Below, piece after piece: positions 1 through 64,000 of a stretch of DNA of 64,000 nt. The stretch spans positions 805,501 to 869,500 of the forward strand of contig NZ_CP016464.1 in the NCBI RefSeq assembly GCF_001713455.1, given 5' to 3'. The notes under the pieces were generated by a model. That model saw only the letters and a program-made list of their open reading frames with translations. It was not told the DNA's origin and searched no databases. Within the stretch, counting starts at the first letter, position 1; every line of letters starts with the position of its first letter. The position numbers and the translations under genes were made by a program. Source of the DNA: Bosea sp. RAC05. GTDB lineage: Bacteria > Pseudomonadota > Alphaproteobacteria > Rhizobiales > Beijerinckiaceae.

Positions 1-15
1 GTCAGCGGCGCCTGA
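1..15 (+). CDS. 3' tail of an upstream coding sequence (partial)
   Basis: The first five codons read as a coding tail ending in TGA at 13-15, 46 bases before soxC. In known sox clusters soxB usually lies directly before soxC, so this could be the end of soxB, but five codons cannot identify it. The call rests only on position. Confidence 0.25.
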   Translation, partial: VSGA

Positions 16-61
16 GCGCGCCCCGCCGATCCTGGGCACCACAACCACGGGACATCCGCCG

Positions 62-1339
62 ATGAGCTCAGACCCGAAGACCGAACCGCTCGACCGCAGG
101 CGCTTTCTCGGCGCCGCCGGCCTCGCCGGCGCGGGGCTCGCCGCCTCCGCGCTGCCGCTGCGGGCGCAGGAGGCCAAACCCGATCCGCTGATCACCGAGG
201 TTCAGGACTGGAACCGCTATCTCGGCGAGGGCGTAGACAAGCGCCCCTATGGCACGCCGTCGCCCTTCGAGAAGCACATCGTCCGCCGTGACGTCTCCTG
301 GCTGACGGCCTCGCCGGATTCCTCGGTGAATTTTACGCCGCTGCATGAGCTCGACGGCATCATCACCCCGTCGGGCCTGTGCTTCGAGCGCCATCATGGC
401 GGCATCGCCGAGATCAACCCCGCCAATCATCGGCTCATGATCCATGGCCTGGTCGACAAGCCGCTGGTCTTCACGATGGAAGACATCCGGCGGATGCCGC
501 GCCAGAACCACGTGCACTTTCTCGAATGCGCCGCCAATTCCGGCATGGAGTGGCGCGGCGCGCAGCTCAACGGCTGCCAGTTCACCCACGGCATGATCCA
601 TAACGTCATGTATACGGGCGTGCCGCTGAAGCTGCTGCTCGCCGAGGCCGGGCTCAAGCCCAGCGCCAAATGGCTGATGCTGGAGGGCGCCGACGCCTCG
701 GGCATGAACCGCTCGCTCCCGGTCGAGAAGGCGCTCGACGACGTGCTGATCGCCTTTGCCATGAATGGCGAGGCGCTGCGCCCCGAGCAGGGCTACCCGC
801 TGCGGGCCGTGGTTCCCGGTTGGGAGGGCAATATCTGGGTGAAGTGGCTGCGCCGCATCGAGGCCGGCGACAAGCCCTGGCAGGCGCGCGAGGAAACCTC
901 GAAATACACCGATCTCCTGGCTGACGGCCGCTCGCGCCGCTACACCTTCATCATGGACGCCAAGTCGGTGGTGACGAATCCCTCGCCGCAGGCACCTCTG
1001 AAGCACAAGGGCCGCAACGTGCTCTCGGGGCTCGCCTGGTCGGGCCGCGGCACGATCAAGCGGGTCGACGTCACGCTAGACGGCGGCAGGAACTGGCAGT
1101 CCGCCCGCATCGACGGGCCCGTGCTCGAGAAGTCGCTGACTCGCTTCTATGTCGATTTCGACTGGGCCGGGCAGGAACTGCTGATCCAGTCCCGCGCCAT
1201 GGATTCGACCGGCTATGTCCAGCCGACCAAGGACGAGCTGCGCAAGGTCCGCGGCGTCAACTCCATCTACCACAACAACGGCATCCAGACCTGGCATGTC
1301 CGGCCCAACGGGGAGACCGAGAATGTCGAGATCGCTTAA
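62..1339 (+). CDS. soxC: SoxC, sulfane dehydrogenase molybdenum subunit
   Basis: A 425-residue periplasmic molybdoprotein of the sulfite oxidase family. With SoxD it oxidises the sulfane sulfur bound to SoxY during thiosulfate oxidation. A twin-arginine signal (DRRRFLG, residues 11-17) directs folded export. The molybdopterin domain carries the conserved cofactor-binding Cys156 in FLECAANSG, and the C-terminal part (from about residue 305) is the usual Ig-like dimerisation domain. The length is normal for SoxC. Its end overlaps soxD by 17 bases, implying co-translation. The sox neighbours make SoxC more likely than a generic sulfite dehydrogenase. Confidence 0.95.
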   Translation: MSSDPKTEPLDRRRFLGAAGLAGAGLAASALPLRAQEAKPDPLITEVQDWNRYLGEGVDKRPYGTPSPFEKHIVRRDVSWLTASPDSSVNFTPLHELDGIITPSGLCFERHHGGIAEINPANHRLMIHGLVDKPLVFTMEDIRRMPRQNHVHFLECAANSGMEWRGAQLNGCQFTHGMIHNVMYTGVPLKLLLAEAGLKPSAKWLMLEGADASGMNRSLPVEKALDDVLIAFAMNGEALRPEQGYPLRAVVPGWEGNIWVKWLRRIEAGDKPWQAREETSKYTDLLADGRSRRYTFIMDAKSVVTNPSPQAPLKHKGRNVLSGLAWSGRGTIKRVDVTLDGGRNWQSARIDGPVLEKSLTRFYVDFDWAGQELLIQSRAMDSTGYVQPTKDELRKVRGVNSIYHNNGIQTWHVRPNGETENVEIA

Positions 1340-2078
1340 GCCCGTCCTGCTGTCATGCCTGGCCGCTCTCGCCATCATCGGCGCCGGCCCGCTGATCGCC
1401 CAGACCGCCAAAACGCCTCCGGCGGAGAAGGCGGCCCCGGCCGCCAGCGCCCAGGCGCCGGCAGCCACGCCTGCCGCCCCGGCGAAGCCCGCGCCGCTCG
1501 GGTTGGGCCGCCTCGCGCTGCCGGCCGAGATCAAGGCCTGGGACATCGACGTCCGCCCCGACGGCGTCGGTCTGCCGCCGGGCAAGGGCACGGTCCGGCA
1601 GGGCGACGAGCTCTTCCAGGCGCAGTGCGCCAGCTGCCATGGCGAGTTCGGCCAGGGCAATGGCCGCTGGCCGGTGCTGGCGGGTGGGCAGGGCACGCTC
1701 ACCGCCGACCGGCCCGAGAAGACGATCGGCTCGTTCTGGCCGGATCTCTCGACCGTCTACGACTACATTCACCGCGCCATGCCGTTCGGCAACGCCCAGT
1801 CGCTGAGCCCCGACGACACCTACGCGCTGACGGCCTATCTGCTGTTCCTCAACGACATCGTGAAGGACGAGGACTTCGAATTGTCGGACAAGAACTTCAC
1901 GTCGGTGAAGCTTCCCAATGCCGGCGCCTTCTACGACGATGATCGCGAGACGGCTGAGAAGGCGTTCTGGGGCAAGGAGCCCTGCATGACGAACTGCAAA
2001 CCGGAGGTGAAGATCACGGGGCGCGCCGCGGTGCTCGACGTCACGCCCGATTCGAAATCGGCGCCGAAGGTCGACTGA
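1323..2078 (+). CDS. soxD: SoxD-type cytochrome c subunit of sulfane dehydrogenase
   Basis: A 251-residue exported cytochrome c, electron acceptor partner of SoxC. The start at 1323 is chosen because it begins a hydrophobic signal segment (MSRSLKPVLLSCLAAL) and overlaps the soxC end; an earlier in-frame start would give an implausible Arg/Thr-rich extension. An Ala/Pro-rich linker follows the signal. One haem site is visible (CASCH, residues 102-106), followed by a Met-containing loop and a Cys pair near the C-terminus (EPCMTNC). SoxD of Paracoccus is described as dihaem and longer; only one CxxCH is present here. Confidence 0.88.
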   Translation: MSRSLKPVLLSCLAALAIIGAGPLIAQTAKTPPAEKAAPAASAQAPAATPAAPAKPAPLGLGRLALPAEIKAWDIDVRPDGVGLPPGKGTVRQGDELFQAQCASCHGEFGQGNGRWPVLAGGQGTLTADRPEKTIGSFWPDLSTVYDYIHRAMPFGNAQSLSPDDTYALTAYLLFLNDIVKDEDFELSDKNFTSVKLPNAGAFYDDDRETAEKAFWGKEPCMTNCKPEVKITGRAAVLDVTPDSKSAPKVD

Positions 2079-2407
2079 TGCGGAGTTCCCGGCAGTCGCC
2101 CGGCTGGATCAGCTTCGTCGCCGTCGCGGCCGCGCTGTCCGGCGGTCCCGTTCTGGCCTCCGGCGACGTCGCGCTCGGGGAGTATCTCTCCTCCGAATGC
2201 ACGGCCTGCCACCAGAGCAGCGGCCGGCAGGTCGGCGGCATCCCGGCCATTGTCGGCCATCCGGCCGATCAGTTCGTCGCGCTGATGGATGCCTACCGCG
2301 ACAAGCATCGCGAGAACCAGATCATGCAGACGATCGCGGGCCGCCTGACCCGCGAGGAGTTGCTCGCCTTGGCCGCCTATTACGAGAGCCTGAAACCGGC
2401 CCGGTGA
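2078..2407 (+). CDS. small monohaem cytochrome c (FccA/SoxE-like)
   Basis: A 109-residue protein with an N-terminal signal segment and one haem motif, CTACH (about residues 41-45). The sequence after it (IPAIVGHP, then a LTREELLALAAYYE helix) resembles one domain of the cytochrome subunit of flavocytochrome c sulfide dehydrogenase. Its ATG overlaps the soxD stop by one base. soxF, the matching flavoprotein, lies two genes downstream, so the protein may be its electron partner, a role given to SoxE in Paracoccus. It is half the length of a dihaem FccA/SoxE. An accessory haem domain for SoxD is the alternative. Confidence 0.75.
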   Translation: MRSSRQSPGWISFVAVAAALSGGPVLASGDVALGEYLSSECTACHQSSGRQVGGIPAIVGHPADQFVALMDAYRDKHRENQIMQTIAGRLTREELLALAAYYESLKPAR

Positions 2408-2442
2408 GGCCAGCCTCCGGAGAGAGGCGAAGGGAGGTCGAG

Positions 2443-2967
2443 ATGACCAGCGCAAGCGACGAGACGTCACGCCGGACGGTGATGGCTGCGGCCGTCGCGG
2501 GGCTGGCCGGCCTGGCGGCCCCCGCGCTGGCGGCGCCGCGCGACCTGAAGCTCGCTGATCTCCGCAAGGAAGCCGACGTCGCCTGCGTCTACCATTGCGA
2601 CTTCGGGGAACCGCCGCGCTTCGTCCAGATGCTGACCAACATCGCCAACCACTATTCCGCCTACGGCGCAGACCCCTTCGCGCTGCAACTGGCGATCGTG
2701 GCGCATGGCCAGGGCGTCAAGTTCTTCCTCGAAACGCTGGAGGAGACGACCTGGCGCGACGAGGTCATGGTTCCCAAGATCTTCGAGCGGGTCGAGGATG
2801 TCGCGAAGAACGGGCTCAAGGTTCATCTCTGCGAGATCACCTTCAGCCGCCTCAAGCTCGACAAGGCCAAGGCGCGCAACGCCCCCTTCATCTCCTTCGT
2901 GCCGTCGGGCGTGGCGACAGTCGCCGCGCTCCAGTCCAAGGGCTTCGCCTACATGAAGATCGGATAG
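2443..2967 (+). CDS. exported DsrE/F-like sulfur-relay protein
   Basis: A 174-residue DsrE-family protein. DsrE-fold proteins carry persulfide sulfur on cysteines. The N-terminus has a twin-arginine type signal (SRRTVMAAAVAGLAGLAAPALAA), so this copy is probably periplasmic. The mature part keeps the family pattern with Cys in HLCEITFSR and a C-terminal FVPSGVATVAALQSKG stretch. The start at 2443 follows a good ribosome site (agggagg). It lies between a cytochrome and soxF, implying a role in handling sulfur during sulfide or thiosulfate oxidation. The exact function is inferred from context. Confidence 0.78.
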   Translation: MTSASDETSRRTVMAAAVAGLAGLAAPALAAPRDLKLADLRKEADVACVYHCDFGEPPRFVQMLTNIANHYSAYGADPFALQLAIVAHGQGVKFFLETLEETTWRDEVMVPKIFERVEDVAKNGLKVHLCEITFSRLKLDKAKARNAPFISFVPSGVATVAALQSKGFAYMKIG

Positions 2968-3034
2968 GCCCGCCAAGGGCCCGCCGGGGACATCAGCGAA
3001 CGAACAACCAACAAGAAAAATCCGGGAGAGAGAC

Positions 3035-4312
3035 ATGAAGATCGATCGTCGTGCATTCACATTGTCGGGCCTGTCAGCGGCGGCGACGCTGGGTCTGGGC
3101 GCGCCGGCCGTCCTCGGCCAGGCCAAGCCGCGCGTCGTCGTCATCGGCGGTGGCGCCGGCGGCGCCACCGCGGCACGCTACCTCGCCAAGGACAGCCAGG
3201 GCGGGATCTCCGTGACGCTGGTCGAGGAGAACGAGACCTACCAGACCTGCTTCCATTCCAACCTCTATGTCGGCGGGTTCAAGACGTACGACGAGATCGT
3301 CCATCGCTACGACGCGCTGGCGAAGACCCATGGCATCGCGATCGCCCGCGCCCGCGCCACCCAGATCGACCGCGACAGGAAGGAGGTCGTGCTCTCGACC
3401 GGTCAGCGCCTGCCTTACGACCGGCTCGTGGTCTCGCCGGGCATCGACCTGAAATACGATTCCGTGCCGGGCTGGTCGAAGGACGCCGAGGAGACCATGC
3501 CGCATGGCTGGAAGCCCGGCCGCCAGACGCAGCTGATCAAGGAGCGGCTCGCCGCGGTTCCCAATGGCGGGCTGATCGTCATGATCGCTCCGCCCAACCC
3601 GTTCCGCTGCCCGCCCGGCCCCTATGAGCGCGCCTCGATGTTCGCCCATGCGCTGAAAAAGGCCGGCAAGGCCGACGCGAAGATCATCATCCTCGATCCG
3701 AAGGAGACCTTCTCCAAGCAGGGCGTCTTCCAGGCCGACTGGGAGAAGCGCTATGGCGGGATGATCGAATGGCTCGGCCCCAAGGTGCATGACGGCATCA
3801 AGTCGGTCGATCCGAAGACCAACACCGTCGTGACCGGGTTCGAGACCTACAAGGACTGCGCCTTCGTCAACGTCATCCCCGCCCAGATGGCCGGCGAGAT
3901 CGCCCGCAGCGCCGGCCTCGCTCCGGCCGGTGGCTATTGCGCCATCGACGCCGCGACGATGAAGTCCACCGTGGATGCTAATATCTTCGTCCTCGGTGAT
4001 GCCTGCATCGCCGGCGACATGCCCAAATCCGCCTTCTCGGCCAACAGCCAGGCCAAGGTCGCCGCGATGGCGATCCGCGGCGAGTTGACCGGCGCGCGCA
4101 CCTTCCCGGCACGCTACGTCAACACCTGCTGGTCGCTGGTCGACACCGACGACACCATCAAGGTCGGCGGCCGCTACGAGCCCAAGGACGGCAAGATCAC
4201 GGCGACCGAGACCTTCGTCTCGCAGCCGGGCGAGAGCGACGCGCTGCGCAAGGAAAACCAGGCCGAGAACATGGGCTGGTATGCCGCCATCACCGCCGAC
4301 ATGTTCGGCTGA
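3035..4312 (+). CDS. soxF: SoxF, flavocytochrome c sulfide dehydrogenase flavoprotein subunit
   Basis: A 425-residue FAD protein of the FccB/SoxF family, which oxidises sulfide to sulfur in the periplasm and passes electrons to cytochrome c. A Tat-type leader (DRRAFTLSGLSAAAT) precedes the Rossmann motif VVVIGGGAGGATAARY (about residues 34-49). Cys in YQTCFHSN and in PFRCPPGP are candidates for the redox-active disulfide next to the flavin. The C-terminal region matches the FCSD flavin-binding domain (YVNTCWSLV, then a KVGGRYEP strand). A good ribosome site (gggagag) precedes it. A terminator lies just downstream. Confidence 0.92.
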   Translation: MKIDRRAFTLSGLSAAATLGLGAPAVLGQAKPRVVVIGGGAGGATAARYLAKDSQGGISVTLVEENETYQTCFHSNLYVGGFKTYDEIVHRYDALAKTHGIAIARARATQIDRDRKEVVLSTGQRLPYDRLVVSPGIDLKYDSVPGWSKDAEETMPHGWKPGRQTQLIKERLAAVPNGGLIVMIAPPNPFRCPPGPYERASMFAHALKKAGKADAKIIILDPKETFSKQGVFQADWEKRYGGMIEWLGPKVHDGIKSVDPKTNTVVTGFETYKDCAFVNVIPAQMAGEIARSAGLAPAGGYCAIDAATMKSTVDANIFVLGDACIAGDMPKSAFSANSQAKVAAMAIRGELTGARTFPARYVNTCWSLVDTDDTIKVGGRYEPKDGKITATETFVSQPGESDALRKENQAENMGWYAAITADMFG

Positions 4313-4354
4313 GCGTCCCCCCGCACCGTGCCCTCCCGCGCGGTGCGACCCCCT

Positions 4355-4384
4355 GGCCGCGCCCCGGGGCGCGGCCCTTTTTTT
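4355..4384 (+). terminator. rho-independent terminator after soxF
   Basis: A perfect 11-bp inverted repeat (4355-4365 with 4366-4376) is followed by one C and seven Ts (4378-4384). It sits 43 bases after soxF and 22 bases before the next cytochrome gene, so it should limit read-through and give that gene separate or reduced expression. Confidence 0.85.
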
Positions 4385-4405
4385 CCGTCGGATGAAGGAC
4401 ACCTC

Positions 4406-4795
4406 ATGCACGTGCTGACCCGCGCCCTCCTCGTCGCCTCGGCCTTCGCGGCCGCCTCGCCCGCAGCGGCGCAGGACATCGCGGCCGGCGAGCGCTCCTG
4501 GAACAAGTGCCGCGCCTGCCACCAGGTCGGCGAGACCGCAAAGAACGGCGTCGGCCCCCATCTCAACGGGCTCTTCGGCCGCCACACCGGCGAAGTCGAG
4601 GGCTACAGCTACTCGGCAGCCAACAAGTCGGCGAACCTGACCTGGGACGAGGCGATCTTCGCCGAGTACATCAAGGATCCGCGCGCCAAGATCCCGGGCA
4701 CCAAGATGGTCTTCGCCGGTATCAAGAACGAGAAGGAAATCGCCGATCTGACCGCCTTCCTCAAGCAGTTCGGCAAGGACGGCAAGAAGCTCTGA
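4406..4795 (+). CDS. class I cytochrome c (c2/c550 type)
   Basis: A 129-residue exported monohaem cytochrome c. The start at 4406 begins a clear signal peptide (ALLVASAFAAASPAAAQ). The haem motif CRACH lies about residues 35-39, followed by the class I pattern VGPHLNGLFGR and the axial-Met region PGTKMVFAG. The C-terminal helix is Lys-rich. It is a likely electron shuttle from SoxCD or SoxF to a terminal oxidase; this is inferred from position. The terminator between soxF and this gene suggests its own promoter or attenuated read-through. Confidence 0.88.
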   Translation: MHVLTRALLVASAFAAASPAAAQDIAAGERSWNKCRACHQVGETAKNGVGPHLNGLFGRHTGEVEGYSYSAANKSANLTWDEAIFAEYIKDPRAKIPGTKMVFAGIKNEKEIADLTAFLKQFGKDGKKL

Positions 4796-4816
4796 GTCCC
4801 TGTCGCCGGCCGCGCC

Positions 4817-5719
4817 TCAGGCCGGCTGGACGAAGCGATAGGCCGCGCCCTGCTTCTCGACGCGGCCGATCGCGCCCGGCAGATGGTAGCCGATGATGCG
4901 GGCCTTCTCGGCGACGGCGCGCTCCAGCAGGGCGCGCCGCGTCGCAACCGCCCTGTCGGGGTCATGGTCGGAGGCCGGCCGCCAGTCGGGATGCGCAAAC
5001 GAGATCACCGGATGCGTCAGCGCGTCGCCGAGCACGAAAACCGGCCCCTGCGCATCGTTGAAGGCGAAGGAGACGTGGCCCGGCGTATGGCCGGCCGTGG
5101 AAAAGGCGGTGACGCCCGGCGCCCAGTCCTGCCCGGGGGTGCGCGTCTCCAGCCGGTCGCCGAGTTCCTTCAGCACCCGTTGCGCGCCCGCCGCAAAGGC
5201 GTGCCGGTCCTCCGGCAAACCCTCATAGACCTTGGGGTTCGTCCAGTAGCCGACCTCCTCGGCGCCGGCGAGCCAGCGCGCATTAGGAAAGAGCGGTGTG
5301 TCGAAATCGTCCAGCGCACCCCAGAGATGGTCCGGGTGCAGATGGGTGAAGAGCACATGGGTGACGCTGTCGGGCGCGATGCCGGCCGCCTCCAGGCTGG
5401 CGGCGAGCTTGCCCGTTCCGGGCAGGAAGTTCGCGCCCGAGCCGCAGTCGAAGACGATGGTGTCCTGGCCGCGCTTCAGGCAGGTGACATTGAGCACGGT
5501 CGTGAGCGGACCCCCGACCTTGGCCGCGTCCCGAACCTGCGCGATGTCAATGTCGCGCGCCAGCATCGCCGCCGGCATCTCGAAGCCGCCATCGCTGAGG
5601 ACGGTGACGCCGGCGTCGTCGGCGCCGATCCTCGCGACGACCTGGGCCGATGCGGGGAATCGTCCCGTCGGCAGGAGCAGGGCCGCTCCGGCGGCGAGCA
5701 TGCAGCGGCGATCCAGCAT
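4817..5719 (-). CDS. exported metallo-beta-lactamase-fold hydrolase
   Basis: A 300-residue protein with a signal sequence (MLDRRCMLAAGAALLLP) and the MBL zinc motif THLHPDH, followed by further metal ligands in AGHTPGH and GDALTHP. The family hydrolyses thioesters, lactones or sulfur compounds, and sox clusters commonly carry an MBL-fold gene (soxH in Paracoccus). This protein is close in kind, but orthology to SoxH cannot be judged from sequence alone. It is convergent with the cytochrome gene, only 21 bases apart. Its upstream region (5720-5930) is shared with the divergent amidase unit. Confidence 0.8.
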   Translation of the reverse strand: MLDRRCMLAAGAALLLPTGRFPASAQVVARIGADDAGVTVLSDGGFEMPAAMLARDIDIAQVRDAAKVGGPLTTVLNVTCLKRGQDTIVFDCGSGANFLPGTGKLAASLEAAGIAPDSVTHVLFTHLHPDHLWGALDDFDTPLFPNARWLAGAEEVGYWTNPKVYEGLPEDRHAFAAGAQRVLKELGDRLETRTPGQDWAPGVTAFSTAGHTPGHVSFAFNDAQGPVFVLGDALTHPVISFAHPDWRPASDHDPDRAVATRRALLERAVAEKARIIGYHLPGAIGRVEKQGAAYRFVQPA

Positions 5720-5879
5720 CGAAACCTCCCATTATATTGTTAAATAGGAATGTATCGAAATTTGACGGTCGTGCAAGCGCGCACCTCCGGCCGGTCCACC
5801 ACCCCGTCGCCGCACCGTGCCAACGAAGATGTATCCAAAACGACATGATGAAGCCACTTGAGCTGGGTTCGGCACGTCG

Positions 5880-5891
5880 TTTGCATACAAT
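5880..5891 (+). promoter_or_regulatory. predicted GntR operator, site 1
   Basis: The sequence TTTGCATACAAT differs in one base from the ATTG-N4-CAAT palindrome found at the other amide units. It lies 39 bases before the small-partner gene at 5931. A weaker, more degenerate copy (core TGTATCCAA) occurs at 5830-5838. Its role as binding site for the GntR protein at 24464 is inferred. Confidence 0.55.
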
Positions 5892-5930
5892 ACTGCGACG
5901 TTCTTGATGTGCTGGAGAGAGGAGAGAGGC

Positions 5931-6137
5931 ATGCAGACCCCGCTGCGGGAGATCGTGGCCGTCCAGGCGCGGACCTGGTCAGGCATTGAACAGCCCAATG
6001 AGGCGGCCGGCATCATGGCCGATGCGCTGGCCGCCAGCATCGCCGGATTCACCGCGCTGCGCGGGCAGCTCGCCTTCGAGGACGAGCCGTCGAGCTTCGA
6101 GGCCGCGCTCCAGGAAACGAAGGAGCCGCAGCCATGA
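5931..6137 (+). CDS. AtzG-like small amidase partner 1
   Basis: A 68-residue acidic helical protein with the C-terminal motif DEPSSFEAAL. Such proteins (AtzG/DUF4089, related to GatC) wrap around an amidase-signature subunit and stabilise it. It starts after a strong ribosome site (ggagagagg) and its stop overlaps the start of amidase 1 (ATGA), a typical GatC-GatA-like arrangement. The EP-x(2,3)-F motif recurs in the other four small proteins of the window. No enzymatic role is expected. Confidence 0.75.
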   Translation: MQTPLREIVAVQARTWSGIEQPNEAAGIMADALAASIAGFTALRGQLAFEDEPSSFEAALQETKEPQP

Positions 6138-7567
6138 ACGCCGCCGCGAAAAGCTCGCTCCTGCATCTCTCGCTGACCGACGCCGCCGACGCGCTGAAGG
6201 ACGGCTCCGTCACCGCCGTCGAACTCACCACCGTCGCGCTGGAAGCCTTCACCCGCGTCGACAAGGCGATCAATTCGGCGATCTGGCTGGAGGGCGCCGC
6301 CGCGCTCGAAGCCGCCGAGGCGCTCGACAAGAAGCGGAAATCGGGCGCGACGCTGGGTCCGCTCCACGGCCTGCCGCTGGCCCACAAGGACATGTACTAC
6401 AAGGCCGGCAAGCTCTCGACCTGCGGCTCCGCCATCCGCAAGGATTTCCGCCCGACCTATACCGCGACCGTGATGGAGCGGCTCGAGGAGGCCGGCTCGG
6501 TGACGCTCGGCGGGCTGAACATGGCCGAGTTCGCGCAGAATCCGACCGGCCACAACCAGCATTACGGCCATTGCCGCAATCCCTGGCATACGGATTACTG
6601 CACCGGCGGCTCCTCCTCCGGCTCGGGCGCGGCGGTTGCGGCGCGGCTGGTCTATGGCGCGCTCGGCTCCGACACCGGCGGCTCGATCCGTCTTCCCGCC
6701 GCGATCTGCGGCGTCACCGGCATCAAGGCGACGCAGACCCGCGTCTCGCGCCATGGCGTCATGCCGCTCTCCTTCTCGGCCGACAATGTCGGGCCGCTGA
6801 CGCAGACGGCCCGCGATGCCGCCCGCTTCCTCGGCGTGATCGCCGGGCATGATCCGAAAGATCCGACCTCGTCGGCCGAGCCGGTGCCGGACTACGAGGC
6901 GGCGCTGACCGGCGACATCCGGGGCATGCGCATCGGCGTCCCCACCAACTACTTCTTCGACGGCATCGACCCCGAGGTGCAGGCCGCCTTCGACGCCATG
7001 GTCGCTGTGTTGGAAGCCCGCGGCGCCGTCATCCTTCCGGTGACGATCCCGCATATGGACGCGGTTTCGACCTATGGCGGCATCGTCTCGCGCGTCGAGG
7101 GCGGCACGATCCATGCGCAATGGATGCGCGAGCGCCCGCAGGACTACGCCGTGCATCTCAGCGGCCGGCTCTATCCGTCGCAGGGCATTCCCGGCACCTA
7201 TTATCTCGAGGCGCTGGCGAGACGCGGGGCGATCCTGAAGGCGGTGGCGGCCGCGGTCTTCGGCGTCTGCGACGCCTTCATCACGCCGACGCTGCGGATG
7301 AAGGTGCCGACGCTGCTGGCGACCGACATCGACGCCGGCACGCCCGGCGCGATCGAGACCTTCCAGGACGTCTCGATCAACACGCGGCCGATCAACTATC
7401 TCGGCCTGCCCTCGGTCAGCGTGCCCTGCGGGCTCGATTCCAACGGCCTGCCGATCGGCTTCCAGATCCAGGGCCGCCCCTTCGCCGAGGCGCGCGTACT
7501 CAAGATCGCCGACGCCTATCAGCGCGATACCGACTGGCACCGCCGCCTCCCGCCGAACGTATCCTGA
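6134..7567 (+). CDS. amidase-signature hydrolase 1 (AtzE-like)
   Basis: A 477-residue amidase-signature enzyme. The catalytic triad is visible: Lys85 (LAHKDMY), cis-Ser160 (GGSSSGSG) and nucleophile Ser184 (DTGGSIRLPA). The family hydrolyses C-N amide bonds of diverse substrates; AtzE of s-triazine degraders acts on 1-carboxybiuret with AtzG. The substrate here is unknown. This copy is the most divergent of the six (HKDMYY instead of LKDI; no GGPSFDLPWP segment), so its substrate probably differs. It is translationally coupled to the upstream partner and followed by a kinase-like gene. Confidence 0.88.
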   Translation: MNAAAKSSLLHLSLTDAADALKDGSVTAVELTTVALEAFTRVDKAINSAIWLEGAAALEAAEALDKKRKSGATLGPLHGLPLAHKDMYYKAGKLSTCGSAIRKDFRPTYTATVMERLEEAGSVTLGGLNMAEFAQNPTGHNQHYGHCRNPWHTDYCTGGSSSGSGAAVAARLVYGALGSDTGGSIRLPAAICGVTGIKATQTRVSRHGVMPLSFSADNVGPLTQTARDAARFLGVIAGHDPKDPTSSAEPVPDYEAALTGDIRGMRIGVPTNYFFDGIDPEVQAAFDAMVAVLEARGAVILPVTIPHMDAVSTYGGIVSRVEGGTIHAQWMRERPQDYAVHLSGRLYPSQGIPGTYYLEALARRGAILKAVAAAVFGVCDAFITPTLRMKVPTLLATDIDAGTPGAIETFQDVSINTRPINYLGLPSVSVPCGLDSNGLPIGFQIQGRPFAEARVLKIADAYQRDTDWHRRLPPNVS

Positions 7568-7628
7568 TGGCTTGGCGCCGGCGGTCGCCAGCAGGCGGCC
7601 GCCGGTTCAAGCCCTGGCACCGCCTGTG

Positions 7629-8540
7629 ATGACCGTGGCCACGCTGCATGCCGACGAGGCCGAGATCGACGCCGCTCTCGTCGGCCGGCTCGTCGCCAGC
7701 CGGTTTCCGCTCTGGCGCGACCTGCCCCTGAGGCGCATCGCCTCGAGCGGCACCGACAACGCCATGTTTCGGCTCGGCCGGCACCTCTGTCTGCGCCTGC
7801 CGCGCTATCCGGCCGCGGCCGCACTCCTTGACAAGGAGCAGCACTGGCTGCCGCGCCTGGCGCCTCACTTGCCGCTCGCCATTCCCGTCCCTCTCGCCAC
7901 GGCCCCGCCAGGCGAGGGTTATCCGTTTGCCTGGTCGGTCTGCCGCTGGATCCCCGGCGAGGACGCTCATCGCGGCAGCATACGTGACCGCAACGGGGCG
8001 GCGCTGACGCTCGCGCGCTTCATCCAGGCGCTCCAGGCGATCGACCCGTCGGAGGGGCCGCGCAGCGGCAGCGCCGGTGTCGAGCGCGGCGTGCCACTGC
8101 TCGAACGCGACGAGCGGGTCAGGCAGGCGATCGCAGCCCTCGCCGGCGACATCGATGTCGTCGCGGTTACACGAGCCTGGGACGCCGCGCTGGCCGCGTC
8201 GCCCTGGCGCGGACCGCCCGTCTGGCTGCATGGCGACCTCCACCCCGGCAACCTGCTGCTGCGGAACGGCGCGCTCGTCGCGGTGATCGACTTCGGCGGC
8301 CTCGGCGTCGGCGATCCGGCCTGCGACCTGCTGCCCGCCTGGACGCTCTTCTCGGCCTCGGAACGCCGGATCTTTCGGGCGCAGCTTGCCTGCGACGAAG
8401 CCGGCTGGGCACGAGGAAAAGGCTGGGCCTTGTCGATCGCCCTGATCGCATGGCCCTATTATCGCGACACCAACCCCGGAATCGTGGACATGGCCCGCCG
8501 CACGATCGAGCGGGTCCTGGCCGATGAAGGGTCTCGCTGA
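7629..8540 (+). CDS. APH-family phosphotransferase (small-molecule kinase)
   Basis: A 303-residue protein of the aminoglycoside phosphotransferase/choline kinase fold. The catalytic loop HGDLHPGNLLL and metal motif IDFGGLGVGDPACDL are intact, and the N-terminal lobe carries LRLPR where a nucleotide-binding Lys/Arg is expected. The start at 7629 is chosen because homology begins soon after it; an upstream in-frame ATG at 7572 would add 19 residues. It is the last gene of the first amide unit and is convergent with the SDR gene. The substrate cannot be told; calling it an antibiotic-resistance gene would be unsupported. Confidence 0.75.
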   Translation: MTVATLHADEAEIDAALVGRLVASRFPLWRDLPLRRIASSGTDNAMFRLGRHLCLRLPRYPAAAALLDKEQHWLPRLAPHLPLAIPVPLATAPPGEGYPFAWSVCRWIPGEDAHRGSIRDRNGAALTLARFIQALQAIDPSEGPRSGSAGVERGVPLLERDERVRQAIAALAGDIDVVAVTRAWDAALAASPWRGPPVWLHGDLHPGNLLLRNGALVAVIDFGGLGVGDPACDLLPAWTLFSASERRIFRAQLACDEAGWARGKGWALSIALIAWPYYRDTNPGIVDMARRTIERVLADEGSR

Positions 8541-8564
8541 TCAGAGCCAGCCCGGGAGCCGCCC

Positions 8565-9344
8565 TCAGCGGATCGAGGGACGCCGCTGGCCGCCATCGAC
8601 CTGGATGTCGGCCGCATTGATGCCCGCGGCGCGCGGCGAGACGACGAAGGCGATCGCGTCGGCGATCTCCTGGACGGTGCTCAGCCGTTTCGCCGGAAAA
8701 TCCTCCGCCTCGAACTTGGCGAAATCCTCGGGCCGCTCGGTCCTGGTCTTTTCCCAGCCCCCGCCGGGGAAGATCGTCGAGCCCGGTGAGACCGCGTTCA
8801 CGCGGATGCCGTGGGACCCCAGCTCCCAGGCCAGCGAGCGCGCGGCATGGATCAGCCCCGCCTTGGCGGCGGCATATTGCGCACCGCGCGCGGCCGGAGC
8901 GCGCCCCGAGATCGAGGCGACGAAGACGGCGTTGCCGATGTCGCTGCGGGTGAGCGCGGGCGTCGCTTCGCGTAGCGCCGCGATCGCATGGCCGACATTG
9001 AAGCGGAAGGTCTCGTCCCAGTCGGCGTCGCTGCTGTTTGCCAACTCGCGCTCGCCGAAGCTGCCGCCGGCATTGGCGATCAGGATGTCGAGCCCACCAT
9101 AGGTCGCGACCGTCTCGGCGACGGCCCGCGCCGACTCGGCGGGATCGCGGAAATCCGCCTGGATGGTGAGAACCTCGCCGCCTGCGGCCCTGATCTCGGC
9201 CGCGGTTGCGGCCAGCGTCTCCGCCCCACGCGCGGCGATGGCGAGGCGGGCGCCCTCGCCGGCGAGCAGCAGGGCGGTGGCCTTGCCGATGCCGCGGCTG
9301 CCGCCGGTGATCAGCGCGATCTTCCCCTTCAGACCCAGATCCAT
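8565..9344 (-). CDS. short-chain dehydrogenase/reductase
   Basis: A 259-residue classical SDR with the NAD(P)-binding motif TGGSRGIG (residues 14-21), NAGG at the end of beta-4, catalytic Ser in VASISGR and the YAAAK pair. The C-terminal IQVDGGQ strand is typical. It is the last gene of a five-gene minus-strand unit (partner 2, amidase 2, EamA carrier, acetamidase, SDR) and starts one base after the acetamidase stop, so translation is probably coupled. It may act on the alcohol or keto part of the amide substrate; that is a guess from context. Confidence 0.85.
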   Translation of the reverse strand: MDLGLKGKIALITGGSRGIGKATALLLAGEGARLAIAARGAETLAATAAEIRAAGGEVLTIQADFRDPAESARAVAETVATYGGLDILIANAGGSFGERELANSSDADWDETFRFNVGHAIAALREATPALTRSDIGNAVFVASISGRAPAARGAQYAAAKAGLIHAARSLAWELGSHGIRVNAVSPGSTIFPGGGWEKTRTERPEDFAKFEAEDFPAKRLSTVQEIADAIAFVVSPRAAGINAADIQVDGGQRRPSIR

Positions 9345-9345
9345 C

Positions 9346-10299
9346 TCAGGCCGCCTTCGGAGCGAGAAGCTTCTTGGCGAGCATGCAGTGGATGCCCTTC
9401 GAGCCGTTCACCGTCTGCGTCACCCGCAGATCGGCAGCGATCGAGCACAGCGTATAGGCGTCCTCGCGCGAGAGGCCGGCCACCTCGCCGATCAGCACGA
9501 TCATGTCGCGCAGCGCCATCTCGGCGCAGCGGTCGAGATCGGGGTCCATGCCCATGGTCAGGTAATGCGTCGGCGTCTCCGCCCGCGGATAGGTGAAGGC
9601 GAGGTCCTCGCGCAGGATGAAGGTGAAGCGGCCCTGCAGCGCGGTTTCGATCGCCGTGACGCAGACCTCGCCGTCGCCCTGCGCCGCATGGCCGTCGCCG
9701 CAGGAGAACAGCCCGCCCTCGACGAAGACCGGCAGGAAGATCGTCGCGCCCGCGACCATCTCCTTGTTGTCGAGATTGCCGCCGAAGGCGCGCGGCACGA
9801 TCGAGGTCACGCGGCCCCAGGCCGGCGGCGGTGCCGTGCCCATCACCCCGAAGAAGGGCGCGAGCTCGAGTTCAAGGCCCCAGGGCAGCTTGCCGATCTT
9901 GGCGTTGAGGTCGAGCGGAATGTGCAGCAGCCGCGTGGCGTGGAAATCGCTCTGCAGCGTGCCGGCGAGCGGGCGGATGACATTGTAGCCCCAGTCCTGC
10001 CGGAGCTGGATGTCCTCGATCCGCACCTCCAGCACATGGCCGGGCTTGGCACCCTCGACGGCGATGGGCCCGGTCAGGATATGCCCGGGCAGGGTCTTCT
10101 CGGCATGGGCATGGACATCGGCGATCTCGGGCGGGGTGGTGAAGCCGCTGCCCTGCTTGGGGTGGACCTCCGGCGCGCCCGTCACCGTATCGACCGTGAC
10201 CGTGTCGCCGCTGGCGATCACGAGCTTCGGCTTCAGCGCCGCGTCAAAAAAGCCCCAATGGCAGGTCGCGCCGCTGGCTTTCAGGTGGTGATGGGTCAT
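9346..10299 (-). CDS. acetamidase/formamidase (FmdA/AmdA family)
   Basis: A 317-residue member of the FmdA/AmdA family, zinc-type hydrolases that release ammonia from formamide, acetamide or similar short amides. Family hallmarks are clear: HPKQGSGF, GGNLDNKE and GDGHAAQGDGEVCVTAIE. The fold is unrelated to the amidase-signature enzymes beside it, so the region combines several amide-hydrolysing chemistries. It lies between an EamA carrier gene and an SDR gene on the minus strand. The substrate is not identifiable by eye, but a small amide product of the upstream amidases is plausible. Confidence 0.88.
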   Translation of the reverse strand: MTHHHLKASGATCHWGFFDAALKPKLVIASGDTVTVDTVTGAPEVHPKQGSGFTTPPEIADVHAHAEKTLPGHILTGPIAVEGAKPGHVLEVRIEDIQLRQDWGYNVIRPLAGTLQSDFHATRLLHIPLDLNAKIGKLPWGLELELAPFFGVMGTAPPPAWGRVTSIVPRAFGGNLDNKEMVAGATIFLPVFVEGGLFSCGDGHAAQGDGEVCVTAIETALQGRFTFILREDLAFTYPRAETPTHYLTMGMDPDLDRCAEMALRDMIVLIGEVAGLSREDAYTLCSIAADLRVTQTVNGSKGIHCMLAKKLLAPKAA

Positions 10300-10330
10300 G
10301 CTTTGGCGTCCGGGTCAGAGGGTAGGGGCG

Positions 10331-11437
10331 TCAGGCGGGCGGGTTGTCCGGCAGCGGCGTGGCGGCCAGGCGGCGCGCGCCGGCATTGTGGCGCATCGTG
10401 TAGATCGTGCCGCCGGCCACCAACGCAGCGCCGACGATGGTGACGAGATTGGGCAGCTCGGCGAAGACGAGATAGCCGCTCACCGTCGCCAGCAGCAGGC
10501 GGACGAAGTCGAGCGGGGCCAGCGCCGAGGCCTCGCCCATCTGGTAGGCGCGGGTGACGAGCCATTGCCCGGCCGTGCCGACGACGCCGATCCCGACCAT
10601 CAGCGCCCATTCGGCCGGTGTCGGCGGCGTCCACAGGAAGACGGCGGGCAAGCCCAGCGCGATCAGCACCACCGCGCCCTGCCAGAACAGGATCGTCTCG
10701 GTGCGCTCGGACTGGCCGAGCACGCGCACCGAGATGGTGATGCCGGCCCCGAACAGCGCGCCGAGGATGGCGAGCAGTGCATAGCCGTTCATCGCCTCGC
10801 CGCCCGGCCGCAGCATGACGAAGACCCCGGCGAAGCCGATCGCCAGGGCGATCCAGCGCCGCCGGTCGACGACCTCGCGCAGGATGAGGATGGCGAGCAG
10901 CGTCACGAACAGCACCTGCGCGAAGCCCAGCGCCGTCGCCTCCGCCATCGGCAGATGGATCAGTGCCGTGAAACCGCAGAGCATGGCGCCGAGCGAGAAC
11001 ATCCCCCGCAGGAACTGCAGCCCCGGGCGGCTGGTGTGCATGATCCGCGGCAGGGCGCGGCCCACCACCATTGCCAGGATCAGCGTCATCACCAGCTGCC
11101 GGACGATCAGGATCTGCGGCAGGGGGATGCGTCCGCCGGCCAGCTTGATCAGCGTCATCATCACCGCGAAGGCGGTGAAGGCGGCGATCATCAACAGCGA
11201 GCCGCGCAGATTGGGCGTGGCCGCCAGCCACCAGCCGCGGGCGCGCTCCAGAGGACGTCGTCGCGCCGTCGGCAGGGCGTTCGCCGCAGCCGGCAGGGCG
11301 CTGGCGGCGAGGATCGAAGCGGCGGCCGCGAGGCTGTCCGCCGAGGCCTCGACGGTAACAAGCTCCGGAGCGGGATCCGGCTGCGCCTCGTCGGGGAGGA
11401 AGGCAACGGCGCGCGCCCCGGAATCATCCTCGCTCAT
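10331..11437 (-). CDS. EamA/DMT-type membrane carrier 1
   Basis: A drug/metabolite transporter superfamily protein with about ten hydrophobic segments arranged as two EamA repeats (from about residue 80). As annotated (368 residues) it has a long Ala-rich, non-membrane N-terminal stretch of about 75 residues, longer than usual, so a later start is possible. It lies 37 bases after amidase 2 and before acetamidase in the same unit. Two further carriers of this family occur in the window (22178 and 26894), each beside amide hydrolase genes. The direction of transport and the substrate are unknown. Confidence 0.82.
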   Translation of the reverse strand: MSEDDSGARAVAFLPDEAQPDPAPELVTVEASADSLAAAASILAASALPAAANALPTARRRPLERARGWWLAATPNLRGSLLMIAAFTAFAVMMTLIKLAGGRIPLPQILIVRQLVMTLILAMVVGRALPRIMHTSRPGLQFLRGMFSLGAMLCGFTALIHLPMAEATALGFAQVLFVTLLAILILREVVDRRRWIALAIGFAGVFVMLRPGGEAMNGYALLAILGALFGAGITISVRVLGQSERTETILFWQGAVVLIALGLPAVFLWTPPTPAEWALMVGIGVVGTAGQWLVTRAYQMGEASALAPLDFVRLLLATVSGYLVFAELPNLVTIVGAALVAGGTIYTMRHNAGARRLAATPLPDNPPA

Positions 11438-11474
11438 GGAACCACCAGGGCGCGGCCGTCGGCGCGCCGACGCC

Positions 11475-12908
11475 TCATGCTGCTTGCCTGAGCGTGGCTG
11501 TCGTCGGCCTCAGCCCCGTCAGGGCCAGCGCCTTCTCGATCTGCGCCCCGATGCGCAGCACCGTCGGCTCGTCGAAAGGCCGCCCGACGATCTGCACCGA
11601 AAGCGGCAGGCCCGAGGCCGAGAACCCGGCCGGCATCGATAGGGCGGGGTTGCCGGTCACGTTGAACGGCATGGTCTGGATCGGCCAGTTTGGCGGGAAG
11701 GCGTCCGACATGCTGTCGAAGCGTGCGGCCGGCGCCAGCGCCGAGGCGCAGAGGATCGCGTCGTACTGCTTGAGCAGCTGATGGTTGACCGCGACCGCCA
11801 GCTCCCGGCGCAGGCGATAGGCCTGGGTCAGGTCGGCGGCGCTCAGCGTCGCCCCCAGGATCATCCGGGTGAAGGTCAGACGGCCGAAATCGAGCGGCCG
11901 CTCGCGATAGTCCTTCTCGTGGATGGCGAAGGCCTCCGAGAACATGATCACCCGCCCGACCGCGTTGAACAGCTCGTAATCGGGGATCGTGACCTCTTCG
12001 ACGATCGCGCCGGCCTTCGCCAGCAGGGCGGCGGCCTTGTCGATGGCTGCGACGACCTCGGGCGAGACGCCCTCGGCCTGCGCGAAGAAATGACGCGGCA
12101 GCGCGATCCGGAGACCGGTCACATCGCCGTCGAGCCCGCTGCGGAAGTCAGGGGCGGGCACATCGGCGCTGGCGGGGTCGAGCGGATCATGGCCCGCGAT
12201 GACCTCCATGGTGATCGCGCTGTCCTCGACCGTCCAGCTCAGCGGGCCGCAATGGTCGAGCGTGTAGGAGAGCGGGAAGACGCCGCGCCGCGACACCAGC
12301 CCATAGGTCGGCTTCAGCCCGACCGTGCCGCAATAGGCGGCCGGCCCGCGGATCGAGCCGCCGGTGTCGGACCCCATCGCCATGCGGCACAGCCCCGCCG
12401 CCACCGCCGCGCCCGATCCTGAGGACGAGCCGCCGGGAATGTGCTCGGGGTTCCAGGGATTCCGTGCCGGCGGAAACGGCAGGTCGAAGCTCGGGCCGCC
12501 CAGCGCGAACTCATGCGTCGAGAGCTTGCCGAGCAGCACGCCGCCGCCGGCGTTGAGCTTCGCCGCCACGACGGAGTCGGCGGCGGGCACATTGTCGACC
12601 AGCAGCTTGGAGTGGCAGGTCGTGCGGATGCCGGCCGTGTCGTAGATGTCCTTCAGCGCATAGGGCACGCCCTGCATCGGGCCCGCGTCGATGCCCGCCT
12701 TGAAGGCGGCGTCGGCGGCTGCGGCATCGGTGAGCGCGCGCTCGGCGGTGACGGTGATGAAGCTGTTCAGGGCGCCGTCCAGCGCGGCGATCCGCGCCAG
12801 CGCGTCCTGCGCGAGCGCGGTCGCCGTCACCTCGCCCGCACGCAGGGCGGCGCCGGCCTCGGCGATGGAGAGTTCGTGCAGCGGTTTGGCGATCAAGGTC
12901 GCGGACAT
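11475..12908 (-). CDS. amidase-signature hydrolase 2
   Basis: A 477-residue amidase with an intact triad: Lys86 (YALKDIY), cis-Ser161 (GGSSSGSG) and Ser185 (DTGGSIRGPA). It shares the segment GGPSFDLPFPPARNPWN with amidases 3-6 and so belongs to the same paralogous set, unlike amidase 1. It starts one base after the stop of its small partner (12910-13119). The substrate is unknown; family members act on carboxybiuret, allophanate-like, aryl or short-chain amides. An operator-like palindrome lies upstream of the unit at 13184. Confidence 0.88.
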   Translation of the reverse strand: MSATLIAKPLHELSIAEAGAALRAGEVTATALAQDALARIAALDGALNSFITVTAERALTDAAAADAAFKAGIDAGPMQGVPYALKDIYDTAGIRTTCHSKLLVDNVPAADSVVAAKLNAGGGVLLGKLSTHEFALGGPSFDLPFPPARNPWNPEHIPGGSSSGSGAAVAAGLCRMAMGSDTGGSIRGPAAYCGTVGLKPTYGLVSRRGVFPLSYTLDHCGPLSWTVEDSAITMEVIAGHDPLDPASADVPAPDFRSGLDGDVTGLRIALPRHFFAQAEGVSPEVVAAIDKAAALLAKAGAIVEEVTIPDYELFNAVGRVIMFSEAFAIHEKDYRERPLDFGRLTFTRMILGATLSAADLTQAYRLRRELAVAVNHQLLKQYDAILCASALAPAARFDSMSDAFPPNWPIQTMPFNVTGNPALSMPAGFSASGLPLSVQIVGRPFDEPTVLRIGAQIEKALALTGLRPTTATLRQAA

Positions 12909-12909
12909 G

Positions 12910-13119
12910 TCAGGCCCCCTTCATCAGGGTGACGAGGGAGAAGGTGTTGGACGGCTCGGCGGCCGCCGTGCGCGGCTGGCGCAGCAGCGCGCACATGCGC
13001 TTGAGGTCGCCATAGCCGGCCAGGACGGCGTCCATCCGGTCCGCCGGGACCGCCACTTCGGCGCGCCGCAGCAGCACCTCCAGTTCGCGCTTCAGATCAG
13101 CCGCGCTCGTCTCGCTCAT
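12910..13119 (-). CDS. AtzG-like small amidase partner 2
   Basis: A 69-residue helical protein rich in Leu/Arg/Glu, with a C-terminal EPSNTFSL that matches the EP-x3-F motif of the other small partners. A strong purine-rich ribosome site (aggggacaggg) precedes the start. It is the first gene of a minus-strand unit and ends one base before amidase 2. It is expected to form a GatC-like clamp on that amidase. Assignment is by size, motif and position. Confidence 0.72.
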   Translation of the reverse strand: MSETSAADLKRELEVLLRRAEVAVPADRMDAVLAGYGDLKRMCALLRQPRTAAAEPSNTFSLVTLMKGA

Positions 13120-13183
13120 CGCCCTGTCCCCTGGTCCGCTTTTGTCGGCCCGGTCGATGCAACCGCCATGCCATTCTCATGTC

Positions 13184-13195
13184 ATTGTATCCAAT
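13184..13195 (-). promoter_or_regulatory. predicted GntR operator, site 2
   Basis: A perfect 4-bp arm palindrome, ATTGTATCCAAT; read toward the amidase 2 unit it is ATTGGATACAAT, whose TACAAT part resembles a -10 box. It lies 65 bases upstream of partner gene 2. Confidence 0.65.
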
Positions 13196-13366
13196 AGAGC
13201 TTGGCGCCTTGCGCGCAGGCGGCGGCGGTTCTCCTGCTGGTCTGCGGGATTCCGTGAGAGCGAATCGCGCAAGAGTCCAATAAAGCGGCGGGTCTGTCTC
13301 GGCTTATTCGGCGCGAAAGCCGCTCGTCTCGACGCTTCCGCCTCTTGCTGGAGTGAGGCGTCCATT

Positions 13367-13394
13367 TTGACGGCAATGCTGCATTGAATACAAT
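13367..13394 (+). promoter_or_regulatory. promoter overlapping GntR operator, site 3
   Basis: TTGACG (13367-13372), a 16-base spacer and TACAAT (13389-13394) form a good sigma70-like promoter. The operator palindrome ATTGAATACAAT (13383-13394) covers the -10 box, so a bound repressor would block it. It lies 109 bases before the isochorismatase gene at 13503. This is the only one of the sites with a convincing -35 box at the right distance. Confidence 0.62.
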
Positions 13395-13502
13395 CAATCG
13401 ATCTTGGCATGGGCTTTGCTGCGGCGCTGGGGCTATCGCCGGCGCGGCCCGAGGCGGGGCCTGAGCCGGCGCGACCCTCATCCCGTCGATCAGGAGCGTC
13501 CC

Positions 13503-14210
13503 ATGCACACCATCGCGATCCCGGACTACGTTCTCCAGCGCGTCGTCGAGCGGCGCGGCAAGGTCAGGCTGTTCGAGGCGCTCGACCCGGCCCGCACCGC
13601 ACTCATCGTGGTCGATCTCCAGAACGGCTTCATGGCGCCGGGTCAGCCGGCCGAAATCCCCTTTGCCCGCGAGATCGTGCCCAACGTCAACCGGATCGGG
13701 CAGGCGCTCAGGGCCGCCGGCGGCCTCGTCGTCTACATCCAGAACACGATCACGGAGGAGACCCAGGCCGACTGGTGCGTCTGGTTCGACAACTTCACCA
13801 AGGGCGACTTCAAGCAGCGCATGATCGCCGCCTTCGCGCGCGGCAGCTTCGGCCATGCGATCTATCCGGAGCTGGAGGTCCTGCCCGGGGATTGGGCGGT
13901 CGAGAAGCAACGCTTCGGCGCCTTCGTCGAGGGCTCGTCGACGCTTCATGCGCAATTGCAGGAGCGGGGCGTCGATACGCTGATCATCGTCGGCACCGCC
14001 ACCAATGTCTGCTGCGAGTCGACCGCGCGCGACGCGATGATGCTGAACTACAAGGTCGTCTTCGTGTCCGACGCCAATGCCTGCCGCACCGACGAGGAGC
14101 ACAACGCGACGCTCGGCAACATCCTGGCCCTCTTCGGCGACGTCCAGTCGACCGACGAGGTCATCGCGACGATCGGCGCCGGCGCCACGGTGCTGCAGGC
14201 GGCCGAGTGA
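13503..14210 (+). CDS. isochorismatase-fold cysteine amidohydrolase 1
   Basis: A 235-residue cysteine hydrolase of the isochorismatase superfamily. The catalytic set is present: Asp38 (VVDLQNGF), Lys135 (EKQRFGAF) and Cys170 (TNVCCESTARDA). Relatives include biuret hydrolase, N-carbamoylsarcosine amidohydrolase and ureidoacrylate hydrolase, all acting on ureido or carbamoyl groups; this fits the amide setting better than isochorismate. The start at 13503 follows a good ribosome site (caggagc). It stands alone between an operator-bearing promoter and a terminator. It shares long identical stretches with the copy at 20430. Confidence 0.88.
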   Translation: MHTIAIPDYVLQRVVERRGKVRLFEALDPARTALIVVDLQNGFMAPGQPAEIPFAREIVPNVNRIGQALRAAGGLVVYIQNTITEETQADWCVWFDNFTKGDFKQRMIAAFARGSFGHAIYPELEVLPGDWAVEKQRFGAFVEGSSTLHAQLQERGVDTLIIVGTATNVCCESTARDAMMLNYKVVFVSDANACRTDEEHNATLGNILALFGDVQSTDEVIATIGAGATVLQAAE

Positions 14211-14235
14211 CAGCCGAGGCGGCCTGTCGAGCCAG

Positions 14236-14260
14236 CCGCGCCCTTCAGGGCGCGGTCTTT
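14236..14260 (+). terminator. terminator after isochorismatase 1
   Basis: An 8-bp GC stem (14236-14243 with 14248-14255) with a TTCA loop is followed by TCTTT. It lies 25 bases after the gene stop and isolates it from the transporter unit downstream. Confidence 0.65.
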
Positions 14261-14373
14261 CGTCGGGCCGCGCGGCCCCTTCGCCGGGCCGAGGCGGCGA
14301 AACATTGTGCAGCGCAGCATGGCGCGAGCGCCAAGCTGGCGGACATTGCCCGAACACGGGCCGTCTTGGCGAA

Positions 14374-14385
14374 ATTGTGTGCAAT
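14374..14385 (+). promoter_or_regulatory. predicted GntR operator, site 4
   Basis: ATTGTGTGCAAT, a perfect ATTG/CAAT palindrome with a variant centre. It lies 240 bases before the binding-protein gene. Confidence 0.5.
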
Positions 14386-14522
14386 AAGGCCTCGCCGACT
14401 TTGGGTGGCGGCGCCCCGATTTCGCGATTTCCACTGAAACGACGTTGCAGCGCCCAAAATCAGCGCCTCCCAAGGTCCGCACGTCAGGTGGGCGTGGAAT
14501 GCCGGATCAGGCTGATGGGAAG

Positions 14523-14534
14523 ATTGGACACAAT
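14523..14534 (+). promoter_or_regulatory. predicted GntR operator, site 5
   Basis: ATTGGACACAAT, again with perfect ATTG and CAAT arms, 80 bases before the binding-protein gene at 14614. It is spaced 149 bases from site 4. Confidence 0.58.
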
Positions 14535-14613
14535 CGAGCCGGCTTGGCACGGCCCTTGCAAAATTCATCCGAGACGCCGCTCACGACCTCATCGCATCCC
14601 GGAGGGAGCCTGC

Positions 14614-16230
14614 ATGCCTCATACCGCCCTGAAATCTCGGAATCGCGCCGCTGGCCTCGTGGCCGGCTTTTCGCTCGTGGTCGCGGCAGCGCTCGCGGCT
14701 GCCAATCCTGCCCAGGCCCAGACGACGCTGCGCGTCGCGATGACGGCGGGCGACATCCCGGACGTCACCGGCCAGCCGGACCAGGGCTTCGAGGGCTACC
14801 GTTTCGTCGGCTATACGCTCTACGACTCGCTCATTCTCTGGGATCTCTCGCGCTCGGATGTCGAGGCCTCGCTGACGCCGGGTCTCGCCACGAAATGGGA
14901 GATCGACCCCAAGGACAGCAAGCGCTGGATCTTCACCCTCCGCAAGGACGTGAAGTTCCATGACGGGTCGGACTTCAACGCCGACGTCGTGCTCTGGAAC
15001 ATCTCGCGCATCACCGACGAGAAGGTTCCGCATTTCAACGCCAAGCAGTTCGCGGCGATGCGCACCCGCACCGTCAACATCGACCGTGCCGAGAAGATCG
15101 ACGACCACACCGTCGCGATCATCACCAAGGAGCCTGACTCGCTCTTCTACATCCAGATGAGCTTCTGGATGATGATCTCGAAGGCACAGTTCGAGAAGGC
15201 GGGCTCCTACGAGAAATACGCCCAGATGCCCTCGGGCACGGGGCCCTATCGCTTCGCCGGCCTGGTCCCGCGCGAACGGCTGGAGATGACCCGCAACGAG
15301 ACCTACTGGAACCCCAAGCGCATCCCCAAGCACGACCGGCTGGTGCTGCAGCCGATGCCGGAGGCGACGACGCGCGCCGCCGCGCTCCTCTCCGGCCAGG
15401 TCGATTTCATCGAGGCGCCCTCGCCCGACACGATCGCGCGGCTGAAATCTTCGGGCATGCAGGTCATCACGCTGCCCTACCCGCACAACTGGCACTACCA
15501 GTTCAATTTCGTCGACGGCCCCTTCAAGGACAAGCGCGTGCGCCAGGCGGCGAACTACGCGATGGACCGCGGCGAGATGGTCGAGATGCTGAACGGCCTG
15601 GCCCAGGAGGGCTACGCGACCGTGCCGCCGAGCTCGCCCTATTTCGGCAAGCCGGTGCTCTACAAGCTCGACCAGAAGAAGGCGACTGCGCTGCTCAAGG
15701 AGGCGAAGTGCTTTCCTTGCGAGGTCACGCTGGCGATCTCGACCTCCGGCTCGGGCCAGATGCAGCCGCTGCCGATGAACGAGCTGGTCAAGTCGCAGCT
15801 CGAGGCGGTCGGGTTCAAGGTCAAGCTCGAGGTGATGGACTGGAACGCCCTGCTCGACGTCACCTTCAAGGGCCGCGAGAAGTTCCCCGCCTATCACGCC
15901 GTCAATGTCAGCCGCGCCACGCAGGATCCCTTCTCCGGCATCTTCCGCTTCGCCATGCGCAAGCAGTGGGCGCCGGCCGGCGGCAACTGGGGCCATTACG
16001 AGAACCCCGAGATCGAGAAGCTGATCACGGAGATCTACAACACCTTCGATCAGACGAAGCGCGACGCGATGATCACCCGCGTCCACGAGATCATGAACGC
16101 GGACGCCGCCATGCTCTTCGTCACCCATGACCTGAACCCGCGGGCGCTCTCGCCCAAGGTCAAGGGCTTCGTCCAGGCCCAGAGCTGGTTCCAGGACCTG
16201 ACGCCGATCACCGTCGGCACCACGAACTGA
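14614..16230 (+). CDS. ABC transporter substrate-binding protein 1 (family 5, Dpp/Opp type)
   Basis: A 538-residue periplasmic binding protein of solute-binding family 5 (DppA/OppA). It has a signal peptide ending near PAQAQ, then TLRVAMTAGDIPD. Typical patterns include WIFTLRKDVKFHDG and GTGPYRF. The family binds di/oligopeptides, glutathione, nickel or other compounds. It is the first gene of a unit with two permeases and two ATPases. A close paralogue at 32652 shares PMPEATTRAAALLSGQVDF and SGSGQMQPLPMNELVK. The amide setting suggests a peptide-like or amide ligand. The start has a strong ribosome site (ggaggga). Confidence 0.92.
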   Translation: MPHTALKSRNRAAGLVAGFSLVVAAALAAANPAQAQTTLRVAMTAGDIPDVTGQPDQGFEGYRFVGYTLYDSLILWDLSRSDVEASLTPGLATKWEIDPKDSKRWIFTLRKDVKFHDGSDFNADVVLWNISRITDEKVPHFNAKQFAAMRTRTVNIDRAEKIDDHTVAIITKEPDSLFYIQMSFWMMISKAQFEKAGSYEKYAQMPSGTGPYRFAGLVPRERLEMTRNETYWNPKRIPKHDRLVLQPMPEATTRAAALLSGQVDFIEAPSPDTIARLKSSGMQVITLPYPHNWHYQFNFVDGPFKDKRVRQAANYAMDRGEMVEMLNGLAQEGYATVPPSSPYFGKPVLYKLDQKKATALLKEAKCFPCEVTLAISTSGSGQMQPLPMNELVKSQLEAVGFKVKLEVMDWNALLDVTFKGREKFPAYHAVNVSRATQDPFSGIFRFAMRKQWAPAGGNWGHYENPEIEKLITEIYNTFDQTKRDAMITRVHEIMNADAAMLFVTHDLNPRALSPKVKGFVQAQSWFQDLTPITVGTTN

Positions 16231-16245
16231 CGCGGCCTTGCCTTC

Positions 16246-16273
16246 GGGATGCGGCCCGTCGGGGCCGCATCCC
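16246..16273 (+). terminator. intercistronic stem-loop after the binding-protein gene
   Basis: A perfect 12-bp stem (16246-16257 with 16262-16273) and a GTCG loop lie between the binding protein and the permease genes. No T-run follows, so it is more likely an mRNA 3'-end stabiliser or partial attenuator that keeps the binding protein in excess over the membrane subunits. Confidence 0.6.
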
Positions 16274-16323
16274 CCTCCGAGCCCAAAGCGATCCAGGACC
16301 CGAGCCGACCGAAGGAGACCTCC

Positions 16324-17280
16324 ATGTGGCACTACATCGCAAGGCGCATCGTCTACGCGATCCCGATCGCCATCGGCGTCACGGTCTTCTGCTTCGCGCT
16401 CGTCTTCCTGGCGCCCGGCAACCCCGTCCAGATGCTGCTCCCGGCCGATGCCAGCCAGGAGGTCGTCGACCTCATCATGAAGACCTACGGCTTCGACCGG
16501 CCGCTGCCGGTCCAGTACTGGACCTGGCTGACGCGCGCCGTCGTCGGTGATCTCGGGGTCTCGATCCAGTCCAACCGGCCGGTGATCGACGAGGTGCTGC
16601 GGGCGCTGGGCAACACCATCTTTCTCTCCTTCGGCGCGGTGATGCTGGCCTTCAGCATCGCCTTCGTGCTCGGCACGCTGGCGGCCTATTACCGGGGCAG
16701 CGCGGTTGATCGCGGCGTCACCGCCCTGTCGATCGTCGGCGTCTCGATCCCGAATTACTGGCTCGGCATCGTGCTGGTCATCATCTTCGCGGTCGAGCTG
16801 AACTGGCTGCCGGCGACCGGCATGGGCCCGCGCGGCTCGGAGACTTTCAACCTCTTCGAATGGTCCCACTTCAAGCATGTGATCCTGCCGATCATCACGC
16901 TCTGCATGGTGCCGGTCGGCATGATCACCCGCACCACGCGCTCCGCCGTCTCGGAGGTGCTCGGCAACGACTTCGTCAACACGCTGCGCGCCAAGGGCCT
17001 CGGCGAGCTCGCGGTCATCCGGCACGCGCTGAAGAACGCCATGCCGCAGATCCTGGCCGTGATGGGGCTGCAGTTCGGCTACCTGATGGGCGGCTCGATC
17101 CTGGTCGAGACCATCTTCAACTGGCCGGGCACGGGCTTCCTGCTCAACAAGGCGATCCTGACACGCGACATCCCGGTCCTGCAGGGCACGATCCTGATCC
17201 TCGCCCTCGTCTTCGTCTTCACCAACCTCGTCGTCGACCTGTTCCAGACCGCGGTCGACCCGCGCATCAAGCGCTCCTGA
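16324..17280 (+). CDS. ABC transporter permease (DppB/OppB type)
   Basis: A 318-residue inner-membrane permease with about six hydrophobic segments. The N-terminal MWHYIARRIVYAIPIAIGV is typical of DppB-type proteins, and the EAA-type loop (TLRAKGLGELAVIRHALKNA) that contacts the ATPases is present. The start at 16324 has a good ribosome site (aaggag). It pairs with the DppC-type protein immediately downstream, 10 bases away. It is expected to serve the binding proteins at 14614 and probably also 32652. Confidence 0.93.
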   Translation: MWHYIARRIVYAIPIAIGVTVFCFALVFLAPGNPVQMLLPADASQEVVDLIMKTYGFDRPLPVQYWTWLTRAVVGDLGVSIQSNRPVIDEVLRALGNTIFLSFGAVMLAFSIAFVLGTLAAYYRGSAVDRGVTALSIVGVSIPNYWLGIVLVIIFAVELNWLPATGMGPRGSETFNLFEWSHFKHVILPIITLCMVPVGMITRTTRSAVSEVLGNDFVNTLRAKGLGELAVIRHALKNAMPQILAVMGLQFGYLMGGSILVETIFNWPGTGFLLNKAILTRDIPVLQGTILILALVFVFTNLVVDLFQTAVDPRIKRS

Positions 17281-17290
17281 GGAGGCGGCC

Positions 17291-18193
17291 ATGACCGATT
17301 TCACCACGGCGACCCGAATCCTCACCGCAGAGGAACAGGCCCCGGCCACCAAGGTCCGCGGCTACTGGCAGAATGTCGGCTACCGCCTGCGCTACGACTA
17401 CGTCACGCTCGCCTTCGCGCTCGTCATCGTCCTGATCGTGGCGCTGGCCGTGTTCGCGCCCTGGATCGCGCCGAAGGACCCCTACAAGACCTCGATGGCC
17501 TTCCGGCTGCGCCCGGTCGGCTTCCGCGACTTCCATCTCGGCACCGACGAGCTCGGCCGCGACATCCTCTCGCGCCTGATCCATGGCGGGCGCATGTCGC
17601 TGCTGATGGGCGTGGTGCCGGTGGTCTTCGCCACGCTGATCGGCGGCTTCCTCGGCGTCCTCGCCGGCTTCATCGGCGGCAAGCTGAACATGGCGATCAT
17701 GCGGACCATGGACGTCTTCTACGCCTTCCCCTCGATCCTGCTGGCGGTCGCGATCTCCGGCGCCATGGGCGGCGGCATGATGAACGGCATGGTGGCGCTG
17801 ACGCTGGTCTTCATCCCGCCGCTCTGCCGCATTGCCGAGACGGCGACGACCCAGGTGCGCGGGCTCGATTTCGTCGAGGCGGCGCGGGCATCGGGTGGCT
17901 CGACCCGCTCGATCATCGCCACCCACATCCTCGGCAACGTGCTGGGCCCGATCTTCATCTACGCCTCGGGCCTGGTTTCGGTCTCGATCCTGATCGCCTC
18001 GGGGCTGTCCTTCCTCGGCCTCGGCGTCGAGCCGCCGCATCCCGACTGGGGGCTGATGCTCTCGACCCTGCGCCAGTCGATCTACGTCAACCCGATCGTC
18101 TGCGCGCTGCCGGGCGTGATGATCTTCGTCACCTCACTCGCCTTCAACATGGTCAGCGACGGGCTGCGCCAGGCGATGGACGTCAGACTGTGA
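17291..18193 (+). CDS. ABC transporter permease (DppC/OppC type)
   Basis: A 300-residue second permease subunit. A cytoplasmic N-terminal tail of about 40 residues is followed by a hydrophobic segment, then the conserved FHLGTDELGRDILSRLIHGGR stretch that marks DppC/OppC, and the EAA loop (FVEAARASGGSTRSII). The C-terminus ends in the family-typical GLRQAMDVRL. It forms the membrane pore with the DppB-type protein. Its stop overlaps an alternative GTG start of the next ATPase gene. Confidence 0.93.
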   Translation: MTDFTTATRILTAEEQAPATKVRGYWQNVGYRLRYDYVTLAFALVIVLIVALAVFAPWIAPKDPYKTSMAFRLRPVGFRDFHLGTDELGRDILSRLIHGGRMSLLMGVVPVVFATLIGGFLGVLAGFIGGKLNMAIMRTMDVFYAFPSILLAVAISGAMGGGMMNGMVALTLVFIPPLCRIAETATTQVRGLDFVEAARASGGSTRSIIATHILGNVLGPIFIYASGLVSVSILIASGLSFLGLGVEPPHPDWGLMLSTLRQSIYVNPIVCALPGVMIFVTSLAFNMVSDGLRQAMDVRL

Positions 18194-18204
18194 AAGGGGC
18201 CGCC

Positions 18205-18234
18205 ATGTCCACGACTCCCATGTCCACGACTCCC
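18205..18234 (+). repeat. 15-bp tandem duplication at the start of the ATPase gene
   Basis: The 15 bases ATGTCCACGACTCCC occur twice in direct succession (18205-18219, 18220-18234), encoding MSTTP twice. Each copy contains an ATG, so either could serve as start codon. It looks like a recent slippage duplication. Confidence 0.85.
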
Positions 18235-19362
18235 GCGCCGACCGCCCGCCCGCCGCAGCTGTCCTCGGTCCCGGAGGGAGACCTCCGCGATCGCGGCGGC
18301 CCCTCCCAGCCGATGCTGATCGTCTCCGACCTGAAGAAGCATTTCGCGATCAAGGGAGGGATGCTCAACCGCACGCAGGGGCATGTCAGGGCCGTCGACG
18401 GCGTCTCCTTCACCGTGCTCAAGGGCGAGACGCTCGGCGTCGTCGGCGAGTCCGGCTGCGGCAAGTCCACCCTGGCGCGGCTCCTGATGCACCTCATTCC
18501 CTATGACGCAGGCGAGGTGCTGTTCGACGGCGAGTCAATCGGTGGCGTCCGCGGCCTGACGATGAAGGAGTTCCGGCGCGCCATGCAGATGGTGTTCCAG
18601 GACAGCTACTCCTCGCTCAACCCGCGCCTGCCGGTCGAGGAATCGATCGCCTACGGCCCGCGCGTCCATGGCATTCCCCCCGCCAAGGCCAAGGAGATCG
18701 CCCGCGAACTCCTCACCAAGGTCGGCCTCAAGCCCGATCTCTTCGCCCAGCGCTATCCGCACGAGCTCTCCGGCGGCCAGAAGCAGCGCGTCAACATCGC
18801 CCGGGCGCTCGCGCTCGAACCGCGGCTCCTGATCCTCGACGAGGCGGTCTCGGCGCTCGACAAATCGGTCGAGGCGCAGGTCCTGAACCTGCTGCGCCAG
18901 CTCAAGCGCCACTTCAACCTCACCTATGTCTTCATCAGCCACGATCTCGACGTGGTGCAGTACATCTCCGACCGCGTGCTGGTGATGTATCTCGGCGAGA
19001 TCGTCGAGATCGGGCCGGTGGATGCGATCTACGAGCATCCCAAGCACCCCTACACCCGTGCGCTCCTGGCCTCGCGGCTCTCCTTCGATCCGGCCGAGCG
19101 CGTCCATGAGGCGCCGCTGACCGGCGATCCGCCCAACCCGATCAACCCGCCGTCGGGCTGCCGCTTCCGCACCCGCTGCCCGATGGCCGAAAGCGTCTGC
19201 GCGGAAACCTCGCCCCGGCTCGAGGGCGCCGTCGCCGCCGACATCCATGTCGCCGCCTGCCACGTCCAGAACCCCGGCTCGGGCCACAGCCTCGCTGGCA
19301 AGGCGCCGGTGCTGGTCGCCAGGCCGAAGGCCGGCGCCGCCCCGCTGGCCGCCACCGCGTGA
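18205..19362 (+). CDS. ABC transporter ATP-binding protein (DppF/OppF type)
   Basis: A 385-residue ATPase with Walker A GESGCGKST, signature LSGGQKQR, Walker B LLILDEAVSALD and H-loop FISHDLD. The C-terminal oligopeptide/dipeptide domain has the Cys-rich pattern GCRFRTRCPMAESVC, typical of Opp/Dpp ATPases. The ATG at 18205 follows an aagggg ribosome site; a GTG at 18190 overlapping the permease stop is the alternative. Low-complexity Ser/Thr/Pro residues precede the ATPase domain and include the duplicated MSTTP. It works with the ATPase that follows. Confidence 0.92.
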   Translation: MSTTPMSTTPAPTARPPQLSSVPEGDLRDRGGPSQPMLIVSDLKKHFAIKGGMLNRTQGHVRAVDGVSFTVLKGETLGVVGESGCGKSTLARLLMHLIPYDAGEVLFDGESIGGVRGLTMKEFRRAMQMVFQDSYSSLNPRLPVEESIAYGPRVHGIPPAKAKEIARELLTKVGLKPDLFAQRYPHELSGGQKQRVNIARALALEPRLLILDEAVSALDKSVEAQVLNLLRQLKRHFNLTYVFISHDLDVVQYISDRVLVMYLGEIVEIGPVDAIYEHPKHPYTRALLASRLSFDPAERVHEAPLTGDPPNPINPPSGCRFRTRCPMAESVCAETSPRLEGAVAADIHVAACHVQNPGSGHSLAGKAPVLVARPKAGAAPLAATA

Positions 19363-19372
19363 GGATGAACCG

Positions 19373-20407
19373 ATGACGACAGCCACAGCGCCCTCCACCG
19401 TTCCCGGTCCCGTCGCCCTCGCCGCGGTCAGGCCGCTGGTTGAGGTCGAGGATCTCTCGGTCAAATTCGTCAGCCGCGAGGCGACGGTCGCTGCCGTCAA
19501 CGGCGTCTCCTTCGCCATTCAGCCGGGCGAGGTGCTCTGCATCATCGGTGAGTCCGGCTCCGGCAAATCCGTGACGATGCGCGCCTTGATGCGGCTTCTG
19601 CCCAAGGGCCGCACGAAGATCGGCGGGCGGATGCGCGTCGGCGAGCACGACATCATGGCGCTCAGCGACAAGGAGCTGACGCAGATCCGCGGCTCGACGA
19701 TCTCGATGATCTTCCAGGAGCCGATGACGGCGCTCGACCCCGTCTACACGATCGGTCACCAGATCGCCGAGACGGTCGTCAAGCACGAGGGCTGCTCCTA
19801 TGCCGACGGGCTGAAGCGCGGGCTGGAATTGCTCGAATTCGTCAAGGTGCCCTCGCCGGAGCGGCGCCTGAAGGCCTATCCGCACGAGCTCTCCGGCGGC
19901 CTGCGCCAGCGCGCGATGATCGCGATGGCGCTGTCCTGCCGGCCGCAGCTCCTGCTGGCCGACGAGCCGACGACCGCGCTCGACGCGACCGTGCAGATCC
20001 AGGTGCTGGTGCTGCTGCGCAAGCTCCAGCGCGACATGGGCATGAGCGTGATCTTCGTCACCCATGATCTCGGCGTCGCCGCCCAGATCGCCGACCGTGT
20101 CGCGGTGATGTATGCCGGCCGCGTCGTCGAATCCGGTCCGGTGCGCGACGTGCTGATGAACCCGCAGCACCCCTATACCCGCGGCATGCTCGCCTCGTCC
20201 GTCCATGGCAGCGCCCGCGGCGTCGACATCGAGGCGATCCCCGGCTCGCCGCCCGACATGCGCCGCCTGCCGCCGGGCTGCGCCTTCGCACCGCGCTGTA
20301 AATTCGCCGACGAGGCCTGCCGCGCAGCGAGCCCGCCGGAAACATCGCCCGCGCCCGACCGCACGGTCTGCTGCTTCAAGGTCGGCTCGCCCGCCCTGTC
20401 CTCCTGA
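19373..20407 (+). CDS. ABC transporter ATP-binding protein (DppD/OppD type)
   Basis: A 344-residue ATPase with Walker A GESGSGKS, a Q-loop in IFQEPMTALDP, signature LSGGLRQR, Walker B LLADEPTTALD and switch FVTHDLG. The C-terminal GCAFAPRCKFADEAC is the Cys-rich domain of dipeptide/oligopeptide ATPases. The start at 19373 is preceded by gagga and lies 10 bases after the previous gene. It completes an SBP-permease-permease-ATPase-ATPase set. Enzymes of amide breakdown follow in the same direction. Confidence 0.92.
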   Translation: MTTATAPSTVPGPVALAAVRPLVEVEDLSVKFVSREATVAAVNGVSFAIQPGEVLCIIGESGSGKSVTMRALMRLLPKGRTKIGGRMRVGEHDIMALSDKELTQIRGSTISMIFQEPMTALDPVYTIGHQIAETVVKHEGCSYADGLKRGLELLEFVKVPSPERRLKAYPHELSGGLRQRAMIAMALSCRPQLLLADEPTTALDATVQIQVLVLLRKLQRDMGMSVIFVTHDLGVAAQIADRVAVMYAGRVVESGPVRDVLMNPQHPYTRGMLASSVHGSARGVDIEAIPGSPPDMRRLPPGCAFAPRCKFADEACRAASPPETSPAPDRTVCCFKVGSPALSS

Positions 20408-20429
20408 AACTCGCACGAGAGAGCCCGCC

Positions 20430-21140
20430 ATGCACAAGGTCGAGATTCCCGCCTATGTCACCGAGCATGTCGTCGCCCGCCGCGGCGTCGAGCATGTTTA
20501 TGCCGATCTCGATCCCGCCCGCACGGCGCTGATCGTGGTCGATCTCCAGAACGGCTTCATGATGCCGGGCGTCGCCCATGCGCTCTGCGACACGGCCCGC
20601 GAGATCGTGCCCAACGTCAACCTCATCGCCGACGCCGTGCGCCGGACCGGCGGCAAGGTGTTCTGGATCAAGAACACCCATGACGAGGCCTGCCTGACCT
20701 CCTGGTCGCATTTCCACGAGGATCTGACGCGGCCGGAGCGGCGCGGCGCCCGCGTCGAATCCATGTCGGAAGGCAAGCTCGGCCACGAGCTCTGGGCCGA
20801 TCTCGAGGTCAGGCCGGAGGACGAGATCGTCCAGAAGACGCGTTTCAGCGCCTTCATCCAGGGCTCGTCCGATCTCGAGGCGCGGCTGCGGGCGCAGGGC
20901 TATGACACGCTGATCATCACCGGCACGGTGACCAATGTCTGCTGCGAATCGACCGCCCGCGACGCCATGATGCTGAACTTCAGGACGATCATGGTCACCG
21001 ACGGCAACGCCGCCAATTCCGATGCCGAGCACAACGCCTCGCTGATCGCCTTCTACCTCACCTTCGGCGACATCATGGACACGCAGATGCTGATCGGCTG
21101 TCTTGAGACGAACGCCCGCTTCCGCGAGGCGGCCGAGTAA
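20430..21140 (+). CDS. isochorismatase-fold cysteine amidohydrolase 2
   Basis: A 236-residue paralogue of the protein at 13503. The catalytic residues are Asp38 (VVDLQNGF), Lys136 (QKTRFSAF) and Cys171 (TNVCCESTARDA). It shares the IPxYVxxxVVxRRG start and the DPARTALIVVDLQNGFM block with copy 1, so the two come from one duplication, although the middle (residues 80-125) differs and probably shapes substrate choice. It is co-transcribed with the ABC transporter. Hydrolysis of a carbamoyl or ureido group is the likely activity; isochorismate is unlikely here. Confidence 0.87.
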   Translation: MHKVEIPAYVTEHVVARRGVEHVYADLDPARTALIVVDLQNGFMMPGVAHALCDTAREIVPNVNLIADAVRRTGGKVFWIKNTHDEACLTSWSHFHEDLTRPERRGARVESMSEGKLGHELWADLEVRPEDEIVQKTRFSAFIQGSSDLEARLRAQGYDTLIITGTVTNVCCESTARDAMMLNFRTIMVTDGNAANSDAEHNASLIAFYLTFGDIMDTQMLIGCLETNARFREAAE

Positions 21141-21173
21141 CCCGGCGCGCGCGCCCGACACCCAGAGAGAGAT

Positions 21174-22175
21174 ATGCCTGCTTTGCCCAAGGTCGCGGTC
21201 ATTGGGACCGGCGGCACGATCTGTTCCATCGGCACCGGCCCCTTCGACATCCTCGACTACGGCGCTAATGAACGGATGCTCCATGCCGACGCGCTGGTGG
21301 CGATGTTTCCCGACGTCGCTCAGCTCGCCGAGATCATCGCTGTTCCGTTCAAGGCGGTGCCGAGCCCCAACATCTTCTTCGAGGACTGGAAGACGCTCGT
21401 CCTGACCTGCGACCGGCTGGTCGCCGAGCATCCCGACCTCGCCGGCATCGTCATCCTGCACGGCACCGCCTCGCTGGAGGAGACGGCCTATTTCCTCAGC
21501 CTGACGGTGAAGGTGGCGGTGCCGGTCGTCGTCGTCGGCTCGCAGCGCCCGGCGAGCGCGCTGTCGACCGATGCGGGGATGAACCTCGCCAATGCGATCC
21601 GCACCGCGGCCTGCCCGCAGGCGCGCGGGCTCGGCGTTCTCGTCCTGCTGAACGACGAGATCCACGCCGCCCGCGATGTATCCAAGACCTCGACCTTCAG
21701 GCTGCAGACCTTCCGCTCGCCCGATTTCGGCGTGCTCGGCCATGCCGATGGCGATGCCGTCGTGTTCTACCGCAAGCCGCTGCGGAAGGCGGCGCCCGAC
21801 ACGGAGTTCGACATCCGCGCCCTCGACGCCCTGCCGCGCGTCGACATCGTGCTGGCCTATACCGGCTCGGACGGCACGGCGGCGCGCGCCTTCGTCGCGG
21901 CCGGTGCGAAGGGCATCGTCTCGGCGGGCTTCGCGCCGGGCTTCGCCGGCCCGGCCGATTTCGAGGTGCTGAAACAGGCCGCTGCGGACGGCATTGTCGT
22001 GATGCAGTCGACCCGCGCCGGCTCGGGCCGCACCTTCAAGGGCAAGCGCCTGCGCGAGGGCGGCTTCCTGATCACCGACAATCTCACGCCGCAGAAGGCG
22101 CGGCTGCTGCTCGCGCTGGCGCTGACGGTCAGCGCCGAGCCGGCCGAGATCGAACGCATCTTCCTGACCTATTGA
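21174..22175 (+). CDS. asparaginase-fold protein with altered active site
   Basis: A 333-residue member of the L-asparaginase/glutaminase family. The first Thr motif is intact (GTGGTI, Thr15), as is the Lys region (SKTSTFRL). The second motif, normally HGTDT, reads HGTAS (residues 96-100): the Asp that partners the second Thr is Ala99. That Asp is important in classical type II asparaginases, so activity or substrate may have changed. No signal peptide is obvious, so it is probably cytoplasmic. It lies between isochorismatase 2 and an EamA carrier, with the downstream start two bases after its stop. Confidence 0.82.
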   Translation: MPALPKVAVIGTGGTICSIGTGPFDILDYGANERMLHADALVAMFPDVAQLAEIIAVPFKAVPSPNIFFEDWKTLVLTCDRLVAEHPDLAGIVILHGTASLEETAYFLSLTVKVAVPVVVVGSQRPASALSTDAGMNLANAIRTAACPQARGLGVLVLLNDEIHAARDVSKTSTFRLQTFRSPDFGVLGHADGDAVVFYRKPLRKAAPDTEFDIRALDALPRVDIVLAYTGSDGTAARAFVAAGAKGIVSAGFAPGFAGPADFEVLKQAAADGIVVMQSTRAGSGRTFKGKRLREGGFLITDNLTPQKARLLLALALTVSAEPAEIERIFLTY

Positions 22176-22177
22176 CG

Positions 22178-23092
22178 ATGACCGTGATCCTGAAGGCGCC
22201 GGCGGGGGAGGAGCGCGACGCGCGACGCGGCGTCGTGATGATGCTCGTCGGGCTGGCGCTGTTCTCGATCCTGAACGGTGTCGTCAAGGCGCTGGCGGAG
22301 ACCTTCGCGGTCAACCAGATCGTCTTCTTCCGCAACGGCTTCGCGCTCGTCACCCTGCTGCTGATGGCGCGCGGGCTCGGGGGCTTTGCCGCGCTGAAAG
22401 TCCACAACCGTCCCGGCATGGCGCTGCAGGCCGTGCAGTTCACCGCCGTGCTGCTCTTCATCTTCGTGGCCTATCGCCACATGCCTCTGGCCGACGCGAC
22501 CGCGATCTCCTTCCTCCAGCCGGTCCTCGTGCTGCTGCTCTCGGCGCCGCTGCTCGGCGAGAAGGTGACGCGACTGGGCTGGCTCGCACTGCTGCTCGGG
22601 CTCGGGGGCGTGCTGCTGATGGTCAAGCCGAGCGGCGGCGGCAGCCTGTTCGGGCTGACCATGTCGGTCATCGGCACGGTCTTCAGCGCGCTCTCGCTGA
22701 TCCAGCAGCGCAGCCTCTCGCGCAACGAAACCTCGCTGTCGATCGCCTTCTGGACCCTGGCCGGCTCGGCGCTGCTCGTCCTCCCGAGCCTGCCCTTCAA
22801 CTGGGTCCAGCCGACGCCGGCGCAATGGGCGCTGCTGATCGGCAACGGCCTGGCCTCGGGCGCCTGCCAGTATTTGACCACGCGGGCGCTCTTCCATGCG
22901 CCGGTGGCGACGATCGCGCCGCTCTCCTACACCAAGATGCTCTGGGCGCTGATCGTCGGCTTCGTCTGGTTCGGCGACGTGCCGACGCTGCTCGTCCTCG
23001 GCGGCTCGGCGATCGTGATCGTCGCGAGCGCGCTGGTCTATCTGGCCCCCAAGCCGGTGCCCGCCCCGGTCAGGCTCGAAGAAGCGCCATGA
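22178..23092 (+). CDS. EamA/DMT-type membrane carrier 2
   Basis: A 304-residue inner-membrane protein with about ten hydrophobic segments in two EamA repeats; the second half includes TRALFHAPVATIAPLSYTK, typical of the family. The ATG at 22178, two bases after the asparaginase stop, is chosen; a TTG at 22172 is an alternative. It overlaps the next gene by four bases (ATGA). Its place between amide hydrolases and an AbrB-type protein suggests it moves a substrate or product of the pathway. Confidence 0.85.
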   Translation: MTVILKAPAGEERDARRGVVMMLVGLALFSILNGVVKALAETFAVNQIVFFRNGFALVTLLLMARGLGGFAALKVHNRPGMALQAVQFTAVLLFIFVAYRHMPLADATAISFLQPVLVLLLSAPLLGEKVTRLGWLALLLGLGGVLLMVKPSGGGSLFGLTMSVIGTVFSALSLIQQRSLSRNETSLSIAFWTLAGSALLVLPSLPFNWVQPTPAQWALLIGNGLASGACQYLTTRALFHAPVATIAPLSYTKMLWALIVGFVWFGDVPTLLVLGGSAIVIVASALVYLAPKPVPAPVRLEEAP

Positions 23093-24243
23093 AGCTCCTG
23101 ACATCGCCCGTCGCAGCCTGGATGCGGGACGTCCGGGCCGGCTTTGCCGCCATGCGACCCTCCCGCTTCCCCTATCCCCGCTTCGCCCTGGCGCTGGCGC
23201 TCGGTGTGGCGGGCGGCCTGCTGTTCCAGCGGCTGTCGCTGCCCTTGCCCTGGATGATGGGCCCGATGGTGTTCTGCACGCTCGCGGCGCTGCTGCGCGC
23301 GCCGGTCGCCGCGCCGCCGGTGATCCGCCCGCCCATGACGATGGTGATCGGCGTCATGCTCGGCGCCGCCTTCAGCCCCGATCTCATGGCGCGCATCCCG
23401 CAATGGTGGCCGGCCACGCTCGGGCTCGTCGCCTTCATCGCGCTCTGCGGCGGCTCGGTGGTCTGGTATTTCCGCGCCATTGGCGGCTATGACCGCACCA
23501 CCGCCTATTTCGCCGGCATGCCGGGCGGGCTGGTCGAGATGATCAGCATCGGCGAGGAGCGCGGCGGCGACGGCCAGGTCATCGCGCTCGTCCATTCGGT
23601 CCGCATCCTGCTCATCGTCATGACGCTGCCCTTCGCCATCCAGTGGCTCGAGGGCGTCTCGCTGAACCGGATGGCTGGCGCCGTCTCCGTCTTCGCCACG
23701 CCCGCGACGGCCGAGGTCTGGCTGCTCGGCTGCGGGCTGGCCGGCTGCCTCCTCGGCCACAGGCTGAACCTGCCCGCGAAATATCTGCTCGGACCGATGC
23801 TGGTCAGCGCCGCCGTCCATCTCGCGGGCTGGAGCGACTTCAAGCCACCCTTCGAGATCGTCAATGCGGCCCAGCTGATCCTCGGCGTCGTCATCGGCTG
23901 TCGCTTCGCCGGCACGGCGCCGCGCACCGTCGGGCGCATCATCCTGCTCTCGCTGGGCTCGACCGCGATCCTGCTGTTCTGGACCGGCGCCTGTGCCGCG
24001 CTAGTCTCCTGGCTCACCGGTTTCCGCGCGATGACGCTGATCCTCGCCTACTCCCCGGGCGGGCTCGCCGAGATGAGCCTGATCGCGCTCGCCGTCCATG
24101 CCGAGGTCGCCTTCGTCGCCGCCCACCACATCATCCGCATCTTTGTGGTGATGGTGGCCGCCGCGCCGGTCTATGCGGTGATCGCTCGTTTCGGCCGGGG
24201 GCAGGCCAGGTCCCCTGCGCCGCGCGGGATGCCGGCCGAATGA
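23089..24243 (+). CDS. AbrB-family duplicated membrane protein
   Basis: A 384-residue integral membrane protein with two similar halves, each with an AGMPGGLVEMI / AYSPGGLAEMS motif. This is the AbrB-duplication family, once mislabelled as ammonia monooxygenase and sometimes as transcriptional regulator because of the name. It has about ten membrane segments and no DNA-binding part, so a transport role is more likely. It is the last gene of the transporter/amidohydrolase unit and is coupled to the EamA carrier by overlap. The substrate is unknown. Confidence 0.8.
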   Translation: MKLLTSPVAAWMRDVRAGFAAMRPSRFPYPRFALALALGVAGGLLFQRLSLPLPWMMGPMVFCTLAALLRAPVAAPPVIRPPMTMVIGVMLGAAFSPDLMARIPQWWPATLGLVAFIALCGGSVVWYFRAIGGYDRTTAYFAGMPGGLVEMISIGEERGGDGQVIALVHSVRILLIVMTLPFAIQWLEGVSLNRMAGAVSVFATPATAEVWLLGCGLAGCLLGHRLNLPAKYLLGPMLVSAAVHLAGWSDFKPPFEIVNAAQLILGVVIGCRFAGTAPRTVGRIILLSLGSTAILLFWTGACAALVSWLTGFRAMTLILAYSPGGLAEMSLIALAVHAEVAFVAAHHIIRIFVVMVAAAPVYAVIARFGRGQARSPAPRGMPAE

Positions 24244-24261
24244 AGCGTTACGGCTGTTTAG

Positions 24262-24273
24262 ATTGCATACAAT
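24262..24273 (+). promoter_or_regulatory. predicted GntR operator, site 6
   Basis: ATTGCATACAAT, a near-perfect palindrome with a -10-like TACAAT, lies 191 bases upstream of the GntR gene. It would allow autoregulation of the regulator. Confidence 0.62.
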
Positions 24274-24463
24274 GAAGCGCTGAAGCGCCTATCATGCACA
24301 CTTTCCCGTCAACGCGCCCTGAATCACGTTGACGACCGGGTCGCGGGCCCCTAACTGCCTGCCAGCTGTACACGATCGAGATGATTCTGCCGCTGGCATG
24401 ATCAGCCTCGGGCCGCGGGCAGGGCCCCTTCTTCATCCGCCTCTCCGACAGGACGACTCAATC

Positions 24464-25165
24464 ATGGCGACACGCGGCGTCTCCGTCACCAACAAGCTCA
24501 GGGAAGCCGTGCTCGGAGGCGACTATGCCGGCGGCACGCGCCTGAACGAGGTCGATCTCGCCGACGCGCTGGCCGTGTCGCGCACGCCGATCCGGGCCGC
24601 CCTCTCGACGCTGGCGGCCGAAGGGTTGCTCGAGTATCGCCCCAACAGCGGCTACGCGGTGAAGACCTTCGCCGCCAAGGACATTGAGGGCATCTATGTC
24701 GTGCGCGCCAACCTCGAGGGCCTTTGCGCGCGGCTGGTGGCGCAGCAGGGCCTGTCGGACGTCCACCGCGGGCTCCTGCACAAGGTGCTGGCGGAGAGTG
24801 AGGAACTGCAGACAGTCGAGAGCTGGACCGACGAGGTCTCCGATCTCTGGCGCGATCTCAACGACCGCTTCCACAACACGCTGATCGAAGCCTCGGGCAA
24901 CTCGCATCTCGCGATGATGCTGCGCAAGTCCCGCGCTATTCCGCTGCTCAACCAGCTCAAGTTCCGCTGGTTCGACCTGGAAACGCTGGCGCGCGCCCAT
25001 GACGACCACAGCCAGATCTTCGCTGCCATCACCGGCGGGCAGGTCGTGCGGGCCGAGAGCATCGCCGAGGAGCATGTCTATCGCTCGGGCCAGCGCATCA
25101 TCGAGCACTGGCGCAAGATGGATACCCGCAAGCCGGCCGCCGGCACGAAGGCGCGCGCCGCCTGA
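24464..25165 (+). CDS. GntR-family (FCD) transcriptional regulator
   Basis: A 233-residue regulator. Its N-terminal winged helix (about residues 5-70) has the GntR pattern GTRLNEVDLADALAVSRTPIR followed by LAAEGLLEYRPNSGYAV. Its C-terminal all-helical FCD domain has metal/ligand residues in FHNTLIEASGN and AHDDHSQIF. FCD proteins are ligand-released repressors whose operators are often TTGTATACAA-like, which matches the ATTG-N4-CAAT sites of this window. The start at 24464 gives the normal domain length; earlier ATGs would add an unstructured leader. It sits in the middle of the amide region and is convergent with amidase 3. It is the obvious candidate controller. Confidence 0.88.
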   Translation: MATRGVSVTNKLREAVLGGDYAGGTRLNEVDLADALAVSRTPIRAALSTLAAEGLLEYRPNSGYAVKTFAAKDIEGIYVVRANLEGLCARLVAQQGLSDVHRGLLHKVLAESEELQTVESWTDEVSDLWRDLNDRFHNTLIEASGNSHLAMMLRKSRAIPLLNQLKFRWFDLETLARAHDDHSQIFAAITGGQVVRAESIAEEHVYRSGQRIIEHWRKMDTRKPAAGTKARAA

Positions 25166-25176
25166 CCTGCCGCTGT

Positions 25177-25202
25177 CGCGGCACGGCCGGGGCCGTGCCG
25201 CG
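25177..25202. terminator. bidirectional stem-loop between GntR and amidase 3
   Basis: A perfect 12-bp inverted repeat (25177-25188 with 25191-25202) lies in the 48 bases between two convergent genes. It has no T-run on either side, but its position suggests it ends both transcripts. Confidence 0.55.
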
Positions 25203-25213
25203 CGGGAGCCGCC

Positions 25214-26623
25214 TCAGGCGGCTTCGGCCAGGCCGAGCATGGCCGGCCGCCGCTGCCGCCAGGGCGTGGCCTGCTCGAAGGCATGCGCCGCCTGCAGCAG
25301 AACCGCCTCGCCGAAGGGCCGCGCCGCGAGCTGGATCGAAACCGGCAGGCCATTGGGGCCGAAGCCCGAGGGGACGCAGATCGCCGGCATCCCCGTCAGG
25401 TTGAAGGCCATGGTGAAGTTCGGCTTGTCGAGATTGTCCCAGCGCGGCACCTGGTCGATCGGCGGCGCCTCGTCGGGATTGCCGGCGGTGAGCACCACGT
25501 CGACGCCGGCCATCGCCGCCGCCATTTCCGCGATCAGCTCGCGCCGGCGCCGCAGCGCCTGGACATAGTCCATGCCGGTGCAGAGCGCGGCGAAGACCAG
25601 GCGGTCGCGATAGCGCTGCCCGAACTTCTCCGGGTTCTTCAGCATCATCCGCTCATAGGCCGCGCCGCGCTCGACCGTCGAGATGAAGAAGCCGGCCGCA
25701 TTGTACTCCTGCATGGCCGAGAGCTTGATCTCGACGATCTCCGCGCCGAGGCTCTCATAGGTCGAAATCGCGGCGTCGATGCCGGCCTTGACCGCGGGAG
25801 CGACCGGCCTGTCGGTCTCGTGCCAGCGGCTGAGCACACCCACTTTCAGCCCCTTGGCCCCCTTGCCGAGCCCGGCGGTGTAGTCGGGCACCGGCCTGTT
25901 GGCACTGGCGGGATCGGCGGGGTCGTGACCGGCCAGCGCCTGCAGCATCAGCGCGCAGTCCTGCGTCGTCCAGGCCATCGGGCCGATATGGTCGAGCGAA
26001 TAGGCGGCCGGCGCGACGCCGGCGCGGCTGACCAGCCCATAGGTCGGCTTGAGGCCGACGATGCCGCACAGCGCCGCCGGGCCGCGGATCGAGCCGCCCG
26101 TATCGGTGCCGAGCCCGCCGAGCACGAGGCCGGCCGCAACCGCCGCCCCCGTGCCGCTCGAGGATCCCGCGGTGAAGCGCTGCGTATTCCACGGATTGCG
26201 CGAGGGCGGCCAGGGCAGGTCGAAGGACGGGCCGCCATCGGCGAATTCATGCGTGGTCAGCTTGCCCACCAGCACGGTGCCGGCGGCATCGAGCGCCGCG
26301 GCGCAGGTCGCGTCGGTCTCGGGGATATTGCCGATGTTGTGGGCGGACTGGCAGGTCGTCAGGATGCCCTTGGTGTCGATGATGTCCTTGAGACCGATCG
26401 GGATGCCGTGCAGCGGCGATGTCGGGCCCGAGGCCTTGATCTCGGCCTCCGCCTTCTTGGCGTCGGCCCGGGCGCGGTCCTCGGTCACGGTGACGAAGGC
26501 GTGCAGCTCCGGCTCGAAGGCCTTGATGCGGGCCAGGCACATCTCGGTCAGCTCGACCGGGGAGAGCTTGCCGGCTTTGATCAGGGCGGCGGCCTCGCTG
26601 ATGGTCAGGATGTCCGTGCTCAT
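25214..26623 (-). CDS. amidase-signature hydrolase 3
   Basis: A 469-residue amidase with triad Lys79 (IGLKDII), cis-Ser154 (AGSSSGTG) and Ser178 (DTGGSIRGPA). It shares GGPSFDLPWPPSRNPWN and KPTYGLVSRAG with amidases 2 and 4-6. The C-terminal core includes FNLTGMPAICVPSGF. Its ATG overlaps the stop of its small partner by one base (TGATG). It is the last gene of the long minus-strand unit that starts at the second binding protein. The substrate is unknown. Confidence 0.88.
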   Translation of the reverse strand: MSTDILTISEAAALIKAGKLSPVELTEMCLARIKAFEPELHAFVTVTEDRARADAKKAEAEIKASGPTSPLHGIPIGLKDIIDTKGILTTCQSAHNIGNIPETDATCAAALDAAGTVLVGKLTTHEFADGGPSFDLPWPPSRNPWNTQRFTAGSSSGTGAAVAAGLVLGGLGTDTGGSIRGPAALCGIVGLKPTYGLVSRAGVAPAAYSLDHIGPMAWTTQDCALMLQALAGHDPADPASANRPVPDYTAGLGKGAKGLKVGVLSRWHETDRPVAPAVKAGIDAAISTYESLGAEIVEIKLSAMQEYNAAGFFISTVERGAAYERMMLKNPEKFGQRYRDRLVFAALCTGMDYVQALRRRRELIAEMAAAMAGVDVVLTAGNPDEAPPIDQVPRWDNLDKPNFTMAFNLTGMPAICVPSGFGPNGLPVSIQLAARPFGEAVLLQAAHAFEQATPWRQRRPAMLGLAEAA

Positions 26624-26823
26624 CAGGCGCTCTCCTCGGTCGGGAAGCTGAAGACATGGGCCGGCTCGGCCATGTAGCTGCGCTCGCCGCGGATCCGGGC
26701 GGACATCTCGACGATGTAGCCATAGGCCTCGGCATATTCGGCGACCTGCTCGGGCGTCAGGGTGAAGCCGGCGCGCGCCAGGAAGGCGCTCATCTCGGCT
26801 TCGGATGCGATCGGTGTCGGCAT
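26623..26823 (-). CDS. AtzG-like small amidase partner 3
   Basis: A 66-residue protein with two predicted helices and a C-terminal RSYMAEPAHVFSF containing the EP-x3-F motif. The start at 26823 follows an aggaga ribosome site. It overlaps amidase 3, as GatC-type genes do with GatA. The RSY-x2-EP-x-H segment is shared with partners 4 and 5, which makes these three the closest group. Confidence 0.75.
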   Translation of the reverse strand: MPTPIASEAEMSAFLARAGFTLTPEQVAEYAEAYGYIVEMSARIRGERSYMAEPAHVFSFPTEESA

Positions 26824-26893
26824 GGCTGGCGGTTCTCCTGTGGCGCGGGTCGAATGCCCGCAGGCCTGCGGGCGGCGAAGGGCCGGGCTCCGG

Positions 26894-27772
26894 CTAGAGC
26901 GGAACCTGGCGACGCTTGCGGTGCTCGTCCTGGAAGATGAAGACGGTCGCGCCCATCACGATCGCGGCGCCGACCAGCGCCCAGCGGTCGGGAATCTCCT
27001 GGTAGGCGAGCCAGGCGAACAGCGCGATGAAGGGCAGGCGGGCGAAGTCGAAGGGCATCACGGTCGAGGCCGGCGCATTGCGCAAGGCCAGGAACAGCGT
27101 CAGCCGGCCGACGAACATCGCCACCGCCATCACCACCAGGAACAGCATGATGTCGAAGGACGGCGTCCGCCAGTAGAGCACGGCGGGGATCAGGCCGGTG
27201 ACCACCGGGATCAGGGTGGTGACGGCGACGATGCGGCTGGTGCTCTCGATCTGCGTCAGCCGCTTCGAGATCAGATAGCTCGACGCCATCGACAGGGTCG
27301 AGATCATCAGCGCGATCGTGCCGGCGTCGAGCGCGACGAAGCCCGGCCGCGAGATCACCATCACGCCCACGAAGCCGACCAGCACGGCCGCCCAGCGGCT
27401 GCGCGAGACGCTCTCGCCAAGCAGGACCCCGGCCAGAGCCGTCACGATGATCGGCGCGGCGAAGGTCATCGCCGTGGCCTTGGCCAGCGGCACATGGGCG
27501 AGCGCGTAAAACCAGGTCAGGTTCGAGACGCAGCCGACGGCGGTCATGATCGCGTAGAGCCGGCGCTTCTCGCGCCGGTCCGGAAGGCCCGCTTCGGACC
27601 GCAGCTGCGGCCAGACGAAGACGAGCATGATCAGATTGGCCAGGAAGCTGATCTGGAACGGATGCAGCTCGGTCGCGATCTGCCGGACCAGCGAATTGCC
27701 ACCCGCCAGGAAGGCCGTGCTCAGGATCATCCAGAGGATGCCGGCCTGGACGGTGTTGCGGGCCTCGGCCAT
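26894..27772 (-). CDS. EamA/DMT-type membrane carrier 3
   Basis: A 292-residue ten-segment carrier with two EamA repeats, the first containing MTFAAPIIVTALAGVLLGE. It lies between amidase 4 upstream and partner 3 downstream on the minus strand. It is a paralogue, not a duplicate, of the two other carriers in the window: the loops and termini differ. The C-terminal tail is basic (DEHRKRRQ). Transport of amide substrates or products is suggested only by location. Confidence 0.85.
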   Translation of the reverse strand: MAEARNTVQAGILWMILSTAFLAGGNSLVRQIATELHPFQISFLANLIMLVFVWPQLRSEAGLPDRREKRRLYAIMTAVGCVSNLTWFYALAHVPLAKATAMTFAAPIIVTALAGVLLGESVSRSRWAAVLVGFVGVMVISRPGFVALDAGTIALMISTLSMASSYLISKRLTQIESTSRIVAVTTLIPVVTGLIPAVLYWRTPSFDIMLFLVVMAVAMFVGRLTLFLALRNAPASTVMPFDFARLPFIALFAWLAYQEIPDRWALVGAAIVMGATVFIFQDEHRKRRQVPL

Positions 27773-27841
27773 GGCGGGGCGGGTTCCTCGGAGAGCTGGC
27801 AGGGGGAGACGGGCGGCCCCGGCGGGCCGCCCGGCAAAGGA

Positions 27842-29248
27842 TCAGGCGGCGAGCAGGGCCGGCCGGGTCGCACGCCACTGGGTCGCCTGCTCATAGGCGT
27901 GGCCGAGCTGGAACACGGTCGTCTCGGCGAAGGGGTGCCCGACGAGCTGGATCGCGACCGGCAGCCCCGTTCCCGGCTCGTAGCCGGCGCAGAGCGCCAG
28001 CGCCGGCAGGCCGGTCACGTTGAAGGGCATGGTGATCGAGGGCTTCTGGTACATCAGCCATTTCGGCACCTTGTCGATCGGCTGCGCCGGGAAGGGCGAA
28101 CCGGCCGTCAGCAGCACGTCGATGCCGATCATCGCCTCCGCCACCGCGGCGCAGAGCTCCTGCCGGCGCCGCAGCGCCTGGACATAATCGCCGCCGGTCA
28201 AAAGCCCGCCCATGCTGATCCGGTCGCGCGCGATCTCGCCATAGAGCTCCGGCGTCGCCCGCAGATCCGCCTCGTGGATCGCGAAGGCTTCCGACGACAT
28301 GATGATCAGCCCCACCGCGGCGAAATCCATCAGCGGCGGCAGCGTCACCTCCTTGATGACGCAGCCGAGCGATCTGTAGACCGCGATCGCCTGCTCGATC
28401 GCCGCCAGCACGGGCGGCGCCGCCTGATGGTCGGTCTCGTGGAAATGGCGGATCACGCCGATGGTCTTGCCCTTCACCGTTTCGTCGAGCTTTTCGGTGA
28501 AGTCTGGGACGGCCACATCGGCACAGGCCGGATCGAGCGGGTCATGACCCGCCATCGCCTGCAGCATCAGCGCCGCATCCTCGACCGTCCAGCACATCGG
28601 CCCGGCATGATCGAGCGATTGCGACAGCGGCAGGATGCCCCGGCGCGAGAGCAGCCCATAGGTCGGCTTGATGCCGGCCAGCCCGCACAGCGAGGACGGG
28701 CTGCGGATCGAGCCGCCGGTGTCCGAGCCGGTCGCGCCCAGCACCATCCCGGCCGCGACTGCCGCGCCCGAGCCGGACGAGGAGCCGCCTGTCGTGCGCG
28801 CCGGGTCCCAGGGGTTGCGGGCGGGCAGCGTGAAAAGGTCGAAGGAGGGGCCGCCGATCGCGAATTCGAAAGTCCCGAGCTTGCCGGTGATGACCGCGCC
28901 GCTCTCGCGCAGCTTCGTCACGGTAAAGGCGTCCTCGGTCGGCACGCGACTCTTCAGCAGGTTGGAATGGGCCGTCGTCGCCACGCCGGCCGTGTCGTAG
29001 ATGTCCTTCAGCCCGACCGGGATGCCGTGCATCGGGCCGCGCGGCCCGCTTGTCCCGATCTCGACTTCGGCCGCCTCTGCCGCCTCCAGCGCCAGCTCCG
29101 GCGTGAAGGCGACATAGGTGCTCAAGGTCGCGTCGAGCGCCTCGGTTCGCGCGATGCAGGCCTTCGTCAGCTCGACCGGCGAGAGCTTGCGCTCCGCGAT
29201 CAGCGTCGAGGCCTCGCGGATGGTCAGCAGCGTGAGATCGCCGGTCAT
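27842..29248 (-). CDS. amidase-signature hydrolase 4
   Basis: A 468-residue amidase with Lys81 (VGLKDIY), cis-Ser156 (GGSSSGSG) and Ser180 (DTGGSIRSPS). The start at 29248 is chosen because it lies one base after the partner stop and gives the same N-terminus length as its paralogues; an upstream in-frame ATG at 29314 would run back into the partner gene. A variant FDLFTLPARNPWD replaces the FDLPWPP segment of its relatives, a possible substrate-pocket difference. Confidence 0.87.
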   Translation of the reverse strand: MTGDLTLLTIREASTLIAERKLSPVELTKACIARTEALDATLSTYVAFTPELALEAAEAAEVEIGTSGPRGPMHGIPVGLKDIYDTAGVATTAHSNLLKSRVPTEDAFTVTKLRESGAVITGKLGTFEFAIGGPSFDLFTLPARNPWDPARTTGGSSSGSGAAVAAGMVLGATGSDTGGSIRSPSSLCGLAGIKPTYGLLSRRGILPLSQSLDHAGPMCWTVEDAALMLQAMAGHDPLDPACADVAVPDFTEKLDETVKGKTIGVIRHFHETDHQAAPPVLAAIEQAIAVYRSLGCVIKEVTLPPLMDFAAVGLIIMSSEAFAIHEADLRATPELYGEIARDRISMGGLLTGGDYVQALRRRQELCAAVAEAMIGIDVLLTAGSPFPAQPIDKVPKWLMYQKPSITMPFNVTGLPALALCAGYEPGTGLPVAIQLVGHPFAETTVFQLGHAYEQATQWRATRPALLAA

Positions 29249-29249
29249 C

Positions 29250-29438
29250 TCAGCGGCCCGCCGGTGAAAAAATATGAGCCGGCTCGGCATCGTAGCCGCG
29301 GGGCTTGCGCACACGCTCCCGCATCGCCTGCAGCAGCATGTAGGCGCTGCGCATCTCGTCCATATGCTCGGGCTTGACGCGGATGCCGGCCCGGTCGAGC
29401 AGCACCTGGAAGGCTTCGGTCGAGATGGTCTCGCTCAT
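29250..29438 (-). CDS. AtzG-like small amidase partner 4
   Basis: A 62-residue helical protein ending in RGYDAEPAHIFSPAGR, with the EP-x3-F motif. The ATG at 29438 is preceded by ggag at six bases; a GTG at 29450 is in frame but overlaps that ribosome site. It ends one base before amidase 4. Its AGIRVKPEHMDEMRSAY segment resembles the AGFTLTPEQVAEYAEAY of partner 3. Confidence 0.75.
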   Translation of the reverse strand: MSETISTEAFQVLLDRAGIRVKPEHMDEMRSAYMLLQAMRERVRKPRGYDAEPAHIFSPAGR

Positions 29439-29471
29439 GATCGTCTCCACGAATGGGGGATAGGCACCGGG

Positions 29472-30890
29472 TCACTCGGCGGCGAGCGCCTGCTGCGCCC
29501 ATGGTGCCGGGCGCAGGTCGCGAAAGGCGGTGGCCTTCTCGAAGGCGCTGCCGACGCGCAGCACGAGATCGTCCTGGAAGGGCCGCCCGACGATCTGCAT
29601 GGCCAAGGGCAGCCCCGCCGCCGAGAATCCGGAACAGACCGACAGCGCCGGCGAGCCGGTCAGGTTGAAGACGCGGGTGAAGGAGGGCCGCGCCCGCGAC
29701 ATCATGTTGCCGAGGTCGCCGAGCTTGGGTGCGACGCCTGGCATGGTCGGACAGATCAGCACGTCGACCGTTTCGAACACGGTCGCGATCTCGGCGATCA
29801 GGCGGCCGCGCTCGCGCAGCGCGTTGACATAGTCGCAGGCCCGCACGAAGGCGCCCATCATGATGCGCTGGCGGGCGAGTTCGCCATAGAGTTCCGGCGT
29901 CGCCTTCAGCGTCTCCTCATGGAAGGCGAAGGCCTCCGAGCGCGAGATCAGCGTCGCCGCGTCGCCATAGGCCGACAGCGGCGAGAGCGTCACGTCCACC
30001 ACCTCGCAGCCCAGCTCCCGGAAGGTCACCAGCGCCGCCTCGATGCCGGCCTTGATCTCGGGGTCGGTCTCGGCGTCGCTCTCGAAGAAATGCCGGATGA
30101 CGCCGATGCGCAGCCCCTTCACGTCCTTCTGGAGGGAGCCGGCGAAATCGGGCTTGGCGACGTCGGCGCTGCCGGGGTCGAGCGGGTCGTGCTGCGCCAG
30201 CACCTCCATCATCAGCGCGCAATCCTCGCTGGTCCAGCACATCGGCCCGCCATGGTCGAGGCTGAAGGAGAGCGGCAGGATGCCCCGGCGGCTGACCAGC
30301 CCATAGGTCGGCTTCAGGCCGGAAATCCCACACCAGGCGGCCGGCCCGCGGATCGAGCCGCCGGTGTCGGTGCCCATCGAGCCCATGGCGAGCCCGGCCG
30401 CGATCGCCGCGCCCGAGCCTGAGGAGGAGCCGGCCGGATCATGGGCGAGGTTCCACGGGTTCTTTGCCGGCGGCCAGGGCAGGTCGAAGGAGGTGCCGCC
30501 GATCGCGAACTCCCAGGTCGAGAGCTTGCCGAGCAGGATGGTGCCGGCCTCCGCCAGAAGCCGCGTCGTCGTCGCGTCCTCCTCCGGAACATGGTCCTTG
30601 TAGAGAGCGGAATGGCCGGTCGTGGCGATGCCCTTGGTGTTGTAGATGTCCTTCAGCCCGATCGGCACGCCATGCAGCGGCCCCTTGTAGCCGCCCTTCA
30701 TGATCTCGCCCTCCGCCTTGCGCGCGGCCGCCATGGCCTGCTCGGGCAGCACGCGGAGATAGGCGTTGAGCTGCCCGTCGAAGGCGTCGATCCGGGAAAG
30801 GTAGGACGCGGTCAGTTCGACCGGGGAGAGTTTCTTCGCCTTCAGCAGCGGAGCGGCCTCGGCGATGGTCAAATCGTGCAGCGCGGTCAT
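29472..30890 (-). CDS. amidase-signature hydrolase 5
   Basis: A 472-residue amidase with Lys80 (IGLKDIY), cis-Ser155 (AGSSSGSG) and Ser179 (DTGGSIRGPA). The start at 30890 is preceded by a gaggg ribosome site; an in-frame ATG at 30902 overlaps the partner stop (ATGA) and is also possible. It shares GGTSFDLPWPPAKNPWN and SGLKPTYGLVSRRG with its paralogues. It lies between partner 5 and partner 4 in a chain of partner-amidase pairs. The substrate is unknown. Confidence 0.87.
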   Translation of the reverse strand: MTALHDLTIAEAAPLLKAKKLSPVELTASYLSRIDAFDGQLNAYLRVLPEQAMAAARKAEGEIMKGGYKGPLHGVPIGLKDIYNTKGIATTGHSALYKDHVPEEDATTTRLLAEAGTILLGKLSTWEFAIGGTSFDLPWPPAKNPWNLAHDPAGSSSGSGAAIAAGLAMGSMGTDTGGSIRGPAAWCGISGLKPTYGLVSRRGILPLSFSLDHGGPMCWTSEDCALMMEVLAQHDPLDPGSADVAKPDFAGSLQKDVKGLRIGVIRHFFESDAETDPEIKAGIEAALVTFRELGCEVVDVTLSPLSAYGDAATLISRSEAFAFHEETLKATPELYGELARQRIMMGAFVRACDYVNALRERGRLIAEIATVFETVDVLICPTMPGVAPKLGDLGNMMSRARPSFTRVFNLTGSPALSVCSGFSAAGLPLAMQIVGRPFQDDLVLRVGSAFEKATAFRDLRPAPWAQQALAAE

Positions 30891-30898
30891 GGCGGCCC

Positions 30899-31090
30899 TC
30901 ATTTGGTCCAGAGCCGGAGCGCGTGGACCGGCTCCTGCAGATAGCTGCGCTTGACGCGGATGTTGCGGGCGGCGGCTTCGAGATCGGCGGCCGCTCCTTT
31001 CAGGAACTCCAGCGTCTCCGGGCCGACTTTCAGGCCGTATTCGGCGAGCTTGGCCTCGATCGGGATCGGCGTGGCGGGCGTGTCGGTCAT
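30899..31090 (-). CDS. AtzG-like small amidase partner 5
   Basis: A 63-residue protein with the same two-helix layout as the other partners and a C-terminal RSYLQEPVHALRL. Here the EP motif is kept but the Phe position is Leu. A ggagg ribosome site precedes the start. It lies between amidase 6 upstream and amidase 5 downstream, and its position before amidase 5 matches the usual pair order. Confidence 0.72.
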   Translation of the reverse strand: MTDTPATPIPIEAKLAEYGLKVGPETLEFLKGAAADLEAAARNIRVKRSYLQEPVHALRLWTK

Positions 31091-31127
31091 GGCGGCCTCC
31101 GGGACGCGGCTGAAAGGAGAGGGTCGG

Positions 31128-32552
31128 TTATTCGGCGGCGAGGCTCATCGGCGCGGCGGCCTCCAGGGCAGGCCGCCGTTCCCGCCAGGCGGTCGCGGCC
31201 TCATAGGCCTGTGCCGCGCGGTAGATCGTCGCCTCGCCGAAGGCATGGCCGGCGATCTGGACCGAGAGCGGCAGGCCGGAGGCCGAGAAGCCGCAGCACA
31301 TCGTCAGCGAGGGCATGCCGGTGACGTTGAAGGGGATGGTCAGCGGCGGCTTGCTGAACAGGCCGAATTTCGGGATCTCGGTGATGACCGGGGCGGGCGT
31401 CGCGGTCGCCGCGCAGACGATGATGTCGAAGCGCGCCATCGTCTTCGCGACAGCCGCGACCAGTTCCGTGCGCATCCGCAACGCCTGGACATAGTCGCTG
31501 GCGTCGATCAGCCCGGCCAGCAGCAGCCGGTCGCGCAGGATCTCGCCATAGAGATCCGGCCTCGCCTGGATGTTGGGCTCATGGATGGCGAAAGCTTCGG
31601 AGAGCAGGATCATCATCCCGCAGGCGGCGAAATCGGCCAGCGGCGGCAGCGTCACCTCCTCGACCGTGGCGCCGAGATTCGCCAGCGTCGTGGCCACCCC
31701 GGCGACCGCGCCTTGCACCTCGTCCGTGGCCTCCGCCTGCGCCCCGAGCGAGGGGATATAGCCGACGCGCAGGCCCTTCACGCCGGCGCCCAGCAGCGCC
31801 TCGGGCGTCGGATCGGGCCGGTCGGCGCTGGCGGGGTCGAGCCGGTCATGGCCGGCGAGAACCTTCATGAGGAGGGCGTTGTCTTCGACCGTCCAGGTCA
31901 TCGGGCCGATATGGTCGAGGCTCTGCGAGAGCGGCAGCACGCCGCGCCGCGAGACCAGCCCATAGGTCGGCTTCATCCCGACGATGCCGCAGAAGGCGGC
32001 CGGCAGGCGGATCGAGCCGCCGGTGTCGGTGCCGAGCGCCGCCGGCACATAACCCGCCGCCACCGCGGCGCCTGAACCTGAGGACGAGCCGCCGGTGAAA
32101 TGCGCGAGGTTCCAGGGGTTTCGCGCCGGCGGGAAGGGCAGGTCGAAGGACGGCCCGCCCATGGCGAATTCATGGGTCGCGAGCTTGCCGAGGATGACGG
32201 CGCCCGCCGCCTTCAGTTTCTGCGTGACGAAGGCGTCGTCGGTCGCCCAGTTGTCGATGAGCTGGTGCGAATGGGCGGTGGTGCGCACGCCCTTGAGGTC
32301 GATGATGTCCTTCAGCCCGACGGGGACGCCATGCAGCGGCCCGCGGCTGATCCCGGCCATGACCTCGGCTTCCGCCTTCTTGGCCTGGGCGAGGGCGAGG
32401 TCGGCGGTCACCTCGATGAAGGCATGGGTCATCCCGTCGAGCGCCGCGACGCGGGCGATCAGCGCCTTCGTCAGCTCGACCGGGGAGACGCTCCTGGCCG
32501 CGATCCCCTTGGCCAGTTCTGAGACGGTCATGAAATGCAGCGGAGCGGACAT
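31128..32552 (-). CDS. amidase-signature hydrolase 6
   Basis: A 474-residue amidase with Lys81 (VGLKDII), cis-Ser156 (GGSSSGSG) and Ser180 (DTGGSIRLPA). The start at 32552 has a ggagg ribosome site eight bases upstream. It is the only one of the six with no small partner directly before it; the preceding gene is the second binding protein, 99 bases away. It may act alone, or share a partner with amidase 5. Otherwise it is a standard member of the paralogous set. Confidence 0.87.
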   Translation of the reverse strand: MSAPLHFMTVSELAKGIAARSVSPVELTKALIARVAALDGMTHAFIEVTADLALAQAKKAEAEVMAGISRGPLHGVPVGLKDIIDLKGVRTTAHSHQLIDNWATDDAFVTQKLKAAGAVILGKLATHEFAMGGPSFDLPFPPARNPWNLAHFTGGSSSGSGAAVAAGYVPAALGTDTGGSIRLPAAFCGIVGMKPTYGLVSRRGVLPLSQSLDHIGPMTWTVEDNALLMKVLAGHDRLDPASADRPDPTPEALLGAGVKGLRVGYIPSLGAQAEATDEVQGAVAGVATTLANLGATVEEVTLPPLADFAACGMMILLSEAFAIHEPNIQARPDLYGEILRDRLLLAGLIDASDYVQALRMRTELVAAVAKTMARFDIIVCAATATPAPVITEIPKFGLFSKPPLTIPFNVTGMPSLTMCCGFSASGLPLSVQIAGHAFGEATIYRAAQAYEAATAWRERRPALEAAAPMSLAAE

Positions 32553-32651
32553 GGCATGGGCCTCCTGACGGCGCCGACGGGCGGCGGGATCGAGCAAAGG
32601 GGTGGCGGCGGGGGCGGGCCGGGGAGGAGACCGCCCCCGCGCCGGTGACGA

Positions 32652-34283
32652 TCAGTCGAGGCTGATCGTCACGAAGTCCTGCATCCAGCTCTGGGCCGGC
32701 ACGAAGCCCTTGACCTTGGGCGACATCGCCCGCGGGTTCAGGTCGTGGACGATGAAGAGCCGGCCGGCCTGCTCGCTGACGATCTCGTGCAGCCGCGTGA
32801 ACATGGCGAGCGACTTCTCCGGCTCGAAGGTGTTCATCGCCTTCTCAGCCAGCTCGTCGAACTCCTTGTTCTCGAACCAGCCCCAGTTCAGCCCGCCGGG
32901 GGCCCGTCGCGCGGTCGAGAAATGGCTGATCATGCCGGAGACGGGGTCGACCGAGCCGAGCGAGATATTGATCGCGTCATAGGTCGGCGCGCGCTCCCAG
33001 CCCTTGAAGAACAGGTCGAGCAGGGCGTTCCAGTCGAGCACCTCGAACTTGACCCGGAAGCCGACCGCTTCGAGCTGCGCCTTGACCAGCTCGTTCATCG
33101 GCAGCGGCTGCATCTGGCCCGAGCCGGAGGTCGAGATGCCGACCGTGATGGCGCAGGGGTAGCAGCCGGCCTCCTTGAGCAGCGCGGTCGCCTTCTTGGG
33201 ATCGTAGGGATAGGTCTTCGGCTTGCCGTAGATCGCCTGGTACGGGGTGAACAGCGCCTCGCTCGCCTCGGCGATGCCGCCGAGCATCTCGACCATCTCC
33301 TTGCGGTCCATCGCATGGTTGGCCGCCTGGCGGACCTTGATGTCCTTGAAGGCGCCGCGCTGGAAATTGAACTGGTAGTGCCAGTTGTGCGGATAGGTCA
33401 GCGTCGTCACGCGCATGCCCGCTGCCTTCAGCCGCGGCAGCGTGTCGGGCGAGGGGGCCTCGATGAAATCGACCTGGCCCGAGAGCAGAGCCGCGGCCCG
33501 CGTCGTCGCCTCCGGCATCGGGATCAGCACCATCCGGTCGTGCTTGGGCGTGCGGGCCGGGTTCCAGTAATCTGCGTTGCGCACCAGCTCGAGCCGCTCG
33601 CGCGGCACGACCGAGCCGAACTTGTAGGGACCCGACCCCTGCGGCGAGAGCGCAAAGACCTTGTAGTCATAGCCCGCCTTCTCCAGCGCGCATTTCGAGA
33701 TCACAAACCAGACGGCCATGTTGTAGGGGAAGACCGACTCCGGGACCTTGGTGTCGACGGCGATGGTGTAGTCGTCGATCTTGACGGCGCCGGCGACGTT
33801 GACCGTGCGCGAGCGGTTGCGCGCGAAATGGACGGGATTGAACTGCGGCACCTTGTCGTCGGTGATGCGCGCGATGTTCCAGAGCGCGGCTTCCGCGTTC
33901 CAGGGGCAGCCATCGTGGAACTTCACGTCGCGCCGCAGCTCGAAGATCCAGCGCTTGTTGTTGGTGGGATCGGGATACCATTTCGAGGCGAGCCCCGCGG
34001 TCGGCACCGCCTCGCGGTCCGAGCGCGTCAGGTCCCAGTTCAGGAAGCTGTCATAGAGCGAGAAGCCGACGAAGCGCTGGCCTTCCGCGCCCTGGTCGGG
34101 ATGGCCGGTCCAGTCGGGAATGTCGCCGGCGGTCATCGCGACGCGCAGGACCTTTTCCTGGGCGAGCGCCGGGGCGGAGGGCGCCAGCGTGAGCGTGGCG
34201 CCGATGGCGAGCGCGGAAAGTGCCGCCGACACCCGGCAGGCGAGGTGGGAACGGAGCGTTGGGATGGAAGCCGGGAACCGCAT
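32652..34283 (-). CDS. ABC transporter substrate-binding protein 2 (family 5)
   Basis: A 543-residue periplasmic binding protein, paralogous to the one at 14614 along its whole length (VLRVAMTAGDIPDWTGHPDQ; SGSGQMQPLPMNELVK; PHNWHYQFNF). A signal peptide ends near PALAQ. The start at 34283 follows ggagg at six bases. It heads a nine-gene minus-strand unit of amidases but has no permease or ATPase genes of its own, so it probably delivers a different ligand to the single transporter encoded at 16324-20407. Confidence 0.92.
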   Translation of the reverse strand: MRFPASIPTLRSHLACRVSAALSALAIGATLTLAPSAPALAQEKVLRVAMTAGDIPDWTGHPDQGAEGQRFVGFSLYDSFLNWDLTRSDREAVPTAGLASKWYPDPTNNKRWIFELRRDVKFHDGCPWNAEAALWNIARITDDKVPQFNPVHFARNRSRTVNVAGAVKIDDYTIAVDTKVPESVFPYNMAVWFVISKCALEKAGYDYKVFALSPQGSGPYKFGSVVPRERLELVRNADYWNPARTPKHDRMVLIPMPEATTRAAALLSGQVDFIEAPSPDTLPRLKAAGMRVTTLTYPHNWHYQFNFQRGAFKDIKVRQAANHAMDRKEMVEMLGGIAEASEALFTPYQAIYGKPKTYPYDPKKATALLKEAGCYPCAITVGISTSGSGQMQPLPMNELVKAQLEAVGFRVKFEVLDWNALLDLFFKGWERAPTYDAINISLGSVDPVSGMISHFSTARRAPGGLNWGWFENKEFDELAEKAMNTFEPEKSLAMFTRLHEIVSEQAGRLFIVHDLNPRAMSPKVKGFVPAQSWMQDFVTISLD

Positions 34284-34361
34284 GCGAAACCTCCGGGCAG
34301 GATGGATGAGCCGCGAGGCGGCCTGATCCGGGCTCTGCAATGCGCGTGCCAAGGCGGCTTG

Positions 34362-34373
34362 ATTGTATGCAAT
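34362..34373 (-). promoter_or_regulatory. predicted GntR operator, site 7
   Basis: Read in the direction of the amidase unit, the sequence is ATTGCATACAAT, identical to site 6 in front of the GntR gene. It lies 79 bases before binding protein 2. Confidence 0.68.
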
Positions 34374-34748
34374 AAAGCGAGAGCGCCCCATGCGCGGCCG
34401 AGAAAAACTCGGTGAAACAGCGCGCCGCAGAGTGGGTGCCGCAGAATTGCATCCATGGCTCGCGCGGGTGCGCCGATGCTGGATTATGTCGTGTTTTCTC
34501 GAAGCCACGCTGTCCTCCCGTGCTGGTTCGGGACCCAACGAAGGGCTCCGGATCATTCCTGAGCGCCCTGGCGTGGTACTTCTGCAGATTTCGAGCGGTT
34601 TGGCGTCGTCTTTCCAGCAGAAGCCGGCATGCCTCGATGTCCTGGCCGGTTGCCCGCTCCCGTCATGACGGCCCTGCAGAATCGGTCTGGAGGGGCGCGG
34701 GATCTGCTACGGCGCGCGGAATGCGTTCGGATGCCGCTGTTGACCTAA

Positions 34749-34760
34749 AATGGATACAAT
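34749..34760 (+). promoter_or_regulatory. possible outlying GntR operator, site 8
   Basis: AATGGATACAAT differs from the consensus in one arm base. It is 465 bases from the nearest unit start and no gene begins after it on the plus strand, so it is either a distant auxiliary site, a relic or chance. Confidence 0.3.
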
Positions 34761-35174
34761 TTCGGTCGCATGAGTTGATTTTGGGCAGGCCCGCTGATCG
34801 GGCGCCGCGCGAGCCGTGCCGCCGTGCAGGCCGATCCCGGCGCAGGGCTTCGAGGCGCGTTCAGGCAATCGAGGAAGGAATCCGCGAACCCATCGCGGAA
34901 TGGCGCGCCAGCCGGGATCAAGCTGAGAACGCCTATCTATCTGAAGTCTCGATATGATTTTGACGGTACCCTGGTGCGCCCTTGGCTTGAAGGAGGCTCC
35001 GTCGCGGGAAAACGGAGATGAAGCCGAGCCGGTTCTGCTCTTCGCTGAACCTGGCCCGCTTCAGGGTCCGGTCCTTCCTTCGCGTCGGTCTCCGGCCTCA
35101 TCGGGAGGCCATCGCCGGGGCACAGCACAACCGCAGCAAACGGACTCGGCGCTGAACCCATGCTGGAGGCGACG

Positions 35175-36164
35175 TCACTCTGCCGCGGTCGCGCCACCTG
35201 CGAGGATGGCCTCGACGATCTCCTGAACATTCAAGGCTTCATCGAGGGTCGCGAGGTGGTGTGGCTGGCCACGCGTGAGCCGAACCACCCCCTCGATCTG
35301 GCGCCGGAGCGCGATCGGGCGCGCCTCCACCTGCGACAGCGCGTCGGCGGCGCGTTCCCATGTGCCGTCGGGCCGGCGGCGCTCGGCGACCGACCAGTCG
35401 CAGAGCCGCACCGCACCCCGGTCGCCTTCCAGCATCCAGATGTTGTGGTCGTCCTTCGCCGTTGTGCCGACGCTGCCAGTCAGGTCGACCGGGATGTCGC
35501 CGGCCATCAGCCTGGCTTCGATCGCGCGCTCCGATGTGCCGGTCTCGGGGAAGGCCGCGCGTGCGGAGAGACCGTGCAGCGGGCCCAGCAGCCGACGGCT
35601 CAGGTAGAGGAAATGCGACACGACCTCGCGGGTGAAGCCGCCCTGTTGCCGCCCGTCCAGCCAGGCGGCGGCATCGGCCTGCCAGGAGCGCGGCCAGGTC
35701 GCGAAGGCAACCTCGATCGTCACGCGCGAGGTCTTGCCGACGGCGCCCTGCGCGATCCAGTCCACAAATGTTGCGACCGCAAGCGAGGAGGCGAAGGGAA
35801 AGTTGACGGCCCCTCGGCCTGCGGCGGATTCGACGAAGGCCCGCGCCTCGTCGACGTCGACCGCCAGAGGTTTCTCGCAGAAAACGCTCTTGCCGGCGGC
35901 AATCGTGGCGCGGGCATGATCGAGATGGGACGCCGGTGGCGAAGCGATGTAGACGCAGTCGCTGGCGGCGATGATCGCGGCGGCGTCAGTCAGCCGCGGA
36001 ACCTGCGGGAATGTCGTGGCCATGCGCTCCATCGCCGATGGCGCCGGATCCCAGACACCGCTGACCTTCACCAACGGGGGAGACTGATCGAGAATGGCGC
36101 TCAGCAGCCGCTCGCCCATGATGCCGGCGCCAATGATCCCGATCGAGAGAGTGTCGTCATGCAT
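35175..36164 (-). CDS. Gfo/Idh/MocA-family oxidoreductase
   Basis: A 329-residue NAD(P)-dependent oxidoreductase. The N-terminal Rossmann motif is IGIIGAGIMGERLL, followed by the family signature ASPPASHLDHARATIAAGKSVFCEKPLA with the catalytic-region EKP. The C-terminal half matches the sugar-dehydrogenase-like beta sheet domain. The start at 36164 sets the Rossmann motif at residue 8, as usual; the reading frame is open further upstream but without family content. It stands alone between two gene-poor stretches. Substrates in this family are mostly sugars, inositols and their derivatives; none can be assigned here. Confidence 0.85.
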   Translation of the reverse strand: MHDDTLSIGIIGAGIMGERLLSAILDQSPPLVKVSGVWDPAPSAMERMATTFPQVPRLTDAAAIIAASDCVYIASPPASHLDHARATIAAGKSVFCEKPLAVDVDEARAFVESAAGRGAVNFPFASSLAVATFVDWIAQGAVGKTSRVTIEVAFATWPRSWQADAAAWLDGRQQGGFTREVVSHFLYLSRRLLGPLHGLSARAAFPETGTSERAIEARLMAGDIPVDLTGSVGTTAKDDHNIWMLEGDRGAVRLCDWSVAERRRPDGTWERAADALSQVEARPIALRRQIEGVVRLTRGQPHHLATLDEALNVQEIVEAILAGGATAAE

Positions 36165-36997
36165 CGCCTGAGAGTCCCAGCCTTGAGCCGGGAAGGGCGG
36201 TAGCAGGTTTCGGGACGCCACACGAGCAGAAGGCTGCTGCCTCTGCCCCGTCGCCCCCGCCCGGGCATCAACGCACTGGCGATGAGATGCCGCTCGCCGC
36301 GACCACGCTTCGATCGCGCGGTTTGAAGCCTTCGACAGATCGAGAGGTTTCGCAGCCTCCCGGAATCGGCACGCCTCGGCTGTCAAAGAGCATCTGGCCC
36401 TCTGCCGGAACGAGCACACACGGGATCGCCTGGCGAACGGCTTCGGCTTCGGCGGCGTCAACGCGAGCCTGCTGTTCCACCGCTGGCGCGACGCATCAAC
36501 CTGCTGCGCCGGTTCGTGCCGGCGGAGGCTTTCGACAAGAGCCTGCGGCGAGGCGCTGGCCGCTCTGGAGGACGATGCTGCCGCCATCGACCACGCCCGT
36601 CTGCGCCGCATCGAAGATGAACTGGCCGCGTTGAACGCGAGGGTCGCCGCAATGCGGCCGGAGCCGGACATCGCGGATGCCGAGCGCGCCCGACGCGCCG
36701 CAGAAGGGGGCGAATGCGGCACGCCCGCCGTTTTCGGTCGTCTGGTCGGCAATTGTCGATCGGTCTGATCAAGGCGAGGCCGCGACCGCCCGAGCCGCCC
36801 TCTACGCTGAATGGCTTTGCAAGGAGCCGATTGCTCCGTGACCACCAGGAAGGCTCGACCAGGGGCGGCCGGCCAGGCCCTCGCATCTCCCCATCAGCCT
36901 GGCGCCAAGACCGGAAGTCGATTGCGTGATTGACACCGGACACCGCACACAGCGCCGGTTTGCCGGCTGATCCTTCGGCAAGCGTGGGTGACGGCCA
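36165..36997. other. gene-poor stretch with recombination remnants
   Basis: This stretch of 833 bases contains the chimeric remnant described separately at 36310-36768. The rest shows no ribosome-site-led gene. It looks like scar tissue from earlier insertions. Confidence 0.5.
36310..36768 (+). pseudogene. chimeric remnant: integrase fragment joined to other sequence
   Basis: Bases 36310-36424 match 57781-57895, inside the second tyrosine recombinase, with about 11 differences in 115 positions by eye; the encoded SIARFEAFxRSRxFAAxRNRHAS segment is from the N-terminal core-binding domain. At 36425 the match stops. The same frame continues into ANGFGFGGVNASLLFHRW, which resembles the C-terminal end of a ketoacyl synthase, and then an Ala/Glu-rich coiled-coil stretch to a TGA at 36766. 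No start codon or ribosome site is present. It is a decayed composite, not a gene. Confidence 0.6.
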
Positions 36998-37684
36998 CTA
37001 TCGGCTTTCCAGAATGCGAACCATCGCGCCATAGCCGCGCTGGCGCGCCATCTCGAGGGGCGTGACGCCGTTGCGGTCGCCGATGTCCCGCCTGGCTCCG
37101 GCTGCCACGAGATGGCTCACGGTGCGTTCATGCCGTTTGCCCCCATCGCCGAGGATGACGGCCTCGATCAGCGCGGTCCAGGCGAGGTTGTTGACATGGT
37201 CGAGCGGAGCTCCCGCGTCGATCAGCATCCTGACGATCTCGTCGTGGCCGAGATGAGCGGCGGCAATCAGCGCCGTGCCGTCATAGGGGCTGGTGATCGC
37301 CCGGGGATCCGCGCCGATCGCCAGAGCCACGCGCATCGTTTCGGCATCGTCTGCCACGGCGGCGATCGTGACCGTGTCGTAGCGCTGGGCCTCAAGGGCG
37401 CGCGGATCGGCCCCTAGCCTCACCAGTGTCCGCATCGCCTCGCGCTGCCGGGCATGGGCCGCGATATGAAGGGCGGTCCGGCCCTGGCCGTCGCGTCTGT
37501 CGACGGCAGCCCCGGCCGCCACCAGTCTCTCGATGGCGGCGACATCGCCTGTCCAGGCGGCTGCGTGCAGGCCGTCATAGGCTGCGATGTCGGCAGCGGA
37601 AGGCGGCGTCTGCGCCGACGTCGGCAGGGCGGCGAGGACCAGCACCAAGCCCAGCGCCAGCACGGCGGTCAAACAGCGCATCAT
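36998..37684 (-). CDS. secreted ankyrin-repeat protein
   Basis: A 228-residue protein with a signal peptide (LTAVLALGLVLVLAALPTSAQ) and about five ankyrin repeats. Clear repeat cores are DGLHAAAWTGDVAAIERLVAAGA, GRTALHIAAHARQREAMRTLVRLGA and GTALIAAAHLGHDEIVRMLIDAGA. Ankyrin repeats bind other proteins; the periplasmic location is inferred from the signal. The start at 37684 has aggaga seven bases upstream; a second ATG follows directly. It is a single-gene unit just left of the tRNA-Arg fragment, so it probably belongs to the ancestral chromosome. Confidence 0.82.
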   Translation of the reverse strand: MMRCLTAVLALGLVLVLAALPTSAQTPPSAADIAAYDGLHAAAWTGDVAAIERLVAAGAAVDRRDGQGRTALHIAAHARQREAMRTLVRLGADPRALEAQRYDTVTIAAVADDAETMRVALAIGADPRAITSPYDGTALIAAAHLGHDEIVRMLIDAGAPLDHVNNLAWTALIEAVILGDGGKRHERTVSHLVAAGARRDIGDRNGVTPLEMARQRGYGAMVRILESR

Positions 37685-38158
37685 CTCGGCGTCTCCTGTG
37701 GGGCACTCGAAGGTATCAGGCGCTTGCGATGCTGCCGCAAGGGAACTTCGCTTGGATACGGACCTTTTCGAGCAGGTTGGCGTGCGCGAAGGCCGACCCG
37801 TGTTCGCAGACGCTGTCGGCATCCGTCATCACGAACACGCCGGTCGCACTCAGCCGTGCCCGTGTCATGGTCATCAAGGCGACCGTCAGCCTGCCCCATG
37901 GCGTGCACCTCCAATGACCGCCCAAGGCCACTCACCCCCAGGATTCCGGGAGGTCATCCCGCATCTGCCGCCGCGCGGTGGTCGCGGGCGCCCCATCAGG
38001 CCGCGGCCGCTGCAGGGGGCTCCTGTCATCTGGGCAGAGTGGGCCACAGCAGCGCCACGAAACGGCGAGCGGGCGCTATCCGGCGGCCATCCGGCTCAGA
38101 AGATCCGCTTCCCGCTCGAGCAGGACAACAAGAAGCCTCGACATTTCGGGGAGTTAAT
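37685..38158. other. gene-free stretch left of the att site
   Basis: About 470 bases without a supported gene. A minus-strand frame at 37716-37931 is open but has no ribosome site or recognisable motif. The stretch ends at the tRNA-Arg fragment that marks the island border. Confidence 0.45.
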
Positions 38159-38208
38159 TGGCGCGCCCGACACGATTCGAACGTGTGACCTTTGCCTTCG
38201 GAGGGCAA
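38159..38208 (-). other. 3' fragment of tRNA-Arg(CCG): attachment site of the island
   Basis: Read on the minus strand, these 50 bases are the anticodon arm (loop CTCCGAA, anticodon CCG), variable region, T arm (GTTCGAATC) and 3' acceptor strand ending in GCCA of a tRNA-Arg. The 5' half does not follow, so this is not a functional tRNA. Such 3' fragments form when an element integrates into a tRNA gene. A tyrosine recombinase gene of the usual tRNA-targeting family starts 155 bases away. The intact tRNA should lie at the other end of the element, outside the window. Confidence 0.85.
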
Positions 38209-38362
38209 TGGCCGGAGCTTTCTGCGCAAAGGTAGTGGTTTCTGGAACCTCATAACACACTGAAAATATGACGGTTCGATTTCTTGTGATGTCTCGCGTC
38301 TTCTCTTAATGTTTCTCCCGTGGCTATTCGGTGGCTATTCGAAATGTGAGGGGCGGGCAGCC

Positions 38363-39727
38363 ATGCCGGCGATCAAGCTGACGAAACGCGCTGTCGATAC
38401 CATTGAGCCGGGAAGCACAATCGGCTTCTGGTACGACACCGATCTGAAGGGGTTCGGCCTGAAGGTGATGCCGTCCGGCGTCATGACGTGGATCGTGGAG
38501 TACCGGCCCGGCGCTGGCGGGCGGGGCGTCTCGAAACGGCGCATGACGCTTGGCAAGGCCGGTGCGCTGACGCCGGACGAAGCGAGGGCTCTGGCAAAAA
38601 ATATCCTCGCCAAGGTTCACGCCGGCCAGGACCCCGCTGCTCTCAAGGTGGAAGCGAAGGCGGCGAAGACGGTCGCCGAGCTTTGCGATCTCTATCTGGA
38701 GGATGCGGAACGGGGGAACATCATCAGCAGGCGCGGCGCGCCCAAGAAGGCGTCGACTCTAGTGTCAGATCGCGGCCGGATCCTGCGGCACATCAAGCCG
38801 CTTTTGGGCAAGAAGCTGGTGCGCGATGTGAGCCGGGTCGACATCGAGCGGTTCCTGCGCGATGTCGCCGGTGGCAAGACGGCGGTCGACGTCAAGACGA
38901 AGCGGCACGGGCGGGCGATCGTGACCGGCGGCAAGGGCACAGCGACGCGGACCGTCCGCCTGCTCGGCGGCATCTTCAGCTATTCGATCCGGCTCGGCAT
39001 GCGTTCTGACAATCCCGCTCATGGCGTTGCGAAATATGCCGACAATCAAGGCGCACGGTTTCTGTCGATCGCGGAGCTGGAACGTATCGGTGCAACTCTG
39101 CGCGAGGCCGAAAGCACCGGGATCGCCTGGCAGACGAGGCTCGAAGAAGCGGGCGCAAAGCACCTGCCGAAAAGCGCGGATGATCGCCGTTCGACGCTCG
39201 GCCCGCATGCTGCCGCAGCCATCCGACTGCTGATCCTGACAGGGTGCCGGCTGCGCGAAATCCTCGATCTGAAATGGCAGCATGTCGATCAGGAACGCGG
39301 CCTGCTGCATCTGCCGGATTCCAAGACGGGAGCGAAGACCATCGTTCTGGCTGCACCTGCCTTGGAAGTGCTGGCGACCGTACCGCGCATCGAGGGCTGC
39401 GATTTCGTGATCGCCGGTGACGACGTCAAGAAGGCGCGCAGTGACCTGAAGCGTCCCTGGGCGATGGTTCTGCGCGCGGCCGGCCTTCAGGGCGTCCGCA
39501 TCCACGATCTGCGGCACACCTATGCCAGTCACGGTGCCGCCGCAGGCATGGGCCTGACGATCGTCGGCCGCCTGCTCGGGCATGCGGATGTGAAAACGAC
39601 AAACCGCTACAGCCACTTCGACGCCGATCCCATGCGCCGCGCTGCCGACGCGATCGGCAGCGCGCTGGCTGCGGCCCTCGGCTCGGATGCCGCGGCGCCA
39701 TCGAACATCGTTGCCCTCAAGAGATAG
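38363..39727 (+). CDS. tyrosine recombinase / integrase (DUF4102 arm-binding type)
   Basis: A 454-residue integrase. The N-terminal arm-binding domain (LTKRAVDTIEPG...FWYDTDLKGFGLKVMPSG) is typical of P4-like island integrases that use tRNA genes. The catalytic residues are visible: Arg in LTGCRLREILDLKW, HDLRHTYAS (His and Arg) and LLGHADVKTTNRYSH with the nucleophile Tyr. It appears complete and probably functional. The start at 38363 is chosen for the conserved N-terminus. It lies beside the tRNA-Arg fragment at the left end of the island. Confidence 0.92.
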   Translation: MPAIKLTKRAVDTIEPGSTIGFWYDTDLKGFGLKVMPSGVMTWIVEYRPGAGGRGVSKRRMTLGKAGALTPDEARALAKNILAKVHAGQDPAALKVEAKAAKTVAELCDLYLEDAERGNIISRRGAPKKASTLVSDRGRILRHIKPLLGKKLVRDVSRVDIERFLRDVAGGKTAVDVKTKRHGRAIVTGGKGTATRTVRLLGGIFSYSIRLGMRSDNPAHGVAKYADNQGARFLSIAELERIGATLREAESTGIAWQTRLEEAGAKHLPKSADDRRSTLGPHAAAAIRLLILTGCRLREILDLKWQHVDQERGLLHLPDSKTGAKTIVLAAPALEVLATVPRIEGCDFVIAGDDVKKARSDLKRPWAMVLRAAGLQGVRIHDLRHTYASHGAAAGMGLTIVGRLLGHADVKTTNRYSHFDADPMRRAADAIGSALAAALGSDAAAPSNIVALKR

Positions 39728-39908
39728 AGCAAGCGTAGATATCGGCCGCGCCTTGCCTCTGGCGTCCGTCAGCAGCTCATTTCAGACGCGCTGCGGCCGC
39801 AGGATGGGCACCGCTTCTGCCAAGTGTTCGAACCGTTCGCGCCATACTCGTGAAAGAGCCGCTGGACGGCCACATTGAGCCGAATTGATACTGTGTCGTG
39901 CGGCAAAA

Positions 39909-39922
39909 ACACTCAATAGTGT
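39909..39922. promoter_or_regulatory. palindrome upstream of the SNF2 gene
   Basis: ACACT and AGTGT flank CAAT, 27 bases before the ATG at 39950. It could be an operator or small hairpin in the leader of the island's first cargo operon. No regulator has been tied to it. Confidence 0.3.
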
Positions 39923-39949
39923 AACCTGACACGGGGGGATCGCACACAC

Positions 39950-42900
39950 ATGGTGAACGTCGAAACTGCCGGCGTCCCGGTACGCTCAATCTACAATCCA
40001 GCGCGGGTCGGGACCAGTACGGGCCGGACACGAAGGCATCACGGGGCTACGTACGTGTATGTGCTCTATCCGAGCGGCGAGGAGGAGCCGGTGCCGCTTG
40101 CCGAGCTGGAACTCACCCCAATAAACGAGCAGCGCAATGATGCCTTCGCCGCGGGTCGCTTCTCGGAGCCGCGCGCTATTGCTCGAACGCTGGTGTCGGA
40201 AAAAATCCGAGGTGAACTCACTGACGTCATGTACTCTATGGGCGCCGGGAACGCGACATTTTACCCGCATCAGTTCAAGCCCGTCCTCACATTTCTCGCT
40301 TCCACTTTAGGACGCATCCTCATTGCCGACGAAGTCGGCCTCGGGAAAACGATCGAGGCTCTCTACATCTGGCGCGAGTTGCAAGCACGCGTGGGCGCCC
40401 GTCGCCTCCTTGTGGTCTGCCCCGCAGCGCTGCGAAACAAGTGGCAGGGGGAGCTGCGCGAGCGCTTCGCTCTCGACGCAAAAATCGTCGGCGCGCGTGA
40501 TCTGCTTGGACTTGCGCGCGAGGCATCGTCAGATCCGACGCGGGCGTTCTGCGCGATTGCTGGAATCGAGAGCATTCGCTCTCGTCGCGCCGAGGCGGAG
40601 TCTGAAGAACGGCGATCTGTTCGCGCCGATCTTGGCGCTTTCCTGCTAGATCACGAGGCTGGTGCCGAGTTCGCACCATTCGACCTTGTCGTCGTCGATG
40701 AAGCACATTACCTGCGCAATCCCAACACGGCCAACCACCAGATTGGGCAGATGCTAGCGGCCGCGGCCGGACACCTTGTCCTCCTGACTGCCACACCGAT
40801 TCAGATCGGCAGCGAGAACCTGTTCAACCTGTTGCGGCTCGTCGACCCCGACCGATTCGTGAGTCTCGAATCGTTCGAGAGCCTGCGGCGTGCAAACTCA
40901 GCAGTGACTCGAGCGCTCAACGCTTTACGATGCTCACCGTGCGACCAGCCAGCGTTCGTTCGAGCGCTATCCGACATGGCTCAGAGCCGGTTCTTCCGCT
41001 CCGACCCGCTTGTCGGCGGATGGCGCGAGACACCACCCGACCTCACGAGCTATGAGGAGCGGACGCGGATCGCTCGGGAACTCGAGGAGCGGTCTCTTTT
41101 GTCTGGAGTGCTCACCCGCACCCGTAAGCGGGATGTCATCCAGAACCGCGTGATCCGCGAGCCCAGAATCTTGAAGGTTCGCTTGAATGCAGCTGAGCGC
41201 GCGATTTACGATAGCGTAACTGATGCGCTGCGTCGCCAAGCCTACGGCTCGGACACTGTGAACACGCTGGTCCTCATCGCCCGGCAGCGCCAGCTTGCCA
41301 GCTCGATCGCCGCCACCTTGGCGGCCTGGCGCGACGGATCCGGCGCCGCGAGTCTACTCGCCGAAGAGTTGGACCTACCACTCGACCCCGACGAAATCGT
41401 CCCCCTTCAGGTTCGCACGCTTCCGGCCCCGGTCGGTACTCCGCAGTCAATGGAGGCGCAGGACACAAAATTCGCGGTTTTTCAGCGCTTTATCGAAGGA
41501 TGGCTTACGCTCCATCCGAACGATAAACTTGTCGTCTTCTCCTTCTTCCGCGGGACGCTGCGCTACCTTGAGAAACGTCTGAGGGAGGGCGGATTCGCGA
41601 CTGCACTGATTCTGGGAGGCATGGGCGAGGCCAAGGATGAGGAACTCGCACGCTTCGCTGATCCGAACGGACCAAGCATCCTCCTATCCTCCGAGGTTGG
41701 CAGCGAGGGCATCGATCTGCAGTTTTCGCGCGTCGTCGTGAACTACGACCTGCCATGGAACCCGATGAGGGTCGAACAGCGCATCGGCCGTATCGACCGG
41801 CTTGGCCAGAAGTCGGACAAGATCACGGTGGTCAGCCTCGTAATTGAGGACACGATTGAGGAGGCTATCCTCGATCGGCTCTATAACCGGATCAGGATCT
41901 TCGAGGAGTCGATTGGTGACATAGAAGAAATTCTGGGCGAGACGGTTGATGATCTCGTGATCGAGTATTTTCGCGACGGCCTCTCTGATAGCCAAATGGC
42001 GGAGCGCCTTGAGCAGAACGCGCTGGCCGCCGCGCAGCACCGGCTGGAGGTCGCCCACCTTGAGGACCAAGCGCCGGAACTCGCCGGCAGCATGGACTTT
42101 ATTCTATCCTCGATCCAGGCCGGGCGGGAGGCCGGCCGATGGATACGGCCTGACGACTTGCGCGACTTTCTTCTTGACGTCCTCCTGGAGGCCTATCCGG
42201 GATCGCGGTTCGAGGAAGATGCGGATGAGAAGAACCTCTTTCGCATCACCCTCAGTCCAGCCGCCGGCGCCGCCTTCGCCCGCTTCGTGGAGCATACCCG
42301 CCCTCAACGAGGCACTCGCTTCCAGATGCCTGGCGCCGAGGTTGCCGTCGTCTTCGAGCCGAGTCTGCGGATCAAGCGGCATCCGCGTCCGGAAACCCTC
42401 GACATCACCCATCCGCTTATCGGCTTCGCCCGCTCCCTTGCAACCGGTCAAGCGATACCCGCGCAGCCTGTAGCAGCCATCGTGCTACCGAGCAGTTTCA
42501 CCGACGCGCCATCCGGCGTGTATGTCTTCGCAGTCGATCATTGGCGGCTCCAGGGCGTCCGCCAGGACATCCGTCAGCAGGTCTTCGTCATGAACGTGGA
42601 GACCGGTGAACGACTAAACCCAATCGTCGGCGATAGGCTTGTCGACTTTGCCGTCCGGCAAGGAAAGCGGGCGGATCTCTCGGAATTTGACGATTTGAAG
42701 CCCACCCTCACCGAAGCCTTCCTGAGCTGCGAGCGCGAGCTAGAGGATCTCTTTCTTTCGGAGATGCATGCTTTCCGGCTGGAAAATGCCCGGCGGCTCG
42801 AGCAGGGACGCATCCTGGTTCAGGATCGTTCTGCAGCGCGACTTTCAGAGCTGCGGCAACGGCACGAAAGCCAGCGTCGCTCGGACGACGAGCGTCGGCG

Positions 42901-43042
42901 CCGCGCAGCTCAAATGACCCAAGGCTTGATAGCGAAACTTGAAGCCGACCGCGACCAGCGTCTTGCTAAGCTCGAAGAAGCGGCAAAGGCGAGCACCACC
43001 CGGCGATCTGTCGCCGGTGGCCTTGTCATCGTGGAAGGCTAA
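39950..43042 (+). CDS. SNF2/RapA-like helicase-ATPase
   Basis: A 1030-residue superfamily 2 ATPase. The N-terminal 60 residues look like an SH3/Tudor-like segment (YVYVLYPSGEEEPVPLAEL). Motif I is ADEVGLGKT (about residue 127), motif II DEAH (residues 250-253), motif III LTATPIQ and motif VI QRIGRIDRLGQ (about residue 610). The last 110 residues are an Arg/Glu-rich coiled coil. SNF2 ATPases of this type translocate on DNA and occur in defence loci such as DISARM (DrmD). It is coupled to the Hsp70-like gene three bases downstream. A defence role is inferred from neighbours. Confidence 0.88.
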   Translation: MVNVETAGVPVRSIYNPARVGTSTGRTRRHHGATYVYVLYPSGEEEPVPLAELELTPINEQRNDAFAAGRFSEPRAIARTLVSEKIRGELTDVMYSMGAGNATFYPHQFKPVLTFLASTLGRILIADEVGLGKTIEALYIWRELQARVGARRLLVVCPAALRNKWQGELRERFALDAKIVGARDLLGLAREASSDPTRAFCAIAGIESIRSRRAEAESEERRSVRADLGAFLLDHEAGAEFAPFDLVVVDEAHYLRNPNTANHQIGQMLAAAAGHLVLLTATPIQIGSENLFNLLRLVDPDRFVSLESFESLRRANSAVTRALNALRCSPCDQPAFVRALSDMAQSRFFRSDPLVGGWRETPPDLTSYEERTRIARELEERSLLSGVLTRTRKRDVIQNRVIREPRILKVRLNAAERAIYDSVTDALRRQAYGSDTVNTLVLIARQRQLASSIAATLAAWRDGSGAASLLAEELDLPLDPDEIVPLQVRTLPAPVGTPQSMEAQDTKFAVFQRFIEGWLTLHPNDKLVVFSFFRGTLRYLEKRLREGGFATALILGGMGEAKDEELARFADPNGPSILLSSEVGSEGIDLQFSRVVVNYDLPWNPMRVEQRIGRIDRLGQKSDKITVVSLVIEDTIEEAILDRLYNRIRIFEESIGDIEEILGETVDDLVIEYFRDGLSDSQMAERLEQNALAAAQHRLEVAHLEDQAPELAGSMDFILSSIQAGREAGRWIRPDDLRDFLLDVLLEAYPGSRFEEDADEKNLFRITLSPAAGAAFARFVEHTRPQRGTRFQMPGAEVAVVFEPSLRIKRHPRPETLDITHPLIGFARSLATGQAIPAQPVAAIVLPSSFTDAPSGVYVFAVDHWRLQGVRQDIRQQVFVMNVETGERLNPIVGDRLVDFAVRQGKRADLSEFDDLKPTLTEAFLSCERELEDLFLSEMHAFRLENARRLEQGRILVQDRSAARLSELRQRHESQRRSDDERRRRAAQMTQGLIAKLEADRDQRLAKLEEAAKASTTRRSVAGGLVIVEG

Positions 43043-43045
43043 CGC

Positions 43046-44419
43046 ATGTCGGGGAGTTGGAAAGATCGGCTCGGTGCGCTCCGTCGTGCTATCACGGGTG
43101 ACCTGAAGGCCACCAATCCCTCCGAGCGAGTGAAAGACGAAGCGCCCAACAGGTTAGTCGCAGTCCATTTCGGCATCGACTTTGGCACCCGGTTTACAAA
43201 GGTCTCGGCGCATTTGCCGCATCTCGACAGGCGCACGACGCTGGCGCTCGGGTCGACAGGCCAGCGCCTTCTGCCCTCACGCATAGCCATCGCCGACGGG
43301 TGCGCCTACCCCCCAGACCTACGGGCTCCGGCAGACGCCACTTGGGTCAAATACCTGAAGATGCGCCTCGCAGGCAGCGGAGAGATCGCTTTCGGCGAAG
43401 GCACACCAAGACAGTATGATCAGATCAAAGCTCTTGCTGCCCTGTATCTCGCAGGTGTGCTTCGTCTCGCGGAGCAAGCATGCGGCGAGGCTAATCTTTT
43501 GCCTAAAGGGGGCGCACTGCAGGCCTCTGCCCAGGTCGGTGTGCCGGTTAAGGCCTATGACAGCCATTATCTGGCGGTGTTCGAAGAGGTTTGCGCGGTA
43601 GCCTGGGAATGGAAACGCGAAAAGCCAACGCCCCGCCCCCTTGGCGAGCTCGTGGAGAGTTATCGTAACGTTGCGCCAACTCGGATCGAGCGGGGCGAGT
43701 CGCCGATCTCAGTCGCCCCTGAGCTCGTGGCAGCCATTTCGCACATCGCGTCGCGCCGGGATGCACCGGAGGGCCTCTATGCGTTTCTCGACATTGGCGG
43801 AGGTACCCTTGACGGGACGGTGTTTCGCCTGGCGCGCAGCCCGACACCGCAGGTTACCATTCTCTCAGCGGAGGTCGCCCCTCTCGGGACTGTAGCGATT
43901 GCCCAGCGGCTCGCTGGGAGTAGCGGTGTTGAGGCGGCGGAGCAGCTCCTCATTTCTGGAATGCTCACGCCCTCCGACAATAGGACCCTAGCTGCCGCAG
44001 AGCGGGAGGTGGGTCTTGTCTTGCACAAGGTCATTGCAAGGGCCGCCATGAAGACCTCGGTGCTCGACTTCGTCGCTCTGGGGGCCTCCGACCTAGATCG
44101 GCATATGCGGAAGGGCGCCTATGCGACCGTTCCGGTGATGCTGGCCGGTGGCGGAGCGGCATCGCATTGGTATGCCAAAGCGTTCGAAGCCGTTGACATG
44201 CACCAGCGCCTAGTCGGCGCGTTTCGGATCCGGATCGTCCCGCGGCCACCAGACTCGAGCGAGGATGACTATCCACGCTTTGTAGTGGCATACGGGCTTA
44301 GCAGCCGCGACCTGGAACTGCGCCACAGATATGTGCTGCCTAGCGACGTCCCAAACGCCGAGCCTCCACCAGATCGGCGGCAAGTCATCGATTCGCCTGC
44401 TTCAAAAGACGCGGTATGA
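43046..44419 (+). CDS. short Hsp70/actin-fold ATPase
   Basis: A 457-residue protein with the nucleotide-binding signatures of the Hsp70/actin family: phosphate-1 HFGIDFGTRFTKV (about residue 45), phosphate-2 FLDIGGGTLDGTVF (about residue 248) and an adenosine-type GGGAASHWY. It is far shorter than DnaK and shows no substrate-binding beta domain or lid, so it is not a normal chaperone. It starts three bases after the SNF2 gene and the two probably act together. StbA/ParM-like or regulatory ATPase roles are alternatives. The C-terminus is polar and Pro-rich. Confidence 0.78.
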   Translation: MSGSWKDRLGALRRAITGDLKATNPSERVKDEAPNRLVAVHFGIDFGTRFTKVSAHLPHLDRRTTLALGSTGQRLLPSRIAIADGCAYPPDLRAPADATWVKYLKMRLAGSGEIAFGEGTPRQYDQIKALAALYLAGVLRLAEQACGEANLLPKGGALQASAQVGVPVKAYDSHYLAVFEEVCAVAWEWKREKPTPRPLGELVESYRNVAPTRIERGESPISVAPELVAAISHIASRRDAPEGLYAFLDIGGGTLDGTVFRLARSPTPQVTILSAEVAPLGTVAIAQRLAGSSGVEAAEQLLISGMLTPSDNRTLAAAEREVGLVLHKVIARAAMKTSVLDFVALGASDLDRHMRKGAYATVPVMLAGGGAASHWYAKAFEAVDMHQRLVGAFRIRIVPRPPDSSEDDYPRFVVAYGLSSRDLELRHRYVLPSDVPNAEPPPDRRQVIDSPASKDAV

Positions 44420-44510
44420 GGCTCTCGTGCCGGTTGGGGAAGGCCAAGAGAAGACCTCGCTTCAGCACTATTGGCGCGACTACCCGAAGCGGAGGCGCTC
44501 ATCACGAAGC

Positions 44511-44648
44511 CTAGTAGCTGCGCTTGATCAGCGGCAGTGCCTTTTCGAGGTCCTCGGGCTTTGAGAGCGCGATCGCCGGTGCCGAAAGGCCGACGTTGGA
44601 GACATTGCGCGTGAAACCGGGTTCCAGCGTGATTGAGGCGGAGTGGAC
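44511..44648 (-). pseudogene. fragment resembling the C-terminus of a DUF5655-type protein
   Basis: A minus-strand frame reads FTRNVSNVG, then after an apparent frame change SKPEDLEKALPLIKRSY and a stop. This resembles the end of DUF5655/COG3586-type proteins as I recall them (VSNVGHxGTGDLEV...DLEKAKPLI). The rest of the gene is absent. It fills part of the 288-base gap between the two helicase modules. The identification is tentative. Confidence 0.35.
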
Positions 44649-44707
44649 GTTGCCCGTCGATTGCTTTCTCGCGTCATTTCGCTGATCTAACCTGTGGAGT
44701 AGATCGC

Positions 44708-47700
44708 ATGGGCGCTTTTGACGACATGAAGCCTGGCACAAGGCTCAAGGGCCTCGGGGCCGGGGGCATAGCTGAAGTTGTCTCTGTCTCTCGATTTGGA
44801 CCGGACGCCGTCAATTTGGTATTTCGGGTCGATGGGCAGATCGGCGAGAGACTGGTCTACAGAGGCGAAGAGGCCGCCTTCGAGTTCATTGCCACCGGCC
44901 AGACCTATGCCTTCGATGCGGATGCGGCTCTGTTGAGGCTGGCGTCGGAAGCCTATCGAATTCGTCTCGCCCATCTTTTCGATCCATATCTTGCTGTAAG
45001 CGCGTCGCAGATCGAGGCGTTGCCGCACCAAATCACGGCCGTCTACGGCGAGATGTTGCCGCGTCAGCCCCTCCGATTCCTGCTGGCGGACGATCCCGGC
45101 GCGGGAAAGACCGTAATGGCCGGCCTCCTGATCAAAGAGCTTCTGATCCGAGGCGATCTTGAGCGCTGCCTGATCGTCGCTCCGGGAAGCCTGGTCGAAC
45201 AATGGCAGGAGGAAATGGCCGAGAAATTCGGCCTGCATTTCGATCTTATCACCCGTGATCAGATCGAGGCATCCGTTACCGGTAATCCCTTCGTCGAGAA
45301 GAGCCGGCTGATCATGCGCCTCGATATGGCAGCGCGATCCGACGACTTGAAAGCGAAGCTGGAGGCGGCCGGCGATTGGGACCTCATCATCTGCGATGAG
45401 GCCCATCGCATGGCCGCATCCTATTTCGGCGGCGAAGTGAAGGAAACCCAACGCCACAGGCTCGGCAAGCTGCTGGGAACGCGCACGCGAAATTTCCTTC
45501 TGATGTCGGCGACGCCGCACAACGGCAAGGAAGCCGACTTCCAGCTGTTTATGGGCCTGCTCGATGCCGACCGCTTCGAGGGCCGCTTTCGCGAAGGCGT
45601 CCACAAGGCAGACGTGTCAGACATGATGCGGCGGCTCACGAAAGAAGAACTCTATCGCTTCGACGGAACGCCGCTCTTTCCCGAGCGTCGCGCTTATACC
45701 GCAAGCTTCGCTCTGTCGCCGGTCGAAGCCGATCTCTATCAGGCTGTGACGACCTATGTGCGCGAGGAGATGAACCGCGCGGATCGTTCAGGCGACGACA
45801 AGCGCCGATCCAACGTCGGGTTCGCGTTGCAAATCCTTCAGCGGCGCCTTGCCTCTTCTCCGGCCGCAATCCATCGCTCGCTCGAAAGGCGGCGGCGGCG
45901 TCTTGAAGACCGGCTGCGCGAAGAGCGGCTGATGCGCCAGACGGGTTCGGCGCCGCTAACGCACGCGCCGGCTTTGCCCAGCTACGATCCCGACGATCTC
46001 GACGAAGTGCCGGGCGCGGAAGCGGAAGACGCCGAGGAGCAGATTGTCGATCAGGCAACCGCCGCGGCCACGCTTGCGGAACTCGAAGCCGAAATCCTGA
46101 TCCTCAAAGATCTCGAAGACCGCGCGCTTCGTCTGAAGCTGTCCGGCCAGGACGCCAAATGGCGCGAGCTTGAATCGATCCTCGACGAGCCATTGATGCT
46201 CGATGCGAAGACCGGCCTCCGGCGCAAGGTGCTTATTTTCACCGAGCCGAAGGACACGCTCGAATATCTGCAACAGAAGATCGGCGCGCTGGTTGGTGAT
46301 CCGTCGGCCGTGGTCGTGATCCACGGCGGCGTCGCGCGCGAAGCACGGCGTGGGGCCATAGCCGCCTTTAATTCCGATCCGCGGGTGCGGGTGATGATCG
46401 CCAATGATGCTGCGGGCGAAGGCGTGAACCTTCAGCGCGGCGCGCATCTGATGGTGAACTACGATCTGCCCTGGAACCCGAACCGTCTTGAACAGCGCTT
46501 CGGCCGCATCCATCGCATCGGCCAGACCGAAGTTTGCCATCTTTGGAATCTTTGCGCGGCGAACACGCGCGAAGGCGAGGTCTATCGTCGGCTGTTGGAA
46601 AAGCTGGAAGAGGCCCGTACGGCGCTCGGCGGCAAGGTTTATGACGTGCTTGGCGAATTGTTCGAAGGCCACGCGCTGCGCGATCTGCTCGTCGATGCGA
46701 TCCGCTATGGCGACCGACCGGAAAAGAAGGCCGAGCTGTTCCGCAAGGTCGATGGCGCGGTTGATGTCGAAACGATCGAGAAGCTGGTCGCCGAACGCAA
46801 GCTGACCTCCGAGGGCATGAACCCGAGTTCGGTCGCCGATATCCGCGAACAGATGGAGCGCGCCGCCGCCCGCCGTCTGCAACCGCATTTCATCGGCGCG
46901 TTCTTCCGCGAAGCTTTTACGATGCTCGGCGGGCGGATAGCCGAGCGCGAAAAGGGTCGTTTCGAGATCCTGCGCACGCCCTCGATCCTGAAGGAGCGCG
47001 ACCGGTTGATTGGGCGCGCCGATCCAGTGTTGGATCGCTATGCTCGCATCACCTTCGAGAAATCCCTGATCATCGGCCAGCCGCAGGCCGAACTGGTGGC
47101 GCCGGGGCATCCTCTTCTGGAAGCGCTGGTCGATGTGATCCTCGAACGCTTCCAGCCGCTGCTCAATCAGGGCGGCGTGCTCGTAGACGATACCGACGAG
47201 AGCCTTGATCCAAAGCTTTTGGTCTATCTCGAACACGCGATCCGCGATGCGCGTACCGGCCGCTCCGGCGAACCGCGCGCGATTTCCCAGCGCCTTCAGT
47301 TCTTGTTCTTGAAGGAAGACGGTTCGGCAGCGGATGGCGGTCCCGCGCCCTATCTCGATTGCCGGCCAATCACGCCGGAGGAGCGCGTGGCGGTAGCCGA
47401 TACGATCGTTGCGCCTTGGCTTTCCGGGAATGTCGAGGCGCAAGCTCTCGGATATGCAGTGCGATCGCTGGTGCCCGATCATCTGAACGAGGTCCGCACG
47501 CGCCGGATCGCGGAGATCGATAAGGTGGAGCGCGAGGTGCGCGCCCGCCTCAATCGCGAAATCAATTATTGGGATGCCCGCGCCGCCCGGCTTCGCGAAG
47601 AGGAGCGCGCGGGCAAGGAACAGCGCATCAACGCCCAGAACGCGGAAGCGACAGCGGCGCGTCTCGTGGAGCGGCTGCACCGGCGCCAATCCGAACTGGA

Positions 47701-48214
47701 CCGAGAACGCCAGATCTCTGCCCTCCCGCCGGTCTTGAAGGGCGCGGCGCTGGTGATCCCCGCTGGGCTACTTAAGGCAAAAGCCCCGTCGCAGCCAACG
47801 AGCAAGCCGACTGGGTTTGCCGAAGACCCGATCCAGCGCGCCGTCTCCGAGCGGATGGCGATGGAAGCGGTCTTCGCGGCCGAGCGGGCGCTTGGCCACG
47901 AGCCCCGGGACGTGTCGGCCGAAAAGAGGGGCTGGGACATCGAGAGCCGCGATGTCCGCACCGGCCATCTGCGCTTTATCGAGGTCAAAGGTCGGCACGC
48001 GGATGGACGGGACGTCATCCTGACCAAGAACGAATTGCTCGCGTCGCTTAATGTCGCTGAGGCCTTCATTCTCGCCGTGGTTCAGATCGACGAGGGCTTC
48101 GTGCGCGAGCCGGTCTATGTCCGCCAGTTTTTCAAAAGAGAATTGGGGTTCGCAGAGACCGCAGTGGTTTTTAACGTTGCGGACCTGCTATCCCTCGGCC
48201 GCGCGCCCGGCTAG
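44708..48214 (+). CDS. SNF2-type helicase with C-terminal DUF3883
   Basis: A 1168-residue superfamily 2 ATPase: motif I ADDPGAGKT (about residue 128), DEAH (about 232), MSATPHNGKE (motif III) and QRFGRIHRIGQ (motif VI, about 595). A coiled coil spans roughly residues 945-1010. The C-terminus (about 1070-1160) is a DUF3883-like domain (GWDIESRDVRTGHLRFIEVKGR), a nuclease-related fold common in defence genes; the ExK in IEVKGR fits a nuclease core. It is the first gene of the methylase-ATPase operon. The start at 44708 has a weak gtggag site. DISARM DrmD has a comparable make-up. Confidence 0.88.
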   Translation: MGAFDDMKPGTRLKGLGAGGIAEVVSVSRFGPDAVNLVFRVDGQIGERLVYRGEEAAFEFIATGQTYAFDADAALLRLASEAYRIRLAHLFDPYLAVSASQIEALPHQITAVYGEMLPRQPLRFLLADDPGAGKTVMAGLLIKELLIRGDLERCLIVAPGSLVEQWQEEMAEKFGLHFDLITRDQIEASVTGNPFVEKSRLIMRLDMAARSDDLKAKLEAAGDWDLIICDEAHRMAASYFGGEVKETQRHRLGKLLGTRTRNFLLMSATPHNGKEADFQLFMGLLDADRFEGRFREGVHKADVSDMMRRLTKEELYRFDGTPLFPERRAYTASFALSPVEADLYQAVTTYVREEMNRADRSGDDKRRSNVGFALQILQRRLASSPAAIHRSLERRRRRLEDRLREERLMRQTGSAPLTHAPALPSYDPDDLDEVPGAEAEDAEEQIVDQATAAATLAELEAEILILKDLEDRALRLKLSGQDAKWRELESILDEPLMLDAKTGLRRKVLIFTEPKDTLEYLQQKIGALVGDPSAVVVIHGGVAREARRGAIAAFNSDPRVRVMIANDAAGEGVNLQRGAHLMVNYDLPWNPNRLEQRFGRIHRIGQTEVCHLWNLCAANTREGEVYRRLLEKLEEARTALGGKVYDVLGELFEGHALRDLLVDAIRYGDRPEKKAELFRKVDGAVDVETIEKLVAERKLTSEGMNPSSVADIREQMERAAARRLQPHFIGAFFREAFTMLGGRIAEREKGRFEILRTPSILKERDRLIGRADPVLDRYARITFEKSLIIGQPQAELVAPGHPLLEALVDVILERFQPLLNQGGVLVDDTDESLDPKLLVYLEHAIRDARTGRSGEPRAISQRLQFLFLKEDGSAADGGPAPYLDCRPITPEERVAVADTIVAPWLSGNVEAQALGYAVRSLVPDHLNEVRTRRIAEIDKVEREVRARLNREINYWDARAARLREEERAGKEQRINAQNAEATAARLVERLHRRQSELDRERQISALPPVLKGAALVIPAGLLKAKAPSQPTSKPTGFAEDPIQRAVSERMAMEAVFAAERALGHEPRDVSAEKRGWDIESRDVRTGHLRFIEVKGRHADGRDVILTKNELLASLNVAEAFILAVVQIDEGFVREPVYVRQFFKRELGFAETAVVFNVADLLSLGRAPG

Positions 48215-48252
48215 GGCAGCGCGAATCATTTGCTTTTGAGTGCGGAGACGGC

Positions 48253-49119
48253 GTGAAGGCCATCATTATCGACGAACCATGGATTTCCATGATCCTTTCC
48301 GGCCAAAAAACCTGGGAAATGCGGAAATCCGCCAATCACGACCGTGGCCTCGTCGGGCTCATCAGGAAGGGGTCCGGCCACGTTGTCGGTGTTGCTGAGC
48401 TTGTTGCATCATTGCCGGCCATCGATCCCGAGGACTACGCCGCAACAGAACATCTCCACGGCATCCGAGGCGAGCGACAGACTTGGGCGATCACAGAAGG
48501 ATATACGGTTCCATGGGTTCTGGCGGGCGCGCGACCTCTGACCCGTCCCGTTGCCTATCGCCATAAATCTGGCGCGCAGAGCCGGGTCATTCTCGACGAG
48601 GACGTTGGCAGGGCTGTTCGGGATCAACAGCCAAGTGAAACGAAGAGTCAGACCGTGCCAGTCACCACGGTTGATGCTCCGCTTGTGCCGCTGCGCCCAC
48701 GAACTGAAATGCCAAGGGTACCGCTTTCTCGAACTAGAGAGACCCCCGACAGTCGAATTGACGGGGATTGGGCGTGCGTCTCGCTCACTCAAGGAAACCT
48801 CAACAGCGGCCATTTTTATCTACGCTCGATCCTGGAGTTTTTTCCCGCGGCGGCGGTCGGTGGCAGCGACAAGGGTCAGATTGCTTCTTTGCTCCTCGAT
48901 TTAGCCATCGAAGGCGTCGGCACCGTCCGCACGGATATTACCGGCCCGGATCGTCTAGGCCGCCCTGGCAAAAGCAATCATCGGCTTTTCCGTGACCGAA
49001 CATCGATTGCAAAGTTCTTCAAGGCGACCGGTGCCGAGGCGGGTGACCTGGTGATGATCGAACGCAGAGGACCTCAATCATTTCACGTCACCTTGAAGAA
49101 GGCAGCGAGCCCGTTATGA
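48253..49119 (+). CDS. ASCH-domain protein with a second C-terminal domain
   Basis: A 288-residue protein starting with GTG. Residues 1-105 match the ASCH/PUA-like fold (IIDEPWISMILSGQKTWEMRK, the usual start of ASCH proteins), which binds RNA or modified bases. A polar linker (about 110-175) leads to a second domain (about 178-285) with NSGHFYLRSILEFFP, TDITGPDR, HRLFRDR and AKFFKATGAEAGDLVMIE. That pattern recalls a B3/EcoRII-N-like DNA-recognition fold, but this is only an impression. It overlaps the methyltransferase gene by four bases, so the two are co-expressed. Confidence 0.75.
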   Translation: MKAIIIDEPWISMILSGQKTWEMRKSANHDRGLVGLIRKGSGHVVGVAELVASLPAIDPEDYAATEHLHGIRGERQTWAITEGYTVPWVLAGARPLTRPVAYRHKSGAQSRVILDEDVGRAVRDQQPSETKSQTVPVTTVDAPLVPLRPRTEMPRVPLSRTRETPDSRIDGDWACVSLTQGNLNSGHFYLRSILEFFPAAAVGGSDKGQIASLLLDLAIEGVGTVRTDITGPDRLGRPGKSNHRLFRDRTSIAKFFKATGAEAGDLVMIERRGPQSFHVTLKKAASPL

Positions 49120-52013
49120 CCCTTCGCAAGAAACTCATCGAGGTGTCGATCCCGCTCGAAGCCATCAACGTCGCCTCGGCGCGGGAAAAGTCGATCCGGC
49201 ACGGTCACCCTTCGACGCTGCATCTCTGGTGGGCGCGCCGCCCGTTGGCAGCTTGCCGCGCGGTCCTGTTCGCTCAGCTGGTGGACGATCCCTCAAGCTG
49301 GCCGGATCGCTTCCCGACTGAGGAAGCGCAGGATATCGAACGCCGCCGGCTGCATCGCATCATCGAGGACATGGTGCCGTGGGAAGCCTCGAACAACGAA
49401 ACGATCCTGAACGCCGCCCGATGGGAGATCGCACGCTCTGTCGCCTGGGGCCTCGGCGAAGAGCCACCTTCCAGGGGTGACGGCAAGGCGACCCTCGATT
49501 ACCTGCAAACCAAGGCGCCGCCGGTCTATGACCCCTTCTCGGGCGGCGGATCAATCCCGCTCGAAGCACAGCGGCTTGGCCTACGCGCCTATGGGTCGGA
49601 TCTGAACCCCGTCGCGGTGCTGATAGGTAAGGCGCTGGTGGAAATCCCGCCCAAGTTCGCCGGCAAGCCTCCGGTCAATCCGAAATCCCGCTCTGAGATT
49701 GCGCGTGGCGGCACTTGGAACGGGAAGGGCGCGCAGGGTCTTGCCGAGGATGTGCGATACTACGGGCAGTGGATGCGCGATGAGGCCGCAACGCGCATCG
49801 GCCATCTTTATCCAAAAGCGAAACTCCCCGATGGCTCTGAAGCGACGGTCATCGCCTGGCTTTGGGCGCGCACCGTTCGCTCGCCCGATCCGGCGGCCAA
49901 AGGTGCTATGGTGCCGCTTGTCTCGTCATTCATGCTTTCAACCAAGGAAGGGAAGAAATCTTGGGTCGCACCCGTCATTGACGCCAACGCGCCCGATGGT
50001 TGGCGCTTCGAGGCAAGAACGGGGGCTCTCTCCAAGCTCGATGAAAAGGCGCTTGCCGAGGGCACGAAATCCGCTCGCGCAACCTTCCGATGCGTTCTAA
50101 CCGGTGCAACCATGACCGGCGAATACATCGACGCCGAAGCACAGGCCGGCCGCATGAATACGCGTCTGATGGCGCTAGTTGCGGAGGGAAATCGAACCAG
50201 ACACTTTTTGTCTCCAAATCTAGAGCATGAGCGAGCAGCAGAAAACGCTGCCCAAAAACTTGCAGCAGATGGTGACGAATTGGATCTCCCTCGGCAGGAG
50301 TGCCGCGGTACATTCGCGAGCAATGCCCAAGGGCGGCGCTACTCATTTGTTACATTTGCAGATTACTTCACACCACGCCAGCTGATCATTCTCACAACGT
50401 TTTGTGACTTGGTATCTCATGCTCGAGAGAAGGTCCTAGCGGATGCATCCGCAGCTGGACTCGGTGATGCCGAGGCGCGCTTACAAGACGGGGGCCTCGG
50501 GACGCATGCATATGCTGATGCAATTGCAACCTATCTAGCGCTGGCAGTCGACCGATCCGTTATGGGAGGAAACTCCCTCACACGATGGAACCCGGTCGGC
50601 CCAAAAGCTCAGCACGCGTTCGGTTTGCAGGGACTAGCGATGATCTGGAGCTTCGCGGAGACAAACCTAATGGGCGAAGCCACCGGAAGCTTCGATTCCG
50701 GCTACGAGATGGTCGTGAATGCCCTTATTTCGACAAACACGACCCCCGGTTCAATCGTCGTAATGGATGCCGCTGCAGCGACATATCCCTCCGATAATTT
50801 TGTCTTTTCAACAGACCCTCCTTATTACGACAATATCGGATACGCTGACCTATCAGATTTCTTTTACGTTTGGCTGCGGAGATCGCTTAAATCAGTTCAT
50901 CCAGAGGCCGTTCGTAGGCTAACAACACCAAAAGAAGAAGAACTAATAGCAAGCACATATCGCCATGGTGGAAAGGCCGGAGCGGAGGCGTTTTTTTTAA
51001 CGGGCATGAGTAGAGCGCTCGCGAAACTCAGCCAGTCGGCTTCCGATTCAGAACCACAAACACTTTACTATGCGTTTAAACAAGCTGAAGCCACGCGAGA
51101 AGGAGTTACTTCGGCAGGCTGGGCGACCTTTCTGCAAGCTGTAGTCGATGCTGGTTTTTCTATCGACGGCACTTGGCCCCTCCGAACCGAAATGGCTACT
51201 CGAATGGTGAGTATGGACGCAAACGCGCTTGCGTCTTCGGTTGTCCTAGTCTGTCGCAAGCGACCAAATGACGCCAAAACCGTCATCAAGTCTGAATTCA
51301 TTAGAGAGTTGAAGCGCGAACTGCCTAGCGCAATCGACAAAATCAGGAAAGCCGGTGTTGGCCCGGTGGACATGCAGCAATCGGTCATCGGCCCCGGTAT
51401 GGGTGTGTTCTCGCGCCACGCGAAGGTTCTAGAAGACGACGATAGCGCGATGGCTGTGAAGACGGCGTTGTCGCTCATCAACCGCGTCTGGGAAGAGATC
51501 GACCAGGAGCTCGACGCCGCCTTCGACGCGGAAACGCAGGTCGCGCTTGCCTGGTTTGCAACCTTTGGCTTCGACGCACGCGCTTCTGGCGAGTTGATAA
51601 CCCTTGCCAACGCGAAGAACATCGGCACGAACGCGCTCTTTGAGTCCGGCGTGTTCAAGGATTTGAAGGGCAAGACGGCCCTGACGCCGCGCGACGAACT
51701 GCCGAGAGGCTGGACGCCGGCAAGCGACAAATCCCTCACCGTCTGGGAATGCGCTCAACACACCGCCCGCGTCTTGAACGCCGAGGATGGCGGCAGCACC
51801 GCAGCCGGCCGGCTGGTTGCCGAAATGGGGCCGAAGGCTGCAGAGGCCCGGGCGCTCGCTTATCGCTTGTTCGAAATCGCCACGCAGAAGGGTTGGGCCG
51901 CCGAGGCGCTGATCTATAACGAACTCGCCCAGGAGTGGCCGAAGCTCGAGGATCTGGCGTCTAACGCTGCGGCGGCGGTTTCGAGCGAACCTGTCCAAGG
52001 CACGTTGCTGTGA
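49116..52013 (+). CDS. DUF1156-type DNA adenine methyltransferase
   Basis: A 965-residue protein. The N-terminal DUF1156 part (PLEAINVASAREKSIRHGHPSTLHLWWARRPLAACRA) is followed by the SAM motif DPFSGGGSIPLEAQRLG (about residue 140) and the catalytic motif DPPYYDNIGYADLSDFF (about residue 566), as in N6-adenine or N4-cytosine methylases. It would mark host DNA so the locus can tell self from phage. It overlaps both neighbours by four bases. The stretch from about 50170 to 51350 is clearly less GC-rich than the rest, implying a recombined central part. Confidence 0.9.
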   Translation: MTLRKKLIEVSIPLEAINVASAREKSIRHGHPSTLHLWWARRPLAACRAVLFAQLVDDPSSWPDRFPTEEAQDIERRRLHRIIEDMVPWEASNNETILNAARWEIARSVAWGLGEEPPSRGDGKATLDYLQTKAPPVYDPFSGGGSIPLEAQRLGLRAYGSDLNPVAVLIGKALVEIPPKFAGKPPVNPKSRSEIARGGTWNGKGAQGLAEDVRYYGQWMRDEAATRIGHLYPKAKLPDGSEATVIAWLWARTVRSPDPAAKGAMVPLVSSFMLSTKEGKKSWVAPVIDANAPDGWRFEARTGALSKLDEKALAEGTKSARATFRCVLTGATMTGEYIDAEAQAGRMNTRLMALVAEGNRTRHFLSPNLEHERAAENAAQKLAADGDELDLPRQECRGTFASNAQGRRYSFVTFADYFTPRQLIILTTFCDLVSHAREKVLADASAAGLGDAEARLQDGGLGTHAYADAIATYLALAVDRSVMGGNSLTRWNPVGPKAQHAFGLQGLAMIWSFAETNLMGEATGSFDSGYEMVVNALISTNTTPGSIVVMDAAAATYPSDNFVFSTDPPYYDNIGYADLSDFFYVWLRRSLKSVHPEAVRRLTTPKEEELIASTYRHGGKAGAEAFFLTGMSRALAKLSQSASDSEPQTLYYAFKQAEATREGVTSAGWATFLQAVVDAGFSIDGTWPLRTEMATRMVSMDANALASSVVLVCRKRPNDAKTVIKSEFIRELKRELPSAIDKIRKAGVGPVDMQQSVIGPGMGVFSRHAKVLEDDDSAMAVKTALSLINRVWEEIDQELDAAFDAETQVALAWFATFGFDARASGELITLANAKNIGTNALFESGVFKDLKGKTALTPRDELPRGWTPASDKSLTVWECAQHTARVLNAEDGGSTAAGRLVAEMGPKAAEARALAYRLFEIATQKGWAAEALIYNELAQEWPKLEDLASNAAAAVSSEPVQGTLL

Positions 52014-55000
52014 GCAAAGCGGAGGTCGAGGGACGCATGTCGCACGAGATCGAAGGCACCAAGCGGGTGCGCGACACGCTGGACTTTGTCTTCAGACCGG
52101 TCCTCGACGGTTTTGTCGAGGCCAATATGAAGGCCAAGCATGGCCTGCGCTGGCTGCACTATGCCAGCCGATCCGCCGGCCAAGGCCCCAACGATGCGCT
52201 CGACGTCTACGGCCTCTGCAAGACCATCTTGGACAACTGGAACGAGGTTTTTGGCGCCCGTTTTGATCGCAAGACCGTTCACAAGGCGCGCCGTCTCGTC
52301 TCGACCGTCTTCGAGGCACGCAATGCAACATCGCACCTGAACCTGCCGCTGAGCGATCCAGAGGCGCTGACTTTTCTCTGGGCGATCGCGGAAACCGCGA
52401 TACTGCTCAAGGCGCCCTCCGAGACCATCGATCAGATCAAGGCGGTCTACGCGGCACAGCGCTCGACCGGCATTGAGGCTGGCAAGATCGATCCCGCTAC
52501 CCCCAGCGAGCCGAAGCTTGTTGAAGAGCCGAAACCATCGGCGCAGCTGGATCTGAGTGGGAATGAAGCGCAGGGCAAGGCGTTAAAGCCTTGGATCGAG
52601 GTTGCGCTGCCCCATCCCGACGTCATCGCCAACCGGTTCAAGGAATCGGAGTTCGCGGCCGATCTATTCGCGGTCGATGCTGGTTACGCCGGCGAAGGCT
52701 ACGCGACGCCCAACTCATTCTACAGCATCACCTTCCTCACCGAAGGCTTGAAGCGCGTTCTGACGACCGCCGCCCAACGCCTCGGCGGCGGTGGCGGCGA
52801 TCCCGTGATCGGCCTGCAAACCGCCTTCGGTGGCGGCAAGACGCACACGATGCTCGCAATCTTCCATCTGGTGAAGCATCTGCGCGATGGCGGCGATCCG
52901 CGCGGCTTGCCGGGCCTCGGCGAAATCCTCGATCGGGCGGGGGTGTCGTCTCTGCCGAAGCCGAAGATGGCCGTATTCGTCGGTTCGTCGAAAGGCGCGG
53001 ACGTTTCGCTGAACCTGAAGGATGGGCCGCGCGTCAACACGCTTTGGGGCTATATCGCCTGGCGGGTTGCGGGCGATGCCGGATTGAAACTCGTTGCGGA
53101 GGCGGAGGCCGCGCGCACAAGCCCCGGCTCCGAACTGATGGTTGAAGTGTTCAAGCTCGCCGGGCCGAGCGTGATCCTGCTCGACGAACTGACGATGTTC
53201 GCCCGCCAGCTCGACGACGACCGCTTCGAGGCTTTCCTGTCGTTCATCCAGTCGCTCACCGAAGCGGCAAAGATGGTGCCGGGCATTCTGATCGTCGGCT
53301 CGCTGCCGGAAAGTCACGCAGAGGCCGGAGGCCCGCGCGGCGAAGCAGCGCTGCTGCGGCTTGAGAAAATCTTCGGCCGCATACAATCAGCCTGGCTACC
53401 CGCCTCCGGTGATGAAACCTACGAGATCATCCGACGGCGCCTGTTTCAGCCGCTCGATGCCGAAGGCGAGAAGGCGCGCGACGAAACCGTCAAAGCTTTC
53501 CACGATCTCTACAAAAAGAATTCTGCCGAATTCCCGCCCGAAGTAAAGGAAGCGCGCTACCTCGAACTGCTGCGCCTGTCCTATCCGATTCATCCCGAAC
53601 TGTTCGATCGGCTCTCGAAGGATTGGGCGAGCCTCGAGAAATTCCAGCGGACGCGCGGCGTGTTGCGCTTCATGGCGAACGTTGTCGGCGTGCTGTGGCA
53701 CGGCCAGATCCGCGATCCTTTGATCACGCCTGCGCGTGTGCCTGTCGCTCATGAGCGCGTGCGGGTGAGCGTCCTCTATCCTCTCGACCCGGCATTCGGA
53801 TCTGTGGTCGATAAGGAAGTTGATGGCGAAGGATCGCTGCCGAACCGGATGGAAGCGAACCCCTCGCGACGAATCTCGCAATTGCGGGCCGCGACCCGTG
53901 CTGCACGGGCCGTCTTCATCTGCTCGGCGCCGCTGGTGGGACAACCGAATGCTGGGCTCACCGGCCAGGGCCTGCGCCTGGCCTGCGCCGAACCCGGCGA
54001 TCAATTGGCGATCTTCGGTGAAGCACTGCGTGAGCTCACCGAAAAGGCCACTTATCTCTATGAAGAGGCCGGGCGCTATTGGTTCTCTACCCAGCCGACG
54101 CTGAACCGGCTCGCTGACGACCGCGCCAAGGCACTGCCCGATCACGAGGTCGATGCGGCAATCGCGGACGTGCTTCGCGAGGACGCGGGCAGCAAGGGCG
54201 GCTTCTATCGCGTCTTCGCCGCGCCGGACGATCCGGTCACCATCGATGAGGCGCAATCGCTGTCCCTCGTGATCCTGAGCCCCGCGCTGGCGCATGCTGG
54301 AAAAGGCACGGCAAAGTCGCCCGCGACCGATGCCGTATCCGAAGCGCTGATGCGCTGCCGGGCCTCGCAACGCCGGCTGCGCAATACGCTCGTGTTCGTG
54401 GCGCCGGATGAAGCAAATCTCGCCACCGCCCGCGAGGTGATGCGCAAGGCCATGGCGTGGTCGTTAATCGACAAGGACAGTCGGCTTCAACAGCAGATGA
54501 CACAGGCCCAGGCGGCGGACGCAAAAGATAAGGCAAAAACGAATCGAGAGTCGGCGTCGAAGGCAATCCGCACAGCCTGGAGCCACATCCTTTATCCGGT
54601 GAAGAGCGAAACTGCGGGTAAGCCGTTTGACCTCGAACATAGCCTGATCTCGTCCCGAGATCGTGCGGCGATCCCGGTCGTCGTTTACGACAAGGCGAAG
54701 GCGGATGGCATCGTCCTTGAGAAGCTGGGCACCGAGCGGCTGTGGCATTCGCTCAGGCCGATCTGGCCGGATGATCGGCCGCATCTGACGATCGCCGAGA
54801 TCGCAGACTGGTTCGCGGCTTATGTGTATCTGCCGAAGGTCCGCGACAAAGTGGTCCTGGAAGGCTCCATCCGCGACGCGGTTGGCAAGCTTGATCCGCA
54901 GTTTGGTTATGCAGACGGCTTCGATGAGGCCGCGGGTAGGTATTCAAAACTGCTTTGGGCGAAGAGCCCGCCCGAATTCGCGTCGCCGACCGCCATGATC

Positions 55001-55378
55001 GTTCGAGAAGCTGAAGCGCAAGAGCAGATCAAACAGGATCGCGCCCCAGCGCCGCGGCCGGAAACGGAGGCACCTCCCGGCCAGCAGCCGCAATCGGATC
55101 AGCATCCACCAGACCAACCCGGACCGACGCCGCCGGCGAAACCACGACGTTTCTACGGTTCGGTGGAGCTCGATATGGTGCGCCCTGTGAAATCGTTCGA
55201 CGCGATCCTCAATGCCGTCGTCATGGAGCTGCAGCGCACCCAAGGGGCGAAAGTGAAGCTCACACTTGAGATCGAGGCAGAAGCCAACGACGGGTTTGCC
55301 GAGGGCGAGGTGAGCATTGTTCGCGACAATGCCCGACAGCTGAAATTCAAAGCTGAATCAACCGGCTTCGAAAGCTAA
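52010..55378 (+). CDS. HEPN (Swt1-type) - DUF499 ATPase
   Basis: A 1122-residue protein starting with a GTG that overlaps the methylase stop (GTGA); an ATG at 52037 is an alternative. The first about 150 residues form a Swt1-type HEPN domain with the RNase motif R-x4-H (RNATSH, residues 104-109). The DUF499 ATPase follows: Walker A AFGGGKTHT (about residue 275) and Walker B SVILLDEL (about 388). The C-terminus has a Pro-rich linker (residues 1015-1055) and a small final domain. DUF499 with DUF1156 is a recurrent defence pair; the HEPN part could be the toxic effector. Confidence 0.85.
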   Translation: MSKAEVEGRMSHEIEGTKRVRDTLDFVFRPVLDGFVEANMKAKHGLRWLHYASRSAGQGPNDALDVYGLCKTILDNWNEVFGARFDRKTVHKARRLVSTVFEARNATSHLNLPLSDPEALTFLWAIAETAILLKAPSETIDQIKAVYAAQRSTGIEAGKIDPATPSEPKLVEEPKPSAQLDLSGNEAQGKALKPWIEVALPHPDVIANRFKESEFAADLFAVDAGYAGEGYATPNSFYSITFLTEGLKRVLTTAAQRLGGGGGDPVIGLQTAFGGGKTHTMLAIFHLVKHLRDGGDPRGLPGLGEILDRAGVSSLPKPKMAVFVGSSKGADVSLNLKDGPRVNTLWGYIAWRVAGDAGLKLVAEAEAARTSPGSELMVEVFKLAGPSVILLDELTMFARQLDDDRFEAFLSFIQSLTEAAKMVPGILIVGSLPESHAEAGGPRGEAALLRLEKIFGRIQSAWLPASGDETYEIIRRRLFQPLDAEGEKARDETVKAFHDLYKKNSAEFPPEVKEARYLELLRLSYPIHPELFDRLSKDWASLEKFQRTRGVLRFMANVVGVLWHGQIRDPLITPARVPVAHERVRVSVLYPLDPAFGSVVDKEVDGEGSLPNRMEANPSRRISQLRAATRAARAVFICSAPLVGQPNAGLTGQGLRLACAEPGDQLAIFGEALRELTEKATYLYEEAGRYWFSTQPTLNRLADDRAKALPDHEVDAAIADVLREDAGSKGGFYRVFAAPDDPVTIDEAQSLSLVILSPALAHAGKGTAKSPATDAVSEALMRCRASQRRLRNTLVFVAPDEANLATAREVMRKAMAWSLIDKDSRLQQQMTQAQAADAKDKAKTNRESASKAIRTAWSHILYPVKSETAGKPFDLEHSLISSRDRAAIPVVVYDKAKADGIVLEKLGTERLWHSLRPIWPDDRPHLTIAEIADWFAAYVYLPKVRDKVVLEGSIRDAVGKLDPQFGYADGFDEAAGRYSKLLWAKSPPEFASPTAMIVREAEAQEQIKQDRAPAPRPETEAPPGQQPQSDQHPPDQPGPTPPAKPRRFYGSVELDMVRPVKSFDAILNAVVMELQRTQGAKVKLTLEIEAEANDGFAEGEVSIVRDNARQLKFKAESTGFES

Positions 55379-55480
55379 ACAGTGAGAGCGCCAAGCTTTC
55401 TCGTGCTGCAGCGTTTTTGGACCGCGGCATATTCATGGAAGCGAGCACGCTCATCAATGCGTCACGCATAGGGGCGAACG

Positions 55481-56827
55481 ATGCCGAGCGGCCCCGCCAA
55501 GCGGGATGATTTGATCGCATGCGTGATCGCGGGAACGCTGTCGCCTGCGGAAGCCGAAGCTGAAGCTGCGCGCCTTGGACTGCGTGCCATCGAGTACCGG
55601 CCCGATCCGAATGATTTTGATCCCATGCAGGAGCAATTCTGGACGCTGCCGATGGCTGTCGCCTGGGTAGCCTACCGGACGGCGGAGACAGTTCGGGAAA
55701 ATTGGGACAAGTACCGGCTGGAATGCGTGCACTGGCTTTACAGCGACCAGCTTAAGGCGCCGGGTCGCTCAGGCTTCGACCTGTTTCATTTCGCTCCCGC
55801 CAACCTTCGGCGCTTGAAAATGGCTGAGAAGCTCGAAGAGGTGAGGGATCTTGATCCCGATTACTTGATGCCTGTCTCGAATGCGATCGACGCCCTTTGG
55901 CAGGCGTTGCGCGGCTCCTGTTTCGAAGCCTCAGGAATCGAGCGGGAGAGCGGCAAGCGTGAGATAATCGACGCCCTGCGGCTTCAGGATCTCGTCTTCG
56001 GAGAAGATGAACATCGCGACGTGATGCGCCAACGCGCTCCAATCGGCATTGGACCAGTCCGCTACACGGATATCACGGTGCCGATGGGTGGCGTCCGAGG
56101 CCACTGGGGTGTTCGGCCCCTTGCCACGCGACAGGCGAAGCTCCCGGATCTCATGCGGCCGGACGGTCTCGGCGTTATGCCGCTCTATTGCGCCGCGCAA
56201 TGGATTGCGACGGAAGGCGGCACAATCGATTTCGATCCGACCGATCTTGATCGTTGGAGAGCGGCTTATGGCGAATTGCTCGCGCGCATCTCGTCCGACG
56301 AAATGAAGGTCATCGGGTTTCGCGATGGAATGCGGGAGCCGGTACCAGGATATCAGTTCGCCGGTGTGAAGGTGTCCTATCCTTTCGCCGACACGCCAAT
56401 CGCTTTGGTCCTCAGTGATGAAATGTATCTGCAATCCTACGCCTACACCTGCGAGAAGGATTGGCTTGAAGGCCTCGACGATAGCCTCCTCAAGCATCGG
56501 GGACCAAAATGGGCGCGGTTGGTCCTCCTGCGGGCTGATGTCGCGAAGCTGTGGCCGTTTGCGCAGGCTGGCGGCGATCTACCTGATCCGTATCCATTGA
56601 CCTATCGGTCGGGAGGACCCGGCAGGCCATCATCAATGCATCTTGTTGAAGCTGAGTTCCGTCGCCGATGCGCTCTAGCGACCGTCGAGGTCTCGATGGC
56701 GAAAGAGTCTGTCTACCTGGCCGCTTGGCTGAGGTCTGCCCATCCTACCGCCCCGCCCCTGACGCCCAAAACGATCCAGAACCGACTGCTGTCGGCATTC
56801 CGCGCGCACGCGGCATCCGGAAAATAA
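55481..56827 (+). CDS. unknown protein, 448 residues
   Basis: Not recognised. The N-terminus (KRDDLIACVIAGTLSPAEAEAEAARLGL) looks like a small helical unit. The middle is Trp-rich (FWTLPMAVAWVAYRTAETVRENWDKYR) and carries many aromatic residues. The end (GPGRPSSMHLVEAEFRRRC ... PLTPKTIQNRLLSAFRAH) has a basic, possibly DNA-contacting, helical character. It lies 102 bases after the DUF499 gene and 99 bases before the small HTH gene. It could belong either to the defence cargo or to the recombination module. Codon use matches the island. Confidence 0.7.
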   Translation: MPSGPAKRDDLIACVIAGTLSPAEAEAEAARLGLRAIEYRPDPNDFDPMQEQFWTLPMAVAWVAYRTAETVRENWDKYRLECVHWLYSDQLKAPGRSGFDLFHFAPANLRRLKMAEKLEEVRDLDPDYLMPVSNAIDALWQALRGSCFEASGIERESGKREIIDALRLQDLVFGEDEHRDVMRQRAPIGIGPVRYTDITVPMGGVRGHWGVRPLATRQAKLPDLMRPDGLGVMPLYCAAQWIATEGGTIDFDPTDLDRWRAAYGELLARISSDEMKVIGFRDGMREPVPGYQFAGVKVSYPFADTPIALVLSDEMYLQSYAYTCEKDWLEGLDDSLLKHRGPKWARLVLLRADVAKLWPFAQAGGDLPDPYPLTYRSGGPGRPSSMHLVEAEFRRRCALATVEVSMAKESVYLAAWLRSAHPTAPPLTPKTIQNRLLSAFRAHAASGK

Positions 56828-56926
56828 AATATCGGGAGAATATCGGGCGACTTTTTCGGGCGTCGCCCTTCAAGCAGATCTGTCCTCGCAACTCCGGCAA
56901 TCGCTGGCAATCGACAGGACAGGACA

Positions 56927-57190
56927 ATGCTTCACAACGATACCACACAAGCCGACCCCGCTCGATTCCTTCGCCGGGGCGATGCCGCGCAGTATGTCCA
57001 GGCGAGGTTCGGCTTTCCTTGCTCCCGGCAATGGCTGGCGAAGCTGGCCGTGACCGGAGGCGGGCCGGTCTATCGGAAAGCTGGCAGAACGCCGATCTAT
57101 GCTCCGGCCGATCTTGACGCGTGGGCCCGCTCGCGGATTGGGGCCCCCCAGCGTTCCACGTCGGACGGATCGTCCCGCGCAGGGACCTGA
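56927..57190 (+). CDS. small HTH protein (excisionase/AlpA-like)
   Basis: An 87-residue protein with a single winged-helix-like DNA-binding domain: FLRRGDAAQYVQARFGFPCSRQWLAKLA followed by GGGPVYRKAGRTPIYAPADLDAWARS. This is the layout of MerR-type excisionases and AlpA regulators. A clear ribosome site (aggacagga) precedes it. It starts a three-gene run with another HTH gene and a tyrosine recombinase, so a role in directionality or control of the element is likely. Confidence 0.75.
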   Translation: MLHNDTTQADPARFLRRGDAAQYVQARFGFPCSRQWLAKLAVTGGGPVYRKAGRTPIYAPADLDAWARSRIGAPQRSTSDGSSRAGT

Positions 57191-57193
57191 CAG

Positions 57194-57613
57194 ATGGGCA
57201 GGCGGCATCCAGATTACAGGCGCATCAAACTTCACCGCACCTACACGATCGCCGAGCTGGTGGGACAGTTCGATGTCCACGCCAACACCATCCGGAAATG
57301 GCGACGCGAAGGATTAGAGACGGTCGACGACAGGCGGCCCGCCCTGTTCCATGGCTCGACCGTTCGCGCCTTTCTCACGGGCCGACGCGAGAGCGCAAAG
57401 AAGCCCACTGGGCCCGGTCGTATCTACTGCCTTCCCTGTCGCGAGCCGAAAACGCCGGCCGGCGGGATGGTAGACTATCGGCCTGAAACGGCGACGGGTG
57501 GCAAGCTGGAGGGCCTATGCCCGGACTGTTCCCGCTTGATCGTCCGCTACGTCTCGCGCGCCCAACTGCCCACGATTACCGCCGGCCTCGATGTCCAGTT
57601 TACCCATGCATAG
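57194..57613 (+). CDS. HTH protein with zinc-ribbon-like C-terminus
   Basis: A 139-residue protein. The N-terminal part (YTIAELVGQFDVHANTIRKWRREGL) is a MerR/excisionase-like helix-turn-helix. The C-terminal part has two CxxC pairs (YCLPCREPK and LCPDCSRL), which should bind a zinc ion. It starts three bases after the previous gene. Such proteins commonly accompany integrases in proteobacterial elements. It probably regulates or assists the recombinase that follows. Confidence 0.75.
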   Translation: MGRRHPDYRRIKLHRTYTIAELVGQFDVHANTIRKWRREGLETVDDRRPALFHGSTVRAFLTGRRESAKKPTGPGRIYCLPCREPKTPAGGMVDYRPETATGGKLEGLCPDCSRLIVRYVSRAQLPTITAGLDVQFTHA

Positions 57614-57678
57614 CCACGCCTAGGGGAAGGTCGATGACCCCTCGTGAACTGTGACTTCGACAGGAAGATCCAAACACG

Positions 57679-58713
57679 ATGAAGATCAACGGCAAAAATG
57701 AGCGCATCAAGCGCGAGTATGCCCGTTATCTCAGGGACGCGCGCGGCCAAAGCGATAGCTCCATCGATGCTGAACTGGCGTCGATCGCGCGGTTTGAAGC
57801 CTTCTACAGATCGAGAGATTTCGCTGCCTTCCGCAATCGGCATGCGTCCGCTTTCAAAGAGCATCTGGCCCTCTGCCGGAATGAGCGCACACGGGGGCGC
57901 ATTGCCGAGACGACACAACTCCACATTCTGTCGGGACTGCGGAAGTTCTTCGTATGGCTGGCGGATGAGGACGGCTACCGCAGCCGGATCAAGCGGTCCG
58001 ATGCCGACTATTTCAATCTGGGCCGCAGGCAAACCGCGATCGCGCGTACCGTGCGGGACGTCGAGGGACCGACGATCGACCAAGTGCGGCGCGTGGTCGA
58101 GACGATGCCGCACGCGACTGAGGTCGAGATGCGGGATCGCGCTGTCATGGCTTTTGCAATGCTTACAGGCGCGCGCGACAACGCCATCGCGTCTGTGAGG
58201 ATGAAGCATCTCGATCTCGCCAAGAGCGTAGTCGTCCAGGACGCGCGCGACGTTCGGACGAAGGCCAGCAAGACCATCGAGACGTGGTTCTTTCCAGTCG
58301 GCGAGCCCTTCGCCGGTATTTTGGAAGACTGGGTGGCGCATCTCCAAGAGCAGTGGTTATGGGGCCTCGACGACCCGCTCTTTCCGAAAACTCACATAAC
58401 CGTCAGCGACAATCGGCGCTTCGCCGCCGGCGGTCTGATGCGCGAGTGTTGGGCCACTGCCACGCCCATTCGCGCCATCTTCAAGCGAGAGTTCGAGCGC
58501 TGCGGGCTGCCCTATTTCAACCCGCACAGCTTGCGGAAGACACTTGTCCGTCTCGGGCAAGAGCGCTGCCAAACGCCGGAGCAGTTCAAAGCGTGGTCGC
58601 AGAACCTCGGCCATGAGAACGTGCTGACGACCTTCACCTCGTATGGTCACGTCGCTCGCACTCGCCAACGCGAGATCATTTTGGGACTTGGAGGGCAACC
58701 GTCTGCCGTTTAA
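57679..58713 (+). CDS. tyrosine recombinase 2
   Basis: A 344-residue integrase of the XerC/D-like class. An N-terminal SAM-like core-binding domain (residues 10-105, with SIARFEAFYRSRDFAAFRNRHASAFKEHL) precedes the catalytic domain with Arg in LTGARDNAIASVR, HSLRKT (His, Arg) and LGHENVLTTFTSYGH with the Tyr nucleophile. It lacks the DUF4102 arm domain of the first integrase, so the two belong to different modules. Part of its N-terminal domain has a decayed copy at 36310. It is the last gene before the amino-acid transporter and may mark an inner or right border. Confidence 0.88.
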   Translation: MKINGKNERIKREYARYLRDARGQSDSSIDAELASIARFEAFYRSRDFAAFRNRHASAFKEHLALCRNERTRGRIAETTQLHILSGLRKFFVWLADEDGYRSRIKRSDADYFNLGRRQTAIARTVRDVEGPTIDQVRRVVETMPHATEVEMRDRAVMAFAMLTGARDNAIASVRMKHLDLAKSVVVQDARDVRTKASKTIETWFFPVGEPFAGILEDWVAHLQEQWLWGLDDPLFPKTHITVSDNRRFAAGGLMRECWATATPIRAIFKREFERCGLPYFNPHSLRKTLVRLGQERCQTPEQFKAWSQNLGHENVLTTFTSYGHVARTRQREIILGLGGQPSAV

Positions 58714-58889
58714 CGCGACGAATTGGCCGGCATCAGTGGACCTTATCAATCGGTCAGAATCCGCGCGGTAGCGATTTGGTAGCTACCCAGCCTGATGCAC
58801 GACTAGCGTCATTAGCGGTGCCATCTAGATTTACTGGCTTTCATGCGCTTAGGCGGCCCGTCGACGTCCAATATTGTAGATAAAAGAAG

Positions 58890-59630
58890 CTACAGCTTCA
58901 GCAAGATTTTGTTCAGGAACTCTCGCGTCCGCTCCGCGCGCGGCGTGCTGAAGAATTCCTCGACGGGCGCGTGCTCGACGATGCGGCCCCGGTCCATGAA
59001 GATCACCTCATCGGCAACTTCGCGTGCAAATCCCATCTCGTGCGTGACAACGAGCATAGTCATGCCGCCCTGCGCCAGATCGCGCATGACATACAATACT
59101 TCCGCGATCATTTCGGGGTCGAGTGCCGAGGTCGGCTCGTCGAACAGCATGGCCTTGGGCTCAAGTGCCAGCGCGCGCGCAATCGCCGCGCGCTGCTGCT
59201 GCCCGCCGGACAATCGGCCAGGGAATTTTTCGGCCTGATCGACTATTCCGACGCGCCCCAGATAATGGAATGCTAGTTCTTCCGCCTGCTTGCGCGAAAG
59301 CCCCTTCGCCTTTATCGGCGCCAGCGTGATGTTGTCCAAGACCGTCATGTGCGGATAAAGCTCGAAATGCTGGAAAACCATTCCGACAGCTCGACGCAGC
59401 TTCGGCAGGTCCTTGCAACCGCGCACGGACACGCCGTCCACCCATACATCGCCATTCTGGAAGCGTTCGAGGCCGTTAATGCAGCGCAGCAGAGTGCTCT
59501 TGCCGGAGCCGCTCGGCCCGCAGATCACGATGCACTGGCCGGCGTTGACCGATAGCGAAACGTCATCCAGCGCGACGAAGCTGTCGAAGCGCAGCCCCGC
59601 ATTCTCGACCTTGATGATCGGCTGATCCAT
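58890..59630 (-). CDS. polar amino-acid ABC transporter ATP-binding protein (GlnQ/GltL type)
   Basis: A 246-residue ATPase with Walker [11 protein letters not shown]-loop [12 protein letters not shown], signature LSGGQQQR, Walker [16 protein letters not shown] and the [12 protein letters not shown] switch, all typical of the polar amino-acid class. The ATG at 59630 overlaps the permease stop by one base; a TTG just before it is possible. It is the last gene of a five-gene minus-strand unit. Its 3' end borders 176 gene-free bases next to recombinase 2. Confidence 0.93.
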
Positions 59631-60274
59631 CAAACGGCCTCTTTCTCAAAATACCGAGCGACACGCGAGAAGCCATAGCAGACGACGAAATAGATTGCCG
59701 CGACCGTCACATACAGCTCGACGGGCCGCACGGTCCGCTCCGCGATCGACACTGCCGTATGCAGCAATTCGCTGTAGCCGATGATGTAGACCACCGTCGT
59801 TCCCTGGAACACGACGATGCATTGCGTGATGAGCGCCGGCAGCATAGCGCGGATCGCCTGCGGCAGTATGATGTGGCGCATGGTCTGCGCATAGGTCAGG
59901 CCGGAAGAGAGCCCTGCCTGGATCTGCTTGGCGCCGACGGACTGGATGCCCGAGCGCACGATCTCGGTGAAGTAGGCCGCGAAGAAGACGATAAAGGCGA
60001 CGATGATTGAGGTGAGATCGTTGACGTTGCGCCCGGTGATTAGCGGCACCAGGAAATAGAACCAGAACAGGATGAGGATGAGCGGATTGCTGCGCAGCAC
60101 GTTAACGAACGCCGTGCAGGCGCCGCGGAGCCAGCGACGGTGGCTTAGGCGGCCGATCGCAATCAGGCATCCGAGCGGCAGGCTGAACACTATCGAGACC
60201 AACGTGAGCTGGACGCTCTTGGCCAATCCGCTCATCAACAGGGGAAAGTTCGCGATGACAACCTGCCAATCCAT
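59630..60274 (-). CDS. polar amino-acid ABC transporter permease (GltK type)
   Basis: A 214-residue inner-membrane protein with about five hydrophobic segments and the HisM-type permease motif [30 protein letters not shown], which contacts the ATPase. Its start overlaps the stop of the preceding permease by one base (TGATG), showing tight coupling. It forms the heteromeric pore with the protein encoded at 60274-60999. Glutamate/aspartate is the usual ligand of this subfamily, but it is not proven here. Confidence 0.92.
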
Positions 60275-60999
60275 CAGAGCCTCGATTCATCGCGCTTGAT
60301 CAGACCGGGAATCTGATAGCGCCGTTCGAGCCAGGACATGAACAGGACGACCATGATCGCCGTGGCGATGTAGGTCAGCGAAGCGACCGTATAGGCCTCG
60401 ATGCCGCGGAACGACCATGCCTCGATCCGGCGTGTCGTGGCCGTGATCTCGATGACGCCGATCGTCAGCGCGAGCGCCGTGTTCTTGAATACAGTCAGGA
60501 ATTCCGAGGTCAGCGCCGGGATGATTATGCGCAGCGCATAGGGCACGATCACGTAGCGGTAGACCTGCACCTGCGTAAGACCGGTCGAGAGCCCAGCCTT
60601 GAACTGCCCGGGCGGAATGGCGCGCACGGCGGAGCGAATCTGCTCGGCCAGCCGCGCAGACGTATAAAAGGCAATGCCAATCATCGCCGTCCAGTACGGC
60701 ACGTGGTCGAGCCGGTTCCACCAGAAGCTGAAATCCCTTGGCAGCATCTGCGGCACGACATACAGCCACAGAAAAAGCTGCACGATCAGCGGGATATTGC
60801 GGAAGATTTCGACATAGGTCGCGCCGATGGCGCGCAGCAGGCGCGAATTCGTCACGCGTAGCACGCCGATCAGGATGCCGAGGAACAGCGCCAGCACCCA
60901 AGCCAGCAGGGCCAGGTGGAACGTCGTTAGGATGCCTTCGACGATCCAGCCGAAATAGGGCTCGCGCCAGAGCAATCCCCAGTCGAATTCATAGCGCAT
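60274..60999 (-). CDS. polar amino-acid ABC transporter permease (GltJ type)
   Basis: A 241-residue permease with an N-terminal periplasmic/aromatic-rich start (FDWGLLWREPYFGWIVEG), about five membrane segments and the coupling loop FKAGLSTGLTQVQVYRYVIVPYALRIIIPAL. The layout is that of GltJ. It lies 19 bases after the aminotransferase gene and is co-transcribed with it and with the second permease. Confidence 0.92.
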   Translation of the reverse strand: MRYEFDWGLLWREPYFGWIVEGILTTFHLALLAWVLALFLGILIGVLRVTNSRLLRAIGATYVEIFRNIPLIVQLFLWLYVVPQMLPRDFSFWWNRLDHVPYWTAMIGIAFYTSARLAEQIRSAVRAIPPGQFKAGLSTGLTQVQVYRYVIVPYALRIIIPALTSEFLTVFKNTALALTIGVIEITATTRRIEAWSFRGIEAYTVASLTYIATAIMVVLFMSWLERRYQIPGLIKRDESRL

Positions 61000-61018
61000 G
61001 CGCCCTCGCTCCCCGGGC

Positions 61019-62203
61019 TCAGATCGACGTCAGGTAGCGCTGGAGCCTGGTCAAACCTTCCTCGATCTCGGGCAGCGGCGCGTTGAACACGAACCGGATA
61101 TGCCCCTCTCCCATACCGCCGAACACTGCCCCCGAAAGGCCGCTGACCCGGGCATTGGCGAGTAACCGGCTGGCGAACTCGTCCGACGACAGACCGAAGC
61201 TGCTGATGTCGGGGAACGCGAAATAGGCGCCGGCTGGCATCGTGCAGCGGATGCCCGGGACCGCACGCAGGCCCGCAACGAGCGTGTTGCGTTGTGTCTC
61301 GTAGTTCCTGGACACTTCCTCGATGGAGAGCGTGCCCTGCGCATAGGGTCCGTCGAGCGCGGCCGCCGCACCGGCCTGCACGAAGGACGTCACGCAGGTG
61401 AACATGTGCGAAAGCACCATCCGGATGCGCTCGCTCACGTCGGGAGCGGCGATCACCCAGCCCACGCGCCAGCCGAACATGTTGTAGGTTTTGCTCGCCG
61501 TCTGAATTGAGATCGTGCGCTCGCGCATGCCCTCGATCGTGGCGATGCTGACATGACGGTTGTCATCGAACAGGAAGTGCTCGTAGGCCTCGTCCATCAC
61601 CACCCAAAGGTCGTGCTCTATGGCGATGCGGGCGATCTCGAGCATTGTCGCGATCGAAAGGATTGCGCCGGTCGGGTTGTGTGGCGAGCACAGCACGATT
61701 GCTCGCGTCCTGGGGGTTATGCGCGCGACGAGATCCGCTGGATCGAGCTGGAAATCGTTCTGGGGCCGGATCGGGAACGGAACCGGCGTCGCGCCGGTCA
61801 GGCGGATCATCGGGTCGAAACTGAGCCAGCCCGGATCTTCCAGCAGTACCTCGTCGCCCACATCGACGATGGCGAGCAGCGTCGCCACGATGCCGGCCTT
61901 GCCGCCCGGACTGACCGAGATTTCGGTGTCTGGGTCGATGACCATGTCGTTTGCGCGCGCCATCTTGCGCGCGATCGCGGCCCGGAATTCGGGAATGCCG
62001 CGCGGGTCAGCATACATCGACGCCTGCGGTTGCTCGAGGTAGCGGACCGCCGCTTCCTTGATATGGGCCGGCGTATCGAACTTCGAGCCGAAGTCGATCA
62101 CGCTGACGCCGCTCGCGCGCAACTCCCGGATGCGCCGCATCGATGCCAAGGAAGATGAGAACCGCATCCGCTCTAGGCGTGGCGCGAAGCTACGGTTGGA
62201 CAT
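61019..62203 (-). CDS. PLP-dependent aminotransferase (class I/II)
   Basis: A 394-residue fold-type I aminotransferase. The conserved elements are seen: substrate-arm YADPRGIPEFRAAIARKM, the CSPHNPTGA motif with the Asn that contacts PLP, DEAYEHFLFDD with the pyridine-binding Asp, and SIQTASKTYNMFGWRVGW with the Schiff-base Lys. The ATG at 62203 is preceded by ggag at eight bases; an ATG at 62236 overlapping the binding-protein stop would add 11 residues. It lies between a binding-protein and permease genes, so it probably deaminates the imported amino acid. Confidence 0.9.
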   Translation of the reverse strand: MSNRSFAPRLERMRFSSSLASMRRIRELRASGVSVIDFGSKFDTPAHIKEAAVRYLEQPQASMYADPRGIPEFRAAIARKMARANDMVIDPDTEISVSPGGKAGIVATLLAIVDVGDEVLLEDPGWLSFDPMIRLTGATPVPFPIRPQNDFQLDPADLVARITPRTRAIVLCSPHNPTGAILSIATMLEIARIAIEHDLWVVMDEAYEHFLFDDNRHVSIATIEGMRERTISIQTASKTYNMFGWRVGWVIAAPDVSERIRMVLSHMFTCVTSFVQAGAAAALDGPYAQGTLSIEEVSRNYETQRNTLVAGLRAVPGIRCTMPAGAYFAFPDISSFGLSSDEFASRLLANARVSGLSGAVFGGMGEGHIRFVFNAPLPEIEEGLTRLQRYLTSI

Positions 62204-62235
62204 CGGCAGAACTCCGGGAACGGCGGACGCGCGCA

Positions 62236-63165
62236 TTACTTGTTTTTCAGCCAGTCCTCGATGCCGAACGGGCACTGGCCGTAGAGCACGGTCTTGGTCT
62301 GCTCGGAGATTGGCAGCGCGAAGCCCGCCTTCGGCTTGTTCTCGCCGAACCACTCATCCCATAGCTTGTCGTACCCACCCGTATGGATGAAGTAGCAAAG
62401 CGCATGGTCCACGGTGCGCTTCCACTTGGAATCGTTCTGCGGAAGGATGATACCATTGGGCGTGCACATCAGGTCGGGGCCGGAAACCGCCCATTCGTCC
62501 GGGTTCTGTGCGCGCAACGCCAGCGACTTGAGTGCGACGTCGAGCGTAACATGCGCGTCGGTCCGACCCTGTTCCAGCGCGAGGAAGCCGACCGCATGTG
62601 TCGGGAACGTCACGAGCTGCACTGGCGGTTTGATCTTGCCGGTCTGGCCCATTTCCGTGAGCAGCTTCTGCTCGACGCTGCCATTGGTGACGCCGATGCG
62701 CTTGCCGGCGAGGTCGGAGACGGCGTTCACCGGCATGGACTTGCGATGCAGTGTCTTCACGCACACCGCGTTATTGATAAGCGAGAAGTCGACAACCTGC
62801 TCGCGCTCGACGGTCTTGCCAGTCGAGCCCAGCACCCAGTCGAGCGATCCGTTGACGATGAGCGGGATGCGGGTCTGCGGCGTGACCTTCCGGAACTCCA
62901 GTTCCAGCTTGGTGTCCATCTTCTTCTCGATCAGGGCGTGTAGAGCCCTGCTGAGATCGACAGCCCAGCCGGCGACCTCACCCTTCTCGTCGACATAGCC
63001 AAATGGAGGCGTGCCCTCCTGTGCGCCAGCGATGATCTTCTTGTTCTGCAGGACACGGTCGTACTTGCTCTGGACCTGGGCATCCGCAGTTGCCAGGGCG
63101 ATCGGCAGAAGGACGATGCCGGTTGCGAGGCGCAGGCCAACTTTGAGAAACAGGCGCAGGCTCAT
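62236..63165 (-). CDS. polar amino-acid ABC transporter substrate-binding protein
   Basis: A 309-residue periplasmic binding protein of family 3 (GltI-like). A signal peptide (RLATGIVLLPIALATADAQ) is followed by YDRVLQNKKIIAGAQEGTPPFGYVDEKGEVAGWAVDLSRAL, the usual first lobe, and later LAGKRIGVTNGSVEQ. The start at 63165 follows a ggaggg ribosome site. It is the first gene of the unit and is divergent from a LysR gene. The ligand is probably an acidic or polar amino acid. Confidence 0.9.
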   Translation of the reverse strand: MSLRLFLKVGLRLATGIVLLPIALATADAQVQSKYDRVLQNKKIIAGAQEGTPPFGYVDEKGEVAGWAVDLSRALHALIEKKMDTKLELEFRKVTPQTRIPLIVNGSLDWVLGSTGKTVEREQVVDFSLINNAVCVKTLHRKSMPVNAVSDLAGKRIGVTNGSVEQKLLTEMGQTGKIKPPVQLVTFPTHAVGFLALEQGRTDAHVTLDVALKSLALRAQNPDEWAVSGPDLMCTPNGIILPQNDSKWKRTVDHALCYFIHTGGYDKLWDEWFGENKPKAGFALPISEQTKTVLYGQCPFGIEDWLKNK

Positions 63166-63427
63166 CTCAGTCCCTCCACGGGATGATCGCCAGCGCCCCT
63201 CGGCGCTGTCGCAGGGATAGGTTCCGGGGATTCCACCGTTTTTTCTCGCTTCTTTCGGAAAGGCCCGTATTAGCGCGTGGCCGGTTTGGAATCCGCCGAA
63301 ACCCACGTTACCGGATTAAAGTGCTTGCTGCGGACGCGGCTTGTCCAATCCCCTGTTTGTATAGCCGCAATCAGATTTATTTATCGGCTGCTTCACAGGT
63401 AGGACGACGTGCGACAGGATGCTGCGC
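63166..63427. promoter_or_regulatory. divergent promoter region between binding protein and LysR
   Basis: 262 bases between divergent genes, AT-richer near 63360-63390. Such regions usually hold LysR-binding T-N11-A sites. Several loose matches can be drawn, but no single one is convincing. Confidence 0.4.
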
Positions 63428-64000
63428 ATGATCGACTTGCGGAACCTCGAGACCTTCGTCTGGGTGGCGCGGCTGGGCGGCTTCCGCCGCGCGGCCGCGA
63501 AGCTCAACATGACCCAGCCCGCCATCTCGGCGCGGATCTCGCTGCTGGAGCAGGACCTGCGCCTGCAATTGTTCGAGACGCGCCCGCGTCGCGGCGTGCT
63601 CACCCCGTCCGGGCAGGAATTGTTGCGCTATGCCGAACGCATCCTCACTCTGAAGGACGACATGTTGCGCGCCGTGGGCGGCAACACTTCCTACAAGGTC
63701 GCGCTCAAGATCGGCGTCCCGGAAAGCATCGTTCATACTTGGCTGGCGATTCTCGTAGACACGCTTTCGCGCAACTACCCCACTCTTACGCTCGATGTCG
63801 AAGTGGATTCCACGACGAACCTTCGGGAAAGTCTCTCCGCCGGCCGCCTCGACATCGCGATCACGAACGGGCCCTTCAACGATCCGAAGATCCGCTCGGA
63901 ACTACTATGCGCTTTCCCGATGGCGTGGATGGCAAGCACGTCGCTGCCGATTGCACGCAACGGCGCTGACCTTGCCTCGCTCACGGCCTATCCGGTCATC
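63428..64000 (+). CDS. LysR-family transcriptional regulator (3' end outside window)
   Basis: The first 191 codons of a LysR regulator. The N-terminal winged HTH is clear (MIDLRNLETFVWVARLGGFRRAAAKLNMTQPAISARI, then LEQDLRLQLFET and LTPSGQELLRYAERIL). The effector-binding domain begins near residue 90 and is cut by the window end. The ATG at 63428 has an agga site eight bases upstream; an in-frame ATG at 63419 adds three residues. It is divergent from the amino-acid transporter operon and most likely controls it. Confidence 0.88.
   Translation, partial: MIDLRNLETFVWVARLGGFRRAAAKLNMTQPAISARISLLEQDLRLQLFETRPRRGVLTPSGQELLRYAERILTLKDDMLRAVGGNTSYKVALKIGVPESIVHTWLAILVDTLSRNYPTLTLDVEVDSTTNLRESLSAGRLDIAITNGPFNDPKIRSELLCAFPMAWMASTSLPIARNGADLASLTAYPVI

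Follow-up and report, generated by a model that had tools for sequence, protein, structure and literature searches.

Sigma-54 promoters are usually accounted for by activators alone, and the regulator AtzR is a LysR-type protein. In Pseudomonas sp. ADP, the atzDGEHF/atzRSTUVW genes combine an amidase of the AtzE type with an ABC transporter and a regulator of the pathway on sigma-54 promoters, which are reported to be induced by nitrogen starvation; there, AtzR with cyanuric acid raises one atz operon and represses the other. Two further systems concern GntR proteins of the VanR group. As reported, Atu1419 of Agrobacterium fabrum, an FCD protein, controls hydroxycinnamic acid genes whose promoters are predicted as -10/-35 types, through two sites 190 bp apart for which its authors proposed looping by a tetramer, and AlkR of Pseudomonas aeruginosa acts on alkane genes from sites at -10 boxes. 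We analysed a nitrogen-scavenging cluster of Bosea sp. RAC05 located in a 64-kb window (the whole stretch of DNA under study, 1.1% of the 5.62-Mb genome), in which a repeated palindrome looks like the candidate landing site of a GntR-family switch.

Results

An earlier note on this DNA had listed six perfect ATTG-N4-CAAT sites (13184, 13383, 14374, 14523, 24262 and 34362) and a one-mismatch copy at 5880; all seven are present at these positions, and their placement upstream of the units named there is borne out (Table 1). Six perfect sites are far more than expected in the window, as 100 dinucleotide shuffles gave a mean of 0.48 and a maximum of 3. A scan of the genome found the exact pattern at 26 places in the 5.62 Mb, six of them in the window (backwards control: 2), and the core common to most sites, TTGNATNCAAT, at 11 distinct places, five of them in the window (backwards control: 0). 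One-mismatch palindromes as a class do not exceed chance in the window (17 against 11.96, a count of 17 being reached in 9 of 100 shuffles). The 5880 site was thus admitted solely for its conservation in all seven species with a readable promoter (the G163 contig stops short of it). Most sites were said to read ATTGNATACAAT along transcription, which holds for four of the six perfect ones (the exceptions being 14374 and 14523), and five of the seven sites end in TACAAT when read in that direction. When set beside the palindromic TKGT/ACMA consensus reported for FCD (VanR-group) GntR operators, each perfect site combines one TTGT (or ACAA) half with one TTG-other half. A palindrome of this kind also precedes a distant allophanate hydrolase gene of the same genome.

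Table 1. Genes and predicted regulatory sites of the cluster (window coordinates)
Position	Strand	Feature	Sequence	Basis or remark
5828..5839	+	Weak distal operator, partner 1 unit, centre -62.5	GATGTATCCAAA	Exactly 52 bp 5' of proximal site, 7/7 species
5870..5885	+	Sigma-54 promoter, partner 1 unit	CGGCACGTCGTTTGCA	Fifth best window match; conserved 7/7 species
5880..5891	+	Proximal operator, partner 1, over -12, centre -10.5	TTTGCATACAAT	Motif scan, conservation
5931..6137	+	Partner 1, 68-aa small protein		Predicted leader (TSS to start) 35 nt
6134..7567	+	AtzE-like amidase amd1		Below curated AtzE cut-off
7572..8540	+	APH-fold phosphotransferase-family protein
8565..9344	-	Short-chain dehydrogenase
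9346..10299	-	FmdA/AmdA acetamidase-formamidase family
10331..11437	-	EamA transporter 1
11475..12908	-	AtzE-like amidase amd2		Below curated AtzE cut-off
12910..13119	-	Partner 2, 69-aa small protein		No NCBIfam match; one sub-cut-off Pfam match
13158..13173	-	Sigma-54 promoter, partner 2 unit	TGGCATGGCGGTTGCA	Window match, conservation
13184..13195	-	Operator, partner 2 unit, centre -42.5	ATTGGATACAAT	Motif scan, conservation
13383..13394	+	Operator, isochorismatase 1, centre -42.5	ATTGAATACAAT	Motif scan, conservation
13405..13420	+	Sigma-54 promoter, isochorismatase 1	TGGCATGGGCTTTGCT	Window match, conservation
13503..14210	+	Isochorismatase-fold hydrolase 1
14306..14319	+	Conserved block	TGTGCAGCGCAGCA	Some version in all 8 aligned species
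14374..14385	+	Distal operator, transporter unit	ATTGTGTGCAAT	8/8 species, 149-163 bp 5' of proximal site
14523..14534	+	Proximal operator, transporter unit, centre -42.5	ATTGGACACAAT	Motif scan, conservation
14545..14560	+	Sigma-54 promoter, transporter unit	TGGCACGGCCCTTGCA	Window match, conservation
14614..16230	+	Binding protein 1 (SBP_bac_5)
16249..20407	+	Oligopeptide-type ABC transporter: two permeases, two ATPases		Starts approximate
20205..21140	+	Isochorismatase-fold hydrolase 2		True start probably within ORF
21174..22175	+	Asparaginase family
22172..24243	+	EamA transporter 2 and membrane protein with AbrB duplication (TIGR03082)
24262..24273	+	Operator of gntR	ATTGCATACAAT	-188 to -202 from ATG in 9/9 close orthologs
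24365..24376	+	Candidate second weak gntR operator	GCTGTACACGAT	-94 to -99, top three in 7/9 orthologs
24464..25165	+	GntR/FCD regulator, 233 aa		PF00392 53.9 bits, PF07729 65.6 bits, both above cut-off
25214..26623	-	AtzE-like amidase amd3		Below curated AtzE cut-off
26894..27772	-	EamA transporter 3
27842..32597	-	Three amidases (27842-29314, 29472-30902, 31128-32597)
32652..34283	-	Binding protein 2 (SBP_bac_5)
34336..34351	-	Sigma-54 promoter, binding protein 2 unit	TGGCACGCGCATTGCA	Window match, conservation
34362..34373	-	Operator, binding protein 2 unit, centre -42.5	ATTGCATACAAT	Motif scan, conservation
34446..34457	-	Weak distal operator, binding protein 2	CATGGATGCAAT	84 bp upstream; 84 or 85 bp in 8/8 species
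34749..34760	+	Further operator-like site	AATGGATACAAT	Exact pattern 5' of binding protein 2 in 5/8 species

GntR is the sole transcription-factor family found among the scanned cluster proteins: the AbrB-named protein belongs to a membrane family, and neither small partner reaches the cut-off of any family. Partner 1 matches neither NCBIfam nor Pfam, and its homologs are present in the clusters of relatives; by position only, we presume both partners to be comparable to AtzG. The FCD-type assignment of the 24464 GntR protein proved right, as both expected domains (PF00392 and PF07729) were found. Its best solved relative is 6Z74 (Atu1419; E 4e-25), with which the DNA-contact residues E29, R40, T41 and R44 align at E34, R45, T46 and R49, and the zinc ligands of Atu1419 (Asn and three His) align as well. 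Before gntR itself, the operator has perfect arms in this genome alone, and imperfect ones in eight of the nine close orthologs; no sigma-54 promoter was seen in the operator region at 24262.

The enzyme and transport promoters look like sigma-54 promoters, with the predicted operator lying upstream of -24 in four units or over -12 in the partner 1 unit. Indeed, the four best -24/-12 matches of the window each stand exactly 10 nt after a perfect palindrome, and the fifth best is overlapped by the 5880 site, while the window scan paired no match with the palindromes at 14374 and 24262. Reading these four promoters in each of eight Bosea species gives 32 cases, of which 30 have the operator centred at -42.5 and two at -43.5, a register that holds despite divergent spacer and flanks. 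At partner 1, the centre is at -10.5 in 7/7 species, and 52 bp further upstream lies a weaker copy. TGGCAY-N5-TTGC (GG at -24, GC at -12, 10 bp apart) is matched in all 32 of the former promoters (class A); the element was placed by GGCAY and TGC, and the T at -26 and the T at -15, which were not demanded, are yet found in 32/32. The partner 1 element matches this consensus except for the first T in 7/7 species. Predicted leaders in the RAC05 genome are 28-72 nt long. Two distal operators are weak by matrix score (7.8 for partner 1, 9.5 for binding protein 2), scores that are not counted as evidence, the matrix having been trained on the window's own sites and its intergenic assignments having relied on a gene list with gaps. 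The 34749 site has a variant copy in a sixth species (G165).

The exact element TGGCAYNNNNNTTGCW occurs 15 times in the whole genome (backwards control: 5). Four of these are the promoters of the window, and a fifth is 47 bp from a palindrome adjoining a GntR paralog (49% identity). Exact composites of palindrome and sigma-54 element number four in this genome, all within the cluster, and allowing one or two mismatches adds two places (backwards control: 2). The genome carries a single rpoN copy, together with eight strong and three weak matches to PF00158 (AAA+ activators), none of which is in the 64-kb window. A cluster-specific activator gene was rejected, as PF00158 has no match in the window or in the stretches retrieved from the other seven genomes that carry exact composites. 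An NtrC-type enhancer was also discarded: with one simple consensus, no site in this genome was better than shuffles (for the best match in each of the five upstream regions, between 53 and 177 out of 200 shuffles scored at least as high), so the identity of the activator is a guess. A structured RNA was likewise set aside, the window having no Rfam match at gathering scores.

Among 67 Bosea genomes, 30 exact composites were found, all in the eight genomes that carry a GntR ortholog of at least 89% identity. Palindromes thus travel with the orthologs of the 24464 protein, although this co-occurrence is equally a co-occurrence with the gene cluster. G084 has no composite and keeps gntR with its operator at one mismatch; the 40 kb around that gene retain little of the cluster beyond FmdA, gntR and amd3 pieces. 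The 49% paralog has two palindromes of its own, with sigma-54 pairing and a site at +41.5. In G150 and G168, which encode 56% GntR homologs, the pairing recurs at spacings of 1, 10 and 48 nt, and a strong sigma-54 match stands no more than 70 nt from two of the four palindromes. In another family, syntenic clusters with a 50-51% gntR hold 10 perfect palindromes in 120 kb, some of which are the same sites, since the clusters come from three genomes of one genus. A composite precedes binding protein 1 in all three of these genomes at a spacing of 11-12, and a 4-nt spacing also occurs. Strong sigma-54 matches stand within 70 nt of three of the 10 perfect palindromes and seven are without one, and two of the three gntR genes have no TTG-N4-CAA site within 700 bp upstream.

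Twenty-five more distant gntR relatives (28 minus three Bosea orthologs) were covered with 1.5-kb flanks: TTG-N4-CAA occurs within 700 bp upstream in nine, with a sigma-54 element there in one. One exact TTG-version composite is found outside Bosea, in G079. A universal -42.5 rule was abandoned, as it does not hold for G150/G168, the other family or the 49% paralog. The same applies to an order-wide excess of spacing 11-12 (8 of 21 places outside Bosea). As three of the eight belong to the G312, G431 and G277 syntenic clusters, and the remaining five fall within open frames that span 130 codons or more from stop to stop, we make no general claim.

Discussion

Comparative genomics gives good support to a GntR regulon, and the single regulon of about 25 genes proposed in the earlier note is its best reading, given the FCD protein, the Atu1419 contact residues and palindromes that travel with the orthologs. 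We favour, with a probability of roughly 0.7, the interpretation that the palindromes are operators of the 24464 FCD (VanR-group) GntR protein, predicted to be a repressor that gates gntR and five sigma-54 units for taking up and hydrolysing amide nitrogen. The sequence itself gives the operators and the sigma-54 elements, the constant register between them across eight Bosea species, their conservation and their co-occurrence with gntR; to these our best model would add binding, repression, looping, an activator and a ligand. Sigma-54 RNA polymerase would sit on the -24/-12 elements and depend on activation from a distance, probably by NtrC when nitrogen is limiting. Without inducer, GntR would occupy the -42.5 position in four units, or cover -12 at partner 1, and a second operator copy, located between 52 and about 200 bp further 5', would allow a GntR tetramer, probably, to bridge both operators, so that the activator would be kept off the polymerase; alternatively, -12 would be masked. 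An amide, or a breakdown product of it, presumably releases GntR. As the operators are fixed beside sigma-54 promoters, the genes would probably be turned on only when nitrogen is short and the GntR switch has been released.

By analogy with Atu1419, the regulator is possibly a loop-forming tetramer. Strict helical phasing was rejected: spacings of 52, 84-85, 198-200 and 209 bp are close to whole 10.5-bp turns, but those of 195 and 149-163 bp are not, so that looping is at most suggested by the operator pairs. One can go further and imagine a distinct nitrogen-scavenging grammar of the order, in which an FCD GntR tetramer, in register beside -24 and looped to in-phase distal operators, locks the sigma-54 polymerase closed and activator-proof; with no dedicated activator site, a diffusible activator such as NtrC would act from solution and the GntR operators would provide all promoter specificity. 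We consider this extension doubtful.

The earlier note had the sites covering sigma-70 -10 boxes, with a TTGACG-N16-TACAAT promoter at 13383; GntR would then act by direct occlusion, the sigma-54-like sequences being coincidental. The letters are indeed there, TACAAT ends five of the seven sites, many palindromes of the other family lack a sigma-54 match, and the VanR-group relatives AlkR and Atu1419 are reported to have operators over -10 boxes. However, TTGACG is kept in only five of the eight species (it differs in G192, G189 and G011), against 8/8 for the sigma-54 element immediately 3' of TTGACG/TACAAT; the pooled profile of the 32 promoters has no -35 block, and the sigma-54 element is present in every one. 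Furthermore, it is precisely here that the 64 kb has its five best sigma-54 matches, and the predicted leaders agree with the start codons. Occlusion of sigma-70 promoters thus seems very improbable.

Two other alternatives concern the role of GntR. A different regulator encoded elsewhere, LysR-type or a nitrogen regulator for instance, might bind the palindrome, gntR being a mere regulon member. Co-occurrence is unable to separate regulator from cluster, and the palindrome before the distant allophanate hydrolase gene would fit as well. We nevertheless find this unlikely, since no other transcription-factor family appeared among the scanned cluster proteins, the G084 gntR gene retains its site though most of the cluster is gone, the 49% paralog has two sites of its own, and the type of palindrome fits VanR-group operators. 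GntR could also be a helper which, at -42.5, assists recruitment of sigma-54 polymerase or bends DNA for the activator: an exact spacing at four unrelated promoters exceeds the needs of simple blocking, and the search for a separate activator site found none. But the partner 1 site over -12 and the paralog site at +41.5 are both typical of repression, and the characterised relatives Atu1419 and AlkR are reported to be repressors, making a helper quite unlikely.

Under the repressor model, the GntR/FCD protein seems to give sigma-54 promoters a substrate-specific gate, whose operators keep a single register across four unrelated promoters and recur in variant form with the paralog and in another family. 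One regulator with five sigma-54 promoters and two operator positions would allow the action of a repressor on sigma-54 polymerase to be tested directly, and the composite motif could serve for locating amide-nitrogen regulons. FCD GntR operators at sigma-54 promoters are undescribed in the open-literature titles and abstract openings among the matches listed, PMC4740811 included (subscription journals lie mostly outside).

The locus resembles the Pseudomonas sp. ADP atz genes in its AtzE-like amidases, its transporter, the presence of a pathway regulator and its predicted sigma-54 promoters. Its predicted regulator sets it apart: a GntR/FCD protein, associated with paired palindromes, takes the place of a LysR-type one, which does not fit AtzR-type regulation by triazine or cyanuric acid. 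With Atu1419, it shares the DNA-contact residues, the zinc ligands and a short A/T-rich palindrome, although the Atu1419 operator is given as ATGTATACAT, against ATTG-N4-CAAT in Bosea. The arms of the AlkR operator, reported as ATTGTCAGACAAT, are very similar, with five central bases instead of four. Finally, work on quenching at synthetic sigma-54 enhancers reports that a protein near the promoter can block enhancer looping, depending on helical phase and site arrangement; those systems are built or belong to Vibrio qrr, and the available text names no GntR protein.

Palindromes and predicted sigma-54 promoters of the amide cluster

The earlier note had placed an ATTG-N4-CAAT palindrome before nearly every unit of the amide region, and this observation is confirmed: the window contains six perfect copies, against a mean of 0.48 and a maximum of 3 in 100 shuffles. 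Copies with one mismatch are no more frequent in the window than expected by chance (17 vs 11.96 by shuffling). A scan of the whole genome (5.62 Mb), which had been proposed as a check, returns 26 places, six of them inside the window, with 2 in the backwards control. The form TTGNATNCAAT is found at 11 distinct genomic places (backwards control 0): five in the cluster, one beside the closest paralog of gntR (the GntR/FCD gene at 24464) and five elsewhere. Among these five remote places, one lies inside the largest open frame in the stretch around it, one precedes an allophanate hydrolase gene, and for the remaining three the fetched 4 kb contains no sigma-54 element.

The same note had read a TTGACG-N16-TACAAT promoter whose -10 would be covered by the palindrome. 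We replace this reading by predicted sigma-54 promoters, as each of the four best sigma-54 matches of the window follows a perfect palindrome at a distance of exactly 10 nt (see table). TTGACG at the isochorismatase promoter is kept in five of eight species. The sigma-54 scan of the window detected no element at the sites 14374, 24262 and 34749. Predicted transcription starts lie 35 nt (partner 1), 28 nt (partner 2), 72 nt (isochorismatase 1), 43 nt (binding protein 1, first in the transporter unit) and 42 nt (binding protein 2) before the start codons, which places them near 5896, 13147, 13431, 14571 and 34325, respectively. The exact composite of operator and sigma-54 element, TTG-N4-CAA-N11-TGGCAY-N5-TTGC, occurs four times in the whole genome, always in this cluster, and allowing up to 2 mismatches adds 2 further places (backwards control 2). 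The genome has just 15 exact copies of TGGCAYNNNNNTTGCW (backwards control 5), four of which belong to these unit promoters.

Locations of promoters, sites and neighbouring loci (contig C2 belongs to Bosea sp. RAC05; L numbers are fetched stretches)
Feature	Location	Observation
Four top sigma-54 matches of the window	34336(-), 14545(+), 13405(+), 13158(-)	After perfect palindromes
Fifth-ranked sigma-54 match	5870(+)	Overlaps the 5880 site
Block TGTGCAGCGCAGCA	window 14306-14319	Before the distal transporter operator; version in 8/8 species
Site AATGGATACAATTT	window 34749-34760	No convincing gene downstream on its strand; G150 and G168 have comparable sites ahead of an amidase
Molybdopterin oxidoreductase and flavocytochrome c sulfide dehydrogenase family genes	window 62-4312	Located upstream of the amide cluster and seemingly forming a sulfur module of their own
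Second amidase/binding-protein locus	C2:2574472-2575621 (L104 9473-10622)	49% GntR paralog, two palindromes, sigma-54 element
Remote TTGNATNCAAT place	C2:1244717	Inside the largest open frame
Activator gene pair	C2:2848339 and 2852209	Presumably NtrC and NtrX, judging by arrangement
Allophanate hydrolase and biuret-hydrolase-like genes	L171 1034-3822 (C2 ~3789370)	Divergent, the latter below its family cut-off; TTGCATGCAAT before the allophanate hydrolase gene, weak sigma-54 element before the other gene
Sigma-54 activator domain	G084:C1:3690122-3690616	~2 kb from gntR
Exact composite of G079 (another genus of the family)	G079:C1:6106908-6106943	GC-rich core

Conservation among Bosea and the wider family

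A gntR ortholog of at least 89% identity is present in 8 of the 67 Bosea genomes (RAC05 counted); further matches occur in G084 (82%) and in G150 and G168 (56%), and a match with an E value of 1e-20 or below is present in 31 of the 67 genomes. All 30 exact composites of the 67 genomes lie within the eight carrying gntR at 89% or more. Thirteen more appear with one mismatch, across RAC05, G011 and eight others (backwards control 5); G150 and G168 have one each, about 1.9 kb before their own gntR. Among 149 genomes of the family, G079 has the sole exact composite outside Bosea, with controls totalling 11.

The register of these promoters is nearly constant: the operator centre lies at -42.5 from the predicted start in 30 of 32 promoter-species pairs and at -43.5 in the other two, while at partner 1 it lies at -10.5 in 7/7 species (the G163 contig is too short to include it). 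The pooled profile of the 32 promoters shows conserved blocks at -48 to -37 and -26 to -11, between and upstream of which conservation is weak.

In alignments of the Bosea species, every sigma-54 unit has an additional operator copy: 52 bp upstream for partner 1 (7/7 species), at 84 or 85 bp for binding protein 2 (8/8) and at 149-163 bp for the transporter unit (8/8), the operators of the divergent partner 2 and isochorismatase 1 being 195-209 bp apart. Judged by eye, these copies are the main conserved upstream blocks, with the exception of TGTGCAGCGCAGCA before the transporter; the region shared by partner 2 and isochorismatase 1 has additional conserved bases on its flanks. In several species GCAGCGCTGC, which resembles TGTGCAGCGCAGCA, is next to the isochorismatase operator.

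Operators around gntR and its relatives

G084 is the sole Bosea genome that keeps gntR with little of the cluster around it. In 40 kb around this gene, the cluster is represented only by gntR, a homolog of FmdA (acetamidase-formamidase family) and short fragments of amd3 (an AtzE-like amidase), along with distant ATPase matches, and no composite was found in the genome at up to one mismatch. ATTGGATACAGT is nevertheless retained 202 bp before gntR. All nine close gntR orthologs have a site at -188 to -202, with perfect arms in the window's copy only.

In RAC05 itself, the 49% paralog has ATTGCATGCAAT and ATTGTGTACAAA upstream and is divergent from an amidase-family gene followed by a binding-protein gene; the amidase unit has a sigma-54 element, with the palindrome at +41.5. 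Clusters are rearranged in G150 and G168, where sigma-54 elements follow palindrome-like sites after 10, 1 or 48 nt, and two of their four perfect palindromes have a strong sigma-54 match, the other two having none. Three genomes of one genus from another family of the order carry syntenic clusters, with gntR at 50-51%. The 120 kb fetched from them contains 10 perfect palindromes. In each genome one of these, located before binding protein 1, forms a composite with a spacing of 11-12; the other seven lack a strong sigma-54 match within 70 nt. A site of this kind within 700 bp before gntR is missing in two of the three genomes and present in 9 of 25 gntR relatives at 34-51% identity. In G308 (L160), a 38% GntR homolog is accompanied by three copies of ATTGGATCCAAT within the ~1.3 kb around it.

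Taken together, the site before gntR in G084 and those at the paralog, in G150 and G168 and in the other family suggest that the operators accompany this GntR group. The regulon proposed in the earlier note is well supported. Sigma-54 pairing is tight in the eight Bosea species and looser outside them.

Proposed regulon, possible mechanism and known systems

The regulon would comprise five sigma-54 units and gntR, i.e. 25 genes, provided that the long runs of transporter and amidase genes are each transcribed as one unit; inside these runs the gaps reach 271 bp, which would be enough for internal promoters. The genome has one rpoN copy and eight strong sigma-54 activator domains, the nearest about 20 kb outside the window, and no such domain was found in the cluster stretches fetched from the seven other species. 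NtrC is the obvious guess for the activator of genes whose products scavenge amide nitrogen; an NtrC-like site was looked for and not found.

GntR bound at -10.5 would mask the -12 element, and at -42.5, looped or not, it would occupy the place at which activator and polymerase have to make contact. Quenching of this sort has been shown for synthetic sigma-54 enhancers; those occurring naturally in Vibrio are described as tolerating length changes of ~11 bp. The transporter operator pair falls into two length classes (149-151 and 161-163) that differ by about this amount, which is a weak hint.

The window regulator (233 aa, GntR and FCD domains) has Atu1419 (6z74, E 4e-25) as its closest solved relative, with matching zinc ligands and contact residues. 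Atu1419 is described as a tetramer that binds ATGTATACAT; it has two sites separated by 190 bp, and a repression loop has been proposed. AlkR, also of the VanR group, is described as binding ATTGTCAGACAAT. Operators of the FadR subfamily are published as TKGT/ACMA boxes, and each of the six perfect window sites contains one half of this type. The novel feature is that FCD GntR operators are paired with sigma-54 promoters, in a register mostly fixed within Bosea. AtzR belongs to a different regulator family from GntR. Described as likewise acting on an amidase pathway at its sigma-54 promoters, it is the nearest published parallel that we found.
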